Of a DNA stretch of 64,000 nucleotides, positions 1 through 64,000 are shown piece by piece (positions within the stretch are counted from its first letter, which is position 1; each line of letters opens with the position of its first letter). The stretch spans positions 2,790,001-2,854,000 of the forward strand of contig JBAIAA010000117.1 of NCBI GenBank assembly GCA_037893245.1, in the 5' to 3' direction. A model generated the notes under the pieces. The model had not been told where the DNA came from. It worked only from the letters and a program-made list of their open reading frames with translations, and made no database searches. This stretch comes from Crossaster papposus. Its lineage: Eukaryota > Echinodermata > Asteroidea > Velatida > Solasteridae. A program made the position numbers and the translations under genes.

Positions 1-908
1 GTAGCTTCTAGAGGGGGGTCACAATTCTTAAAATGTGAATGCCTATTTCATGTTCATCCCATGGTCTATGATGGCCGTTGGTGCTAGTTTACTTTTAAGT
101 ACGTAAATCTGTTGTAATTTTCAAATAATGGAGTACTGTAAGGAATACCTTTGCAATGTACGGACAGAATTTGTGAAGCATTCAGTGTATCTCCCAGGGA
201 TAACAAATTGTTCAAAAATGTGTAGAATATACAATAGAAGTGTCAAACTTGAAAATGTTCTTTAACCACATTTTTAGGTGCATGTGATTTGAATAAATCA
301 TAGTATTGTGAAGAAATAAAATTATAATAACGCATTTGTATTTTGGCAAAACAAGAGTCTCATTTACTATTTTTTAGGGATACTCTGATGCTAGATTTAA
401 GATTTGTTTAGGTTCTCCAAAACAAATTCGGGGGTCTCTGAGAAAAACAAACAAGTGGAACACAGGCAAGACACAAGAACTAAAAAAAAATTAAAAACAA
501 AAGAAAATGAAAACAAATTACATGTATGCAAATCTGAATCAAAATTGACATTTATTAAATTAAAAGAATAATCAAGAAATCAAGGGGCCAGTAAAAGTCA
601 TTCAGCTAAGGGAGCAGTCATTTCTATATAAACTTGAGGCCCACTATTGTCCCATGGGTTTTGTACACACCTCTCCCGAAATGACCAACAGAGGATGTTA
701 TTTCACTCGTGAAAGTTTAATTAATTTATTCTAATTAATGTTCAACTTATACCTCTAGCAAAATTGCAATATTCTTGATCAGTAAAATCAGAACTGTCAG
801 GTAATTATCAGGTATTTTTTTATTTGTTTGGGGGGGGACCAGAACTAAAAATATAAATGCCTATATTCAACGCCTAAAACAAGCGCGCGGATCAAGCACG
901 TACGTTAT
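1..908. other. AT-rich single-copy stretch, no gene seen
   Basis: No long reading frame, tRNA-like promoter box or inverted repeat was found. Short A, T and G runs occur, including a G8 run near 828. It is the left flank of the 871-bp array, and homology to the array unit begins at about 909. Confidence 0.6.
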
Positions 909-1115
909 TCCCACAGACTCTCGGAAACCAAAAGAACGCCAGTGTAGGCCGCGAAGACCTATCTCTACATTGTATTGTTGTATAGTGAACCTAAAGTCCA
1001 ACTACAGTCCCTAACGTACCTCACGATACGCCAGACGTTCAGACAGTCGCCGTGGAAGAAAGTGGGATTTAAAAACCGTTCAGGAATGTGCCCGTTGGTG
1101 GACTTGACGACCGGT

Positions 1116-1123
1116 TATAAAAG
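1116..1123 (+). promoter_or_regulatory. TATA-box-like word in the 871-bp unit
   Basis: TATAAAAG follows GACCGGT and is conserved in all copies of both arrays. It matches the metazoan TATA consensus. Whether it drives transcription is unknown. Confidence 0.3.
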
Positions 1124-1387
1124 ATCCAGTAATGTCAAACCCGGCACGAGGGGATAGGTAGTTCAAAGACACAGAGAGCACACAGAGGGGAAACAGTAAG
1201 AACTCAAAATGCACGCGATATACCGACAGTTCTACGAGTATAGTTGTTTACTGAGTTCAGGTTAGTATAGGTATTAAAGATGCCGGCGTGTAAAAGTTCT
1301 TACCAGTCTATTTCAGTAAATTTCAACAAGGAAACCAGAACAAAATTTCTAAAAAGCGAGACTCGTCAGGTGCAGTTCGCTCAGACC

Positions 1388-1427
1388 ATGGGTAGGTTTC
1401 GTCTCGAGACTGCACGACCTACCCCAT
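1388..1427. other. Conserved hairpin in the 871-bp unit
   Basis: GGGTAGGT pairs with ACCTACCC, and the loop contains the perfect palindrome GTCTCGAGAC. The structure is repeated in every array unit. It could be a structured transcript or a protein-binding site. Confidence 0.5.
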
Positions 1428-3223
1428 AAGAACTTTTACGTGGTGTTGGAGAGAGAGAGGAAACCAAATGTAAACATAAAATTACCTTGCAGTCGGTCAA
1501 CTTGCTTTATAGCGCTAGTATACGGAGAAAGGCGTATAACATCGATGGCAGCTGAGGGCGAAGTGTGAACGTGACGCAGGAATTTGAATCATCATTCTAG
1601 CCGAGTGCGCTCCACACGCGCGCGTGTTAAAAACAATTGTTGGCGCGTAGTAATAAAGTAACTAAGAACCGAAGGCTGCTGAAATACGGTGCAAATTAAT
1701 TTCTTGGGTTAAATGGAAAGAAGAATGCAAAAAAGAGAGAGGAAAAGGTAACATGGAGACAAAGTATGTAGTTAAACGGCCCCACAGACTCTCGGAAACC
1801 AAAAGAACGCCAGTGTAGGCCGCGAAGACCTATCTCTACATTGTATTGTTGTATAGTGAACCTAAAGTCCAACTACAGTCCCCAACGTACCTCACGATAC
1901 GCCAGACGTTCAGACAGTCGCCGTGGAAGAAAGTGGGATTTAAAAACCGTTCAGGAATGTGCCCGTTGGTGGACTTGACGAACGGTTATAAAAGATCCAG
2001 TAATGTCAAACCCGGCATGAGGGGATAGGTAGTTCAAAGACACAGAGAGCACACAGAGGGGAAACAGTAAGAACTCAAAATGCACGCGATATACCGACAG
2101 TTCTACGAGTATAGTTATTTACTGAGTTCAGGTTAGTATAGGTATTAAAGATGCCGGCGTGTAAAAGTTCTTACCAGTCTATTTCAGTAAATTTCAACAA
2201 GGAAACCAGAACAAAATTTCTAAAAAGCGAGACTCGTCAGGTGCAGTTCGCTCAGACCATGGGTAGGTTTCGTCTCGAGACTGCACGACCTACCCCATAA
2301 GAACTTTTACGTGGTGTTGGAGAGAGAGAGGAAACCAAATGTAAACATAAAATTACCTTGCAGTCGGTCAACTTGCTTTATAGCGCTAATATACGGAGAA
2401 AGGCGTATAACATCGATGGCAGCTGAGGGCGAAGTGTGAACGTGACGCAGGAATTTGAATCATCATTCTAGCCGAGTGCGCTCCACACGAGCGCGTGTTA
2501 AAAACAATTGTTGGCGCGTAGTAATAAAGTAACTAAGAACCGAAGGCTGCTGAAATACGGTGCAAATTAATTTCTTGGGTTGAATGGAAAGAAGAATGCA
2601 AAAAAGAGAGAGGAAAAGGTAACATGGAGACAAAGTATGTAGTTAAACGGCCCCACAGACTCTCGGAAACCCAAAGAACGCCAGTGTAGGCCGCGAAGAC
2701 CTATCTCTACATTGTATTGTTGTATAGTGAACCTAAAGTCCAACTACAGTCCCTAACGTACCTCACGATACGCCAGACGTTCAGACAGTCGCCGTGGAAG
2801 AAAGTGGGATTTAAAAACCATTCAGGAATGTGCCCGTTTATGGACTTGACGACCGGTTATAAAAGATCCAGTAATGTCAAACCCGGCATGAGGGGATAGG
2901 TAGTTCAAAGACACAGAGAGCACACAGAGGGGAAACAGTAAGAACTCAAAATGCACGCGATATACCGACAGTTCTACGAGTATAGTTATTTACTGAGTTC
3001 AGGTTAGTATAGGTATTAAAGATGCCGGCGTGTAAAAGTTCTTACCAGTCTATTTCAGTAAATTTCAACAAGGAAACCAGAACAAAATTTCTAAAAAGCG
3101 AGACTCGTCAGGTGCAGTTCGCTCAGACCATGGGTAGGTTTCGTCTCGAGACTGCACGACCTACCCCATAAGAACTTTTACGTGGTGTTGGAGAGAGAGA
3201 GGAAACCAAATGTAAACATAAAA

Positions 3224-3261
3224 CTAGACATGTGTTTGTGGACAAACACAGAGCTGTTTCG
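3224..3261 (-). other. Family-1 rolling-circle 3' terminus (CTAG, hairpin, tag)
   Basis: On the plus strand CTAG is followed by the hairpin TGTGTTTGTGGACAAACACA and then GAGCTGTTTCG. Read on the minus strand this is tag, 9-bp stem hairpin, TGT, CTAG, with T following. Similar termini start at 3951, 4491 and 5664, always preceded by A on the plus strand. Confidence 0.7.
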
Positions 3262-4490
3262 AGTCTCTAAAATTACTTTCAATATGTGTGTGGTGGTATT
3301 TTGTGTGTGCCAAATCTCAAGTCGATCAGATTTACTAAAGTGTCAAAGTCAATAGTCTAAAGAAAAACGTGTACAAAACCTATGGGGGATAAATTGAACC
3401 TTTAACGTGACGCCCCGTGACCTTGAATGACGTAATCGTGCCACATTTCTCCTACGACCCTCTGTGGATGGTGGTCTATGTGTGTGCCAAGTCTCAAGTC
3501 GATCGGATTTACTAAGTGTCGAAGTCAATAGTCTAAAGAAAAACGTGTACAAAACCTATGGGGGACAAATTAAACCTTTAACTTGACGTCACGTGACCTT
3601 GAATGACGCAATCGTGCTTAATTTCTTTCAGGAACATCTGGTGGTGGTGTTCTGAGTGTATGGCAAGTTTCAAGTCGGTCGGATTTACCAAAGTGCCAAA
3701 GTCAATAGTCTGAAGAAAAACGTGTACAAAACCTATGGGGAAAATGTTACCTTTAACATGACGTCACGTGACCTTGAATGACGGAATCGCGACGAATTTC
3801 TTCTAGGACCGTCCTTGGGTGGTTGTCTAAATGTATGCCAAGTCTCAGGTCGATCGGATTTACCAAAGTGTCAAAGTGTATTGGCAGAAAAAACGTGTAC
3901 AAATTCTATGGGGAAAAGTGACAAATAAAAAAAAAACAAAAAACAAAAAACTAGACATGTGTTTGTGGACAAACACAGAGCTGTTTCGACTGTCTAAAAT
4001 TACTTTCAATATGTGTGTGGTGGTCTTTTGTGTGTGCCAAGTCTCAAGTCGATCGGATTTACTAAAGCGTCAAAGTCAATAGTCTAAAGAAAAACGTGTA
4101 CAAAACCTATGGGGAAAAAAATGAACCTTTAATGCGATGCCCCGTGACCTTGAATGACGTAATCGTGCCGAATTTCTTCTAGGACCGTCTGTGGATGGTG
4201 GTCTAAGTGTGTGCCAAGTCTCAAGTCGATCGGATTTACTAAAGTGTCAAAGTCAATAGTCTAAAGAAAAACGTGTACAAAACCTATGGGGAAAATATCA
4301 CCTTTAACGCAAAGTCACGAGACCTTGAATGACGTAATCGCGACGAATTTCTTCTAGGACCATCTGTGGGTGGTGTTCTACGTGTATGCCAAGTTTCAAG
4401 TCGATCGAATTTACCAAAGTGTCAAATTGCCATGGCAGAAAAAACGTGTACAAATCCTATGGGAAAAAGTCTGAAGAAAAAAAAGAAAAA

Positions 4491-5583
4491 CTAGAAATGT
4501 GTTTGTGGACAAACACAGAGCTGTTTCGCTTGTCTAAAATGACTTTGAATATATGAGTGGTGGTCTATGTGTGTACCAAATCTGAAGTCGATCGGATTTA
4601 CCAAAGTGCCAAATATATCTTGGTTGCAAAAAACGTGTACAAAACCTATAGGGAAAACTGCACCTTTAATGTGACGTCACATGGCCCATGATGATGTCGT
4701 CATGACGTCATCTTAATTTTCGTCTATAACACATCCTGGAATATTTGCATACCAAGTTTAACCCCAATCAGACCTTTACTTCCAGAGATAGAGGGTCTTA
4801 AAAACTACACCTTTAAAGTGACGTCACATGACCCACGATGACGTCATCATGACGATTATCCTTGTGGCCCTCATAGAGATGGTGGTCGAGGTGTGTACTA
4901 AGTCTCGAGTCGATTGGACTTACCAAAGTGTCAAATTCAATAGTCTGACGAAAAACGTGTACAAAACCTATAGGGAAACTGCGCCTTTAATGTGACGTCA
5001 CATGACACCCGATGACGTCATCGTAATGTCATCTTAATTTTCGTCTATAACACATCCCGGGATACTTGCATACCAAGTTTGACCCCAATCAGACCTTTAC
5101 TTCCAGAGATAGAGGGTCTTAAAAACTACACCTTTAAAGTGACGTCACATGACCCACGATGACGTCATCATGACGATTTTTCTTCTGGCCCCTCTGGGGA
5201 TGGTGGTCGAGGTGTGTTTTAAGTCTCAAGTCGATCGGATTTACCGAAGTGTCAAATTCAATATTCTGAAGAAAAACGTGTACAAATCCTATGGGGAAAA
5301 ATTGCACCTTTAACGTGACGTCACGTGACCACGAATGACGTAATCGTGACCACGAATGACGTAATCGTGACAAATTTCTTCTAGGATCATCTGTGGGTGG
5401 TGGTCTAAGTGTATGCCAAGTCTCAAGTCGATCGGATTTAACAAAGTGCCAAAGTGTATTGTCCGAACAAAAAACGTGTACAAACCCTATGGAGAAGAGT
5501 CTGAAGGAGAAAAAAAAAAAAAAAAAAAAAAAAAATCAGAACGAATACAATAGCTGTTTCGGCTGAAATGCCAAAACAGCTAA
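4491..5583 (-). mobile_element. Nested family-1 element E3
   Basis: It runs from CTAG at 4491 to the tag hairpin at 5552-5581 plus AA, with an uninterrupted body of about 1 kb of 176-bp monomers. It is the simplest complete family-1 element in the window. Confidence 0.6.
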
Positions 5584-5652
5584 AAAAAAAAAAAAAAAAA
5601 AAAAAAAATTTAACGAAAACAAAAGCTGTTTCGGTGAAAAACCGAAACAACT
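5552..5652. other. Two stacked family-1 end hairpins
   Basis: AGCTGTTTCGG faces its complement at 5552-5581 and again at 5624-5652. Each hairpin is preceded by an A-rich leader (forms like AACGAAAACAAA) and a poly-A tract. The second arm in each copy has one mismatch. They are read as 5' ends of E3 and E2. Confidence 0.65.
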
Positions 5653-6832
5653 AAAAAAGAAAACTAGACATGTGTTTGTGGACAAACACAGAGCTGTTTC
5701 GGATGTCTAAGATAACTTTCATTATGTGTGTGCCAAGTCTGAAATCGATTGGATTTGTCAATTTTCCCAAGATATATAAGTTGAAAAATACGTGTACAAA
5801 TCCTATGGGAAAAACTGCACCTTTAAAGTGACGTCACATGACACCCGATGATGTCATAATTACGTCCTCCTATTTTTTGTCTATAACACATCCTCGAATA
5901 CTTGCAAACCAAATTTGACCCCAATCGGACGTGTACTTCCAGAGATAGAGGGTCTTAAAAACTGCACCTTTTGTGTAACGTCACATGACCCACGATGACG
6001 TCATCATGACGATTTTTCTTCTGGACCTCCTGGGGATGGTGGTCGAGGTGTGTGCTAAGTTTCAAGTCAATCGGATTCACCAAACTGTCAAATTAAACAG
6101 TCTGAAGAAAAACGTGTACAAAACCTATGGGGGAAAATTGCACCTTTAACGTGACGTCACGTGACCAAGAATTATGTAATCGCGACGAATTTGTTCTAGG
6201 ACCGTCCTTGGGTGGCTGTCTAAATGTATGCCAAGTCTCAAGTCGATCGGATTTACCAAAGTGTCAAAGTGTATTGGCAGAAAAAACGTGTACAAATCCT
6301 ATGGGGAAAAAGTGAAAAAAAAAACAAAAAAAAAAAACTAGAGATATGTCTGTTCAAGGAACAGAGCATATGGCTTTTTCGCATTTTTTTGTTGTATTGT
6401 TCATTACATTTATGATTTCATTTAATAAATTTCTTTACTTTAATTTTTTCAAAACTGCAAATTTTAAATTATTAATTGGATTATATCTCTCGCGGTTAAT
6501 TTTCAGAAATGTTTAAAGGTTTTTTAATTGTAATTTCCGGTCTAGTGACGTCATATTATCGTGACGTAATTAACAGAAAGCTCGAGAGCTGTCTTAACTT
6601 TGCTATTTAAAGCAACAATCTGGATTATATCTATCGCGGTTGATTTTTAAGCGACGTTTTAAGGTTTTAAGGTCTTTTCATTGTAACTTCCGGTTTGGTG
6701 ACGTCATCAATAAATCTCTTTCTCAATATGTTGTTAGCACGAAGCTGATTATATACACCGGTTATAAAGTGATTTCAGCAAACTTCGCCACACACATCAA
6801 CAGATTATTCATTTTAACCATTTTTCAACCTG

Positions 6833-6848
6833 CCGCTAGAGGGCGCTA
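6833..6848 (+). promoter_or_regulatory. CTCF-like motif (representative of about 20)
   Basis: CCGCTAGAGGGCGCTA matches the vertebrate CTCF core CCACCAGGGGGCGCTA at 13 of 16 positions, and the changes fall at tolerated positions. Exact copies start at 7289, 8336, 9703, 10609, 11645, 13001, 13457, 14263, 14850, 15788, 16374, 18220, 19006, 19592, 20939, 54525, 56403 and 57439, all on the plus strand. Binding is not shown. Confidence 0.5.
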
Positions 6849-6956
6849 TAACGTGTTATGACGTCGCCGGTAATTATTTTGAAAAGTTTATTCTAGCCAG
6901 ACACTAACATCGTTGACAGTAAGTTCATATCATTTTTCAGTTTTAAATTATAAGGC

Positions 6957-6978
6957 ACTTCCGGTTTGGACCGGAAGG
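6957..6978. promoter_or_regulatory. Inverted ETS-type site pair
   Basis: CTTCCGG and CCGGAAG face each other across a 6-base spacer (TTTGGA here; TTTAGA and TTTTGA in other copies). The arms match the ETS family core. The dyad is kept in nearly all family-2 monomers and in the isolated fragment at 50754. Confidence 0.4.
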
Positions 6979-7578
6979 AAGGGTCACGTGATTTCACGCA
7001 CATGAGTTGAAATGAAGATCTTTAATTATTCTATCTATCGAGAGCTGTCTTAACTTTGCTATTTTAAGCAAAAATCTGGATTATATCTATCGCGGTTGAT
7101 TTTTAAGCGACGTTTTAAGGTTTTAAGGTCTTTTCATTGTAACTTCCGGTTTGGTGACGTCATCAATAAATATCTTTCTCAATATGTTCTTAGCACGAAG
7201 CTGATTATATACACCGGTTATAAAGTGATTTCAGCAAACTTCGCTACACACATTAACAGATTATTCATTTTAACAATTTTTCAACCTGCCGCTAGAGGGC
7301 GCTATAACGTGTTATGACGTCGCCGGTAATTATTTTGAAAAGTTTATTCTAGCCAGACACTAACATCGTTGAAAGTAAGTTCATATCATTTTTCAGTTTT
7401 AAATTATAAGGCACTTCCGGTTTAGACCGGAAGGAAGGGTCACGTGATTTCACGCACGCGGGATAAAATTAAGATCCTGGATTATCCTATCTATTGCCAC
7501 AAAAATTAAGTTTCGGTCTTTTGCGGTTGATTTGTTATTGATTTTCAAAGATTAAATCAATTACACCTTTAAGATGAC

Positions 7579-7588
7579 GTCACGTGAC
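7579..7588. promoter_or_regulatory. CRE overlapping a CACGTG palindrome
   Basis: TGACGTCACGTGACC joins a CREB/ATF site (TGACGTCA) to the 10-bp palindrome GTCACGTGAC, the consensus bound by TFEB/USF-type bHLH-Zip factors. A second CRE follows within 20 bases in most copies. The same arrangement occurs in family 1, for example at 3588-3597. Confidence 0.4.
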
Positions 7589-8807
7589 CCCTGATGACGT
7601 AACCATGACGTATTTCTGCGAGACACGAGTTTACTATAGGGTTTTTACCTGGGTGTTAAGTTTTATGGAAATACGACTTTGTTTTTCGTTAAAAGTACTT
7701 TGAATTGTGCAAACAACGTTTACAAAATCTATGGGATTGGATTCTGCGTAGCCGAGAGCCTGTTTACCTACCTGTCGCACACGGTGCCCTTCCCCATAGG
7801 CAATTTGATGACGTCATCCTGTTTCGCTTGTTGGCGGCTAGTGTCCTCTTGGGTGAGCGTACATTTGCATGCACGTACGATGTCAGTAGTAATACATTCG
7901 CTCAATGCATAGTACACTATCAGTGTATACGTACGTACATATACAAGCATGTACACCCCTATTATACGTGTGCCATGCACATATAAGGGGTCAATGCTTT
8001 ATGCGCTTAGGCCAAAACGATTAAATTTCAAGGGTGCCGCAGGGTATGTCCAAGTTCGTTGTTTGCAAAAAAACACACGAAAGTTCGAGAACCACTTTTA
8101 CATTAACCTTTAGAGCAAAAATCAAGATTGTATCTGTCAGGTTAATTTTTTTAGGAATTTTCAAAGGAAAAGGAGTCTTTTCATTCTAACTTCCGGTCTG
8201 GTGACGTCATAATTTTTTCTTCCCGTCAACTTGTTCCTAGCATGAAGCTGATTAAATACACCGGTTATAAAGTGATTTCAGCAAACTTCGCCACACTCAT
8301 CAACAGATTATTCATTTTAACAATTTTTCAAACTGCCGCTAGAGGGCGCTATAACATGTTATGACGTCACCAATACTTTTTTTGAAAAATACATTGTAGC
8401 CAGACACTAACATCGTTGAAAGTAAGTTCATATCATTTTTCACTTTTAAATTATGAGGCACTTCCGGTTTAGACCGGAAGGAAGGGTCACGTGATTTCAC
8501 GCACACGAGATAAAATTAAGATCCTGGATTATTCTATCTATTGCCACAAAAATTTAGTTTCGGTCTTTTGCGGTTGATTTGTTATTGAATTTCAAAGATT
8601 AAATCAATTACACCTTTAAGATGACGTCACGTGACCCCTGATGACGTCACCATGACGTATTTCTGCGAGACACGAGTTCACTATAGGGTCTTCACCTGGG
8701 TTAAGTTTTATGTAAATACGACTTTGTTTTCTATTAAAAGTGACGGGCAGAAAAAACGTGTACAAAGTCTATGGGGTTTAGGTTACTAAAAGAAAAGAAA
8801 AAAGAAA

Positions 8808-8852
8808 CTAGAACTACGTCTGTTCGAGGAACAGAACATAGGGCTTTTTCGC
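8808..8852 (-). other. Family-2 rolling-circle 3' terminus
   Basis: On the minus strand the order is tag GCGAAAAAGCC, hairpin with 7-bp stem, seven bases, CTAG, T. The loop varies (GAG or AAG on the plus strand) while the stem is kept. Other copies start at 6338, 12116, 13928, 15456, 18710, 20056 and 55150. Confidence 0.7.
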
Positions 8853-9834
8853 ATTCACAATTTTTTTTCATTAAATATTTTAAAAATTGAACTTTTAAAC
8901 CATCAAAACAATTTAAAATCATTGAAAACTAATTTAAGTTAATTTAAACAGAGTAAAATGAATTAAAACTGATTAAAACGATGACGTCACACGTTTGTGA
9001 ACTTTTTGTGCAACTATATATCACCTAACAACACAAAATGAGGTGTTATGTTAACACGATCCTTTGCTGAGATATGCCTTCAACGTCTAAAAACGTAATA
9101 ATTCAAATATAATCGTAATATGACGTAATATTTGTCAACATGACGCTAGAGGGCGCTTTAACATTTTATGAAGTCACTGTTAACTTTTTTGTTACTTACA
9201 ACCTAGCCAGCGCCTAACATCGTTGAAAGTAGGTTAGCATCGTTTTCCACTTTTAAATTATAAGGCACTTCCGGTTTGGACCGGAAGGAAGTGTCAAGTC
9301 TTTTTGCATGCAATACAAATTATGAAGACCATGGATTAATCTATCAATTTCCTTAAAAATCTAAATCAGATCTCTTACAGTTGATTTTATATTGATTTTC
9401 AAAGATTAAATTTAGAAATATTTGGTTGCTTGTAATCTGACACTTGATGACGTCATTGTGACGTAATTAACAGAAACTCGAGATCAGTCTTAACTTTGCT
9501 ATTTGAAGCAAACATCTGGATTATATCTATAGCGGTTGATTTTTAAGCGACTTTTTAAAGTTTAAAGGATTTTTTTATTGTAACTTCCGGTTTGGTGACG
9601 TCATAAATATTTCTTTTTCCCAATATGCTCTATAATAAAGTTATTTCAGCAAACTTTGCAACACACATCAACAGATTAATCATTTTAACCATTTTCAACC
9701 TGCCGCTAGAGGGCGCTATAACATGTTATGACGTCGCCGGAATTTTTTTGAAAAGTTTATTCTAGCCAGACAATAACATCCTTAAAAGTAAGTTCATATC
9801 ATTTTCAACTTTTAAATTATAAGGAACTTCCGGT

Positions 9835-12115
9835 TTGGACCGGAAGGAAGTGTCAGGTCTTTTTGCATGTAATACAAATTATGAAGACCATGATTAATCT
9901 ATCAATTTCCTTAAAAATCTAAATCAGATCTCTTATAGTTGATTTTATATTGATTTTCAAAGAATAAATTTAGAAATATTTGGTTGCTTGTAATCTGACA
10001 CTTGATGACGTCATTGTGACGTAATTAACAGAAAGCTCGAGAGCTGTCTTAACTTAGCTATCTGAAGCAAAAATCTGGATTATATCTATAGCGGTTGATT
10101 TTTAAGCGACTTTTTAAAGTTTAAAGGATTTTGTATTGTAACTTCCGGTTTGGTGACGTCATAAATATTTCTCCTTCCCAATGTGGTCTAAGCATGAAGC
10201 TGATTATATACACCGGTTATAAAGTTATTTCAGCAAACTTCGCAACCACTGACCTCTACACCTGGACGGATCATTGTCCATATTCTGCTGTGCTAACACT
10301 TGAAGTCGGCGCGAACTGGAAGTGCAACATGGCGGACCCGAGACGTCACTGCTGTGAGCCAATGAAATGTCCAGGTGTAGAGGTTAGTGGATTTACTCTG
10401 TACGTTTTGTATTTATAAACATTACGTAATACGTATCGTACCAACACCTAGACATTTCATTGGCTCACAGAGTGACGTCGTGGGTCCGCCATGTTGCACT
10501 TCTCCGCATGCCGACTTCAAAATAGAACAATGATGATCTGTCCATGTATAGAGGTCAGTGTTCGCAACACACATCAACAGATTAATCATTTTAACCATTT
10601 TCAACCTGCCGCTAGAGGGCGCTATAACATGTTATGACGTCGCCGGAATTTTTTTGAATAGTTTATTCTAGCCAGACACTAACATCGTTGAAAGTAAGTT
10701 CATATCATTTTTCACATTCAAATTATAAGGCACTTCCGGTTTTGACCGGAAGGAAAGGTCACGTGATTTCACGCACAGGAGATAAAATGAAGATCCTGGA
10801 TTATTCGATTAAATGCCACAAAATTCAAGTTTCGGTCTTTTGCGGTTGATGTTTTATTGATTTTCCAAGATTAAATCAATTGCACCTTTAAGATAAGGTC
10901 ACGTGGGCCTGATGACGTCTTCCTCGTGGTGTCTGTCGGCGAGACTGGAGTTCACTATTGGGTCTTCACCTGGGTCGAGTTTATGGAAATACGACTTTGT
11001 TTTTCCGTTAAAAGTGCTTTGAATTGTGCAAGCAACGTTTACAAAGTCTACGGGGTTGGATTCTGCGTAGCCGAAAGCGTGTTTACCTACCTGTCGTACG
11101 CGGCGCCCTTCCTCATGGGCAACTTGATGACGTCATCCTGTTTCACAGGTTGGCGGCTAGTGTCATCTTGGGTGAGCGTAAATGTGCTTGCACGAACGAT
11201 GTCAGTGGTGATACATTCGCTCAATACATAATGCACTATCGGTGTATACGTACATGTACTAGCATGTATATTATACGTGTGGCACGCACACGTAAGGGGT
11301 CAATGCTTTTTGCACCTAGGCCAAAACGATTACATTTCAAGGGTGCCGCAGGGTATGTTCAAGTTCGTTTTTTGCCCCAAAACACAGGGAAGTTCGAGAA
11401 CTACTTTTACATTAACCTTTAGAGCAAAAATCAAGATTGTATCTGTCAAGTTTAATTTTTTAGGAATTTTCAAAGGAAAAAGAGTCTTTTCATTCTAACT
11501 TCCGGTCTGGTGACGTCATAATTTTTTCTTTCCGTCAACTTGTTCCTAGCATGAAGCTGATTAAATACACCGGTTATAAAGTTATTTCAGCAAACTTCGC
11601 CACACACATCAACAGATTATTCATTTTAACCATTATTCAAACTGCCGCTAGAGGGCGCTATAACATGTTATGACGTCACCACATTTTTTTTGAAAAATAC
11701 ATTGTAGCCAGACACTAACATCGTTGAAAGTAAGTTCATATCATTTTTCACTTTCAAATTATGAGGCACTTCCGGTTTAGACCGGAAGGAAGGGTCACGT
11801 GATTTCACGCACGCGAGATAAAATCAAGATCCTGGATTATTCTATCTATTGCCACAAAAATTAAGTTTCGGTCTTTTGCGGTTGATTTGTTATTGATTTT
11901 CAAAGATTAAATCAATTACACCTTTAAGATGACGTCACGTGACCCCTGATGACGTCACCATGACGTATTTCTGCGAGACACGAGTTCACTATGGGGTCTT
12001 CACCTGGGTTAAGTTTTATGTAAATACGACTTTGTTTTCGATTAAAAGTGACGGGCAGAAAAAACGTGTACAAAGTCTATGGGGTTTAGGTTACTAAAAG
12101 AAAAGAAAAAAGAAA
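9835..12115. repeat. 2.3-kb segment duplicated at 55618-57890
   Basis: The two copies match almost base for base by eye and share the same MITE at the same target site, so the MITE insertion came before the duplication. They lie 45.8 kb apart in the same orientation. Confidence 0.85.
10247..10560. mobile_element. 314-bp MITE with 8-bp target duplication (hAT type)
   Basis: The ends are inverted, CACTGACCTCTA and TAGAGGTCAGTG, flanked by TTCGCAAC on both sides (10239-10246 and 10561-10568). Related satellite copies without the MITE read TCGCCACACACATC or TTGCAACACACATC at this place, as expected of an empty site. An 8-bp duplication fits hAT-type transposition. The inside carries CCAAT boxes (GAGCCAATGAAAT and its inverse), ACATGGCGGAC words like YY1 sites, and GACGTCA-like sequences. 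No coding sequence is present. Confidence 0.85.
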
Positions 12116-13927
12116 CTAGAACTACGTCTGTTCAAGGAACAGAACATAGGGCTTTTTCGCTTTCGCATTTTTTTAGAGTATTTTTTTTCAAAAAACCCCC
12201 GAATTTAAGTTAATTTAAACAGATTAAAATCAATTCAAACTGATTAAAACGATGACGTCACACGTTTCTGAACTTTTTGTGCAACTATCTATCACCTAAC
12301 AACACAAAATGAGGTGTTATGTTAACACGATCCTTTGCTGAGATATGCCTTCAACGTCTAAAAACGTAATAATTCAAATATAATCGTAATATGACGTAAC
12401 ATTTGTCAACATGACGCTAGAGGGCGCTTTAACATTTTATGAAGTCACTGTTAACATTTTTGTTACTTACAATCTAGCCAGCTCCTAACATCGTTGAAAG
12501 TAAGTTCACATCGTTTTTTACTTTTAAATTATAAGAAACTTCCGGTTTGGACCGGAAGGAAGTGTCAGGTCTTTTTGCATGTAATACAAATTATGAAGAC
12601 CATGGATTAATCTATCAATCCCCCCAAAAATCTAAATCAGATCTCTTACAGTTGATTTTATATTGATTTTCAAAGATTAAATTTATAAATATTTGGTTGC
12701 TTGTAATCTGACACTTGATGACGTCATCGTGACGTAATTAACAGAAAGCTCGAGAGCTGTCTCAACTTTGCTATTTAAAGCAAAAATCTGGATTATATCT
12801 ATCGCGGTTGATTTTTAAGCGACGTTTTAAGGTTTTAAGGTCTTTTCATTGTAACTTCCGGTTTGGTGACGTCATCAATAAATCTCTTTCTCAATATGTT
12901 GTTAGCACGAAGCTGATTATATACACCGGTTATAAAGTGATTTCAGCAAACTTCGCCACACACATCAACAGATTATTAATTTTAACGATTTTTCAACCTG
13001 CCGCTAGAGGGCGCTATAACGTGTTATGACGTCGCCGGTAATTATTTTGAAAAGTTTATTCTAGCCAGACACTAACATCGTTGAAAGTAAGTTCATATCA
13101 TTTTTCAGTTTTAAATTATAAGGCACTTCCGGTTTGGACCGGAAGGAAGGGTCACGTGATTTCACGCACATGAGTTGAAATGAAGATCTTTAATTATTCT
13201 ATCTATCGAGAGCTGTCTTAACTTTGCTATTTCAAGCAAAAATCTGGATTATATCTATCGCGGTTGATTTTTAAGCGACGTTTTAAGGTTTTAAGGTCTT
13301 TTCATTGTAACTTCCGGTTTGGTGACGTCATCAATAAATATCTTTCCCAATATGTTCTTAGCACGAAGCTGATTATATACACCGGTTATAAAGTGATTTC
13401 AGCAAACTTCGCTACACACATCAACAGATTATTCATTTTAACAATTTTTCAACCTGCCGCTAGAGGGCGCTATAACGTGTTATGACGTCGCCGGTAATTA
13501 TTTTGAAAAGTTTATTCTAGCCAGACACTAACATCGTTGAAAGTAAGTTCATATCATTTTTCAGTTTTAAATTATAAGGCACTTCCGGTTTGGACCGGAA
13601 GAAAGGGTCACGTGATTTCACGCACGTGAGATAAAATTAAGATCCTGGATTATCCTATCTATTGCCACAAAAATTAAGTTTCGGTCTTTTGCGGTTGATT
13701 TGTTATTGATTTTCAAAGATTAAATCAATTACACCTTTAAGATGACGTCACGTGACCCCTGATGACGTAACCATGACGTATTTCTGCGAGACACGAGTTC
13801 ACTATGGGGTCTTCACCTGGGTTAAGTTTTATGTAAATACGACTTTGTTTTCGATTAAAAGTGACGGGCAGAAAAAACGTGTACAAAGTCTATGGGGTTT
13901 AGGTTACTAAAAGAAAAGAAAAGAAAA

Positions 13928-15384
13928 CTAGAACTACGTCTGTTCGAGGAACAGAACATAGGGCTTTTTCGCATTCGCAATTTTTTAGATTAATTTTTTT
14001 TTTAAATTGAACTTTTATACCATCAAAACAATTTAAAATTATTGAAAACGAATTTAAGTTAATTTAAACAGATTAAAATGAATCCAAACTGATTAAAACG
14101 ATGACGTCACACGTTTGTGAACTATTTGTGAAAATATCCATCAACTAACAATACAAACATATGTGTTATGTTACCACGTTCCGTTGCTGAGATATGGCTT
14201 AAAGGTCTTAAAACGTAATAATTTAAATATAATCGTAATATGTTGTAACATTTGTCAACAGGCCGCTAGAGGGCGCTATAACATTGTATGAAGTCACCGT
14301 TGACTTTGTTGTTACTTACAACATAGCCAGCGCCTAACATCGTTGAAAGTAAGTTCACATCGTTTTCCATTTTTAAATTATAAGGCACTTCCGGTTTGGA
14401 CCGGAAGGAAGGGTCGGGTCTTTTTGCATCCAATACAAATTATGAAGACCATGGATTAGTCTATCAATTCCCTTAAAAATCTAAATCAGATCTCTTACAG
14501 TTGATTTTGTATTGATTTTCAAAGATTATATCTAGAAATATTTGGTTTATTGTAATTTGACACTTGAAGACGTCATCGTGACGTAATTAACAGAAAGCTC
14601 GAGAGCTGTCTTAACTTTGCTATTTGAAGCAAAAATCTGGATTATATCTATCCCGGTTGATTTTTAAGCGATTTTTAAAGGTTTAAAGGATTTTTCATTG
14701 TAACTTCCGGTTTGGTGACGTCATAAATATTTCCCCTTCCCAATATGGTCTTAGCATGAAGCTGATTATATACACTGGTTATAAAGTTATTTCAGCAAAC
14801 TTCGCTACACACATCAACCGAATATTCATTTTAACAATTTTTTAACCTGCCGCTAGAGGGCGCTATAACATGTTATGACGTCGCCGGTATTTTTTTTGAA
14901 AAATACAATCTAGCCAGACACTAACATCGTTAAAAGTAAGTTTATATCATTTATCACTTTTAAATTATAAGGCACTTCCGGTTTAGACCGGAAGGAAGGG
15001 TCACGTGATTTCACGCTCATGGGATAAAATGAAGATCCTGGATTATTCTATCTGTTGCCACAAAAATCAAGTTTCGGTCTTTTGCGGTTGATTTGTTATT
15101 GATTTTCAAAGATTAAATCAATTACACGTTTAAGATGACGTCACGTGACCCCTGATGACGTCACCATGTCGTATGTCGGCTAGGCACGAGCTTACTATAG
15201 GGTCTTCACTTGGGTTAAGTTTTATGGAAATACGACTTTGTTCTCTGGTAAAAGTACTTGTGCAAAAAAACGTGTACAAAGTCTATGGGGTTTAGGTTAC
15301 TAAAAGAAAAAAAAAGAAGAAAAAAGAAAAAGAAAAATCAGAACAAAAACAAAGGCTTTTTCGCAAAATTTGCGAAAAAGCCAA
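13928..15384 (-). mobile_element. Intact family-2 element E8, 1,457 bp
   Basis: This is the cleanest single element. On the plus strand it has CTAG, the TCTGTTC/GAACAGA hairpin and the GGCTTTTTCGC tag, then a body with two CTCF-like modules (14263 and 14850). The body ends at CTATGGGGTTTAGG, followed by an A-rich tract, ATCAGAACAAAAACAAA, the closing hairpin 15354-15382 and AA. It is non-autonomous and makes no protein. It serves as the model for reading the others. Confidence 0.65.
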
Positions 15385-15453
15385 AAAAAAAAAAGAAGAA
15401 AAAAAAAAATCAGAACAAAAACAAAGGCTTTTTCGCAAAATTGCGAAAAAGCC
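15354..15453. other. Two stacked family-2 end hairpins
   Basis: GGCTTTTTCGC faces GCGAAAAAGCC at 15354-15382 and at 15426-15453, each preceded by ATCAGAACAAAAACAAA and separated by an A/G tract. They are read as the 5' ends of E8 and E7. Confidence 0.65.
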
Positions 15454-17018
15454 AACTAGAACTACGTCTGTTCGAGGAACAGAACATAGGGCTTTTTCGC
15501 ATTCCCAATTTTTTTGATTAAAGTTTTCAAAAATTGAACTTTTATACCATCAAAACAATTTAAAATCATTGAAAACGAATGTAAGTTAATTTAAACAGAT
15601 TAAAATTATTTCAAACTAATTAAAACGATGACGTCACACGTTTGTGAACTTTGTGTTCAACTCTATCACCTAACAATACAAAAAGAAGTGTTATGTTAGC
15701 ACGTTCCGTTGCTGAGATATGGCTTAAAGGTCTAAAAACGTAACAATTGAAATATAATCGTAATATGACGTAACATTTGTCAATATGCCGCTAGAGGGCG
15801 CTATAACATTTTATGAAGTCACCGTTAACTTTTGTGTTACTTACAACCTAGCCAGCGCCTAACATCGTTGAAAATAAGTTCACATCGTTTTTCACTTTTA
15901 AATTATAAGGAACTTTCGGTTTGGACCGGAAGAAAGTGTCAGGTTTGTTTGCATGTAATAACATTATGAAGACCATGTATTAATCTATCAATTCCCCTAA
16001 AAATCTAAATCAGATCTCTTACAGTTGATTTTATATATATTTTCAAAGATTAAATCTAGAAATATTTGGTTGCTTGTAATCTGGCACTTGATGACGTCAT
16101 CTTGACGTAATTAACAGAAAGCTCGAGAGCTGTCTTAACTTTGCTATTTCAAGCAAAAATCTGGATTATATCTATCGCGGTTGATTTTTAAGTGACGTTT
16201 TAAGGTTTTAAGGTCTTTTCATTGTAACTTTCGGTTTGGTGACGTCATCAATAAATCTCTTTCTCAATATGTTCTTAGCACGAAGCTGATTATATACACC
16301 GGTTATAAAGTGATTTCAGCAAACTTCGCCACACACATCAACAGATTATTCATTTTAACAATTTTTCAACCTGCCGCTAGAGGGCGCTATAACGTGTTAT
16401 GACGTCGCCGGTAATTATTTTAAAAAGTTTATACTAGCCAGACACTAACATCGTTGAAAGTAAGTTCATATCATTTTTCAGTTTTAAATTATAAGGCACT
16501 TCCGGTTTAGACCGGAAGGAAGGGTCATGTGATTTCACGCACATGAGATAAAATTAAGATCCTGGATTATTCTATCTATTGCCACAAAAATTAAGTTTCG
16601 GTCTTTCGCGGTTGATTTGTTATTGAATTTCAAAGATTAAATCAATTACACCTTTAAGATGACGTCACGTGACCCCTGATGACGTCATCATGACGTATTT
16701 CTGCGAGACACGAGTTCACTATAGGGTCTTCACCTGGGTTAAGTTTTATGGAAATACGACTTTGTTTTCTGGTAAAAGTACTTGTGCAAAAAAACGTTTA
16801 CAAAGTCTACGGGGTTGGATTCTGCGTAGCCGAAAGCGTGTTTACTTACCTGTCGTACGCGGCGCCCTTCCCCATGGGCAATTTGATGACGTCATCTTGT
16901 TTCACAGGTTGGCGGCTAGTGTCCTCTTGGGTGAGCGTACATGTGCTTGCACGAACGATGTCAGTGGTGATACATTCGCTCAATACAAAGGAATGTCCAC
17001 AGTGCGTATGTAATGGTA

Positions 17019-17769
17019 CAGTCACACGGCCACTTACGGTAGCTGCGGATGCTTACGGATAAAAGTCCGTAAGCATCCGCAAGGATCCGTATCATCCGTA
17101 AGCATCCGTATCCATCCGTAATTCAATCCGCAGGATCCGCAGACATACGCAGATCTGCAGCGGAATTTTGAAAATCTCAAAATTTTGCTGCGGATGAAAT
17201 ATACGTAAGCATCCGTAACTCATACATAAGATACGTAAACTCATCCGCAGGATACGTTAGATACGTAACTGATCCGCACACTTTGTCGTGTGTGCAGTTG
17301 CCTGCGGATACATAGGGGTACGTAAACATCAAAAAGATGGAGAAGAAACTGTTGAATAACTGGAACTAGATCTCAGACTTGATGAAATGCGACTGAAGCA
17401 AGCTCCGATCCACGTGGGTTTATTTGCGGATGGTGCGGACGCCAGAGGAAGCCGACATGCGCAGACACGAGCGTAACTTATCCGTATCGTCCGTAAGTCA
17501 TCCGTATCGTCCGTAAGTCATCCGTAAAATTCGTAAGTCATCCGTAAGTCGTCAGTAACATGTGCCAGCGGGTTGGCAGCGGATGGGTTCATCCGCAGGT
17601 TTTACCCGTAACATCCGTAATTCATACGTAACATCCGTAACTAATCCGTATCGTCCGCAGAATATAGGTAACTTTTGCTCAAATTTCCGTATTGGGGTTA
17701 AAAATTACGCATTTTTATTATCCAAATATACGCAGGCATCCGCAGGTCCGTAACATGGCCGTGTGACTG
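17019..17769. mobile_element. 751-bp TIR element packed with ATCCGTA/ATCCGCA words
   Basis: Exact 14-bp inverted ends CAGTCACACGGCCA and TGGCCGTGTGACTG are flanked by TA on each side. CAGT...ACTG ends with TA resemble Tc1/mariner-type target use, but I do not recognise the family. The interior holds more than twenty ATCCGT or ATCCGC words in direct orientation and a few inverted. A perfect 16-bp-stem hairpin lies at 17044-17081. The flanks 16987-17018 and 17770-17790 also differ from the satellite, so a slightly larger unit may have inserted. No protein is encoded. Confidence 0.65.
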
Positions 17770-20700
17770 TAGCATAAGGTAAAGCTACGTGCACTATCAG
17801 TGTATACGTACATGTACTGTACGTACATACTGTACTGCATGTATATTATACGTGTGCCATGCACGCGTAAGGGGTCATTGCTTTTTGCACCTAGGCCAAA
17901 ACGATTACATTTCAAGGGTGCCGCAGGCTATGTTCAACTTCGTTTTTTGCCCCAAAACACAGGGAAGTTCGAGAACTACTTTTACATTAACCTTTAGAGC
18001 AAAAATCAAGATTGTATCTGTCAAGTTTAATTTTTTAGGAATTTTCAAAGGAAAAGGAGTCTTTTCATTCTAACTTCCGGTCTGGTGACGTCATAATTTT
18101 TTCTTCTCGTCAACTTGTTCCTAGCATGAAGCTGATTAAATACACCGGTTATAAAGTGATTTCAGCAAACTTCGCCACACACATCAACAGATTATTCATT
18201 TTAACAATTTTTCAAACTGCCGCTAGAGGGCGCTATAATATGTTATGACGTCACCAATACTTTTTTTGGAAAATACATTGTAGCCAGACACTAACATCGT
18301 TGAAAGTAAGTTCATATCATTTTTCACTTTCAAATTATGAGGCACTTCCGGTTTAGACCGGAAGGAAGGGTCACGTGATTTCACGCACACGAGATAAAAT
18401 TAAGATCCTGGATTATTCTATCTATTGCCACAAAAATTAAGTTTCGGTCTTTTGCGGTTGATTTGTTATTGAATTTCAAAGATTAAATCAATTACACCTT
18501 TAAGAAGACGTCATGTGACCCCTGATGACGTCACCATGACGTATTTCTGCGAGACACGAGTTCACTATAGGGTCTTCACCTGGGCAGGGGGGGTGACCTG
18601 GGTTAAGTTTTATGGAAATACGACTTTGTTTTCTGGTAAAAGTGACGGGCAGAAAATACGTGTACAAAGTCTATGGGGTTTAGGTTACTAAAAGAAAAGA
18701 AAAAAGAAACTAGAACTACGTCTGTTCAAGGAACAGAACATAGGGCTTTTTCGCTTTTGCATTTTTTAACAGTATTTTTTTTCAAAAAAACCGAATTTAA
18801 GTTAATTTAAACAGATTAAAATAAATTCAAACTGATTAAAACGATGACGTCACACGTTTGTGAACTTTTTGTGCAACTATCTATCGCCTAACAACACACA
18901 ATGAGGTGTTATGTTAACACGATCCTTTGCTGAGATATGCCTTCAACGTCTAAAAACGTAATAATTCAAATATAATCGTAATATGATGTAACATTTGTAA
19001 ACATGCCGCTAGAGGGCGCTATAACATTTTAAGAAGTCACCGTTAACTTGTTTGTTACTTACAACCTAACCAGCGCCTAACATCGTTGAAAGTAAGTTCA
19101 CATCGTTTTCCACTTTTAAATTATAATGCACTTCCGGTTTGGACCGGAAGGAAGGGTCATTTTTTGTGCATGTAATACAAATTATGAAGACCATGGATTA
19201 ATCTATCAATTCTCTTAAAAATCTAAATCAGATCTCTTACAGTTGATTTTATATTCATTTTCAAAGATTAAATCTAGAAATATTTGGTTGCTTGTAATCT
19301 GACATTTGATGACGTCATCGTGACGTAATTAACAGAAAGCTCGAGAGCTGGGTTTACTTTGCTATCTGATGCAAAAATCTGGATTATATCTATAGTGGTT
19401 GATTTTTAAGCGATTGTTTAAGGTTTAAAGGATTTTTCATTGTAACTTCCGGTTTGGTGACGTCATAAATATTTCTCCTTCCCAATATGGTCTAAGCATG
19501 AAGCTGATTATATACACCGGTTATAAAGTGGTTTCAGCAAACTTCGCCACACACATCAACAGATTATTCATTTTAATCATTTTTCAACCTGCCGCTAGAG
19601 GGCGCTATAACATGTTATGACGTCGCCAATTTTTTTTGGAAAAGTTTATTCTAGCCAGACACTAACATCGTTGAAAGTAAGTTCATATCATTTTTCACTT
19701 TCAAATTATGAGGCACTTCCGGTTTAGACCGGAAGCAAGGGTCACGTGATTTCACGCACACGAGATAAAATGAAGATCCTGAATTATTCTATATATTGCC
19801 ACAAACATCAAGTTTCGGTCTCTTGCGGTTGATTTGTTATTGATTTTCAAAGATAAAATCAATTGCACCTTTAAGATGACGTCACGTGACCCCTGATGAC
19901 GTCATCATGACGTCTGTCTGCGAGACACGAGTTCACTATAGGGCCATCACCTGGGTTAAGTTTTATGGAAATACGACTTTGTTTTCTATTAAAAGTGACG
20001 GGCAGAAAAAACGTGTACAAAGTCTATGGGGTTTAGGTTACTAAAAGAAAAAAAACTAGACCTACGTCTGTTCAAGGAACAGAACATAGGGCTTTTCCGC
20101 TTTCGCATTTTTTTAGAGTATTTGTTTTCAAAAAAACCGAATTTAAGTTAATTTAAACAGATTAAAATAAATTCAAACTGATTAAAACGATGACGTCACA
20201 CGTTTCTGAACTTTTTGTGCAACTATCTATCACCTAACAACACAAAATGAGGTGTTATGTTAACACGATCCTTTGCTGAGATATGCCTTCAACGTCTAAA
20301 AACGTAATAATTCAAATATAATCGTAATATGACGTAACATTTGTCAACATGACGCTAGAGGGCGCTTTAACATTTTATGAAGTCACTGTTAACATTTGTG
20401 TTACTTACAATCTAGCCAGCTCCTAACATCGTTGAAAGTAAGTTCACATCGTTTTTTACTTTTAAATTATAAGGAACTTCCGGTTTGGACCGGAAGGAAG
20501 TGTCACGTCTTTTTGAATGTAATACAAATTATGAAGACCATGGATTAATCTATCAATCCCCCTAAAAATCTAAATCAGATCTCTTACAGTTGATTTTATA
20601 TTGATTTTCAAAGATTAAATTTATAAATATTTGGTTGCTTGTAATCTGACACTTGATGACGTCATCGTGACGTAATTAACAGAAAGCTCGAGAGCTGTCT

Positions 20701-21176
20701 TAACTTTGCTATTTAAAGCAAAAATCTGGATTATATCTATCGCGGTTGATTTTTAAGCGACGTTTTAAGGTTTTAAGGTCTTTTCATTGTAACTTCCGGT
20801 TTGGTGACGTCATCAATAAATCTCTTTCTCAATATGTTGTTAGCACGAAGCTGATTATATACACCGGTTATAAAGTGATTTCAGCAAACTTCGCCACACA
20901 CATCAACAGATTATTCATTTTAACCATTTTTCAACCTGCCGCTAGAGGGCGCTATAACGTGTTATGACGTCGCCGGTAATTATTTTGAAAAGTTTATTCT
21001 AGCCAGACACTAACATCGTTGAAAGTAAGTTCATATCATTTTTCAGTTTTAAATTATAAGGCACTTCCGGTTTTGACCGGAAGGAAGGGTCACGTGATTT
21101 CACGCACATGAGTTGAAATGAAGATCTTTAATTATTCTATCTATCGAGAGCTGTCTTAACTTTGCTATTTCAAGCA

Positions 21177-22740
21177 ATTGTAATTATTTTTGTTCCTAAA
21201 TGTGGTTTATTTGTTTCCGTTTTTTTTTTTTTTTGAGGGGGGGGGGTAATGGGGAAATGAATTTTTACATTTCGTATAAAAAACGTATAACTTGTTGGTC
21301 TTATTACACTCCAATACTGTTTCATACTTTTTTAGCACGTTGTTGAAATTATAAAAGAAAAGGATTCCATGGTTTATGTTGATATTCAATAAATGTACTT
21401 CCATTTAAATGGTTCAACACTGAAAAGCCTAACTCAATTGCAGTGAACTTTCAAACATAATTTTGTTTAACTTTAACATAAAGATCACAAATGTTAGCCA
21501 AGATTTTTGTTATTTACTAATTCTATGTGTGGTAAAAATGCAAAACCCAATAACCAAAATGTGTATAAATTGTCTAAATTAACTACACCTTTCTCTTTTC
21601 TGTAACTACTCAAATTTTTAAAGGATTAAAATGAAACAGAACTTTAGAATTACATGTCTTGTAAATTATACATCAACAGTGGCAGGTAAAAAAAAACTAC
21701 ACGCCATATTGTAAAGTATTACTTCAGAAATTTGCATGCAATAAACATTAATTCCCCAAAACATTATGAAATATGTAAACTGTGTGAAATACGTGTATAG
21801 CTTAAATGAATAAAAAAATAAAAAATCAACTCGAACTGTGTGCAATCTATTAACCATATCTGATTTAGTGAACATACACAAGTAAGATGCATAAAGTTTT
21901 CACCAAGTACATAGTATTTCAAAAGGGAAAAACATTTATTGATTTTAGTACTGATGCAGTCCATTAACATATCAAATTGACGCTTGAACACTCCAGGTCT
22001 GAACATCAAGTTTCAATCTCTATACAACTTTAAGATGACAACCAGATCCAATTAGAGAATTGTTCAAAATGTAATTCTAGAAAATCTAAGGAAGAGTAAA
22101 ATATATTGTAACAAGAAGTTGGACATGACATGGGCGGTAAGCACTAAGAAATCAGCCAAAATGACAACATACAGCCACACTTGTTGTAGTCGTGTAGTGG
22201 GACAGTTGAACAGTGTCTTCCGACATGTACCAGTGTAATCTTAGCGTTTTATTCAAATTGACGTCAATCTATTAAGGGGAAAGTTGAAATATTAAAGTCG
22301 CCTTTAAAATACAAATCCAGGAACCGATCGTTAGATTGAAGACTGAATTGTGTGTTTCAACATTAAGTTGTCACAAAACTAATGTTGATGTACTCTTAAC
22401 CGAATGAGGGCGCTCTTTACTTTTAATGGTCCACCGATACAAAACACGAGCAAGAAACGTATCGCTGTGTGGTACATGTACAACTAAAAAACACCGCGTA
22501 GATGCAAACACGTTGGTAAATTAGTCTATTTATCAAATGCCAGATTTAAATTGTTTTTATTATTACATGGTATATTAAAATCTCGGATTTTCTGCCAACA
22601 TATACATGACTCATCGAAACCCTTTTAATAACGTAAAGACTTTTAAATGACATTTATTAAAAATTAAAAACCCACAAAACATTATTAATCTATCGGCAGA
22701 CGGCGCTATACTATTTTATGACGTCACCGATTACATTTTT
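21177..22740. repeat. Direct repeat U (left copy)
   Basis: About 1.57 kb matches 52058-53632 at roughly 98% by eye, in the same orientation. It is AT-rich, with no convincing gene. It ends in a decayed family-2 module (GGCAGACGGCGCTATAC, TGACGTCACCGATTAC). The left copy follows satellite directly and runs on into older, decayed satellite. Confidence 0.85.
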
Positions 22741-23070
22741 GTTAAATAAAAAATGGCCAGCGACTAGCATGGTTGAAAGATTGTTCACATCTTTTTACAT
22801 TTTCAAATTAAAAAGCACTTCCTGTTTGGTCCGGAGGGAAGGCCGGGTTAGGTAATTGTAAAGGTAAAAGAAAAAATATTTGAAGCCTATTTGAAGCCAA
22901 AATCTGGATTAAATCTCACGCGGTTAATTTTGCAGCAATTGTTTCGGGGTCTTTTCATTGTAACTTTCGGTCTAGTGACGTCATCAGTATTTATCTTTCT
23001 CAATATGTTCTTAACATGAAGCTGATTATAACACATTAACAGATTGTTCATTTTAATCATTTTCAGTGCA
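22680..23070. repeat. Decayed family-2 satellite
   Basis: Recognisable modules are TGGCCAGCGACTAGCATGG, CACTTCCTGTTTGGTCCGG, a CGCGGTTAATTTTG block and TAGTGACGTCATCAG. They are clearly more diverged than the main blocks, so this is an older copy. Confidence 0.65.
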
Positions 23071-23100
23071 CTGGAAATTAAACAAATTAATGGAACAAAA

Positions 23101-23197
23101 TATAAATAGTAGCTGTTGGGCGCTCTCCCAAAATACGCGTCTAGTCTAGTCCACTTGTCAGGCTGATTGGATTTGGGACTGACTTGTGAAGTGAAAG
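23101..23197 (+). promoter_or_regulatory. Putative TATA promoter and short first exon
   Basis: TATAAATAG at 23101-23109 is followed about 88 bases later by GTGAAAG and a good splice donor GTAAGA at 23198. A second CpG-richer segment with GCATGATGGGAAAACATGGCG and a donor GTAAGT at 23522 lies downstream. Together they look like alternative 5' non-coding exons. A target acceptor could be the one at 31284, but that link is a guess. Confidence 0.3.
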
Positions 23198-24019
23198 GTA
23201 AGATTACATTTTGTAAATTCTTTTGTAAATTGTGTTATAATTGTTGTGTTACGCAGTAAACTTGTTTAAAACTGTATTTAAGAGTGCGTTGTTAATTTTT
23301 CAAACGAAAAAGATTGAGTGAGTCAGTGAAGAAGTGTGGCTGTAAACGTTGAAAACGGTACAGCGCCCTCTATTTTCGGCTAATCAGCGCGTTGATCGCG
23401 CAAGGCATGATGGGAAAACATGGCGCAGCACGATCGTAGCCATGATAACGAGGTTGTGTTCCTCGCGATATAGGGCCGTTTTCCAAATCCCTGGCTCCGG
23501 CAAATTGGCTTCAGATTATTGGTAAGTTGAATAAATGAAGCACAAATGAAACGAAACTGGTGTTTGAAAAACGGTCTTAGTCTAGGTTGTTATTGTATAC
23601 GATCAGTACCATATCATTTTGCCATGCGAGGTTTGTCAACGAAAAAGAGATTTGTCAATCTTTAGGAGATTTGTGGTTTAAAATGTCATTTTTCGATGTT
23701 TAGTTTGTAGTTATAAATGTCCATTGGATGATTATGATTAGATGTTTGAATGTTGAAATTAGCCTAGTCATGTTTGTGGGTGGTTTGGGTTAACTTTAAC
23801 ATTAAGCCCCGGTTAACGTTCGACAGTACAACATTCGACATGTACAGTACATGTACGTGTATACATCATGTACATCACATGTACATGAATGGTGTAGTCT
23901 GACAATGCGCTTTTCAGAACTGTTTGGTGTTCCCCAACCCTGACAGTCATGACAGTACATTACATTTACACTAGATATAGAATGCAGGGACACTCAACTT
24001 CTGTCGGGTTTATATTATT

Positions 24020-24500
24020 AGATAGAATTCCACTTTCTCAAATACTAGTCCTACTCCTACTCCTAATTTATGTATTGTGATCAGCTTGTTAAAAAACAAA
24101 AAAAATTGTGGACTGAGTACGACTATAGCAATATGGCTAAATGTTTTACTTGGAAGGAATTATGGAACGTGACAGTGTTTTTTTCTTTGATTATGTCAAT
24201 GAAGGTCAATTTTGTTGACTCTATATACTTCGTCTTCGTACACAATTACCGCTGAATCACATGTATAGTGTCAAGGTACTACATTCCTTTCCTTTTTAAT
24301 ACTGACCATCCAATGTGATTAGACATAAACAAATTACATGACTGACTGCAGCCGTGGGTCATCTCTGTCATGTCATATATGGTAGGTCATCATATCTCTG
24401 TATGGGCTTGACCATTTTTGAAGGGGGAATTATTTTGTTTTTATTGTGCAATGGCAATGGTGTATGTGTGGATATGACGTGCTTATGCTAGCGCGTTGGA
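24020..24500. repeat. Left arm of diverged inverted repeat (partner 28645-28965)
   Basis: GAATTCCACTTTCTCAAATAC, GACATAAACAAATTACATG, GCAGCCGTG and ATGACGTGCT recur in the same order, inverted, near 28965-28645. The arms are diverged and differ in length. They may be old ends of a transposon of about 4.9 kb. Confidence 0.45.
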
Positions 24501-25044
24501 AATAGTGTGACGTCATCAGCCGCAAACGTCTTTAATAAAGTGGTGTCAGATTTCACGCGCTAATTATGTTAACGCGCGGTCGGCGCTAATAAGAAAATGC
24601 TCCTTTATATTGATATTATTGATGATTTAGAGTATAATTTGTTTTTGCCAGGAGCTTGTCTGATTTCTTACATTTATTTTTTTTGGGTGGGGGGTGATTT
24701 TATTATAACGGGAAAGCATTGAGAGTTTGTAAATTAGTGCAAATATTAAACAGTGAAAATGAAACCTTTTGCGTTATTCGGCGCGGTTTGTTTTTTTGTG
24801 GCGCCAAAAGGAAAGTTTGTTCAACATATTGGCCGAATTTCATGTCAATCGGGATATGCTCTTAGTTTTTATGGCGCCCCTAAAATTAATAAAGTCGGCA
24901 GAATCCGACGCCTGTCAACTGTTTAGTCTTGATTCCAAACGCTCTAAAATCGACGATAAACTCACATTAATGCGCCCTCATGCGTCCTCCGCTTTTAACT
25001 ATCTAGCGCGGCAATTAATTTTTTCAGCGCCGCCGCGTCGAACC
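24501..25044. other. CpG-containing stretch, no gene recognised
   Basis: There are GCGC-rich patches (AACGCGCGGTCGGCGC near 24575, CAGCGCCGCCGCGTCG near 25025). An open frame at 24769-25047 lacks an ATG start and shows no recognisable motif. Confidence 0.4.
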
Positions 25045-25540
25045 TAGTCTTTGGGCAAGACGTTGCTTAATTCGCAGCCACGAGAGGGCGCTATCGCGAA
25101 AAACCATCATCACTCGCCATCCTGTCCGTTGTTACCACTGACCTCTATACATGGACAGATCATCATTGTTTCATTTTGAAGTCGGCATGCGGAGAAGTGC
25201 AACATGGCGGACCCACGACGTGACTCTGTGAGCCAATGAAATGTCCAGGTGTTGGTACGATACGTATTACGTAATGTTTATAAATACAAAATGTACAGAG
25301 TAAATCCACTGACCTCTACACCTGGACATTTCATTGGCTCACAGCAGTGACGTCTCGGGTCCGCCATGTTGCACTTCCAGTTCGCGCCGACTTCAAGTGT
25401 TAGCACAGCAGAATATGGACAATGATCCGTCCAGGTGTAGAGGTCAGTGGTTGTTACAGATAGGATGGCGAGTGATGATGGTTTTTCGCGATAGCGCCCT
25501 CTCGTGGCTGCGAATTAAGCAACGTCTTGCCCAAAGACTA
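25045..25540. mobile_element. Palindromic MITE carrying another MITE
   Basis: TAGTCTTTGGGCAAGACG at the left is matched by its complement ending at 25540, with arms of about 80 to 90 bp at roughly 96%. Removing the inner MITE and one target copy leaves an element of about 174 bp that is almost all palindrome, with TA at each end. Each arm carries CCACGAGAGGGCGCTA, a CTCF-like motif, in convergent orientation (plus strand near 25079, minus strand near 25490). Confidence 0.7.
25136..25449. mobile_element. 314-bp hAT-type MITE, third copy, inverted
   Basis: It is the same family as the copy at 10247 but in the opposite orientation. It is flanked by a different 8-bp duplication, GTTGTTAC (25128-25135 and 25450-25457). 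It sits at the centre of the palindromic MITE. An independent target site confirms that this family transposes. Confidence 0.88.
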
Positions 25541-28500
25541 CGTCGAACCCTGACGGCGGGGTTATTGTGGTTTGGTTTTTCCTTATGATTTTGTTTTGGT
25601 AACTCAAACATCGGACACTCAAATAAAGTGAGGTTGAAGAAAAGTTTTGTTGGACAATGGCTTCGATTGTTCTCTGTTCTTTTATTTAGTTTTAATTAAT
25701 TCAACTCTGACTATGCGGGTTTCTGTAGGCCTATAGTACGACTAAATTACATACTGATGGCAAGCTTAATATACAAATTAAGAAATAAATACATATAAAA
25801 TAGCCACCAACTTTGACAATCTTCTAAAATTATGATGTACAAAGAAAATGCCTTCACAAGGCTTTGTCAGGCAGGCCAATCATAATATGCGGTCAAAAAG
25901 TACTTAAATAGTACACGTTTCTTTAGGTTCCAGGCAATAAATACCATGCCAATCGACTGCGTCGCCCGTTTTAATCGCTGCCTGAAGCGTATACCAATTA
26001 AACGGGTATCATTCTTGCAGATAGCGCAATACGGATATATATGTACATGTACGTATATTGGAACAGCACGAAAATTAAGTGCGTCTTTACATGGTGAGTC
26101 AAAACAATATTTAAACCATATTTATGTCGTGTTATTTACCCAATAATAGGTAAGGTTTTTTACGTCAAAATACATTGCTTCTAACAGCATTCCAATTTGT
26201 ATTCATTATTTTGTACATACCAGATTTAATAGTGTCGGACTTGTGTAATACACTCACAATGTTACCATTTTAAATATATTACCTGCACGTTTGTAACTTG
26301 TCGTTTGGACATATGTTAAATTCGAAGGTGCCGTGAATATTTCTTGTTGCGAAAGACCTCCGACTTCACTTCATAAACATAAGGTTGGGAGCTATACACT
26401 ACTGCCCCAAATCGTAATAATTATATTAGTCATATTTATAGAAAGATTATTCATCAATTAGTATAGGCCTACAGGTTGGCCTTAGGCTGGTTCGTCTTTT
26501 TGTGGGTCACACTGTATACAATATTTTTTTCTTCAAGAGCAAGCCACATAGGCCTATTGATAAGTACTTTTTATAATTTGATCCATTTCCGTTTACTCTC
26601 CCTGTAGAGACTGAATTTAACCACATCACGCTCCGTCAAGAGGCTTGTGGAGTGGAGCACTTCTAAGAAAGAAAATAATTGACCAAAAATTTGGCTCATG
26701 TTGCTGGTCTTTAGGATCATTCTACCATTCCACATGACATCGTCGGAAACAGCTACAAGTGGTGAGCCGGTCATACCGGTATATAGGCCTAAAAGTGAAA
26801 GTCCTTCTGTCTCGACTCGTTCTTAACCGGCATTAGACGGAACGGTGCCGACTGGTGGTGATAACAACCTTCGTCCATCAAACTGACGGTTGCGAACAGA
26901 CTGTGATGACAAGTGTGCCCAATAACGTGCTTCTGTTGCAAAGTTAACCACAACGGTTAAAGCGCTGAAAGAACTATAACAAGTGAATTTTTTGTTAAAT
27001 ACTCTCTCCGTCAGTTTCACACCGAGTTCGTATGAGTGCGTGCATCGCACGCGCGCCTTCCGCCCTTTGCGAATCCGCGATATATGCATGCTGCATGCTG
27101 CGCGCATTGATATTTTTATTAAGCCTGCACGCAGCATCGCGCATACAACGCACGTCGTTGTACGAACTCGAGTCGGTATGAAACTGATGAAGAGAGCGCA
27201 ACGTTACTAAAACAAATTGTACATGTGTATAAATGAGCCTTGCTCTATATACCTTCACATAATTGTCTACGTACTATCACAGACATAAATAAAAACAAGG
27301 AATAAGCAATGTCCCTTCAAGATTGCTGCTATTCATAATCATCCAAAAAATACCCATAGGACTATTTTTACCGTAAACTGGCTTAAGACACGTTGCGGCG
27401 GATTAGATAAGCATAGGCTGGTTACTGTCTCGAACTCACAGAATTTGTTGACTGAACGATTGGTGTGTACGTAATAATAACTTGAAACTACTAAAAGTAA
27501 TGTATTAATATCTTTATGTTAATTATATCTTCATGTAAATTTCGTTGTGACATGGTACAAACTAATATTGTGTTAATGGAGAGTGGAGACAATTAACTTC
27601 ATCGCGGATGAAATGCAAGGATGAAAATAGCTCAATTCTGAGCTGTAAATGAGAACGGAAAAAAGAACAAACTCCAAGAATAAATACTAAAATTATAACA
27701 AAGAAGTATGAATAAAATAATGAAGTGATTAACGATTATACGTGAATAAAAACAGTTTACAATTAAAATGAAAAGAAAATACTAGGTCTGTGATTAACAA
27801 CATAAAACACATTGACCTACGTAAAGAAGAGATTTAACCAATTACACGGGAAAATGTCATTAACAACTGGTGTTAAAACGGAAAGAGCAACAATAACATT
27901 TAAACAGCAATAAACCGTACACGGAGTAAAAACTACAGCTTACACTACAGGGGATAATAATAATAAGTTGCTAGTCAAGCGCCGAATGCGAACGTATGCT
28001 TTCTGGAGTTTGCTTTGTCACACGAGGGCGTTCTTCTGCCAAGGGCGGAGCTAGCTAGTACGTTCGGTCATGGTTTTCAAACGTTTGAATTCTAGACTAA
28101 ACAACACAAAAGATTTATCTTGACAATAGGAAAGAGGATTTGTGCGGCAAAACCCGCACTGCGCGTAATTTCACATTATTGTGTTCTTCTCTTATATTCA
28201 ATTACACTATCGGCGCGGTTAGAAAACGGCCGCGTTTAAACAAGCGTATCTCCCCAACCGGTTGTTAAATTTTGGAAATTGAAGTAGTTTTGAAATCTGT
28301 GTTTTAAAATCGATACGCTCTACTTATTTTTTTACCAGTAATAATATTCTGATTACTTTTTAAAAGTTCCTACTTATGCTGTTTTGAAATTATTTACAAA
28401 ATAATATTTTGCTGATTATTAGTTAAACTTTTAAAGTTAAATTAACAAACACAATTTTGTTTCAGTTAAATTTATTTAAGGCTAAACAATAACAACAAAA

Positions 28501-28644
28501 TGGGAAGTGAAGACAACTGAATATTATAGATTTCTGTGGAATTTTTATTGATTTCATGTTATAAGTTGACTTGTACTGCAGTATTTAGAAAAAGAAGCCA
28601 AAAGCAGTAATTTCAGCATTTAAAAGCTGACACAGAGGTCCCTG
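25541..28644. other. Non-coding interval, no gene recognised
   Basis: AT-rich with scattered TAGGCCTA words (near 25728, 26467, 26550 and 26786). A CpG- and GCGC-rich patch with TGCATGCTGCATGC repeats lies at 27040-27150. Open frames at 26823-27258 overlap on both strands and show no family motif. A CpG patch at 27980-28260 could be regulatory. Confidence 0.45.
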
Positions 28645-28965
28645 GAACTATGTATACAGCACGTCATGTCCATACGTTACTGTTTTGCAATAAAAAGACA
28701 ATCATTTCCCCTTAAAAAATGGTAAAGCCCATCAGGACCTACAAAACAAAATACCACCATGTGACATGTCGGAGATTACTCACGGCTGCATGTGTACATG
28801 TAATTTGTTTATGTCAGATCATACAGGTTGGTGAGTAAAACAAATTCAGATTTTTTGTTCAGGCCATGGTCCACAAATATTGTAAAAGTCTCAAAGAGCT
28901 GTAGTTAATTTATATTGAAGATAGCTTTTGAGGGGAGATTAGTATTTGAGAAAGTGGAATTCTAG
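28645..28965. repeat. Right arm of diverged inverted repeat
   Basis: It is the inverted partner of 24020-24500, with shared blocks in mirrored order. It ends near GAGAAAGTGGAATTCTAG. Confidence 0.45.
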
Positions 28966-29226
28966 CCTAAAGATGATGGACAATTTGTGTAAATATTATT
29001 TATGAGTGTTTTGATGACTTACTAAATTTGGTGAGTCAAGTGTTTTGTTTTTTAGTCATTTTAGGAAGTGACTTGAGTTAAGTTATTGTGTGAAATTGAG
29101 TTTTAGTGTCGAGTTTCCTTAATATGTCATTTTTTTAACACAGAATTGAAGTTACTAATATTGTTTTACTGTAAAATATTATCACGACTCGGAGAAAGAG
29201 TGGTTTGGGATTCACAAGTCATTTGT

Positions 29227-30215
29227 GTCTTTCCATAAATAAGGGGGCCAAAGCAGGACATGGTGTTATTTCTCAAAATGTAATTTACTTTCTATATTCT
29301 TTGCATGTTCGTATGGTGGGGATAGCTCATACGTTTAATGTATAACTTCAATTTCTTGAATCAGATGTTTTGTTTTCATATACGATCCAAAACTATCCAT
29401 CACACTGTAACGGAGACACCGGTGTCTCAGTTACAGTGTGAAGTGGGAAACTTGTGACTTGTTTTGCCATAAATTAGTAGGTTTTCATTGAAAATTTAAA
29501 TTTCAAAGGGTAATATGTAAACATCATTGGTATACTGTAATTCAGCTATTTTCAATGAAAACCTTCAAACGTTGGCCAAGCAGTAAAGGCCGACAGTTTT
29601 ACGCGTAACCGTGACACTGGTGTATTTGTTACACCGTGACTCAAAAAGTCCTGTCTCTCTTATTATGCATCATAAATGTCTGAATCTAGCAAAGTGCATA
29701 GTAAATACCTGCTACATGTACATGTATGTAGCATGTAGTACTATGCACTTTGCTAGATTCAGACATTTATGATGCATAATAAGAGAGACAGGACTTTTTA
29801 AGTCACGGTGTAACAAAGACACCAGTGTCACGGTGACGCGTAAAACTGTCGGCCTTTACTGCTTGGCCAACGTTTGAAGGTTTTCATTGAAAATAGCTGA
29901 ATTACAGTATACCAATGATGTTTACATATTACCCTTTGAAATTTAAATTTTCAATGAAAACCTAATAATTTATGGCAAAACAAGTCACAAGTTTCACACT
30001 TCACACTGTAACTGAGACACCGGTGTCTCCGTTACAGTGTGATGGATAGTTTTGGATCGTATATAAAAACAAAACATCTGATTCAAGAAATTGAAGTTAT
30101 ACATTAAACGTATGAGCTATCCCCACCATACAAACATGCAAAGAATATAGAAAGTAAATTACATTTTGAGAAATAACACCATGTCCTGCTTTGGCCCCCT
30201 TATTTATGGAAAGAC
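29227..30215. mobile_element. Near-perfect 1-kb palindrome (foldback element)
   Basis: Arms of about 490 bp, GTCTTTCCATAAATAAGG at the left and its complement at the right, meet near 29721 at a CTACATGTACATG spacer. The arms are almost identical over their whole length. CATTTGT flanks both ends (29220-29226 and 30217-30223), with one extra base at the right, as a 7- to 8-bp target duplication would. Each arm also contains short palindromes such as GAGACACCGGTGTCTC. No protein is encoded. The family is unknown; hAT- or MULE-like ends are possible from the duplication size. Confidence 0.8.
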
Positions 30216-30223
30216 CCATTTGT

Positions 30224-30745
30224 ACATTTTGTTGGGTCATACCTAATGTGATACAAAAAAAGTAAGTCACTGTAGGGCTCAGTAAAGTTTTTAGTTATTT
30301 ACATGCGAGTGAATTTAATCAGTGATATCAAACACCAAGTGGTAAATTAAAATGACAGATCAAAAAAATGGGCTATGATACAAAAGGAATTTCCAACTGG
30401 TGTCGTGTAATCCTTAGTAAAAATGAACATCTGGCATGATTTAAACATGATGCAACCTAAGTAAGAATAACATCATTTTGCTGATGGTTCAAGTCAAAAT
30501 GGTTTTTCCTTGCATTAACTTGAGTTGATCAGTTGAGTGAAGTCTGTGTTGGAACTGAGGTTGACATGACACCAAATTTGTGACTTGAGTCGGAAATATT
30601 GAATCAAGTTGCTAGAATTATTTTAGTGTACATGTAACATAAATGTACATGTGTGTTGATGTTTATAGAATACAGATAATCCAATTTTAAACACTTCAAG
30701 GTGCTGAAGAATTATGAACTTGCTTATTCTCACTTTAATTAAAGT
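30224..30745. other. AT-rich interval, no feature seen
   Basis: No reading frame, inverted repeat or known element was recognised here. Confidence 0.5.
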
Positions 30746-30925
30746 TTAACCAGTTCGTGTCGGATGACGTATAAAAATGCATACAAGTTTTTTCCCAGAT
30801 TTGAAGCGGAGGACGGATAAACACGTCATGAGCAAGTGGGGGAATATCGGTCAGCAGCGGGCGAGGCTGGAAATATCATGGGTGTGCTTCCCACTAATAT
30901 GCGGCCTGAAACTTGTCTTGATTGA
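30746..30925 (+). mobile_element. Partial TTAA-MITE copy
   Basis: TTAACCAGTTCGTGTCGGATG and following blocks (GTCAGCAGCGGGCGAGG, GTGTGCTTCCCA, CGGCCTGAA) match the first two thirds of the MITE at 31782-32015. The right end is missing, so this is a truncated relative. Confidence 0.6.
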
Positions 30926-31552
30926 TTTAATAAGGCCAAGTAAAAACATAACAGTTGATTGGCTTGTATTTTAAAGGAGTTGGCTCCTTGTTTTGCCATT
31001 TTGACAAAAGTTTCGAATAGTTTCCGGGACGGTTTTTATTTTTTTATTTTTTTTTGAATGACTGTACATGTAGTCTTGTATGTAGAGGCTAGATAATCTA
31101 CATGCAAGTCTAATAATTACCGTTGTTATAAAATGTTGAAATAAAAAAGTAAAATGAGGCCCTGTGCCCAAAACATAAAGTGATTGTGACAACATTTTGT
31201 TTTTACTTGGCCTAATATGAAGAAATTGTTGCTTATAAATCTGCACATTGTATTAATTATGGTTTTTTGTTTTTGTATTTTGCAGAAAATGGTGAAGACT
31301 GTGAAAACTGCAGCAGGCAAAGGCCATCACTTCAGACATTGTGTTCCATCAACTTCCCTGAGGTTGGCACCTCCTCGGGGAAGACGCATGCCCAAGTGTA
31401 GGCATTGCGCAACCCAGCTGGCACACATACAGCGTGTGTTCGTACTCCGAGAATTTGGGGGCCAGTGTCCCCCCAGTTCTCTTTACGAGGGTACTGGGAC
31501 CAGTGTGTCCTTCAGCTGGGATATTATGGCTTATAAAAGGTGTACCCTATGC

Positions 31553-31600
31553 TTAATGAATGGCTTAATGAATGGCTTAATGAATGGCTTAATGAATGGT
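31553..31600 (+). repeat. 12-bp coding repeat
   Basis: CTTAATGAATGG recurs four times in frame, giving MNGL repeats, and is followed by degenerate versions. Confidence 0.7.
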
Positions 31601-31781
31601 TCAATTAATGGCTTATTGAGAAAGTATCAGAGAGGCTCATTGAGCTATAAACCGAAGAGAGGTTACCAGAGGCATGAGCTGAGAAAGGATGCAGATCTTG
31701 TGGCTGAACCTAAGAAGAAGATAATTGCTAATGTGAGTATCAAGAAAAAAAGGAGCAATCACACAGCAGTGAGAGAGTTAA

Positions 31782-32015
31782 CCAGTTCGCGCCGGATGAC
31801 GTATATAAACGCAAAAATTTCCCCAAATTCAAAACGGATGACGAATAAATACGCCAAGTTCAAGTTCGGAAATGTATGTCAGCAGCGCGCAAGGCCGGAA
31901 GTGCGTGGGTGTGCTACCCAGCACTATCGGCCTGAACACGCTTCGGATCGAGTTTCGTTAAAAATAATCCCGCCCGTCGGCTCGGCGATGTAAAAATAAT
32001 CCCGGCGCGAACTGG
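31782..32015. mobile_element. piggyBac-type MITE in the PHD frame
   Basis: The ends CCAGTTCGCGCCGG and CCGGCGCGAACTGG are perfect inverted repeats. TTAA stands on both sides (31778-31781 and 32016-32019), the target duplication typical of piggyBac-like transposition. It is non-coding and GC-richer than its surroundings. It brings an in-frame stop into the host frame. Confidence 0.85.
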
Positions 32016-33308
32016 TTAAAGGTGAGGAACAAGACCTGCTGTAGCAGAAATGAGGTATTGGCATGTCTGGTAGAGTACAGTAGAGAGGAAAGGAAGGTTT
32101 CAAAACCAAATAGAAAGAAAATTAGAAGATGTCAACGAAGACAGGCAAACAAAAGGTTGAGGAATGGGAGGATCATTGAATCACGTAAGAGTAAGGAAGA
32201 GAGGAAGAACCATGAAAAAGCACAGAAAAGTATCCAAAGTCACACAAGAAGAAGTCTGAGCTATGTTATCACGAATATGCAGATTAAGAAGGAACAATGG
32301 AAAAAAAGGACAGCTAGCAAAAGTCAAGATTCATTAAAGAAAAGTAAATGTTCACATGGAGTAATTAAGAATGGAAGAGGAAACGGGTCACATGAAAGAA
32401 TTGAGAAGGCAGAGAATAAGACTATCAATCACGCTGTGAAAGAATCACAAGCTATGTGTTGGTTATGTGATCAAGTAACTACTGCAGTTAATAGAGTTGT
32501 GGACTGTGATACTTGCAATATCAGCTACCATGTCAATTGTATGGGGTTTTCAAACATGCAGTCTATGTTGGCAAGTAAATCAGTATCATGGTTGTGTTTG
32601 AAATGTGGAAGATGTACTTATGCAGACTCTTTGTTGTATAATCTTGGCATTCCTACAGATGAAAACAAATTTCAGATGACATACGAAGTGAACATAGAAG
32701 ATAGGGCTGTCAATTCATGTACTGAAGAGATTTCTCACTCGTCAGAAGATTATGGTCAAGTTTCAACAGAGAATGGAAATCATGGAGGTGAGACCCAGAG
32801 AAGTACCAGCAATATAAAACATGTAAAAGCACATATGAAATGCAGAGATACAGATTCAAATGAAAACCTGCAAATAAATGTAATTAGGCAAAGTGGAGGT
32901 TATAACCTGCGCAGCAAGAAAAGTACTAATGTTAATAGTGAAAAGGAAACATTCAAAGGAAATGAGGTTAAAGTACAGCAGACGAGAAGGCAATCTGTCA
33001 GTCGAGGTCAGCAGCATGATGTGAGCAGCAATGATGCAACTTTAGAAACCAAACCTACTAGATCTAAGCTTCAAAGCAGAAAAGAACAAGTGTCGGTAGT
33101 AAATGAAAAGGATAGAGATGTGAAAAAGACGTCAAAACGAAAAGCAGGAGATATTTTGCAAAATTGTGTTGAAAAAAATGATTGTAGAAAAAAGGTCAGA
33201 ATCCTCACACAAAGAAATAATTCACAGAGAATTGGTAAACCTGGTGAGGAAAACCAAACATGTCGTGAAAGGGCAGTTTCACGGGAAAGGTTGCAAAATG
33301 AAAAATAG

Positions 33309-36007
33309 GTAATCGATGCTTTATTTCACAAGAAGACTTTGTGGGAATTTGCTGGTTTTTGTCCTACAAGGACCTCTATGTTGTAGGAGTCTCCAAAAAT
33401 AATTTCACAGTTTTACGTATTACGATTCTCAAATTATAAGCTCACATGAGTGCTAAAACACAAGATTTGGAGTCTCATTCACATTTTCTTGGAACTGCAA
33501 TTGATGAGAAATAAAAATTAAATGCCACAGGAACCACCCAGACTTGCAAGGACATAGAAGTATGTCCCCAACATCTGTACACCAGATTTTATTAGGCTGG
33601 GCCAACTCATTTTTTTGTTATGCTATTTTGAGTGAGACGTTGATTTGTTCGTTAAAGGTTTTTTCAAAATGTCCTTTCCTGAACATGATATTTTTTCTAG
33701 TATGAAAAGAAAGGAAACACAACTTATTGCCTGTCAAAATGATGCTACATACTCCAGTAATAAAATATGAAAATATTGGAATTGGGAAATCACAAGTAAA
33801 TTTGATAAAGCAGCAGTCGCATATGCCACGCAAATGTTCGTTAAAAATGTCCTTTCCTGAACATGGCCCCCCCTTTTTTACATGAAGTCAGAGATAAAAC
33901 TTGTTTGACATAAACATGTACCTAGGGGTAGACTTACTTGATTTAACAGACTATACAAAGATTCTGACTCGAACCCTGCTTGCTGTTGTGACATTGTCGT
34001 TAAACTGCATTGTCCTTTCCTGAACATATAGTTTAACAGAGTACTTGCAAAAGCCATTGTTGCTTAAATTTGATGAAGTATATGCTTATATTGTCTGTAG
34101 AGTTTATGTTTTAAAATTAAAACCAACTATGGCCAGAAAGTGTTAGTGTTTTGTTCTTACAGGTCATTTACTCACTCATGTTTACACAATTACGAGTACA
34201 CATGTGCATATACACTTATCTTTACAAGTCACACTTAAATCCAATATTTGTCAGGAATTGGCTGATCTACAGTTTCATATCATCACTTTCACAAAATACA
34301 TGCATTAGTTTGAGTCAATTTAATTATAATTTACTGTTTTAGTCTAGTTCTGTGTATTAAACTGTTCAGGAAAGGACACTTTTTTTTTAACGAGTTGAGC
34401 AACATCTGTTAGACACTCTTTTAACAGTTCTTTCTGTGTGTCCAGCCATTTCATTAGTTTTACCTATGTATCAGAGCTTTGTGACACACACGGTTAGTTT
34501 GCGAGGGTTGCTATTTTCTGTTAAATTACATATAGGACCATGTTGAATATTGTTAAAATGTGTGTCCTTTCCTGAACATAAATGAAAATGATATATGTAT
34601 TTAACCAAAAACTTCTGAAGTAATTTTATCAGAATTTTGTGTAAAACAGTAAATTTGTCAAGATTGGTAATCTTTTATTGAAATTGTCACTGAAAAACTT
34701 GTATATATTGATCATTGTTAAAAATGGTGTCCTTTCCTGAACATGTTTAAAACATTTAACAAGGAACAAGTACAGATACACATGAACCTTCCTCCGTGCA
34801 TACAAGTGTACAAATACTTCAAACTGTTTTGGGCGTGACGTGCCTATTCCTTAGACCCCATTTTGTAGAAAGCACCATGCTGACTGAATAAAGTTCACTG
34901 GATAATAGTTTAATTATCTAAGCATTTCTTGTTGGGGCATACACTGTACGTGTATCAATGTCTCAATTTAAAGTTATTTTCACCAGCAATGATTATTAAT
35001 CATTTAAAGTGATGGACATTACTTTAGTTTACTTTATTGTCATGTAGGAAATGTAGGTGCTATGCTACATGTAGAACTTGTTAAATATTGTGTCCTTTCC
35101 TGAACGTAACACAGCAGTTAGTTGCAGCATTAACAAGATACAAACTGATCTGCCTCACAAATGTATTTACCTCCCAACTCTAAAAAAACCAAAAACACCT
35201 AAATAACACTTTTACAAATAAATAAGTTACTCTAACATGCTTTACCTACATGTAGTATGTTGGTGTACATGTACAATGTACATTGTACATAGTAACACAT
35301 CATGCACGCTGTATATCAAACATATTTTATCAGTTTTATTGAATTTTCTTAACAAACTCTGTTCATGTCATTATATTGCTACTCTATTGCCACTCGGTTA
35401 TATTTCTTGTAAAGTTCATTCTCATAAGATCAAATTTTAGACCGAATGTAGTTAAAATTGTCCTTTCCTGAACACAATGAACCCTTTTCATAGCCATGAT
35501 AAAGACCATGGTAACTCTATAACGCAGCACACTATCAATGCAATTTCTTTGCCAATTGTTCTACCATGCATACAGCCCTTGGACAAAAGTACAAAAAATC
35601 AGCAGGCTGCATGGTTTCCTGTAAAACAGAAATGAAAGTTTGTGTTTCAAGGAAAACAAGTTATAAAACTGAATTTTCCGTCAATATATGAAATTACATG
35701 TCATTTTTCGTAGCCTAGAGTGCATTATTATTCAAGACATGACTACTGTAATGACTTTCAATCATTTTAAAGCAACTCCAAGCCTGTTTGAGATGTGGAA
35801 TTAGCAGTTTATGATACCTACCTCCATTTCACCAATTCTATAGTCTGCAAAGTGTAGTGTCTTAAAATTAAAACGAAAAAATGTTTCAGCTTTGCCATTC
35901 ACATTTTCTAGTACCTTTATGTATGTACTTTCAACAAATAACCATGTTTTAGCGATACAACAAGTTTCATTTTTGACCCCCCGTGAGACTTTTTTGCAAC
36001 CTTTCCC
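33309..36007. other. AT-rich spacer upstream of the Helentron protein
   Basis: No coding sequence was recognised. It contains the eight dispersed 16-bp motifs described separately. A splice acceptor ending at 36022 (GCCCGAAAGCAG) or 36037 (GTAAAAACAG) could begin the large coding exon. Confidence 0.5.
33671..35475 (+). repeat. Eight dispersed GTCCTTTCCTGAACAT motifs
   Basis: Cores lie at 33671, 33849, 34012, 34564, 34729, 35092 and 35460 on the plus strand and at 34363-34377 inverted. Most are preceded by GTTAAA within about 15 bases, and two by GTTCGTTAAA. The sequence between them is unrelated. Steps are 178, 163, 351, 201, 165, 363 and 368 bases, close to multiples of about 180. They lie between the PHD gene and the Rep/helicase frame. 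They could be binding sites or the remains of a tandem array. Confidence 0.8.
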
Positions 36008-39000
36008 GTGAAACTGCCCGAAAGCAGTTCTAGTAAAAACAGTCAAAAGACAGATGTCAGATGCATTCAAGGCAGTTTTCATCAAGGTGATTTCAGATTT
36101 GCAGACTTAGCTGGTAGACAATGTGTTTGTATGAGCCTCTGTGGAATCCTCTTCAGCCAGATAAAATCGTTGAACAAGTGGTGTCCTAAAGACATGGATT
36201 TTGTGTTGAACACTGGAAATGAACTGTACCGTTATTTGTCTCGTAGTTCTACAATGAAGAATGAATATTTGTTAATCAGTGAGTTGCCTGATGAAATTGA
36301 TGCATTCAGTAAACATTTCCATATGAAGATTGATGAATCTTTTTCTGGTACTTTTGCAGAACAAACAGTTTTGGCTGAGTTCAATATGATTCCATTCAGT
36401 ACGGCAGTAGAGCAGACAGTTCAGAAATATTGTGCATGTTTTATCTGTTTCCATGGAAACACATTTGCAGTAATTGCTCAAGATGGCTTGTATTATATTT
36501 TTGATTCACATAGCAGAAACCAGAATTCGCACTTAGATTCTGAAGGGAGGAGCTTGCTCAAATGCGTATCATCATGGCAAGGTGTGTACAGGTATTGTAC
36601 TGAACTTGGCAAATCTATGAATGTCAAAGATTATGAACAGTTTGAAATAACAGGTGTTACGGTCTGGATAGATAATGATGTCAGTGTTTGTATACATAAT
36701 GACGAGACTGCAAAAAGTGCGAATGCAAGCACTAGTACATGTACCGGTAGTATTAGACAGGAAACAGAGGAACCTAAAGAAAATGACATACAAATTGTAG
36801 AAGTAGAGAAAGTTAATTTTAAGTTTGTTCCATTAACTCATAGTAATAGGATTGCATTATGTGAGAGGTTGGGTGTGACCAAAGTTATTCTTAATGATGA
36901 TAAAATGTCTATGAAATGCAAGAACTTGGGGAGACCGGACTCTATAAAGAAAATTAAAGGTGATGGCAACTGTTTTTTCAGAGCGATTTCTTTTGCTATA
37001 TCAGGAACTGAAGATAATCACATGAAATTGAGATTGGCAATTGTGAATCATTTGTTGGAAAATGCAGCTCAGTTTAGGGGCTATTTACGTGAAGGTTACA
37101 GAACAGTGAAAGAGTATGTAACAAGTGCAGGATTGTACAATGATGGTACGTGGGCTACTGAGGTGGAAATCATTGCAACAGCACATATGTTGGATTGTAA
37201 TATCTACACGTATGATGATGCTAATGAGTGGTATTTATTTTCAAATAGATACATATGTACAGATAGTAGTATTGACGGTTCAGTGAAGTTTGGAATTTAT
37301 TTGTACCATAGAAATAGAGTACATTATGATTTGGTGACACAAGTACATAAACCCGGAACTGTGAAGTTAGACAGCTGTAAAAGTAAAAATGAATGTAAAC
37401 TGTCAAATACAACAGTATCAAAGCGGTCAAATTGTGGTAAACGTGTAAATGTGGTGACGCAAGTACATAAACCCATAACTGTGAAGTTAGACAGCTGTGA
37501 AAATAAAAATGAATATAAACGGTCAAATATAACAGTATCAAAGCAGTCAAATTGTGGTAAACTTGTAAATGTGGTGACGCAAGTACATAAACCCATAACT
37601 GTGAAGTTAGACAGCTGTGAAAATAAAAATGAATCTAAAGACTCAAAAATAAAAATATCAAAGCAGTCAAATTGTAAAAAGCGTAAACATGTTAATGGGA
37701 GATTGAATAAAAAACTAAAAAAAGAGCAGAGCAGAGAAAGATATTGGAAAACAAAAAATGAGGCCAATCCAACAAACTGTGAAAATGTAAAAAAAAATAA
37801 ACGTAGCACACGAAAGAAAGAAAAATACCACAGCTGTGCAAATTATAAAGAGGATGCAATAGAGTTTGGCAAACAAATATACCAAGAAAATGCTTCAAAA
37901 AGGAAAGAGTCATTAAAGCAAAAATATAAGAAAAATGCAGAGTATAAAGACAAAAAAGTTGGAAGTGCAAAACAAAGATACCATGAAAATGCTGAATATA
38001 GGAGTAAGTACACGAATAATGCAGCACATAGACAAAATATGATTAAATATGCCAAAACTAAGTATCATGAAGATGCAGCACACAGGCAAAATAAGATCAA
38101 TTCTGTGAAAACTAAGTATCATGGGGATGCAGCTTACAGGCAAAGAAAGATCAATTCTGTGAAAACTAAGTATCATGGGGATGCAGCTTACAGGCAAAGA
38201 AAGACCAATTCTGTGAAAACTAAGTATCTTGAGGATGCAGCACATAGGCAAAATAAGATCAATTCTGTGAAAACTAAGTATCATGGGGATGCAGCTTACA
38301 GGCAAAGAAAGACCAATTCTGTGAAAACTAAGTATCTTGAGGATGCAGCACACAGGCAAAATAAGATCAATTCTGTGAAAACTAAGTATCATGAGGATGC
38401 AGCACACAGGCAAAATAAGATCAATTCTGTGAAAACTAAGTATCATGGGGATGCAGCACACAGGCAAAATAAGATCAATTCTGTGAAAACTAAGTATCAT
38501 GGGGATGCAGCTTACAGGCAAAGAAAGACCAATTCTGTGAAAACTAAGTATCTTGAGGATGCAGCACACAGGCAAAATAAGATCAATTCTGTGAAAACTA
38601 AGTATCATGGGGATGCAGCTTACAGGCAAAGAAAGACCAATTCTGTGAAAACTAAGTATCTTGAGGATGCAGCACACAGGCAAAATAAGATCAATTCTGT
38701 GAAAACTAAGTATCATGAGGATGCAGCACACAGGCAAAATAAGATCAATTCTGTGAAAACTAAGTATCATGGGGATGCAGCACACAGGCAAAATAAGATC
38801 AATTCTGTGAAAACTAAGTATCATGGGGATGCAGCTTACAGGCAAAAAAAGACCAATTCTGTGAAAACTAAGTATCTTGAGGATGCAGCACACAGGCAAA
38901 ATAAGATCAATTCTGTGAAAACTAAGTATCATAAGGATGCAGCACACAGGCAAAGAAAGATTGATCAGGCAAAAAGAAAATATCAGTGTAATTTAGTGTA

Positions 39001-42000
39001 TAGAAATGCTCTCATCAGATCTATAAAAAACAAGTATGCTATCAATAGATGTTATCGGATAAATTTAATTGAAAAAGGAAAAAGAAAATACCAGAAGAAT
39101 AAAAATTATCGTAAAAATATGAAAAGAATGAATAAAGACAGGTCAAACAGAAGGAAAGAAAGTCTAACTAATATGAATAATGTTGTGCAAAATTTGAGAC
39201 AAAGTGTATCTGCAGGACCCGAGTATGTATGTGCAGTTTGTCATAAACTTCTTTTCCGTAAGCAAGTTGTTAAGTGTAATCCAAATAAATACAGAAGTGT
39301 TGTTTGTATATCTGACAAGTATTTGCATAGGTGTGGAGAGTGTGATGAAAACTGTCTAGTGTCACAATCAAGTAGGTCATCTCTGTGGATTTGCTACACA
39401 TGCCACAGGAAATTGCTTCAGAACAAGATACCATCAGAAGCTTGTGCAAACAATTTGTCATTGGAAGATATCCCTGAGGAATTGAGTTGTTTAAATACAT
39501 TAGAGGAACACCTTATTGCAATTAACATTGCCTTCCTTAAAATGATAGCTTTACCCAGAGGTGGACAGAATTGTGTACATGGCCCGGTAGTTTGTGTACC
39601 TTCGGATATTTCAGAAACGGTGACATCATTGCCTAGATGTAGAAATGACCAATTAATCAGAGTTAAGTTGAAGAGAAAATTATCATTCAAAGGGTATTAC
39701 CAGTATCAATTTATAAGCAGGGAACATGTTGAGCAGGCGCTGTGTTATTTAAAAACAAATAATAAGTGGTATAATAACATTGATATAAACTGTGAGTGGG
39801 AAAATCCCTTGAAAAATGAAAATAATAGCGAAGTACATGAAAGTGATGATTCTACTAACAGTGATGATGAAACAGATGAAGACACAGACGAGGAGCGTTT
39901 GACAGGAATAGCTTATGATACTTGTATGCAACCAGTGAATGTTGCCTCTGAGGTTCTCGATCAATATTTCGATGATGTGCTCTGTGTTGCACCTTGTGAA
40001 GCAAATAGTCCAATCCGAGTATTAATGGAAGAAGGTAATGAGGCTAAGTGTTTTCCAGCATTGTTTCCAAGAGGCCAACCCATATTCAGTGATGATCAAG
40101 ATGTCAGATTAAGTCTTATCAGATATTTTCATAACAGGTTAATGAATGCAGATAATAGATTTGCAAAGAGGATTCAGTACATATTTTATGCTCAGTACCT
40201 ATCGGAAATACAGCAAGTAATGTCAAGTGTATCAATTGCAATGCGTCAGACTTCGGGCAAAGTACACAGTGCCGTGAATGTGAATGCTAGCATGATTAAA
40301 GATAGGGATCAACTCAGAGATATATTACAATCTGATAGTGGTTATAAATTCTTGAAGCCAATCAGAGGTACACCTCCATACTGGCAAGCAGCTCAGAAAG
40401 ATGTCATGGCTATGATTAGACAACTTGGAATTCCAACATGGTTTTGCTCATTTTCAGCGGCAGATATGAGATGGCCTGAAATTATAAATACAATATTGAG
40501 GCAACAGGGTGATTCCAGAGATATTGATGAATTAGATTGGAATGAAAAGTGTAAAATATTGCGAAGTAATCCAGTGACTGCAGCTAGAATGTTTGATCAA
40601 AGATTCCACACATTTTTAAAAGATGTCATCATGTCTACAGCTCATCCCATTGGCAAAGTCAAGGATTATTTTTATAGAGTGGAATTTCAGCAGAGAGGAT
40701 CTCCACATACTCACTGTTTGTTTTGGATTAAGAATGCTCCAAGATTGGGAGTTGACAATGATAAAGATGTTATTAAATTCATTGATACATACATTAGTTG
40801 CAAAATGCCTTCAGAGGAAGAGGACAAAGAGTTAAATGACATAATAAGTCATGTACAGCTACATACCCGAAAACATTCAAAATCTTGTAGGAAAAAGGGC
40901 ACTGACTGTAGATTTAATTTCCCAAGACCACCATCCAGTAGAACATTCATTACTGAGCCAGATCCAATTGATGAGGATGATGATGATAACATTGATGATA
41001 ATGTTGACAGTGATCATGGTGAGTTTTCTGGTGATGAACACAATGATACTGATAAAAGTACAACTGGAAAGAGGCATAATGAGGCCAAAGAATTATTGAA
41101 GTCTGTGTGGGAAGCAATACAGAATGAAAAGAACCAGTATTTATCAACTACAGAATTGTTTAACATAATTAATATTACACAAGATGAGTTTGAAAAAGCA
41201 AATAATGTTTTGAATGCTAAACCTACTATTGTCTTAAAGAGAAAACCACAAGATGTATGGGTCAATCTGTACAATCCTAATTTGATAAGATGTTGGAATG
41301 CTAACATGGATATCCAGTATATCAGTGATGCATATGCTTGTGCAGCTTATGTTGTGTCATATATGTCAAAGTCTGAACGTGAAATGGGACAGTTATTATC
41401 GAATACACAGAAAGAAGCAGAGAAGGGTAACTTAGATGCCAGACAAAGTATGAAAGAATTAGGTTCTGTGTATCTACATAATCGAGAAATATCAGCACAA
41501 GAAGCAGTGTTTCGTGTTTGTAGTCTGAGATTGAAAGAAGGTTCTAGAAAAGTAGAATTTATACCTGTAGGTGAGAATCCTGTTAGAATGAGCTTGCCAC
41601 TGAGTGTAATTCAGAACAGATGTGAGGATGATGACCGTGATATATTTATGACTAACAGAGTTGATCGCTACAAAGCAAGACCACGTATTGCTAAATTTAA
41701 TGACATGTGCCTTGCAACATTTTGCTCAGAATACAGAATTATTTATAATGCAAACACAGACATGAAAAGAAAGAAATCACCAGTGTATGCACTAAAAGAT
41801 GGTTTGGGCCACATACAGAAACGGAGTAGAACTGAGCCTGCAGTGATTAGATATCCTAGATTTTCAGAGAATAAATATCCTGAGAAATATTATCATAGTA
41901 TATTGCAGCTATTTCTTCCATATCGTGTAGATGCTCAGCTAAAACCACCTCAATTTGAAACTTATGAAGAATTTTTCAAAACTGGAGCTATATGTGTAAA

Positions 42001-44386
42001 GAAGCAATTAAACCTTGTTAAATGCATTGTTGAAAGTAATCGGTCTATTTATGAGGCAAATGCAGAGTGTCTTGCAGCAGCAGAAGAGCATGTAAGAAAG
42101 TTTGGTCCTCAAGAAGATGCATGGGCTCTGATTTGTCCTAACTCTGAACAAGAAAGACTTGACTGTGAAGCAAAACGTAAACCAGTAACAGAGGAAGAGA
42201 ATGAATTTGATATCCCTGACCTAAAAGTTGATGGAAAAGATGGTAAAATATGCAATATTGAACCACATTCAGTAAAGATTTCAAAGCATGAAGCTCTGAA
42301 TTTATTAAGATCATTAAATGAAAAACAGAGACGGGTGTTTAACAAGATTCGTAATTGGTGCTTACAGAAAGTGAATGGTAAAAATCCTGAAGCATTTCAT
42401 GTATTTGTGACAGGTGGAGCCGGAACTGGGAAAAGCCACTTAATAAAATCAGTCCATTATGAAGCGGCAAGACTTTTTTGTAGAAAGACTGATAACCCTG
42501 ACAATGTTTCCGTATTAATAACTGCACCTACAGGAGTTGCTGCATTTAATATTCATGGTAGTACAATTCACAGTGCCTTGTCAATCCCTGTTGATGCTAG
42601 ATTACCTTATCAACCACTTGGTGAAGAGAAGTTGAATACATTAAGGAATAAATTGCAAGATCTTCAAATTGTAATTATTGATGAAATATCAATGGTTGAT
42701 CACAAGATGTTGTGCTATATACATGGACGTTTGCGTCAGATAAAACAAACACGCAATCATAATCCCTTTGGTAATGTCAGTATTTTAGCTGTTGGTGATT
42801 TTTATCAGTTGCCTCCAGTAAAAGGAAAGCCACTTCATCAAAGAGCAGTTGCAGTTGATTTCTGGAATGATAATTTCAAGAAAGTCGAGCTTGTTGAAAT
42901 TATGCGACAAAAAAATGATGTTAAATTTGCAGAAATACTGAATAGACTACGTATCAGACCAAAGAACAAAAAGTTATCAGATGAAGATGTGTTAATTTTA
43001 AGATCCCGAGGAACTGGAGAGGATTGGGATGATGCATTACATATCTTTCCATGTAACAAAGAGGTGGACGAATACAATACTCAGACATTATTTTCAAAGT
43101 GTACTGATTGTACATGTATTGTTGCAAAAGATTTGCGAAAGGATTCGTGCAAAGGTAAAGCAAAGGTAAAAGTTACTAAAAAATCAATGTACACAAACTT
43201 GCCTGAATCATTGTGGCTTGGTGTTGGTGCTCAAGTAATGTTAACTAAAAATATTGACACTTCAGACGGACTTGTGAATGGAGTATTTGGCATTGTTCGT
43301 GCAATAAATATGTTGCCTGATAATTCGTGGCCAAAGTGCATTGAAGTTGAGTTTGATAATAAGGATGTTGGGTCTAAGTTGAAAGGAAAATTTAAATCAT
43401 CAAATAAAGAAGACACAGTTCCAATTCAAAAGGAGGAGGAAAATGTTACTAAGCAGTGTGTTAGACAACAATTTCCCTTAAAATTAGCCTGGGCATGTAC
43501 AGTTCACAAAGTGCAAGGAATGACAACAGATAGAGCAGTTGTTTCTCTCAAGCGTACATTTTCTTGTGGACAAGCTTATGTTGCACTGAGTAGAGTAACA
43601 TCTATGAATGGTCTTGTCATTGAAGGTTTTGATGAAAAATATATTTACTGTAATAAGGTAGTATCAGAATCATTGAAAAATATGCCAGCATTTATTAATG
43701 AGACAGAATCAACAAAAGCAAAATCCAATTTGACTGTTATAATGATGCATAATATTCAAGGATTAAAGGAACATTATATGGACTTGACATTGAATAATGA
43801 AATGATTAAATCAGATTTCATTTGCCTTACTGAGACATGGCTTGATGATGAACTGTACTGTGATACAGAATTAACTGAATTCAAAGCTTATCATCAAATC
43901 AGAAGTACTTGTTACAATAATTCCAGTAATTTAACAAGAGTGTTAAAACAGCAGTGTCACGGAGGCGTCAGTGTATATGGAAGAAGGAACAGAGCTTTCA
44001 GTAGGCTTATGCTGTCAGTGCAAAATATTGAATACATTGCATTTAAGATAATTAGTAAGATATCATGCTCTGTGGTAGTCATTTACCGTCCAGCATCATA
44101 CTGCATAAGTGAATTTATTGGTAATCTTACAACTTTACTTGATGAACTTCATAAGGTGTCTAATAGATGTATTATCATGGGTGATTTTAACGAAGACATT
44201 CTGAAACATTCTTCAGGTATTCAAAAGCTAATTGAAGGTCATGGCTACAAACAGATTGTGACTGAATCAATAACTGAGGGTGGAACTTTGATTGATCATG
44301 TTTATGTTAGGAATATGGATTCAGTGAATGCTTCAGTAGTCCCAACATATTATAGTTATCATGAGTCGGTTTGTATAACTATGTGA
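36008..44386 (+). CDS. Helentron-type Rep/helicase with C76-like and OTU proteases and EEP endonuclease
   Basis: The frame has 2,792 codons and no internal stop. Residues about 20-220 resemble the C76 (herpesvirus tegument-type) deubiquitinase fold, with QGD, GRQC39 and D166-S-H168. Residues 300-445 are an OTU protease (D319-G-N-C322, H439). Three 40-residue and seventeen 18-residue repeats follow, then a Cys-rich DUF6570-like region (1071-1265). The Rep part has the HUH motif at H1567-T-H1569 and two tyrosines, Y1781 and Y1785, so single-strand nicking and rolling-circle transposition are expected. A PIF1-family helicase has Walker A K2142 and Walker B D2225-E2226. The EEP endonuclease (2578-2792) has N2582, E2609 and D2726-F-N2728. 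The first in-frame ATG is 36131, after the C76 cysteine, so the frame at 36008 (GTG) is an exon start rather than the true N-terminus. OTU plus EEP is the known hallmark of Helentrons. Confidence 0.9.
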   Translation: MKLPESSSSKNSQKTDVRCIQGSFHQGDFRFADLAGRQCVCMSLCGILFSQIKSLNKWCPKDMDFVLNTGNELYRYLSRSSTMKNEYLLISELPDEIDAFSKHFHMKIDESFSGTFAEQTVLAEFNMIPFSTAVEQTVQKYCACFICFHGNTFAVIAQDGLYYIFDSHSRNQNSHLDSEGRSLLKCVSSWQGVYRYCTELGKSMNVKDYEQFEITGVTVWIDNDVSVCIHNDETAKSANASTSTCTGSIRQETEEPKENDIQIVEVEKVNFKFVPLTHSNRIALCERLGVTKVILNDDKMSMKCKNLGRPDSIKKIKGDGNCFFRAISFAISGTEDNHMKLRLAIVNHLLENAAQFRGYLREGYRTVKEYVTSAGLYNDGTWATEVEIIATAHMLDCNIYTYDDANEWYLFSNRYICTDSSIDGSVKFGIYLYHRNRVHYDLVTQVHKPGTVKLDSCKSKNECKLSNTTVSKRSNCGKRVNVVTQVHKPITVKLDSCENKNEYKRSNITVSKQSNCGKLVNVVTQVHKPITVKLDSCENKNESKDSKIKISKQSNCKKRKHVNGRLNKKLKKEQSRERYWKTKNEANPTNCENVKKNKRSTRKKEKYHSCANYKEDAIEFGKQIYQENASKRKESLKQKYKKNAEYKDKKVGSAKQRYHENAEYRSKYTNNAAHRQNMIKYAKTKYHEDAAHRQNKINSVKTKYHGDAAYRQRKINSVKTKYHGDAAYRQRKTNSVKTKYLEDAAHRQNKINSVKTKYHGDAAYRQRKTNSVKTKYLEDAAHRQNKINSVKTKYHEDAAHRQNKINSVKTKYHGDAAHRQNKINSVKTKYHGDAAYRQRKTNSVKTKYLEDAAHRQNKINSVKTKYHGDAAYRQRKTNSVKTKYLEDAAHRQNKINSVKTKYHEDAAHRQNKINSVKTKYHGDAAHRQNKINSVKTKYHGDAAYRQKKTNSVKTKYLEDAAHRQNKINSVKTKYHKDAAHRQRKIDQAKRKYQCNLVYRNALIRSIKNKYAINRCYRINLIEKGKRKYQKNKNYRKNMKRMNKDRSNRRKESLTNMNNVVQNLRQSVSAGPEYVCAVCHKLLFRKQVVKCNPNKYRSVVCISDKYLHRCGECDENCLVSQSSRSSLWICYTCHRKLLQNKIPSEACANNLSLEDIPEELSCLNTLEEHLIAINIAFLKMIALPRGGQNCVHGPVVCVPSDISETVTSLPRCRNDQLIRVKLKRKLSFKGYYQYQFISREHVEQALCYLKTNNKWYNNIDINCEWENPLKNENNSEVHESDDSTNSDDETDEDTDEERLTGIAYDTCMQPVNVASEVLDQYFDDVLCVAPCEANSPIRVLMEEGNEAKCFPALFPRGQPIFSDDQDVRLSLIRYFHNRLMNADNRFAKRIQYIFYAQYLSEIQQVMSSVSIAMRQTSGKVHSAVNVNASMIKDRDQLRDILQSDSGYKFLKPIRGTPPYWQAAQKDVMAMIRQLGIPTWFCSFSAADMRWPEIINTILRQQGDSRDIDELDWNEKCKILRSNPVTAARMFDQRFHTFLKDVIMSTAHPIGKVKDYFYRVEFQQRGSPHTHCLFWIKNAPRLGVDNDKDVIKFIDTYISCKMPSEEEDKELNDIISHVQLHTRKHSKSCRKKGTDCRFNFPRPPSSRTFITEPDPIDEDDDDNIDDNVDSDHGEFSGDEHNDTDKSTTGKRHNEAKELLKSVWEAIQNEKNQYLSTTELFNIINITQDEFEKANNVLNAKPTIVLKRKPQDVWVNLYNPNLIRCWNANMDIQYISDAYACAAYVVSYMSKSEREMGQLLSNTQKEAEKGNLDARQSMKELGSVYLHNREISAQEAVFRVCSLRLKEGSRKVEFIPVGENPVRMSLPLSVIQNRCEDDDRDIFMTNRVDRYKARPRIAKFNDMCLATFCSEYRIIYNANTDMKRKKSPVYALKDGLGHIQKRSRTEPAVIRYPRFSENKYPEKYYHSILQLFLPYRVDAQLKPPQFETYEEFFKTGAICVKKQLNLVKCIVESNRSIYEANAECLAAAEEHVRKFGPQEDAWALICPNSEQERLDCEAKRKPVTEEENEFDIPDLKVDGKDGKICNIEPHSVKISKHEALNLLRSLNEKQRRVFNKIRNWCLQKVNGKNPEAFHVFVTGGAGTGKSHLIKSVHYEAARLFCRKTDNPDNVSVLITAPTGVAAFNIHGSTIHSALSIPVDARLPYQPLGEEKLNTLRNKLQDLQIVIIDEISMVDHKMLCYIHGRLRQIKQTRNHNPFGNVSILAVGDFYQLPPVKGKPLHQRAVAVDFWNDNFKKVELVEIMRQKNDVKFAEILNRLRIRPKNKKLSDEDVLILRSRGTGEDWDDALHIFPCNKEVDEYNTQTLFSKCTDCTCIVAKDLRKDSCKGKAKVKVTKKSMYTNLPESLWLGVGAQVMLTKNIDTSDGLVNGVFGIVRAINMLPDNSWPKCIEVEFDNKDVGSKLKGKFKSSNKEDTVPIQKEEENVTKQCVRQQFPLKLAWACTVHKVQGMTTDRAVVSLKRTFSCGQAYVALSRVTSMNGLVIEGFDEKYIYCNKVVSESLKNMPAFINETESTKAKSNLTVIMMHNIQGLKEHYMDLTLNNEMIKSDFICLTETWLDDELYCDTELTEFKAYHQIRSTCYNNSSNLTRVLKQQCHGGVSVYGRRNRAFSRLMLSVQNIEYIAFKIISKISCSVVVIYRPASYCISEFIGNLTTLLDELHKVSNRCIIMGDFNEDILKHSSGIQKLIEGHGYKQIVTESITEGGTLIDHVYVRNMDSVNASVVPTYYSYHESVCITM
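37331..37690 (+). repeat. Three 120-bp coding repeats
   Basis: Three copies of a 40-residue unit containing TQVHKP, TVKLDSC and SNCGK lie between the OTU domain and the basic repeat region. The second and third copies are more alike than the first. Confidence 0.85.
38056..38970 (+). repeat. Seventeen 54-bp coding repeats
   Basis: An 18-residue unit (KTKYHGDAAYRQRKTNSV and variants with LEDAAHRQNKINSV) occurs seventeen times. Variants alternate in blocks, a sign of multi-unit duplication. The unit is basic and helix-prone. The long open frame on the opposite strand here is a by-product of the repeat. Confidence 0.9.
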
Positions 44387-44431
44387 ACACAGGAGAAAAG
44401 ACAACGGCTGTGGTTCTGAGTAAAAATATAT

Positions 44432-44437
44432 AATAAA
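44432..44437 (+). terminator. Polyadenylation signal after the Helentron frame
   Basis: AATAAA lies 46 bases after the stop codon. Other AATAAA words occur further on, so its use is only likely. Confidence 0.4.
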
Positions 44438-44734
44438 TTAACTGCCAACAAATGTTGAGAAGAAATTCTGAAAATAAGTAGAAGATCCTTAAAGTAAACC
44501 AGGCCAGTGAAAGCAAACAACTAATTCGTACAGATTTTACCTTCTGCATACTTCCGCAATAACACATTGTACATTGCAGTACGTACAGTATACGACGTAA
44601 TGGCCAACATGTTCAATATTTGGAATAATATGGAGCTTACATATATGAATAAATGTTAATTCTAGCCAGTTACATGTATGTAACTATCTCTCAGAAGGCT
44701 CCCTCTCACAGTTGAAAAAATAAAGTCTTAACCG

Positions 44735-45190
44735 CAAGGAAAGCGTCAAGAAAAATCACAAGGAAAGCCTCAATGAAACCCTCAAGAAAAAGCCTCAAGA
44801 AAAGTCTCGAGAAAATTCTCAAGCAAAACCTTGGGCAAAGCCTTGGGCAAACTCGCCTATCAAATTCTCATCGATCAAATTCTCATCGATCAAATTCTCA
44901 TCGAGCAAACTCTCATCGGGCAAACTCTCATCGGGCAAACTCTCATCGGGCAAACTCTCATCGGGCAAACTCTCATCGAGCAAACTCTCATCGAGCAAAT
45001 CTTTAAACAAAACCCAAAGCAAATTTAAAGCCCTATAGCAAAGCCTCAAAGGAACCCTCAAATGTATAGTCCTAAAAAAAAGCCTTTTTCATGTTTGTAC
45101 CAAAGCTTTAAAGAAAGCTTGTATTTATTGAAGCTTCAACTGAAGTCTCAAGTAAAGTTTCAAAGGAACCTTTACAAACATCTCAAGCAA
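44735..45190. repeat. 15-bp minisatellite with degenerate flanks
   Basis: Nine copies of a 15-bp unit (ACTCTCATCGGGCAA and variants) occupy 44864-44998. They are flanked on both sides by looser CTCAAGNAAAGC-like repeats. The array is open in several frames but has no coding signature. Helentrons and their derivatives often carry minisatellites near one end, so it may mark the element's 3' region. Confidence 0.85.
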
Positions 45191-46352
45191 TTATTACCCA
45201 ATTAATGCTCCACTAATACTTTGTTATCGCTCATTCGATAAGTGTTGCACTAACAAATTAAACTGATTGTTGTCATTCAATGTCAGATGTACTCGTCAAG
45301 TGGATCAGATCAACTCGCCTATCAAGGTCTGAAGGATACTTCATTCGAAACAGCTACCTAATTACACTGTTATACATTGGCAACGTTACATTATTGAAGC
45401 ATCCAATGGACAGGTGAGTACAACACTTTTTGAACAGTTTGTTTTTCCATTTCACAACATATAGCTTTTAGCTGACCTAGTAGTTCTCTGGGTGACCAAA
45501 TAAGTGCTGCAGTTAATAAATGCCCAAGTACAATTTTTCAGCCCATTCTGATTTTCTGCACCGTGCATATACATTGTTGTGCTTCAGTTCTTTGAGATAC
45601 ATGGAGATATGTTTTTGTTATATTTAGTATTGCCTGCAGGGTTCATGTTGTGGCAGATTCCCATTCAAAACCTGGTGCAGTTATAATAAGTCTTAATTAT
45701 AGTATTTTTTAAAACATACCAAAATAATAAAGAGATTTTGTGTGATCTTAAAAGATCTTATTATTGTACAAGTCATCAATCAACCTCTCTCTTTTGTTTA
45801 TCTTGAACACAAAGGTTGACCTTGTTACTTTAGTCAAAGTAACCTGTACTGGATTCACCAGTTTGCTGCTAGTCCGCAGTATGTACTGTACATACATGGC
45901 TGCACTTCATCACTTGAAGGTAAGTTTAGTTTGGGTAATTATGTTATTGGGTGTACTGGTACATGACATTTATTGTTTTATCATTCGTAAAAGCTCCATA
46001 TATAACACCATAAGCAAATGTGTCAGTTCCATGTTTGGGTTATAGTATTTGGTATTTATCTTTTTTCTTCAAGGACCAAAGTTTTGTTAAACCAAATTAA
46101 CACTACCATAAACACTACTTTAACACACACTCTTGTGGTGTGTAGAAATTTAGATTGACAATGATGAATGCAGTATAAAATCCTTTCAAGTCAAATTATA
46201 GTATGAAATGCCAAAGCTTCTGTATGTCTATATTTCATTATTATCACCAATTCTCTGCCATACAGGTCATTAGTCAGCACATCCAAGTGGACACTGGTGA
46301 CACTAATTAAGTGTCCTTCTTGCAGTTTACTACTTATTTCGGGTAAGTACAT
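45191..46352. other. AT-rich interval, no gene recognised
   Basis: There is no convincing frame. An open stretch at 45764-46045 lacks known motifs. The 3' end of the autonomous element should lie here or just before, but no clear hairpin plus CTRR end was found. Confidence 0.4.
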
Positions 46353-46364
46353 TATATTATATTA

Positions 46365-46630
46365 GCGGTTCTTTCCTCGCCTTCCACCACTATGACCCGG
46401 GTTCGAATCCGGCCTGGGCCAATATGTGGATTGGGTTTTCAGTCCCTGCCTGACTCCGTGGGTTTTTCCCCAGGATATTCTTCTGGGGTTTTCCTCCCAC
46501 CTCTAAAACTGTAACTTCTTCACATTAATTGTTGAATGAAATAAAAAATTGTTGAATGAAATTTGTTCCCGCCGTGAATATGGCCATTGATGCTGGTACG
46601 GCGTTAAACCCTAAAAACTCACTCACTCAC
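46365..46630 (+). mobile_element. tRNA-derived SINE with 12-bp target duplication
   Basis: A canonical RNA polymerase III B box, GGTTCGAATCC, lies at 46400-46410. A conserved-looking central part (GTGGGTTTTTCCCC...TTTTCCTCCCAC) follows, and the 3' end is a CTCACTCACTCAC tail. TATATTATATTA flanks both ends (46353-46364 and 46631-46642). Confidence 0.85.
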
Positions 46631-46642
46631 TATATTATATTA

Positions 46643-47974
46643 TGTCACATTTTGCAAGCTTCATTGTCATTTCAACCTGAGGGCAGTTTCATGCAAATGT
46701 GGACATTCTATTGATAATGAAGTCTTCAATATAAAATGATACAATCAACTTTTGCATGTAATTGCCCTGCAAGCTACTTCAGATAAACAACACATAGAAC
46801 ACCGATGAAGCATACAATAATTAATAAATATAAACAGAAACAAATAGACTTCACACATTTGGCTTACATTACTAGATTAATGCCATGTATTATGCAGGGT
46901 ATAACTTGCTTTGGGCATGGAGCTATTATGCTTTAGGGAGCCACAACAGTACATGTACTTTAAACATACACATCGTATACAAGCCTTGATGCCATATGCA
47001 GTGCAATTGGTATCTTTATGAGCCTTTCTTTATATTTTTAGTTTTATTTATTGAGGGGATGCTTGTTATCTTTACAGAGTATGACTTTGGCTTCGCACTA
47101 ATGACGTGAAGTAAATGGCCTCTTTGCTTGCTTGTACTGTGCTCATCAGAAATACATATCCTTCCTCATGGTCATACAAGTAGAAGAACACTGCCAGTCA
47201 GTTGTACAGTGTTGGACATCAACCATATCCTCTGATCATCCTCCCGTAGGATCAGCTCCTCTAGCTGCTGCTTATGGTAGGCTCTCATCAACTGCTCAAT
47301 TCGTTATTTAGCTACAGCAAGACCAGAAATAGATTTTCTGAAAACTCCAACTACATAAGTTACTGAACATTGATATTACGCAAAGTCCTTCACATAATTG
47401 TACTTGAAAAAGCAAACTATTTTGCCACCAGGGAAGTTAGGAGACTCTAATGTTGTACATAAAAACAAATTATTAAAAATGGCGACATCCCAGTGCCAAC
47501 AGTGCACCAACTTCAATATCGACTGATGCTGCCAAGTGTTGAGTGCACATAAAAATAGCTTAATTTAAATGGTAGACACCGTGAAATATACTGTTACTCG
47601 ATCTGCAATAAATCACATGGAATGCAGTCGAACCTGGGTTCCACAAGACTTGTTATGAGTGGTTTATAAAGCTGATGGAAAATACATCAATTTGCAGTAT
47701 ACTTTAGCTCCACATAATTCATTGATCTAAAAGTCCGTTCTAGGAAAAAGGACAATTGTAGGTTGCGCAAGATATTGGATGATAAGCACCAACAGTTTCA
47801 ACAAACGTTCTTCTAAGGGAGTGAATTGCACTTACCATCAATTTATGAACTTGTTTTTGATTGTCCTACGACCAAACAACATAGAACGTTGATGCTGCCA
47901 GGTACAAGGCTTTTTGTCCTTTTTCCATCCTCGGAACAGATTCACAAACAAAAACCATCCCGCACCCAGCTTCC
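46643..47974. other. Non-coding interval, no feature recognised
   Basis: No frame of interest, tandem repeat or inverted repeat was recognised. Confidence 0.45.
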
Positions 47975-48183
47975 AATCCACTGACTTGTAATGGTCTTTT
48001 CATGAATAAGGATCTCGGAGCTAGACCGAAAATATTTGTCAGCGACTGGCTCAATGCCGTCATGAGTGTGCTACCCCTCATATGCCAGCCAGCCTGAACG
48101 TGCCTGGGATTGATGTTCTTGAAAAAAAATCCTGCACCTTGGTGCCATCATCAATGTCCCCAAAATCATGGCGCGAACTAGTA
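47975..48183 (+). mobile_element. Decayed TTAA-MITE copy
   Basis: TTTGTCAGCGACTGG, GTGTGCTACCC, AGCCTGAACG and GGCGCGAACTAGTAA follow the order of the MITE at 31782, with many changes. The left end is not recognisable. Confidence 0.5.
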
Positions 48184-48289
48184 AAATGGGGTAACAGGCC
48201 CTAATTTTAATTAAAGCAGAAATTAACCAGACATTTGGGGTAAAGTACACAGTACTGCAAAATACTACTTAATTATCAGTTGGCCAATG

Positions 48290-48529
48290 CAGTCCGGTGT
48301 AATTCCAAATATGGCATTCATGACTTATTTATGATGTCATTCATCCAATCACTGTGCTTAGAAATGACATCACGTGCATACAACAGAATACCCGAGTCAT
48401 GCAGTGCCTGCACAAACAACCGCCCACGACCTCTGGTTATTTTTGTTGTCACTGATTGGTGGTGTGGTACCATGTGACAGGATTCATGAATATGTATAAA
48501 GGTACCATATTTTGAATTACACCGGACTG
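48290..48529. mobile_element. 240-bp MITE with 25-bp inverted ends
   Basis: CAGTCCGGTGTAATTCCAAA at the left is mirrored at the right end, with one mismatch in 25 bp. A short symmetrical TGCAGT/ACTGCA context at the ends hides the target duplication. No coding sequence. Confidence 0.7.
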
Positions 48530-48549
48530 CAGTGCTGCAGTGCAGTGCC

Positions 48550-48900
48550 GTAGCCTATAGTATTGAATTTGTTACCTGTAGGTAAAGCTGCAGGTTGTGG
48601 GTTCAAGTTGGCCTGGAACTATGATGCGTTAAGCACTCTGCCACTGATCATTGCTTCCTTCCACCCAAGAGTAAATGGATGGGTACCTATGAGACTAGAG
48701 ATGGTTATTGTGGTTTATTATAGCTGCTTTGCACCGAAATGGCTGCATAATTGAGATGTATACTGATTACCAGGGAGCACGGATGATATTTTGAATTTTT
48801 CGTGGGCCCAATGACCGTGGTAATAATGTAAAGTGCTTTGAGACCGTTGGCGATAAGGCGCTATATAAGCACAGCACATTATTATTATTATTATTGTTAT
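48550..48900 (+). mobile_element. SINE with ATT-repeat tail
   Basis: A degenerate B box (GGGTTCAAGTTGG) is near 48600. The middle has GTAAATGGATGGGTACC. The 3' part, TAAAGTGCTTTGAGACC then GGCGCTATATAAGC and an ATT repeat, is the widespread invertebrate SINE tail type. Boundaries are approximate. Confidence 0.65.
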
Positions 48901-49165
48901 TTAAGTAGTATTTTGTAGTATGGTAACGTTAAGGTAAAACAGTTTATACCATTTAAATTAATTTTCATAAAGCACAAATTGTCGCCTCCATTTCGGGTGC
49001 CAAACCTTTTTAAGGCATATTTGTTAACCCTAACCCTTCCCTAATCCTCCAAAATCATCCTTGCAAATTTGTAGGATTTTACAGATTTGAAGATGAATGA
49101 TATTTCAAGTGAGGAATGTTCTTTTTAGGATTGAGGATGAATGGTGCTTCAAAAAAGAGGATTTT

Positions 49166-49751
49166 GGAGGATGCTATTTGAAGAAAAGAATTTTTTTGGA
49201 AGATCGGTGTGGTGTACCGGTATATAGCTAGGTTGCTGGAATGGAACTATTGAACTTGTTATCAATGTAGAAACTGCATATTATACATTATATCCACTGC
49301 TGGTAGTATTTATTGGCGCACAGTGTAAAGAGCATGATATACAATACTTTGAATATGACTTGCATATAATGTACAAAAACTAGTCAATAGACCTAAGATC
49401 TAATGACTTCATGCTTTGTTTTCATGTGCACTTTCCTATGTATTCTAGTGTATAAACTTCACGTCTATATAAACCACACATATAAATAAAGCCATTACAA
49501 TGTATGTCATTGTTCCAACACTTGTGACAAAAGAGGGAACAACAGGATTTTTACGGACTGAGGCATTTTTAACACAAGTACACAAATTTGGGGGATTTTG
49601 GGAGATGGTGGATTTCAAGAATACAAGAAATGGTGGATTTCAGACAATTAAGAATGAATAGATTTTTGGGGGCAGGGCAATAAGAGGATTTTGAACGATT
49701 GAAAATATTTCCTGCTAAAATTGCCTAAGGGGTTGTTAGATCCATCACTGC
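49166..49751. repeat. 0.6-kb duplicated segment (partner 50947-51545)
   Basis: It matches the second copy at about 98% by eye, from GAGGATGCTATTTGAAG to GATTAGTAAAC, in direct orientation. The two copies lie 1.2 kb apart. Confidence 0.85.
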
Positions 49752-50747
49752 TGATTAGTAAACTATAATTATACAAAGTGAATTGAATAAACCTTTTAAT
49801 TGTATTGATGTTTACTGCACAATGATTTAGATTGCTTCAGAATGTGTAGTAATGATGTTTAATTTTACTAATACAGATTTAACCATTTTTTTCATTTACA
49901 TAGCGGTAAATCATGTGGTTAAAGACAAAGTACCATACTTCATTTCTCATTATGTGCATATTTTGGGGTTTTTTCAGCAACAAATTGCTCAAAATCAAAA
50001 GATGTCTCGGGGCAATTTGATAGAGCTGCTACATTAAGCATAACAACATTGCTTAGCACAAAAGTTTCACTTGCGCAATACCAACAAAAACTCCACGTGT
50101 GCTTTTCATGCAAAGTAAAAACAAGCTGAATACTAGTCAAACAATATTCATCACCTGAACATTTGATTTCAAATCCTGTTTTGCCAAAGAGAATATTCAT
50201 GCTAACCAATTGTTTGTGCTTATCATGCAGCTCCATGAAATTAGTCTCTTGTGAGATTTCAACTATGTGAATGCTGTAAACTTCAAGAAAACCTGACAAA
50301 CACAATACTCTTGAGCTCGATTTAACTTTCCGTATGTATTTGCATTCACTGAAATTTTCAAAAATGTGTTTTTATTTAGTTGCATCTTTAGAAATAACTT
50401 GTTATTGTTCCTTCAAAATAACAACATGCCCGAAAAGAATTGAACAGGGAGTTTTGTGCCATTACTCTTCAGTAATATTTTCACCAGTTACTTTTGGGAT
50501 AGCTGCAAGTGTTGATGTAAGCCTTTATAAGAAATTGCCTATTACAAAATATCAAATATGCATAAAAACAATTGTTCTTTATATAGATGCTTTAATATAC
50601 CGTAGTAGTGTAGTAATTTATGAAATCCAAAGCAGCAAAAGCAAGACCTTATAGCATCAATATGTGCATTTGTAGCATACTCGTGTACTTGGCTTTGGCC
50701 AACTTTGATGAAGCATGTGGACCTTGTATGAAACTGTTGCCGATTGT
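49752..50747. other. Interval between the duplicate copies, no gene recognised
   Basis: Open frames on both strands (49940-50305 minus, 50334-50654 plus) overlap and lack known motifs. The minus frame shows no splice or family support. Confidence 0.4.
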
Positions 50748-50946
50748 GATGCACTTCCGGTTTAGACCGGAAGGGAGGGTCACGTGATTTTACGCACACG
50801 AGATAAAATGAAGATTCTGAATTATTCTATCTATTGCCACAAACATCAAGTTTCGGTCTTTTGCGGTTGATTTTGTATTGATTTTCAAAGATTAAATCAA
50901 TTACACCTTTAAGATGACGTCACATGACCCCTGATGACGTCACTAT
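50748..50946. repeat. Isolated fragment of family-2 satellite
   Basis: About 200 bp, from the CTTCCGG/CCGGAAG dyad to TGACGTCACTATG, lies alone. It abuts the second 0.6-kb duplicate exactly at its left edge. It shows that satellite pieces move without their element ends. Confidence 0.8.
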
Positions 50947-51545
50947 GAGGATGCTATTTAAAGAAAATAATTTTTTTGGAAGATCGGTGTGGTGTACCGG
51001 TATATAGCTAGGTTGCTGGAATGGAACTATTGAACTTGTTATCAATGTAGAAACTGCATATTATACATTATATCCACTGCTGGTAGTATTTATTGGCGCA
51101 CAGTGTAAAGAGCATGATATAGAATACTTTGAATATGACTTGCATATAATGTACAAAAACTAGTCAATAGACCTAAGATCTAATGACTTCATGCTTTGTT
51201 TTCATGTGCACTTTCCTATGTATTCTAGTGTATAAACTTCACGTCTATATAAACCACACATATAAATAAAGCCATTACAATGTATGTCATTGTTCCAACA
51301 CCTGTGACAAAAGAGGGAACAACAGGATTTTGGAGGACTGAGGCATTTTTAACACAAGTACACAAATTTGGGGGATTTTGGGAGATGGTGGATTTCAAGA
51401 ATACAAGAAATGGTGGATTTCAGACAATTAAGAATGAATAGATTTTTGGGGGCAGGGCAATAAGAGGATTTTAAACGATTGAAAAAATTTCCTGCTAAAA
51501 TTGCCTAAGGGGTTGTTAGATCCATCACTGCTGATTAGTAAACAA
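50947..51545. repeat. Second copy of the 0.6-kb duplication
   Basis: It is the direct-orientation partner of 49166-49751, starting immediately after the satellite fragment. Confidence 0.85.
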
Positions 51546-52057
51546 TTGGTTTAAAGTTTGCTTCCAAGTTTGAGTTGACAGGCTTGTTGCATTTACTTGT
51601 TGTTGCCTAAATATGTTTGGCAGTCAAATAAATAAAGGTAGAATTCATCAAATTGCACTACTCGGCCAAGTATGAGGACTACAAAAGTGCTGTTTTAGGC
51701 AACATTATTTGGTTATTGAATGTACAATTTACTTTTGGTTTTCATTGGACATACAGGGTATCAATTGCCATACACTTAGTATGTTGTATGCTTCTTCTTT
51801 TTGATTCCGTTGACTACTATTAATATAAATTGTGGTTCAGCAAACCTAAATCTTCGGTCCTGACTGCATTTATGTGCAGATTGTGCACACTGAATGGGAC
51901 CAACACTCCACTTAATTAAACAATTATGATATAACAAAAGTCTTAAACGAGAGTCGACTGTATATAATATTGTTAAAGTGGTATACTACATTGTATTTTT
52001 GTCATGGTAATCATTTAAAAAGCAATAATGTGTCTGTATTATATTTTAAAAGATACA
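51546..52057. other. AT-rich interval, nothing recognised
   Basis: This is single-copy sequence to the left of repeat U', without frames or repeats of note. Confidence 0.45.
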
Positions 52058-53632
52058 ATTGTAATTTTTTTTGTTCCTAAATGTGGTTTATTTGTTTCCG
52101 TTTTTTTTTTTTGAGGGGGGGGGGTAATGGGGAAATGAATTTTTACATTTCGTATAAAAAACGTATAACTTGTTGGTCTTATTACACTCCAATACTGTTT
52201 CATACTTTTTTAGCACGTTGTTTAAATTATAAAAGAAAAGGATTCCATGGTTTATGTTGATATTCAATAAATGTACTTCCATTTAAATGGTTCAACACTG
52301 AAAAGCCTAACTCAATTGCAGTGAACTTTCAAACATAATTTTGTTTAACTTTAACATAAAGATCACAAATGTTAGCCAAGATTTTTGTTATTTACTAGTT
52401 CTATGTGTGGTAAAAATGCAAAACCCAATAACCAAAATGTGTATAAATTGTCTAAATTAACTACACCTTTCTCCTTTCTGTAACTACTCAAATTTTTAAA
52501 GGATTAAAATGAAACAGAACTTTAGAATTACATGTCTTGTAAATTATACATCAACAGTGGCAGGTAAAACAAAACTACACGTCATATTGTAAAGTATTAC
52601 TTCAGAAATTTGCATGCAATAAACATTAATTCCCCAAAACATTATGAAATATGTAAACTGTGTGAAATACGTGTATAGCTTAAATGAATAAAAAATAAAA
52701 AAATCAACTCGAACTGTGTGCAATCTATTAACCATATCTGATTTAGTGAACATACACAAGTAAGATGCATAAAGTTTTCACCAAGTACATAGTATTTCAA
52801 AAGGGAAAAACATTTATTGATTTTAGTACTGATGCAGTCCATTAACATATCAAATTCACGCTTGAACACTCCAGGTCTGAACATCAAGTTTCAATCTCTA
52901 TACAACTTTAAGATGACAACCAGATCCAATTAGAGAATTGTTCAAAATGTAATTCTAGAAAATCTAAGGAAGAGTAAAATATATTGTAACATGAAGTTGG
53001 ACATGACATGGGCGGTAAGCACTAAGAAATCAGCCAAAATGACAACCTACAGCCACACTTGTTGTAGTCGTGTAGTGGGACAGTTGAACAGTGTCTTCCG
53101 ACATGTACCAGTGTAATCTTAGCGTGTTATTCAAATTGACGTCAATCTATTAAGGGGAAAGTTGAAATATTAAAGTCGCCTTTAAAATACAAATCCAGGA
53201 ACCGATCGTTAGATTGAAGACTGAATTGTGTGTTTCAACATTAAGTTGTCACAAAACTAATGTTGATGTACTCTTAACCGAATGAGGGCGCTCTTTACTT
53301 TTAATGGTCCACCGATACAAAACACGAGCAAGAAACGTATCGCTGTGTGGTACACATGTATAACTAAAAAACACCGCGTAGATGCAAAGACGTTGGTAAA
53401 TTTAGTCTATTTATCAAATGCCAGATTTAAATTGTTTTTATCATTACATGGTATATTAAAATATCGGATTTCTGCCAACATATACATGACTCATCGAAAC
53501 CCTTTTAATAACGTAAAGACTTTTAAATGACATTTATTAAAAATTCAAAACCCACAAAAACATTATTAATCTATCGGCAGACGGCGCTATACTATTTTAT
53601 GACGTCACCGATTACATTTTTGCTAAATAAAG
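52058..53632. repeat. Direct repeat U' (right copy)
   Basis: It is the partner of 21177-22740. Its left flank is single-copy sequence, and its right end switches abruptly to family-2 satellite at GAAGGAAGGGTCACGTG. Confidence 0.85.
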
Positions 53633-54984
53633 GAAGGAAGGGTCACGTGATTTCACGTACAGGAGATAAAATGAAGATCCTGGATTTTTCTATTAATTGC
53701 CACAAAATTGAAGTTTCGGTCTTTTGCGGTTGGTGTTTTATTGATTTTCAAAGATTAAATTAATTGCGCCTTTAAGATAAGGTCGCGTGGCCCTGATGAC
53801 GTCTTCCTCGTGGTGTCTGTCGGCGAGACTGCAGTTCACTATTGGGTCTTCACCTGGGTCAAGTTTATGGGAATACGACTTTGTTTTTCCGTTAAACGTG
53901 CTTTGAATTGTGCAAGCAACGTTTACAAAGTCTACGGGGTTGGATTCTGCGTAGCCGAAAGCGTGTTTACCTACCTGTCGTACGCGGCGCCCTTCCCCAT
54001 AGGCAATTTGATGACGTCCCCTGTTTCACAGGTTGGCGGCTAGTGTCCTCTTGGGTAAGCGTACATGTGCTTGCACGAACGATGTCAGTGGTGATACATT
54101 CGCTCATACATAATACACTATCAGTGTATACGTACATGTACTAGCATATATTATACGTGTGCCATACACACGTAAGGGGTCAATGCTTTTTGCACCTAGG
54201 CCAAAACCATTACATTTCAAGGGTACCGCAGGGTATGTTCAAGTTCGTTTTTTGCCCCAAAACACAGGGAAGTTTGAGAACTACTTTTACATTAACCTTT
54301 AGAACAAAAATCAAGATTGTATCCGTCAAGATTAATTTTTTAGGAATTTTTAAAGGAAAAGGAGTCTTTTCATTCTAACTTCCGGTCTGGTGACGTCATA
54401 ATTTTTTCTTCCCGTCAACTTGTTCCTAGCATGAAGCTGATTAAATACACCGGTTATAAAGTGATTTCAGCAAACTTCGCCACACACATCAACAGATTAT
54501 TCATTTTAACAATTTTTCAAACTGCCGCTAGAGGGCGCTATAACATGTTATGACGTCACCAATATTTTTTTTGAAACATACATTGTAGCCAGACACTAAC
54601 ATCGTTGAAAGTAAGTTCATATCATTTTTCACTTTCAAATTATGAGGCACTTCCGGTTTAGACCGGAAGGAAGGGTCACGTGATTTCACGCACACGAGAT
54701 AAAATTAAGATCCTGGATTATTCTATCTATTGCCACAAAAATTAAGTTTCGGTCTTTTGCGGTTGATTTGTTATTGATTTTCAAAGATTAAATCAATTAC
54801 ACCTTTAAGATGACGTCACGTGACCCCTGATGACGTCACCATTACGTTTTTCGGCGAGACACGAGTTCACTATAGGGTCTTCACCTGGGTTAAGTTTTAT
54901 GGAAATACGACTTTGTTTTCTATTAAAAGTGACTGGCAGAAAAAACGTGTACAAAGTCTATGGGGTTTAGGTTACTAAAAGAAA

Positions 54985-55034
54985 AAAAGAAGAAGAAGAA
55001 GAAGAAGAAGAAGAAGAAGAAGAAGAAAAAAAAA
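54985..55034. repeat. GAA microsatellite
   Basis: A run of GAA triplets occupies the A-rich tract of E11, just before its closing hairpin. In other elements this tract is A-rich with occasional G. Confidence 0.8.
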
Positions 55035-55052
55035 AATCAGAACAAAAACAAA

Positions 55053-55147
55053 GCTTTTCCGCTTTAAAGCGGAAAAGCAAAAAGAAGAAGACAACAAAAA
55101 AATGAGAACAAAAACAAAGGCTTTTTCGCAAAATTTGCGAAAAAGCC
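55053..55147. other. Closing hairpins of E11 (variant) and E10
   Basis: GCTTTTCCGCTTTAAAGCGG with its full complement lies at 55053-55078, and the standard GGCTTTTTCGC hairpin at 55119-55147. The variant matches only the tag at 20091. Confidence 0.7.
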
Positions 55148-55149
55148 AA

Positions 55150-57899
55150 CTAGAGATATGTCTGTTCAAGGAACAGAGCATATGGCTTTTTCGCATTTTG
55201 TTGTTGTATTGTTCATTACATTTATGATTTCATTTAATAAATTTCTTTACTTTAATTTTTTCAAAACTGCAAATTTTAAATTATTAATTGGATTATATCT
55301 CTCGCGGTTAATTTTCAGAAATGTTTAAAGGTTTTTTAATTGTAATTTCCGGTCTAGTGACGTCATATTATTTTGTTTTTATCCGCCAACTTGTTCCTAA
55401 CAAGATGCTGATTATAAATACCAATTATAAAGCGATTTGAGCAAACTTCGCCACGAAAATGAACTGATTATTCATTTTAAACATTTTTCAACCTGTCACT
55501 AGAGGGCGTTATAACAATTTATGACGTCACCGGTAACTTTGTTTGTAGAGTGCAGGCTACCTAGAGACTATCATCGTTGAAAGTAAATTCATATCATTTT
55601 CAACTTTCAAATTATAAGGCACTTCCGGTTTGGACCGGAAGGAAGTGTCAGGTCTTTTTGCATGTAATACAAATTATGAAGACCATGATTAATCTATCAA
55701 TTTCCTTAAAAATCTAAATCAGATCTCTTATAGTTGATTTTATATTGATTTTCAAAGAATAAATTTAGAAATATTTGGTTGCTTGTAATCTGACACTTGA
55801 TGACGTCATTGTGACGTAATTAACAGAAACTCGAGATCAGTCTTAACTTTGCTATCTGAAGCAAAAATCTGGATTATATCTATAGCGGTTGATTTTTAAG
55901 CGACTTTTTAAAGTTTAAAGGATTTTGTATTGTAACTTCCGGTTTGGTGACGTCATAAATATTTCTCCTTCCCAATGTGGTCTAAGCATAAAGCTGATTA
56001 TATACACCGGTTATAAAGTTATTTCAGCAAACTTCGCAACCACTGACCTCTACACCTGGACGGATCATTGTCCATATTCTGCTGTGCTAACACTTGAAGT
56101 CGGCGCGAACTGGAAGTGCAACATGGCGGACCCGAGACGTCACTGCTGTGAGCCAATGAAATGTCCAGGTGTAGAGGTTAGTGGATTTACTCTGTACGTT
56201 TTGTATTTATAAACATTACGTAATACGTATCGTACCAACACCTAGACATTTCATTGGCTCACAGAGTGACGTCGTGGGTCCGCCATGTTGCACTTCTCCG
56301 CATGCCGACTTCAAAATAGAACAATGATGATCTGTCCATGTATAGAGGTCAGTGTTCGCAACACACATCAACAGATTAATTATTTTAACCATTGTCAACC
56401 TGCCGCTAGAGGGCGCTATAACATGTTATGACGTCGCCGGAATTTTTTTGAATAGTTTATTCTAGCCAGACACTAACATCGTTGAAAGTAAGTTCATATC
56501 ATTTTTCACATTCAAATTATAAGGCACTTCCGGTTTTGACCGGAAGGAAAGGTCACGTGATTTCACGCACAGGAGATAAAATGAAGATCCTGGATTATTC
56601 GATTAATTGCCACAAAATTCAAGTTTCGGTCTTTTGCGGTTGATGTTTTATTGATTTTCCAAGATTAAATCAATTGCACCTTTAAGATAAGGTCACGTGG
56701 GCCTGATGACGTCTTCCTCGTGGTGTCTGTCGGCGAGACTGGAGTTCACTATTGGGTCTTCACCTGGGTCGAGTTTATGGAAATACGACTTTGTTTTTCC
56801 GTTAAAAGTGCTTTGAATTGTGCAAGCAACGTTTACAAAGTCTACGGGGTTGGATTCTGCGTAGCCGAAAGCGTGTTTACCTACCTGTCGTACGCGGCGC
56901 CCTTCCTCATGGGCAACTTGATGACGTCATCCTGTTTCACAGGTTGGCGGCTAGTGTCATCTTGGGTGAGCGTAAATGTGCTTGCACGAACGATGTCAGT
57001 GGTGATACATTCGCTCAATACATAATGCACTATCAGTGTATACGTACATGTACTAGCATGTATATTATACGTGTGGCACGCACACGTAAGGGGTCAATGC
57101 TTTTTGCACCTAGGCCAAAACGATTACATTTCAAGGGTGCCGCAGGGTATGTTCAAGTTCGTTTTTTGCCCCAAAACACAGGGAAGTTCGAGAACTACTT
57201 TTACATTAACCTTTACAGCAAAAATCAAGATTGTATCTGTCAAGTTTAATTTTTTAGGAATTTTCAAAGGAAAAAGAGTCTTTTCATTATAACTTCCGGT
57301 CTGGTGACGTCATAATTTTTTCTTCCCGTCAAATTGTTCCTAGCATGAAGCTTATTAAATACACCGGTTATAAAGTGATTTCAGCAAACTTCGCCACACA
57401 CATCAACAGATTATTCATTTTAACCATTATTCAAACTGCCGCTAGAGGGCGCTATAACATGTTATGACGTCACCAATTTTTTTTGGAAAAATATATTGTA
57501 GCCAGACACTAACATCGTTGAAAGTAAGTTCATATCATTTTTCACTTTCAAATTATGAGGCACTTCCGGTTTAGACCGGAAGGAAGGGTCACGTGATTTC
57601 ACGCACGCGAGATAAAATCAAGATCCTGGATTATTCTATCTATTGCCACAAAAATTAAGTTTCGGTCTTTTGCGGTTGATTTGTTATTGAATTTCAAAGA
57701 TTAAATCAATAACACCTTTAAGATGACGTCACGTGACCCCTGATGACGTCACCATGACGTATTTCTGCGAGACACGAGTTCACTATGGGGTCTTAACCTG
57801 GGTTAAGTTTTATGTAAATACGACTTTGTTTTCGATTAAAAGTGACGGGCAGAAAAAACGTGTACAAAGTCTATGGGGTTTAGGTTACTAAAAGAAAAG

Positions 57900-57931
<32 letters not shown>

Positions 57932-57974
57932 GAACAAAAACAAAGGCTTTTTCGCAAAATTGCGAAAAAGCCAA
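55150..57974 (-). mobile_element. Nested family-2 element E12
   Basis: Its CTAG directly follows E10's closing GCCAA. The opening is the same subtype as E5 (CTAGAGATATG). It closes with the hairpin 57945-57972, and it contains a MITE. Confidence 0.5.
56041..56354. mobile_element. 314-bp hAT-type MITE, duplicated copy
   Basis: It has the same ends and the same TTCGCAAC target duplication as 10247-10560, so it arrived by segment duplication and not by a new insertion. Confidence 0.88.
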
Positions 57975-58322
57975 AAAAAAAATCAGAACAAAAACAAAGG
58001 CTTTTTCGCAAAATTGCGAAAAAGCCAAAAAAAAAATCAGAACAAAAACAAAGGCTTTTTCGCAAAATTGCGAAAAAGCCAAAAAAAAAAAGAAAACAAA
58101 AAACTTTAACGAAAACAAAAGCTGTTTCGGCTGAAAGGCCGAAACAGCTAAAAAAAAACTTTAACGAAAACAAAAGCTGTTTCGGCTGAAATGCCGAAAC
58201 AGCTAAAAAAACTTCAACGATTACAATAGCTGTTTCGGCTGAAATGCCGAAACAGCTAAAAAGAAAAAAACAAAAAACTTTAACGAAAACAAAAGCTGTT
58301 TCGGTGAAAAACCGAAACAGCT
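57945..58322. other. Cluster of seven end hairpins
   Basis: There are three GGCTTTTTCGC hairpins (57945, 57999 and 58053, spaced exactly 54 bp), then four AGCTGTTTCGG hairpins (58120, 58175, 58228 and 58294). Each has a short leader such as TCAGAACAAAAACAAA or TTTAACGAAAACAAA and A-rich spacers. The last ends at the array junction. Family 2 inside and family 1 outside mirrors the order of openings at the left. Confidence 0.75.
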
Positions 58323-58324
58323 AA

Positions 58325-61130
58325 TTACCTTGCAGTCGGTCAACTTGCTTTATAGCGCTAGTATACGGAGAAAGGCGTATAACATCGATGGCAGCTGAGG
58401 GCGAAGTGTGAACGTGACGCAGGAATTTGAATCATCATTCTAGCCGAGTGCGCTCCACACGAGCGCGTGTTAAAAACAATTGTTGGCGCGTAGTAATAAA
58501 GTAACTAAGAACCGAAGGCTGCTGAAATACGGTGCAAATTAATTTCTTGGGTTGAATGGAAAGAAGAATGCAAAAAAGAGAGAGGAAAAGGTAACATGGA
58601 GACAAAGTATGTAGTTAAACGGCCCCACAGACTCTCGGAAACCAAAAGAACGCCAGTGTAGGCCGCGAAGACCTATCTCTACATTGTATTGTTGTATAGT
58701 GAACCTAAAGTCCAACTACAATCCCTAACGTACCTCACGATACGCCAGACGTTCAGACAGTCGCCGTGGATGAAAGTGGGATTTAAAAACCGTTCAGGAA
58801 TGTGCCCGTTGGTGGACTTGACGACCGGTTATAAAAGATCCAGTAATGTCAAACCCGGCATGAGGGGATAGGTAGTTCAAAGACACAGAGAGCACACAGA
58901 GGGGAAACAGTAAGAACTCAAAATGCACGCGATATACCGACAGTTCTACGAGTATAGTTATTTACTGAGTTCAGGTTAGTATAGGTATTAAAGATGCCGG
59001 CGTGTAAAAGTTCTTACCAGTCTATTTCAGTAAATTTCAACAAGGAAACCAGAACAAAATTTCTAAAAAGCGAGACTCGTCAGGTGCAGTTCGCTCAGAC
59101 CATGGGTAGGTTTCGTCTCGAGACTGCACGACCTACCCCATAAGAACTTTTACGTGGTGTTGGAGAGAGAGAGGAAACCAAATGTAAACATAAAATTACC
59201 ATGCAGTCGGTCAACTTGCTTTATAGCGCTAGTATACGGAGAAAGGCGTATAACATCGATGGCAGCTGAGGGCGAAGTGTGAACGTGACGCAGGAATTTG
59301 AATCATCATTCTAGCCGAGTGCGCTCCACACGAGCGCGTGTTAAAAACAATTGTTGGCGCGTAGTAATAAAGTAACTAAGAACCGAAGGCTGCTGAAATA
59401 CGGTGCAAATTAATTTCTTGGGTTGAATGGAAAGAAGAATGCAAAAAAGAGAGAGGAAAAGGTAACATGGAGACAAAGTATGTAGTTAAACGGCCCCACA
59501 GACTCTCGGAAACCCAAAGAACGCCAGTGTAGGCCGCGAAGACCTATCTCTACATTGTATTGTTGTATAGTGAACCTAAAGTCCAACTACAGTCCCTAAC
59601 GTACCTCACGATACGCCAGACGTTCAGACAGTCGCCGTGGAAGAAAGTGGGATTTAAAAACCATTCAGGAATGTGCCCGTTGGTGGACTTGACGACCGGT
59701 TATAAAAGATCCAGTAATGTCAAACCCGGCATGAGGGGATAGGTAGTTCAAAGACACAGAGAGCACACAGAGGGGAAACAGTAAGAACTCAAAATGCACG
59801 CGATATACCGACAGTTCTACGAGTATAGTTATTTACTGAGTTCAGGTTAGTATAGGTATTAAAGATGCCGGCGTGTAAAAGTTCTTACCAGTCTATTTCA
59901 GTAAATTTCAACAAGGAAACCAGAACAAAATTTCTAAAAAGCGAGACTCGTCAGGTGCAGTTCGCTCAGACCATGGGTAGGTTTCGTCTCGAGACTGCAC
60001 GACCTACCCCATAAGAACTTTTACGTGGTGTTGGAGAGAGAGAGGAAACCAAATGTAAACATAAAATTATCTTGCAGTCGGTCAACTTGCTTTATAGCGC
60101 TAGTATACGGAGAAAGGCGTATAACATCGATGGCAGCTGAGGGCGAAGTGTGAACGTGACGCAGGAATTTGAATCATCATTCTAGCCGAGTGCGCTCCAC
60201 ACGAGCGCGTGTTAAAAACAATTGTTGGCGCGTAGTAATAAAGTAACTAAGAACCGAAGGCTGCTGAAATACGGTGCAAATTAATTTCTTGGGTTGAATG
60301 GAAAGAAGAATGCAAAAAAGAGAGAGGAAAAGGTAACATGGAGACAAAGTATGTAGTTAAACGGCCCCACAGACTCTCGGAAACCCAAAGAACGCCAGTG
60401 TAGGCCGCGAAGACCTATCTCTACATTGTATTGTTGTATAGTGAACCTAAAGTCCAACTACAGTCCCTAACGTACCTCACGATACGCCAGACGTTCAGAC
60501 AGTCGCCGTGGAAGAAAGTGGGATTTAAAAACCATTCAGGAATGTGCCCGTTGGTGGACTTGACGACCGGTTATAAAAGATCTAGTAATGTCAAACCCGG
60601 CATGAGGGGATAGGTAGTTCAAAGACACAGAGAGCACACAGAGGGGAAACAGTAAGAACTCAAAATGCACGCGATATACCGACAGTTCTACGAGTATAGT
60701 TATTTACTGAGTTCAGGTTAGTATAGGTATAATTAAAGATGCCGGCGTGTAAAAGTTCTTACCAGTCTATTTCAGTAAATTTCAACAAGGAAACCAGAAC
60801 AAAATTTCTAAAAAGCGAGACTCGTCAGGTGCAGTTCGCTCAGACCATGGGTAGGTTTCGTCTCGAGACTGCACGACCTACCCCATAAGAACTTTTACGT
60901 GGTGTTGGAGAGAGAGAGGAAACCAAATGTAAACATAAAATTACCTTGCAGTCGGTCAACTTGCTTTATAGCGCTAGTATACGGAGAAAGGCGTATAACA
61001 TCGATGGCAGCTGAGGGCGAAGTGTGAACGTGACGCAGGAATTTGAATCATCATTCTAGCCGAGTGCGCCAGTGTAGGCCGTGAAGACCTATCTCTATAT
61101 ATTGTATTGTTGTATATAGTGAACCTAAAG
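58325..61130. repeat. Right part of 871-bp satellite array
   Basis: It begins with TTACCTTGCAGTCGG, the exact continuation of the left array. Unit starts recur at about 58624, 59495 and 60366. The last unit carries an internal deletion joining GAGTGCGC to CAGTGTAGGCC near 61068. Confidence 0.93.
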
Positions 61131-62078
61131 AAAAAAGGAGGCGGTCACCAAAAAGGAAGCGGGCGGTGACGCTAAACATGTTTTTTTTGTGCCTACACAC
61201 ACAGAAAAAAATACACAGGTTGTGTAAAATTTTACATAATTGCAATGTGCTATACGAACCTGCTAATAGTTAGGTAAACATTTACATAACAGGTGTTAGG
61301 TAAGATTTTTCATAGAAGTTTGGTAAAAGTTTACTTCGAAAATAGGTACCTAAAGTTACCTAATATCTAGGTAAAAATAATTTTGTAAAATTGTACAAAC
61401 TCTAATGGTAAAAAAATACATAGTTTCAAGGTAGAATGACTGGGATTTTACATTGTTGTTAAGTTGTTTCACCATGTAAACATTTTACTAAATGTTCGGG
61501 TAATTTAGTTTTTACTTAGAAAAGGTAAATTTTTACCGTTTCACCATGTCAACAATTTACAAAATCTTCAGGTAAATTTTTATTCATAAAAAAAAAAAAA
61601 TATTCATAAAAGTAAATTGACAAATGAACAAGAACATTGTCAATATAACTAATTTTATTCTCAATTTCTGATTGGTAAAATTTACATTATACAAGTAATC
61701 ACATCTCACATTTTGGCAATCTTTAAATTAACATGTACTTCAACAGTACTGTTTGTTCATAAAATATTAGGTGTTTATTTGTGTACAGCAACAGTATAAG
61801 AGCAACAATTATTGGTTAAAATGTGTAACACAAAACTAGGTCAATAAAACTTGCCCGAGTTAAAAACCCAAATATCTTTAAACCATCTTATCGCCGAGTA
61901 AGACTATTTTATACCATGTATTACCGGTATGTCTTTGTACAACAAATGATATACATGTATGTACCTCCAGCTCTATGTGAATAAAACAAATCTAACTTTT
62001 TTGGTGGGGATATAAAACAAAAGGCATTGGTCAATTACAATAATTATGTCAGTGAGATGCACTTTTTAATACTGGCTC
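61131..62078. other. AT-rich sequence with recurring GGTAAA and TTTAC words
   Basis: From 61200 to 61600 GGTAAA-like words and their complements recur at irregular spacing, like an old degenerate repeat. No gene was recognised. Confidence 0.5.
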
Positions 62079-62215
62079 TTCACCTAAGCAGTATTAGTAA
62101 GCACTGCATGGTCAGTGTTGTCTGAGAATTAGCAAAAAATAATTTGCAAGCTTGCTCGGGTGGGCCTCAGACAACACTGAGCATGCAGTGATTATTAATA
62201 CGACATCGGTGAAGG
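62079..62215. mobile_element. Small hairpin MITE-like element
   Basis: CACTGCATGGTCAGTGTTGTC is mirrored by GACAACACTGAGCATGCAGTG, with weaker pairing outward to CTTCACC/GGTGAAG. Arms are about 50 bp. The target duplication was not resolved. Confidence 0.55.
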
Positions 62216-62546
62216 GTAAAACTGAATAATAAAATATTTTAAGACTCTTAAAAAACTTCCAGAAATTATGAAATTTATGATCCTAAGATTATAAATACGC
62301 AATCTGGTTAAAATTCAGTTCAAATGTTTTTTTTTTCTGGTTTGAATATCAATAAAGACTTACAATTTCCAGATCTTTACAATTAACAATTCTAAAGGTT
62401 ACGTTGTAATTTTACTGGCCATTGTTCACTTTCAGGTGTGAAATCGGCAAACTTTCAGAGTTTGCACTGCACATTTTTAAAAACAAATATTTACCGATTA
62501 CTTTGTTATGGTTATTAACTGAACTCTTTAAAAACTTATTATGGGT

Positions 62547-62864
62547 TCACATTTTGCTGGAGCAGAAAGCTCTGAAATCTCTTATTGTGCTGCTCTTCAC
62601 ATTGCCTTTTATGCCGTACACAACCGATTGTAGGAATTCCCACGCCCCACAGCAACTATCTTGATATTGTAGGTCGCAGACAAAGTACGACTTAAAGCAC
62701 ACATCCAGTGCTTTCAGAAGCGACGGCTGCTGCATGGCCCTCCTCTCCATTATAACGAATGCTTGCTGGGGTGACAGCGAAGTTCCCCCAAGGGCCAGGA
62801 TGTATGGCTGAGAATGGGACTTGTGATCAATTTCCTTTAGATATTGGTCCAAACTCATGTTTTC
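62547..62864 (-). CDS. Last coding exon of a SAMD3-like conserved animal protein
   Basis: On the minus strand a strong acceptor (TTTCTTCCTCAG) precedes GAAAACATGAG at 62864, and the frame ends with TGA at 62547-62549. The exon encodes QPYILALGG, then LLKALDVCFKSYFV and WEFLQSVVYGI. This pattern is typical of the C-terminal region of a metazoan family of unknown function often annotated SAMD3-like. It joins in phase 0 to the exon at 63822-63940. The open frame upstream of the acceptor is intron. Function in the cell is not known, and the family label is from memory of the motif pattern. Confidence 0.6.
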   Translation of the reverse strand, partial: ENMSLDQYLKEIDHKSHSQPYILALGGTSLSPQQAFVIMERRAMQQPSLLKALDVCFKSYFVCDLQYQDSCCGAWEFLQSVVYGIKGNVKSSTIRDFRAFCSSKM

Positions 62865-63821
62865 CTGAGGAAGAAAATACCAAAATATACCAATATATAA
62901 ACCAGGATGTTTCTCGAACCATGTCTCACCTGCTTTCACAATTACCTTATTTTACAACTTGACCTCAAATGATCTTTGAACTCAGTATGTGACCTTTAAT
63001 ATCACCATCACATATAAGTTTCCATATCTATGACCAAAGTTTGATTGCAATAGGAATTCATTTTTAAATGAGACTAATTTTACAACTTGACCTCAGTATT
63101 GACCTTTGACACGACCATCATAATGGTAGCAGTATTGCATGCAAGTCCCAAGATTGATTGAAATTGGACTTCAACTTTGTATATTGGAATTGGACAAATT
63201 TTTCAAAACTGTAACCAAAATGACATATGCAATATACATACATATACAAACTACATACTACATACAGAAATAGCGATTGCATGTAGTCTTTCTGAATTCA
63301 TTCAGACGAGGCAAACCAAATTTTAAGGTAATTATTGTTTGTTACTGGTATTCAGCTGGATTTTGCTTTAACATGAAGAGCACAGCGAGTTTTGGCTGGT
63401 AATCAGTTTCTACTGAGCAAGACTTTTTGAGGCTAATTTGTTTTGTTTGCTTACATGTTTCATGCAATTCGCCCCCGGTCAAAATCAGCACTAGCATTCG
63501 ACAAAAAAAGTGGGAAGCGTGTAGATGTCAACCAAAAAATATGTTTAACAATGCCGCTAAACAAGAAACAAGAAAAGCAGAGTGCAAAGTTGTGTGCAAG
63601 ACAATTAAGCATTAATGTCACTGCTTTCAATTAATGTTTTAGTTGTCCCATCATTAATACACATGGCATGTGATGAAACAGACTGTGTTTGCCAACTAAT
63701 GTATTATACATGTATATAGTCAATATAGTTTATGACAGAGTCTTGAATGTGACGCTATATTCGAGTTACTAATTTGAGAGTGTGAACCCCCTTGTTAAAT
63801 TAAAAGAGTTTTGCAACTTAC
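62865..63821 (-). other. Intron of the SAMD3-like gene
   Basis: It starts with donor GTAAGT (63821-63816) and ends with the acceptor before 62864. Small frames inside on the plus strand have no support. Confidence 0.55.
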
Positions 63822-63940
63822 ACTCTTGAAGTCCATGAATGCTCCAGAAGACTCACTGAAGCTGATGCGGCCTCCTTTCCCCTTCCTTCTTCCAGTAAAA
63901 AGAAGTGGCAGGATGCCTATGGCCAAGTTCTTCATTTGTT
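63822..63940 (-). CDS. Penultimate exon of the SAMD3-like gene
   Basis: 119 bases on the minus strand between acceptor CTTGATATCTAG and donor GTAAGT. It encodes MKNLAIGILPLLFTGRR, a basic stretch and SGAFMDFKS, the usual lead-in to the QPYILALGG part in this family. The downstream phase (0) matches the next exon. The upstream gene continues beyond the right edge of the window. Confidence 0.55.
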
Positions 63941-64000
63941 CTAGATATCAAGGATATAACAAGGCTCAGTAGAAAATTTAAACCCATTTAATTATGTTAT

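Follow-up and report, generated by a model that had tools for sequence, protein, structure and literature searches.

Helentron-like elements apparently nested in one another's 5′ tracts at a single locus of Crossaster papposus

The window analysed here, a stretch of 64,000 nucleotides from the genome of Crossaster papposus, carries two families of terminal marks, all of them on the plus strand. Approximate matching on both strands of the window recovered 12 "openings" and 13 "closings" at the same places, and on the same single strand, at which a first-pass annotation had put them:

3224, 3951, 4491 and 5664, marks on the plus strand: family-1 openings
6338, 8808, 12116, 13928, 15456, 18710, 20056 and 55150, marks on the plus strand: family-2 openings
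5582, 5653, 58150, 58205, 58258 and 58323 (end positions), marks on the plus strand: family-1 closing hairpins
15382, 15453, 55078, 55147, 57972, 58026 and 58080 (end positions), marks on the plus strand: family-2 closing hairpins

Patterns derived from the openings gave 8 and 4 matches, against 0 in 100 shuffles each, these patterns having been written from the same openings. A generic scan of both strands for CTAG, an adjoining hairpin and a subTIR with its complement in a palindromic hairpin, which borrowed only CTAG from the first-pass annotation, returned 18 CTAG-hairpin candidates; the 12 that possessed a partner hairpin were exactly the 12 known openings. The claim that nearly every new opening sits in an A-rich tract or directly against a closing GCCAA was likewise borne out, with 15456 and 55150 adjoining GCCAA and eight other inner openings in A-rich sequence, while 5664 lies 10 nt past a closing.

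The direction assigned to these marks, on the other hand, has to be reversed. The palindromic subTIRs of mite HINEs are separated from the 5′ terminus by 2-4 nt and from the 3′ terminus by 38-60 nt, and a palindrome is found close to the 3′ end (PMC4067079); the end layout described for oyster HINEs is similar (PMC7492417). Read on the minus strand, the "closings" at this locus are palindromic subTIRs at a terminus, and the "openings" consist of a subTIR, a hairpin and CTAG; by this published anatomy, the minus strand is that of the elements, with the opening as their 3′ end and the closing as their 5′ end. About 28-34 nt separate the 3′ subTIR from the terminus, which is a little nearer than the distance given for the mite elements. 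On the plus strand, AA precedes all 12 of the 3′ ends and follows all 13 of the 5′ ends (AA background in the window, 12.4%), and the generic scan places a hairpin at every one of the 12 3′ ends. For two of these 12, the hairpins folded as single strands gave z values of -2.7 and -3.6. Rfam returned no family match at the gathering score, and a scan of viral contigs with the family-2 3′ end pattern gave 0 matches. The 3′ ends are as follows:

3224..3261, minus strand: family-1 3′ end (subTIR, hairpin, CTAG), found by matching, pattern and generic scan
3951..3988, minus strand: family-1 3′ end, also found by matching, pattern and generic scan
4491..4528, minus strand: family-1 3′ end of an element spanning 4491-5582 or 4491-5653, with no insert between body and hairpin
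5664..5701, minus strand: family-1 3′ end, host of the family-2 stack
6338..6382, minus strand: family-2 3′ end, element A, left without a 5′ end by maximum matching
8808..8852, minus strand: family-2 3′ end, element B (5′ end taken as 58080)
12116..12160, minus strand: family-2 3′ end, element C (5′ end 15453)
13928..13972, minus strand: family-2 3′ end, element D (5′ end 15382; about 1.46 kb, uninterrupted)
15456..15500, minus strand: family-2 3′ end, element E (5′ end taken as 58026), against the 5′ end of C
18710..18754, minus strand: family-2 3′ end, element F (5′ end 55147)
20056..20100, minus strand: 3′ end of element G, with a private subTIR variant (5′ end 55078)
55150..55194, minus strand: family-2 3′ end, element H (5′ end 57972), against the 5′ end of F

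With this polarity, the A tract of the plus strand becomes a T-rich tract of the element, immediately internal to its 5′ end. The earlier proposal that insertions repeatedly target the A-rich tract next to the terminal hairpin is supported, the hairpin being that of the 5′ end. Likewise, since the closings are 5′ ends, the hairpin piles are piles of 5′ ends:

5543..5653, minus strand: two family-1 5′ ends, of hairpin types X and Y
15342..15453, minus strand: two family-2 5′ ends
55038..55147, minus strand: the 5′ end of G (variant subTIR) and a family-2 5′ end
57919..58080, minus strand: three identical 54-bp units, each with a family-2 5′ end
58111..58323, minus strand: four family-1 5′ ends, the last two of types X and Y

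The X-Y order of the double hairpin is seen twice, and the two elements supposed to carry it, 3224 and 4491, are less similar in their 3′ ends (90.0% identical) than 3224 and 3951 are (96.7%) and so not nearest relatives there. Between 57932 and 58323, three family-2 5′ ends lie inside four family-1 5′ ends; this would follow from an insertion of family 2 into the tract of 5664, and it agrees with the earlier placement of family 2 inside family 1. Both families also contain tandem modules, of 456 bp in family 2 (6582-7494 and 12750-13662) and about 176 bp in family 1 (3303-4463), which are reminiscent of the central repeats of oyster HINEs.

The whole assemblage is set in a satellite, and its outer boundary is defined as follows:

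910..3223, no strand assigned: 871-bp satellite units, left flank
58324..61069, no strand assigned: 871-bp satellite units, right flank, which together with the left flank gives the empty site
3224..58323, minus strand: outermost family-1 element, including everything nested in it, with an exact empty site

The satellite units of the two flanks are about 99% identical to each other and form a short array split by the stack. Comparison of the flanks with intact units shows ACATAAAA followed by TTACC in the latter, and ACATAAAA followed by CTAG...GCTA and then ATTACC in the window. The stack thus occupies a single AAAA site, with an exact empty site and no target duplication. As such, 3224 and 58323 bound one locus, and no partner for the surplus family-1 5′ ends can accordingly lie before 3224; the same empty site rules out openings upstream of the window as mates of the last two closings.

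Coding capacity for transposition is found in element G:

35987..44386, plus strand: 2799-aa frame without a stop, with Herpes_teg_N, OTU, DUF6570, Helitron_like_N, PIF1 and Exo_endo_phos

Rep and PIF1 helicase are combined in this one protein (PF14214, 122.1 bits; PF05970, 102.2 bits). The C-terminal endonuclease (PF03372, residues 2589-2779) is marginal by score, at 24.4 bits just under the cutoff of 24.5, and is carried by many relatives among the matches listed. Rep motif 2, YFYRVEFQQRGSPHTH, fits the Helentron-type rule of (F/Y)xR and S given in PMC4067079. Residues 1360-2000, used as a query, have 768 relatives, the best of which is 65% identical; those named among the best 120 of the 768 come from Haliotis, Saccoglossus, sea urchins, oysters and fishes. 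The frame lies on the plus strand and the elements on the minus strand, contrary to the usual, non-defining agreement of coding strand with polarity; Helentron-Da-40 offers a precedent for such reversed coding orientation (PMC4067079). Judged by eye, the subTIRs identical at both ends measure 11-12 bp in family 2 and 13 bp in G, against a criterion of at least 11 bp, and are borderline in family 1, with 11 bp in one and 10 bp in three of the four 3′ ends. The target is T-rich and without target-site duplication, as seen in the outer empty site and in the AA at all ends, the inner target sites being read by comparison with other copies and not from true empty sites. The presence of Helentron/HINE ends together with a Rep/PIF1/OTU/endonuclease frame in one element upholds the original assignment of these sequences as Helentron-like.

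Several other structures are present in G. Direct repeats of 1.58 kb (21175-22750 and 52056-53631; 98.4% identical) flank its 32-kb interior, and outer element sequence does not rejoin cleanly at their borders. There is also a 600-bp direct repeat (49167-49766 and 50947-51546; 98.3% identical) and a foldback at 29224-30218 with two 480-nt arms, 98% complementary and spaced by 35 nt. Upstream of the transposase frame, a 446-aa open frame with a PHD finger (31968-33308) is perhaps an accessory or captured gene. In Pfam searches of four small frames, none scored above cutoff and one had a weak match below it. Within the transposase frame itself, about 17.5 copies of a 54-bp repeat (38019-38961) encode an 18-residue repeat. 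A second Helentron with its own ends inside G was rejected, the generic scan having found no further CTAG-hairpin end with a partner hairpin, among ends of the CTAG type. Finally, copies of a short element (about 316-326 bp), with inverted ends and what appear to be 8-bp duplications, which we take to be hAT-like, are located at 10245-10560, 56041-56354 and 25128-25453. The first two copies occupy the same site in B and H, indicating that B and H share descent, and the third lies in G.

The order of the marks is largely that of balanced brackets. At its core, 20056 and 55078 have in common the variant subTIR of G, and the generic scan links 20056 to 55078 alone; nesting predicts this pair as the innermost one. 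Apart from it and the outermost pair, the pairings are derived from bracket order. Maximum matching leaves 3 of the 25 marks unmatched, namely one family-2 3′ end (6338) and two family-1 5′ ends, just as the first-pass annotation had counted one family-2 opening and two family-1 closings. Orders as good or better arose in 0.46% of full shuffles, 1.9% of run-level shuffles and 1.4% of those with the outermost pair fixed (5000 each), and in 9.1% of 5000 when only direction was permuted within each family. The bracket order by itself is only modestly significant (0.5% to 9% of shuffles), and this at the one locus. If X-Y is taken as a single 5′ end, which was decided only once the data had been seen, the unmatched marks fall to 1 of 23, a result equalled or bettered by 0.1% of 5000 shuffles.

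When the inserts are left out under our preferred pairing, a normal 5′ region is recovered in seven of eight hosts, comprising four of the five interrupted family-2 elements (B, C, E and F) and all three family-1 elements (3224, 3951 and 5664). Specifically, the restored B, C, E and F consist of GGTTACTAAAAG, an A-rich tract, TCAGAAC or TGAGAAC, and the hairpin, the same arrangement as in the uninterrupted D, G and H, and the restored family-1 hosts resemble the uninterrupted 4491; for 3951 this assumes pairing with 58205, plain bracket order giving 3951-5653 and leaving 58205 surplus. The one host not restored is A (6338), for which no 5′ end is left. Insertion points lie 54-71 nt from the host 5′ terminus, and 118 nt from it in 3224, which has two 5′ hairpins. 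The chain of elements down to G has seven or eight members, depending on the family-1 pairing.

Comparison of the junctions allows host and insert to be followed separately. Five tract junctions yield ten pairs, and host and insert divergence differs at p<0.05 in four of them (p = 0.016, 0.004, 0.041 and 1.6e-6); after Bonferroni correction two of the ten remain, six show no discordance, and the pairs share junctions and so are not independent. Between the B/C and F/G junctions, there are 51 differences in 657 positions on the host side versus 7 in 449 on the insert side (p=1.6e-6). Thus, over 449 bases C and G are 98.4% identical in their 3′ sides, whereas their hosts B and F differ by 7.8%, and this discordance argues that not every tract junction arose by copying of a whole unit. 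In hosts A, B and E, the left tract is identical and the insertion fell at one and the same nucleotide of it. For all 11 inner insertions to fall in the tract, in this orientation, by random choice among host AAAA/TTTT sites, log10 P is -7.5, with the tract borders and pairing set by the analyst and the window not being a random sample. The tract holds 40-60% of such sites in family 1 and 5-23% in family 2, and most of the weight of this statistic therefore comes from family 2.

Taken as a whole, these observations make it highly probable that 3224-58323 is one locus produced by serial Helentron/HINE insertion into the T-rich tract inside another copy's 5′ end. The nesting proposed in the first-pass annotation is well supported by the outer empty site, the seven restored hosts, the private subTIR pair of G and the near-identical inserts in different hosts; the case is carried by the empty site, host restoration and the discordance of junction sides, the bracket statistics being weaker. 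In such a process, the transposed single strand would be joined between T residues, and, the element's own 5′ tract being T-rich on the transferred strand, insertion would always take the same direction. The host's 5′ hairpin would be stranded on the far side of each insert, repeated events building a pile of 5′ hairpins, and every insertion would bring a fresh tract, such that the target renews itself. Consistent with this, HINEs show no target-site change, which has been taken by the authors as a sign of a single-stranded intermediate (PMC4067079).

We consider the prospects evenly balanced for plain site preference, in which any T-rich tract is open to attack, the element's own tract is just the nearest long one and self-targeting goes no further. 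HINEs have been described as favoring T-rich sequence (PMC4067079), and the outermost insertion lies in a mere AAAA of the satellite. The shorter A/T runs of host bodies, however, hold none of the 12 ends, though tract length could explain that. Such plain site preference is compatible with serial self-insertion in any case, as the stack would still renew its own target.

Another process, tandem duplication of 5′ ends through slippage or unequal exchange in A-rich tracts, could generate hairpin piles in place of separate nested elements, but we regard it as improbable here. The three 54-bp units at 57919-58080 are identical, their 10 A's included, as plain tandem duplication would give, and Tandem Repeats Finder calls the piles tandem arrays; in other piles, however, the hairpins differ in loop, lead or subTIR. 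Moreover, the bodies of five family-2 elements (A, B, C, E and F) end at the tract without their own hairpin alongside, and the four extra hairpins in family-2 piles, by the analyst's count, stand in an order allowed by nesting. Finally, rolling-circle concatemers, in which replication continues past the terminator and one template yields its tandem copies all at once, as for plant Helitrons, could account for the two exact 3′-TT-5′ joints (15453/15456 and 55147/55150) and have a parallel in arrays with several 5′ ends described in PMC12628747, but this very improbable origin is rejected because the joint neighbors are from different subfamilies (C/E, 92.0% identical on the 5′ side and 91.1% on the 3′ side; F/H, 92.3% and 82.5%), most joints are without a 5′ hairpin, and 12 3′ ends are present where several 5′ ends per single 3′ end would be expected.

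Returning to serial self-insertion, the most likely source of the surplus 5′ ends is composites mobilized as single units, each extending from the outer 5′ end as far as the first 3′ end. For Fusarium Helitrons with several 5′ termini, self-insertion followed by transposition from the outer 5′ to the first 3′ end has been put forward (PMC5148889), and the surplus 5′ ends at this locus fit that model. The missing 5′ end of A was most likely lost by contraction among the identical 54-bp units; if the three units are the ends of H, E and B, a contraction from four to three would explain its absence. It is tempting to extend the argument, in a speculation that we hold to be rather doubtful, and to suggest that Helentrons bring along their own target, located on the transferred strand just within the 5′ end, from which strand-locked stacks arise that renew themselves. 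Hits at the same nucleotide in hosts of one subfamily would then line up the stranded hairpins into a perfect short array, a path from nesting to a hairpin satellite that needs no tandem duplication, and the element would also have a way to keep its copies away from genes. The three identical 54-bp units would be an example of such an array. If 5′ T-tract targeting were to hold genome-wide, it would jointly explain clustering, orientation and multiple 5′ termini, and the path from transposons to short hairpin arrays would become testable.

Helitron-like elements are known to cluster, and the origin of several 5′ termini has so far been inferred from composites. Self-nesting and multiple termini have already been published for Helitrons, as have tandem and neighboring copies. 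No stack as deep as this one, locked to one strand and placed in the 5′ tract of the element itself, appears in the available text of the open-licence papers listed, which is a weak negative. Clusters and tandem arrays are mentioned for Helentrons and HINEs in PMC4067079, the available text of which contains no stack like the present one, with a dozen copies in each other's 5′ tract and in one direction. Oyster Cg_HINE shares a subTIR with a complementary repeat at its left end, a subTIR with a palindrome at its right end, T-rich sites and satellite-like central repeats, and the word "nested" is absent from the main text as available (PMC7492417). In maize, nesting of Helitrons likewise leads to multi-terminus elements, and the 3′ end is also CTAG, but these are plant elements, the worked case has multiple 3′ rather than 5′ termini, and the available text describes no self-targeted tract (PMC3288121). 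For the composite Helitrons of Fusarium, self-insertion was similarly proposed to explain how several 5′ termini come to precede one 3′ terminus, on the basis, in the text available, of one nested case and inferred composites (PMC5148889). The locus described here, in contrast, presents the nested state itself, seven or eight layers deep and involving two families, and appears to keep that intermediate intact, with hosts, inserts, stranded 5′ ends and an exact outer empty site together.
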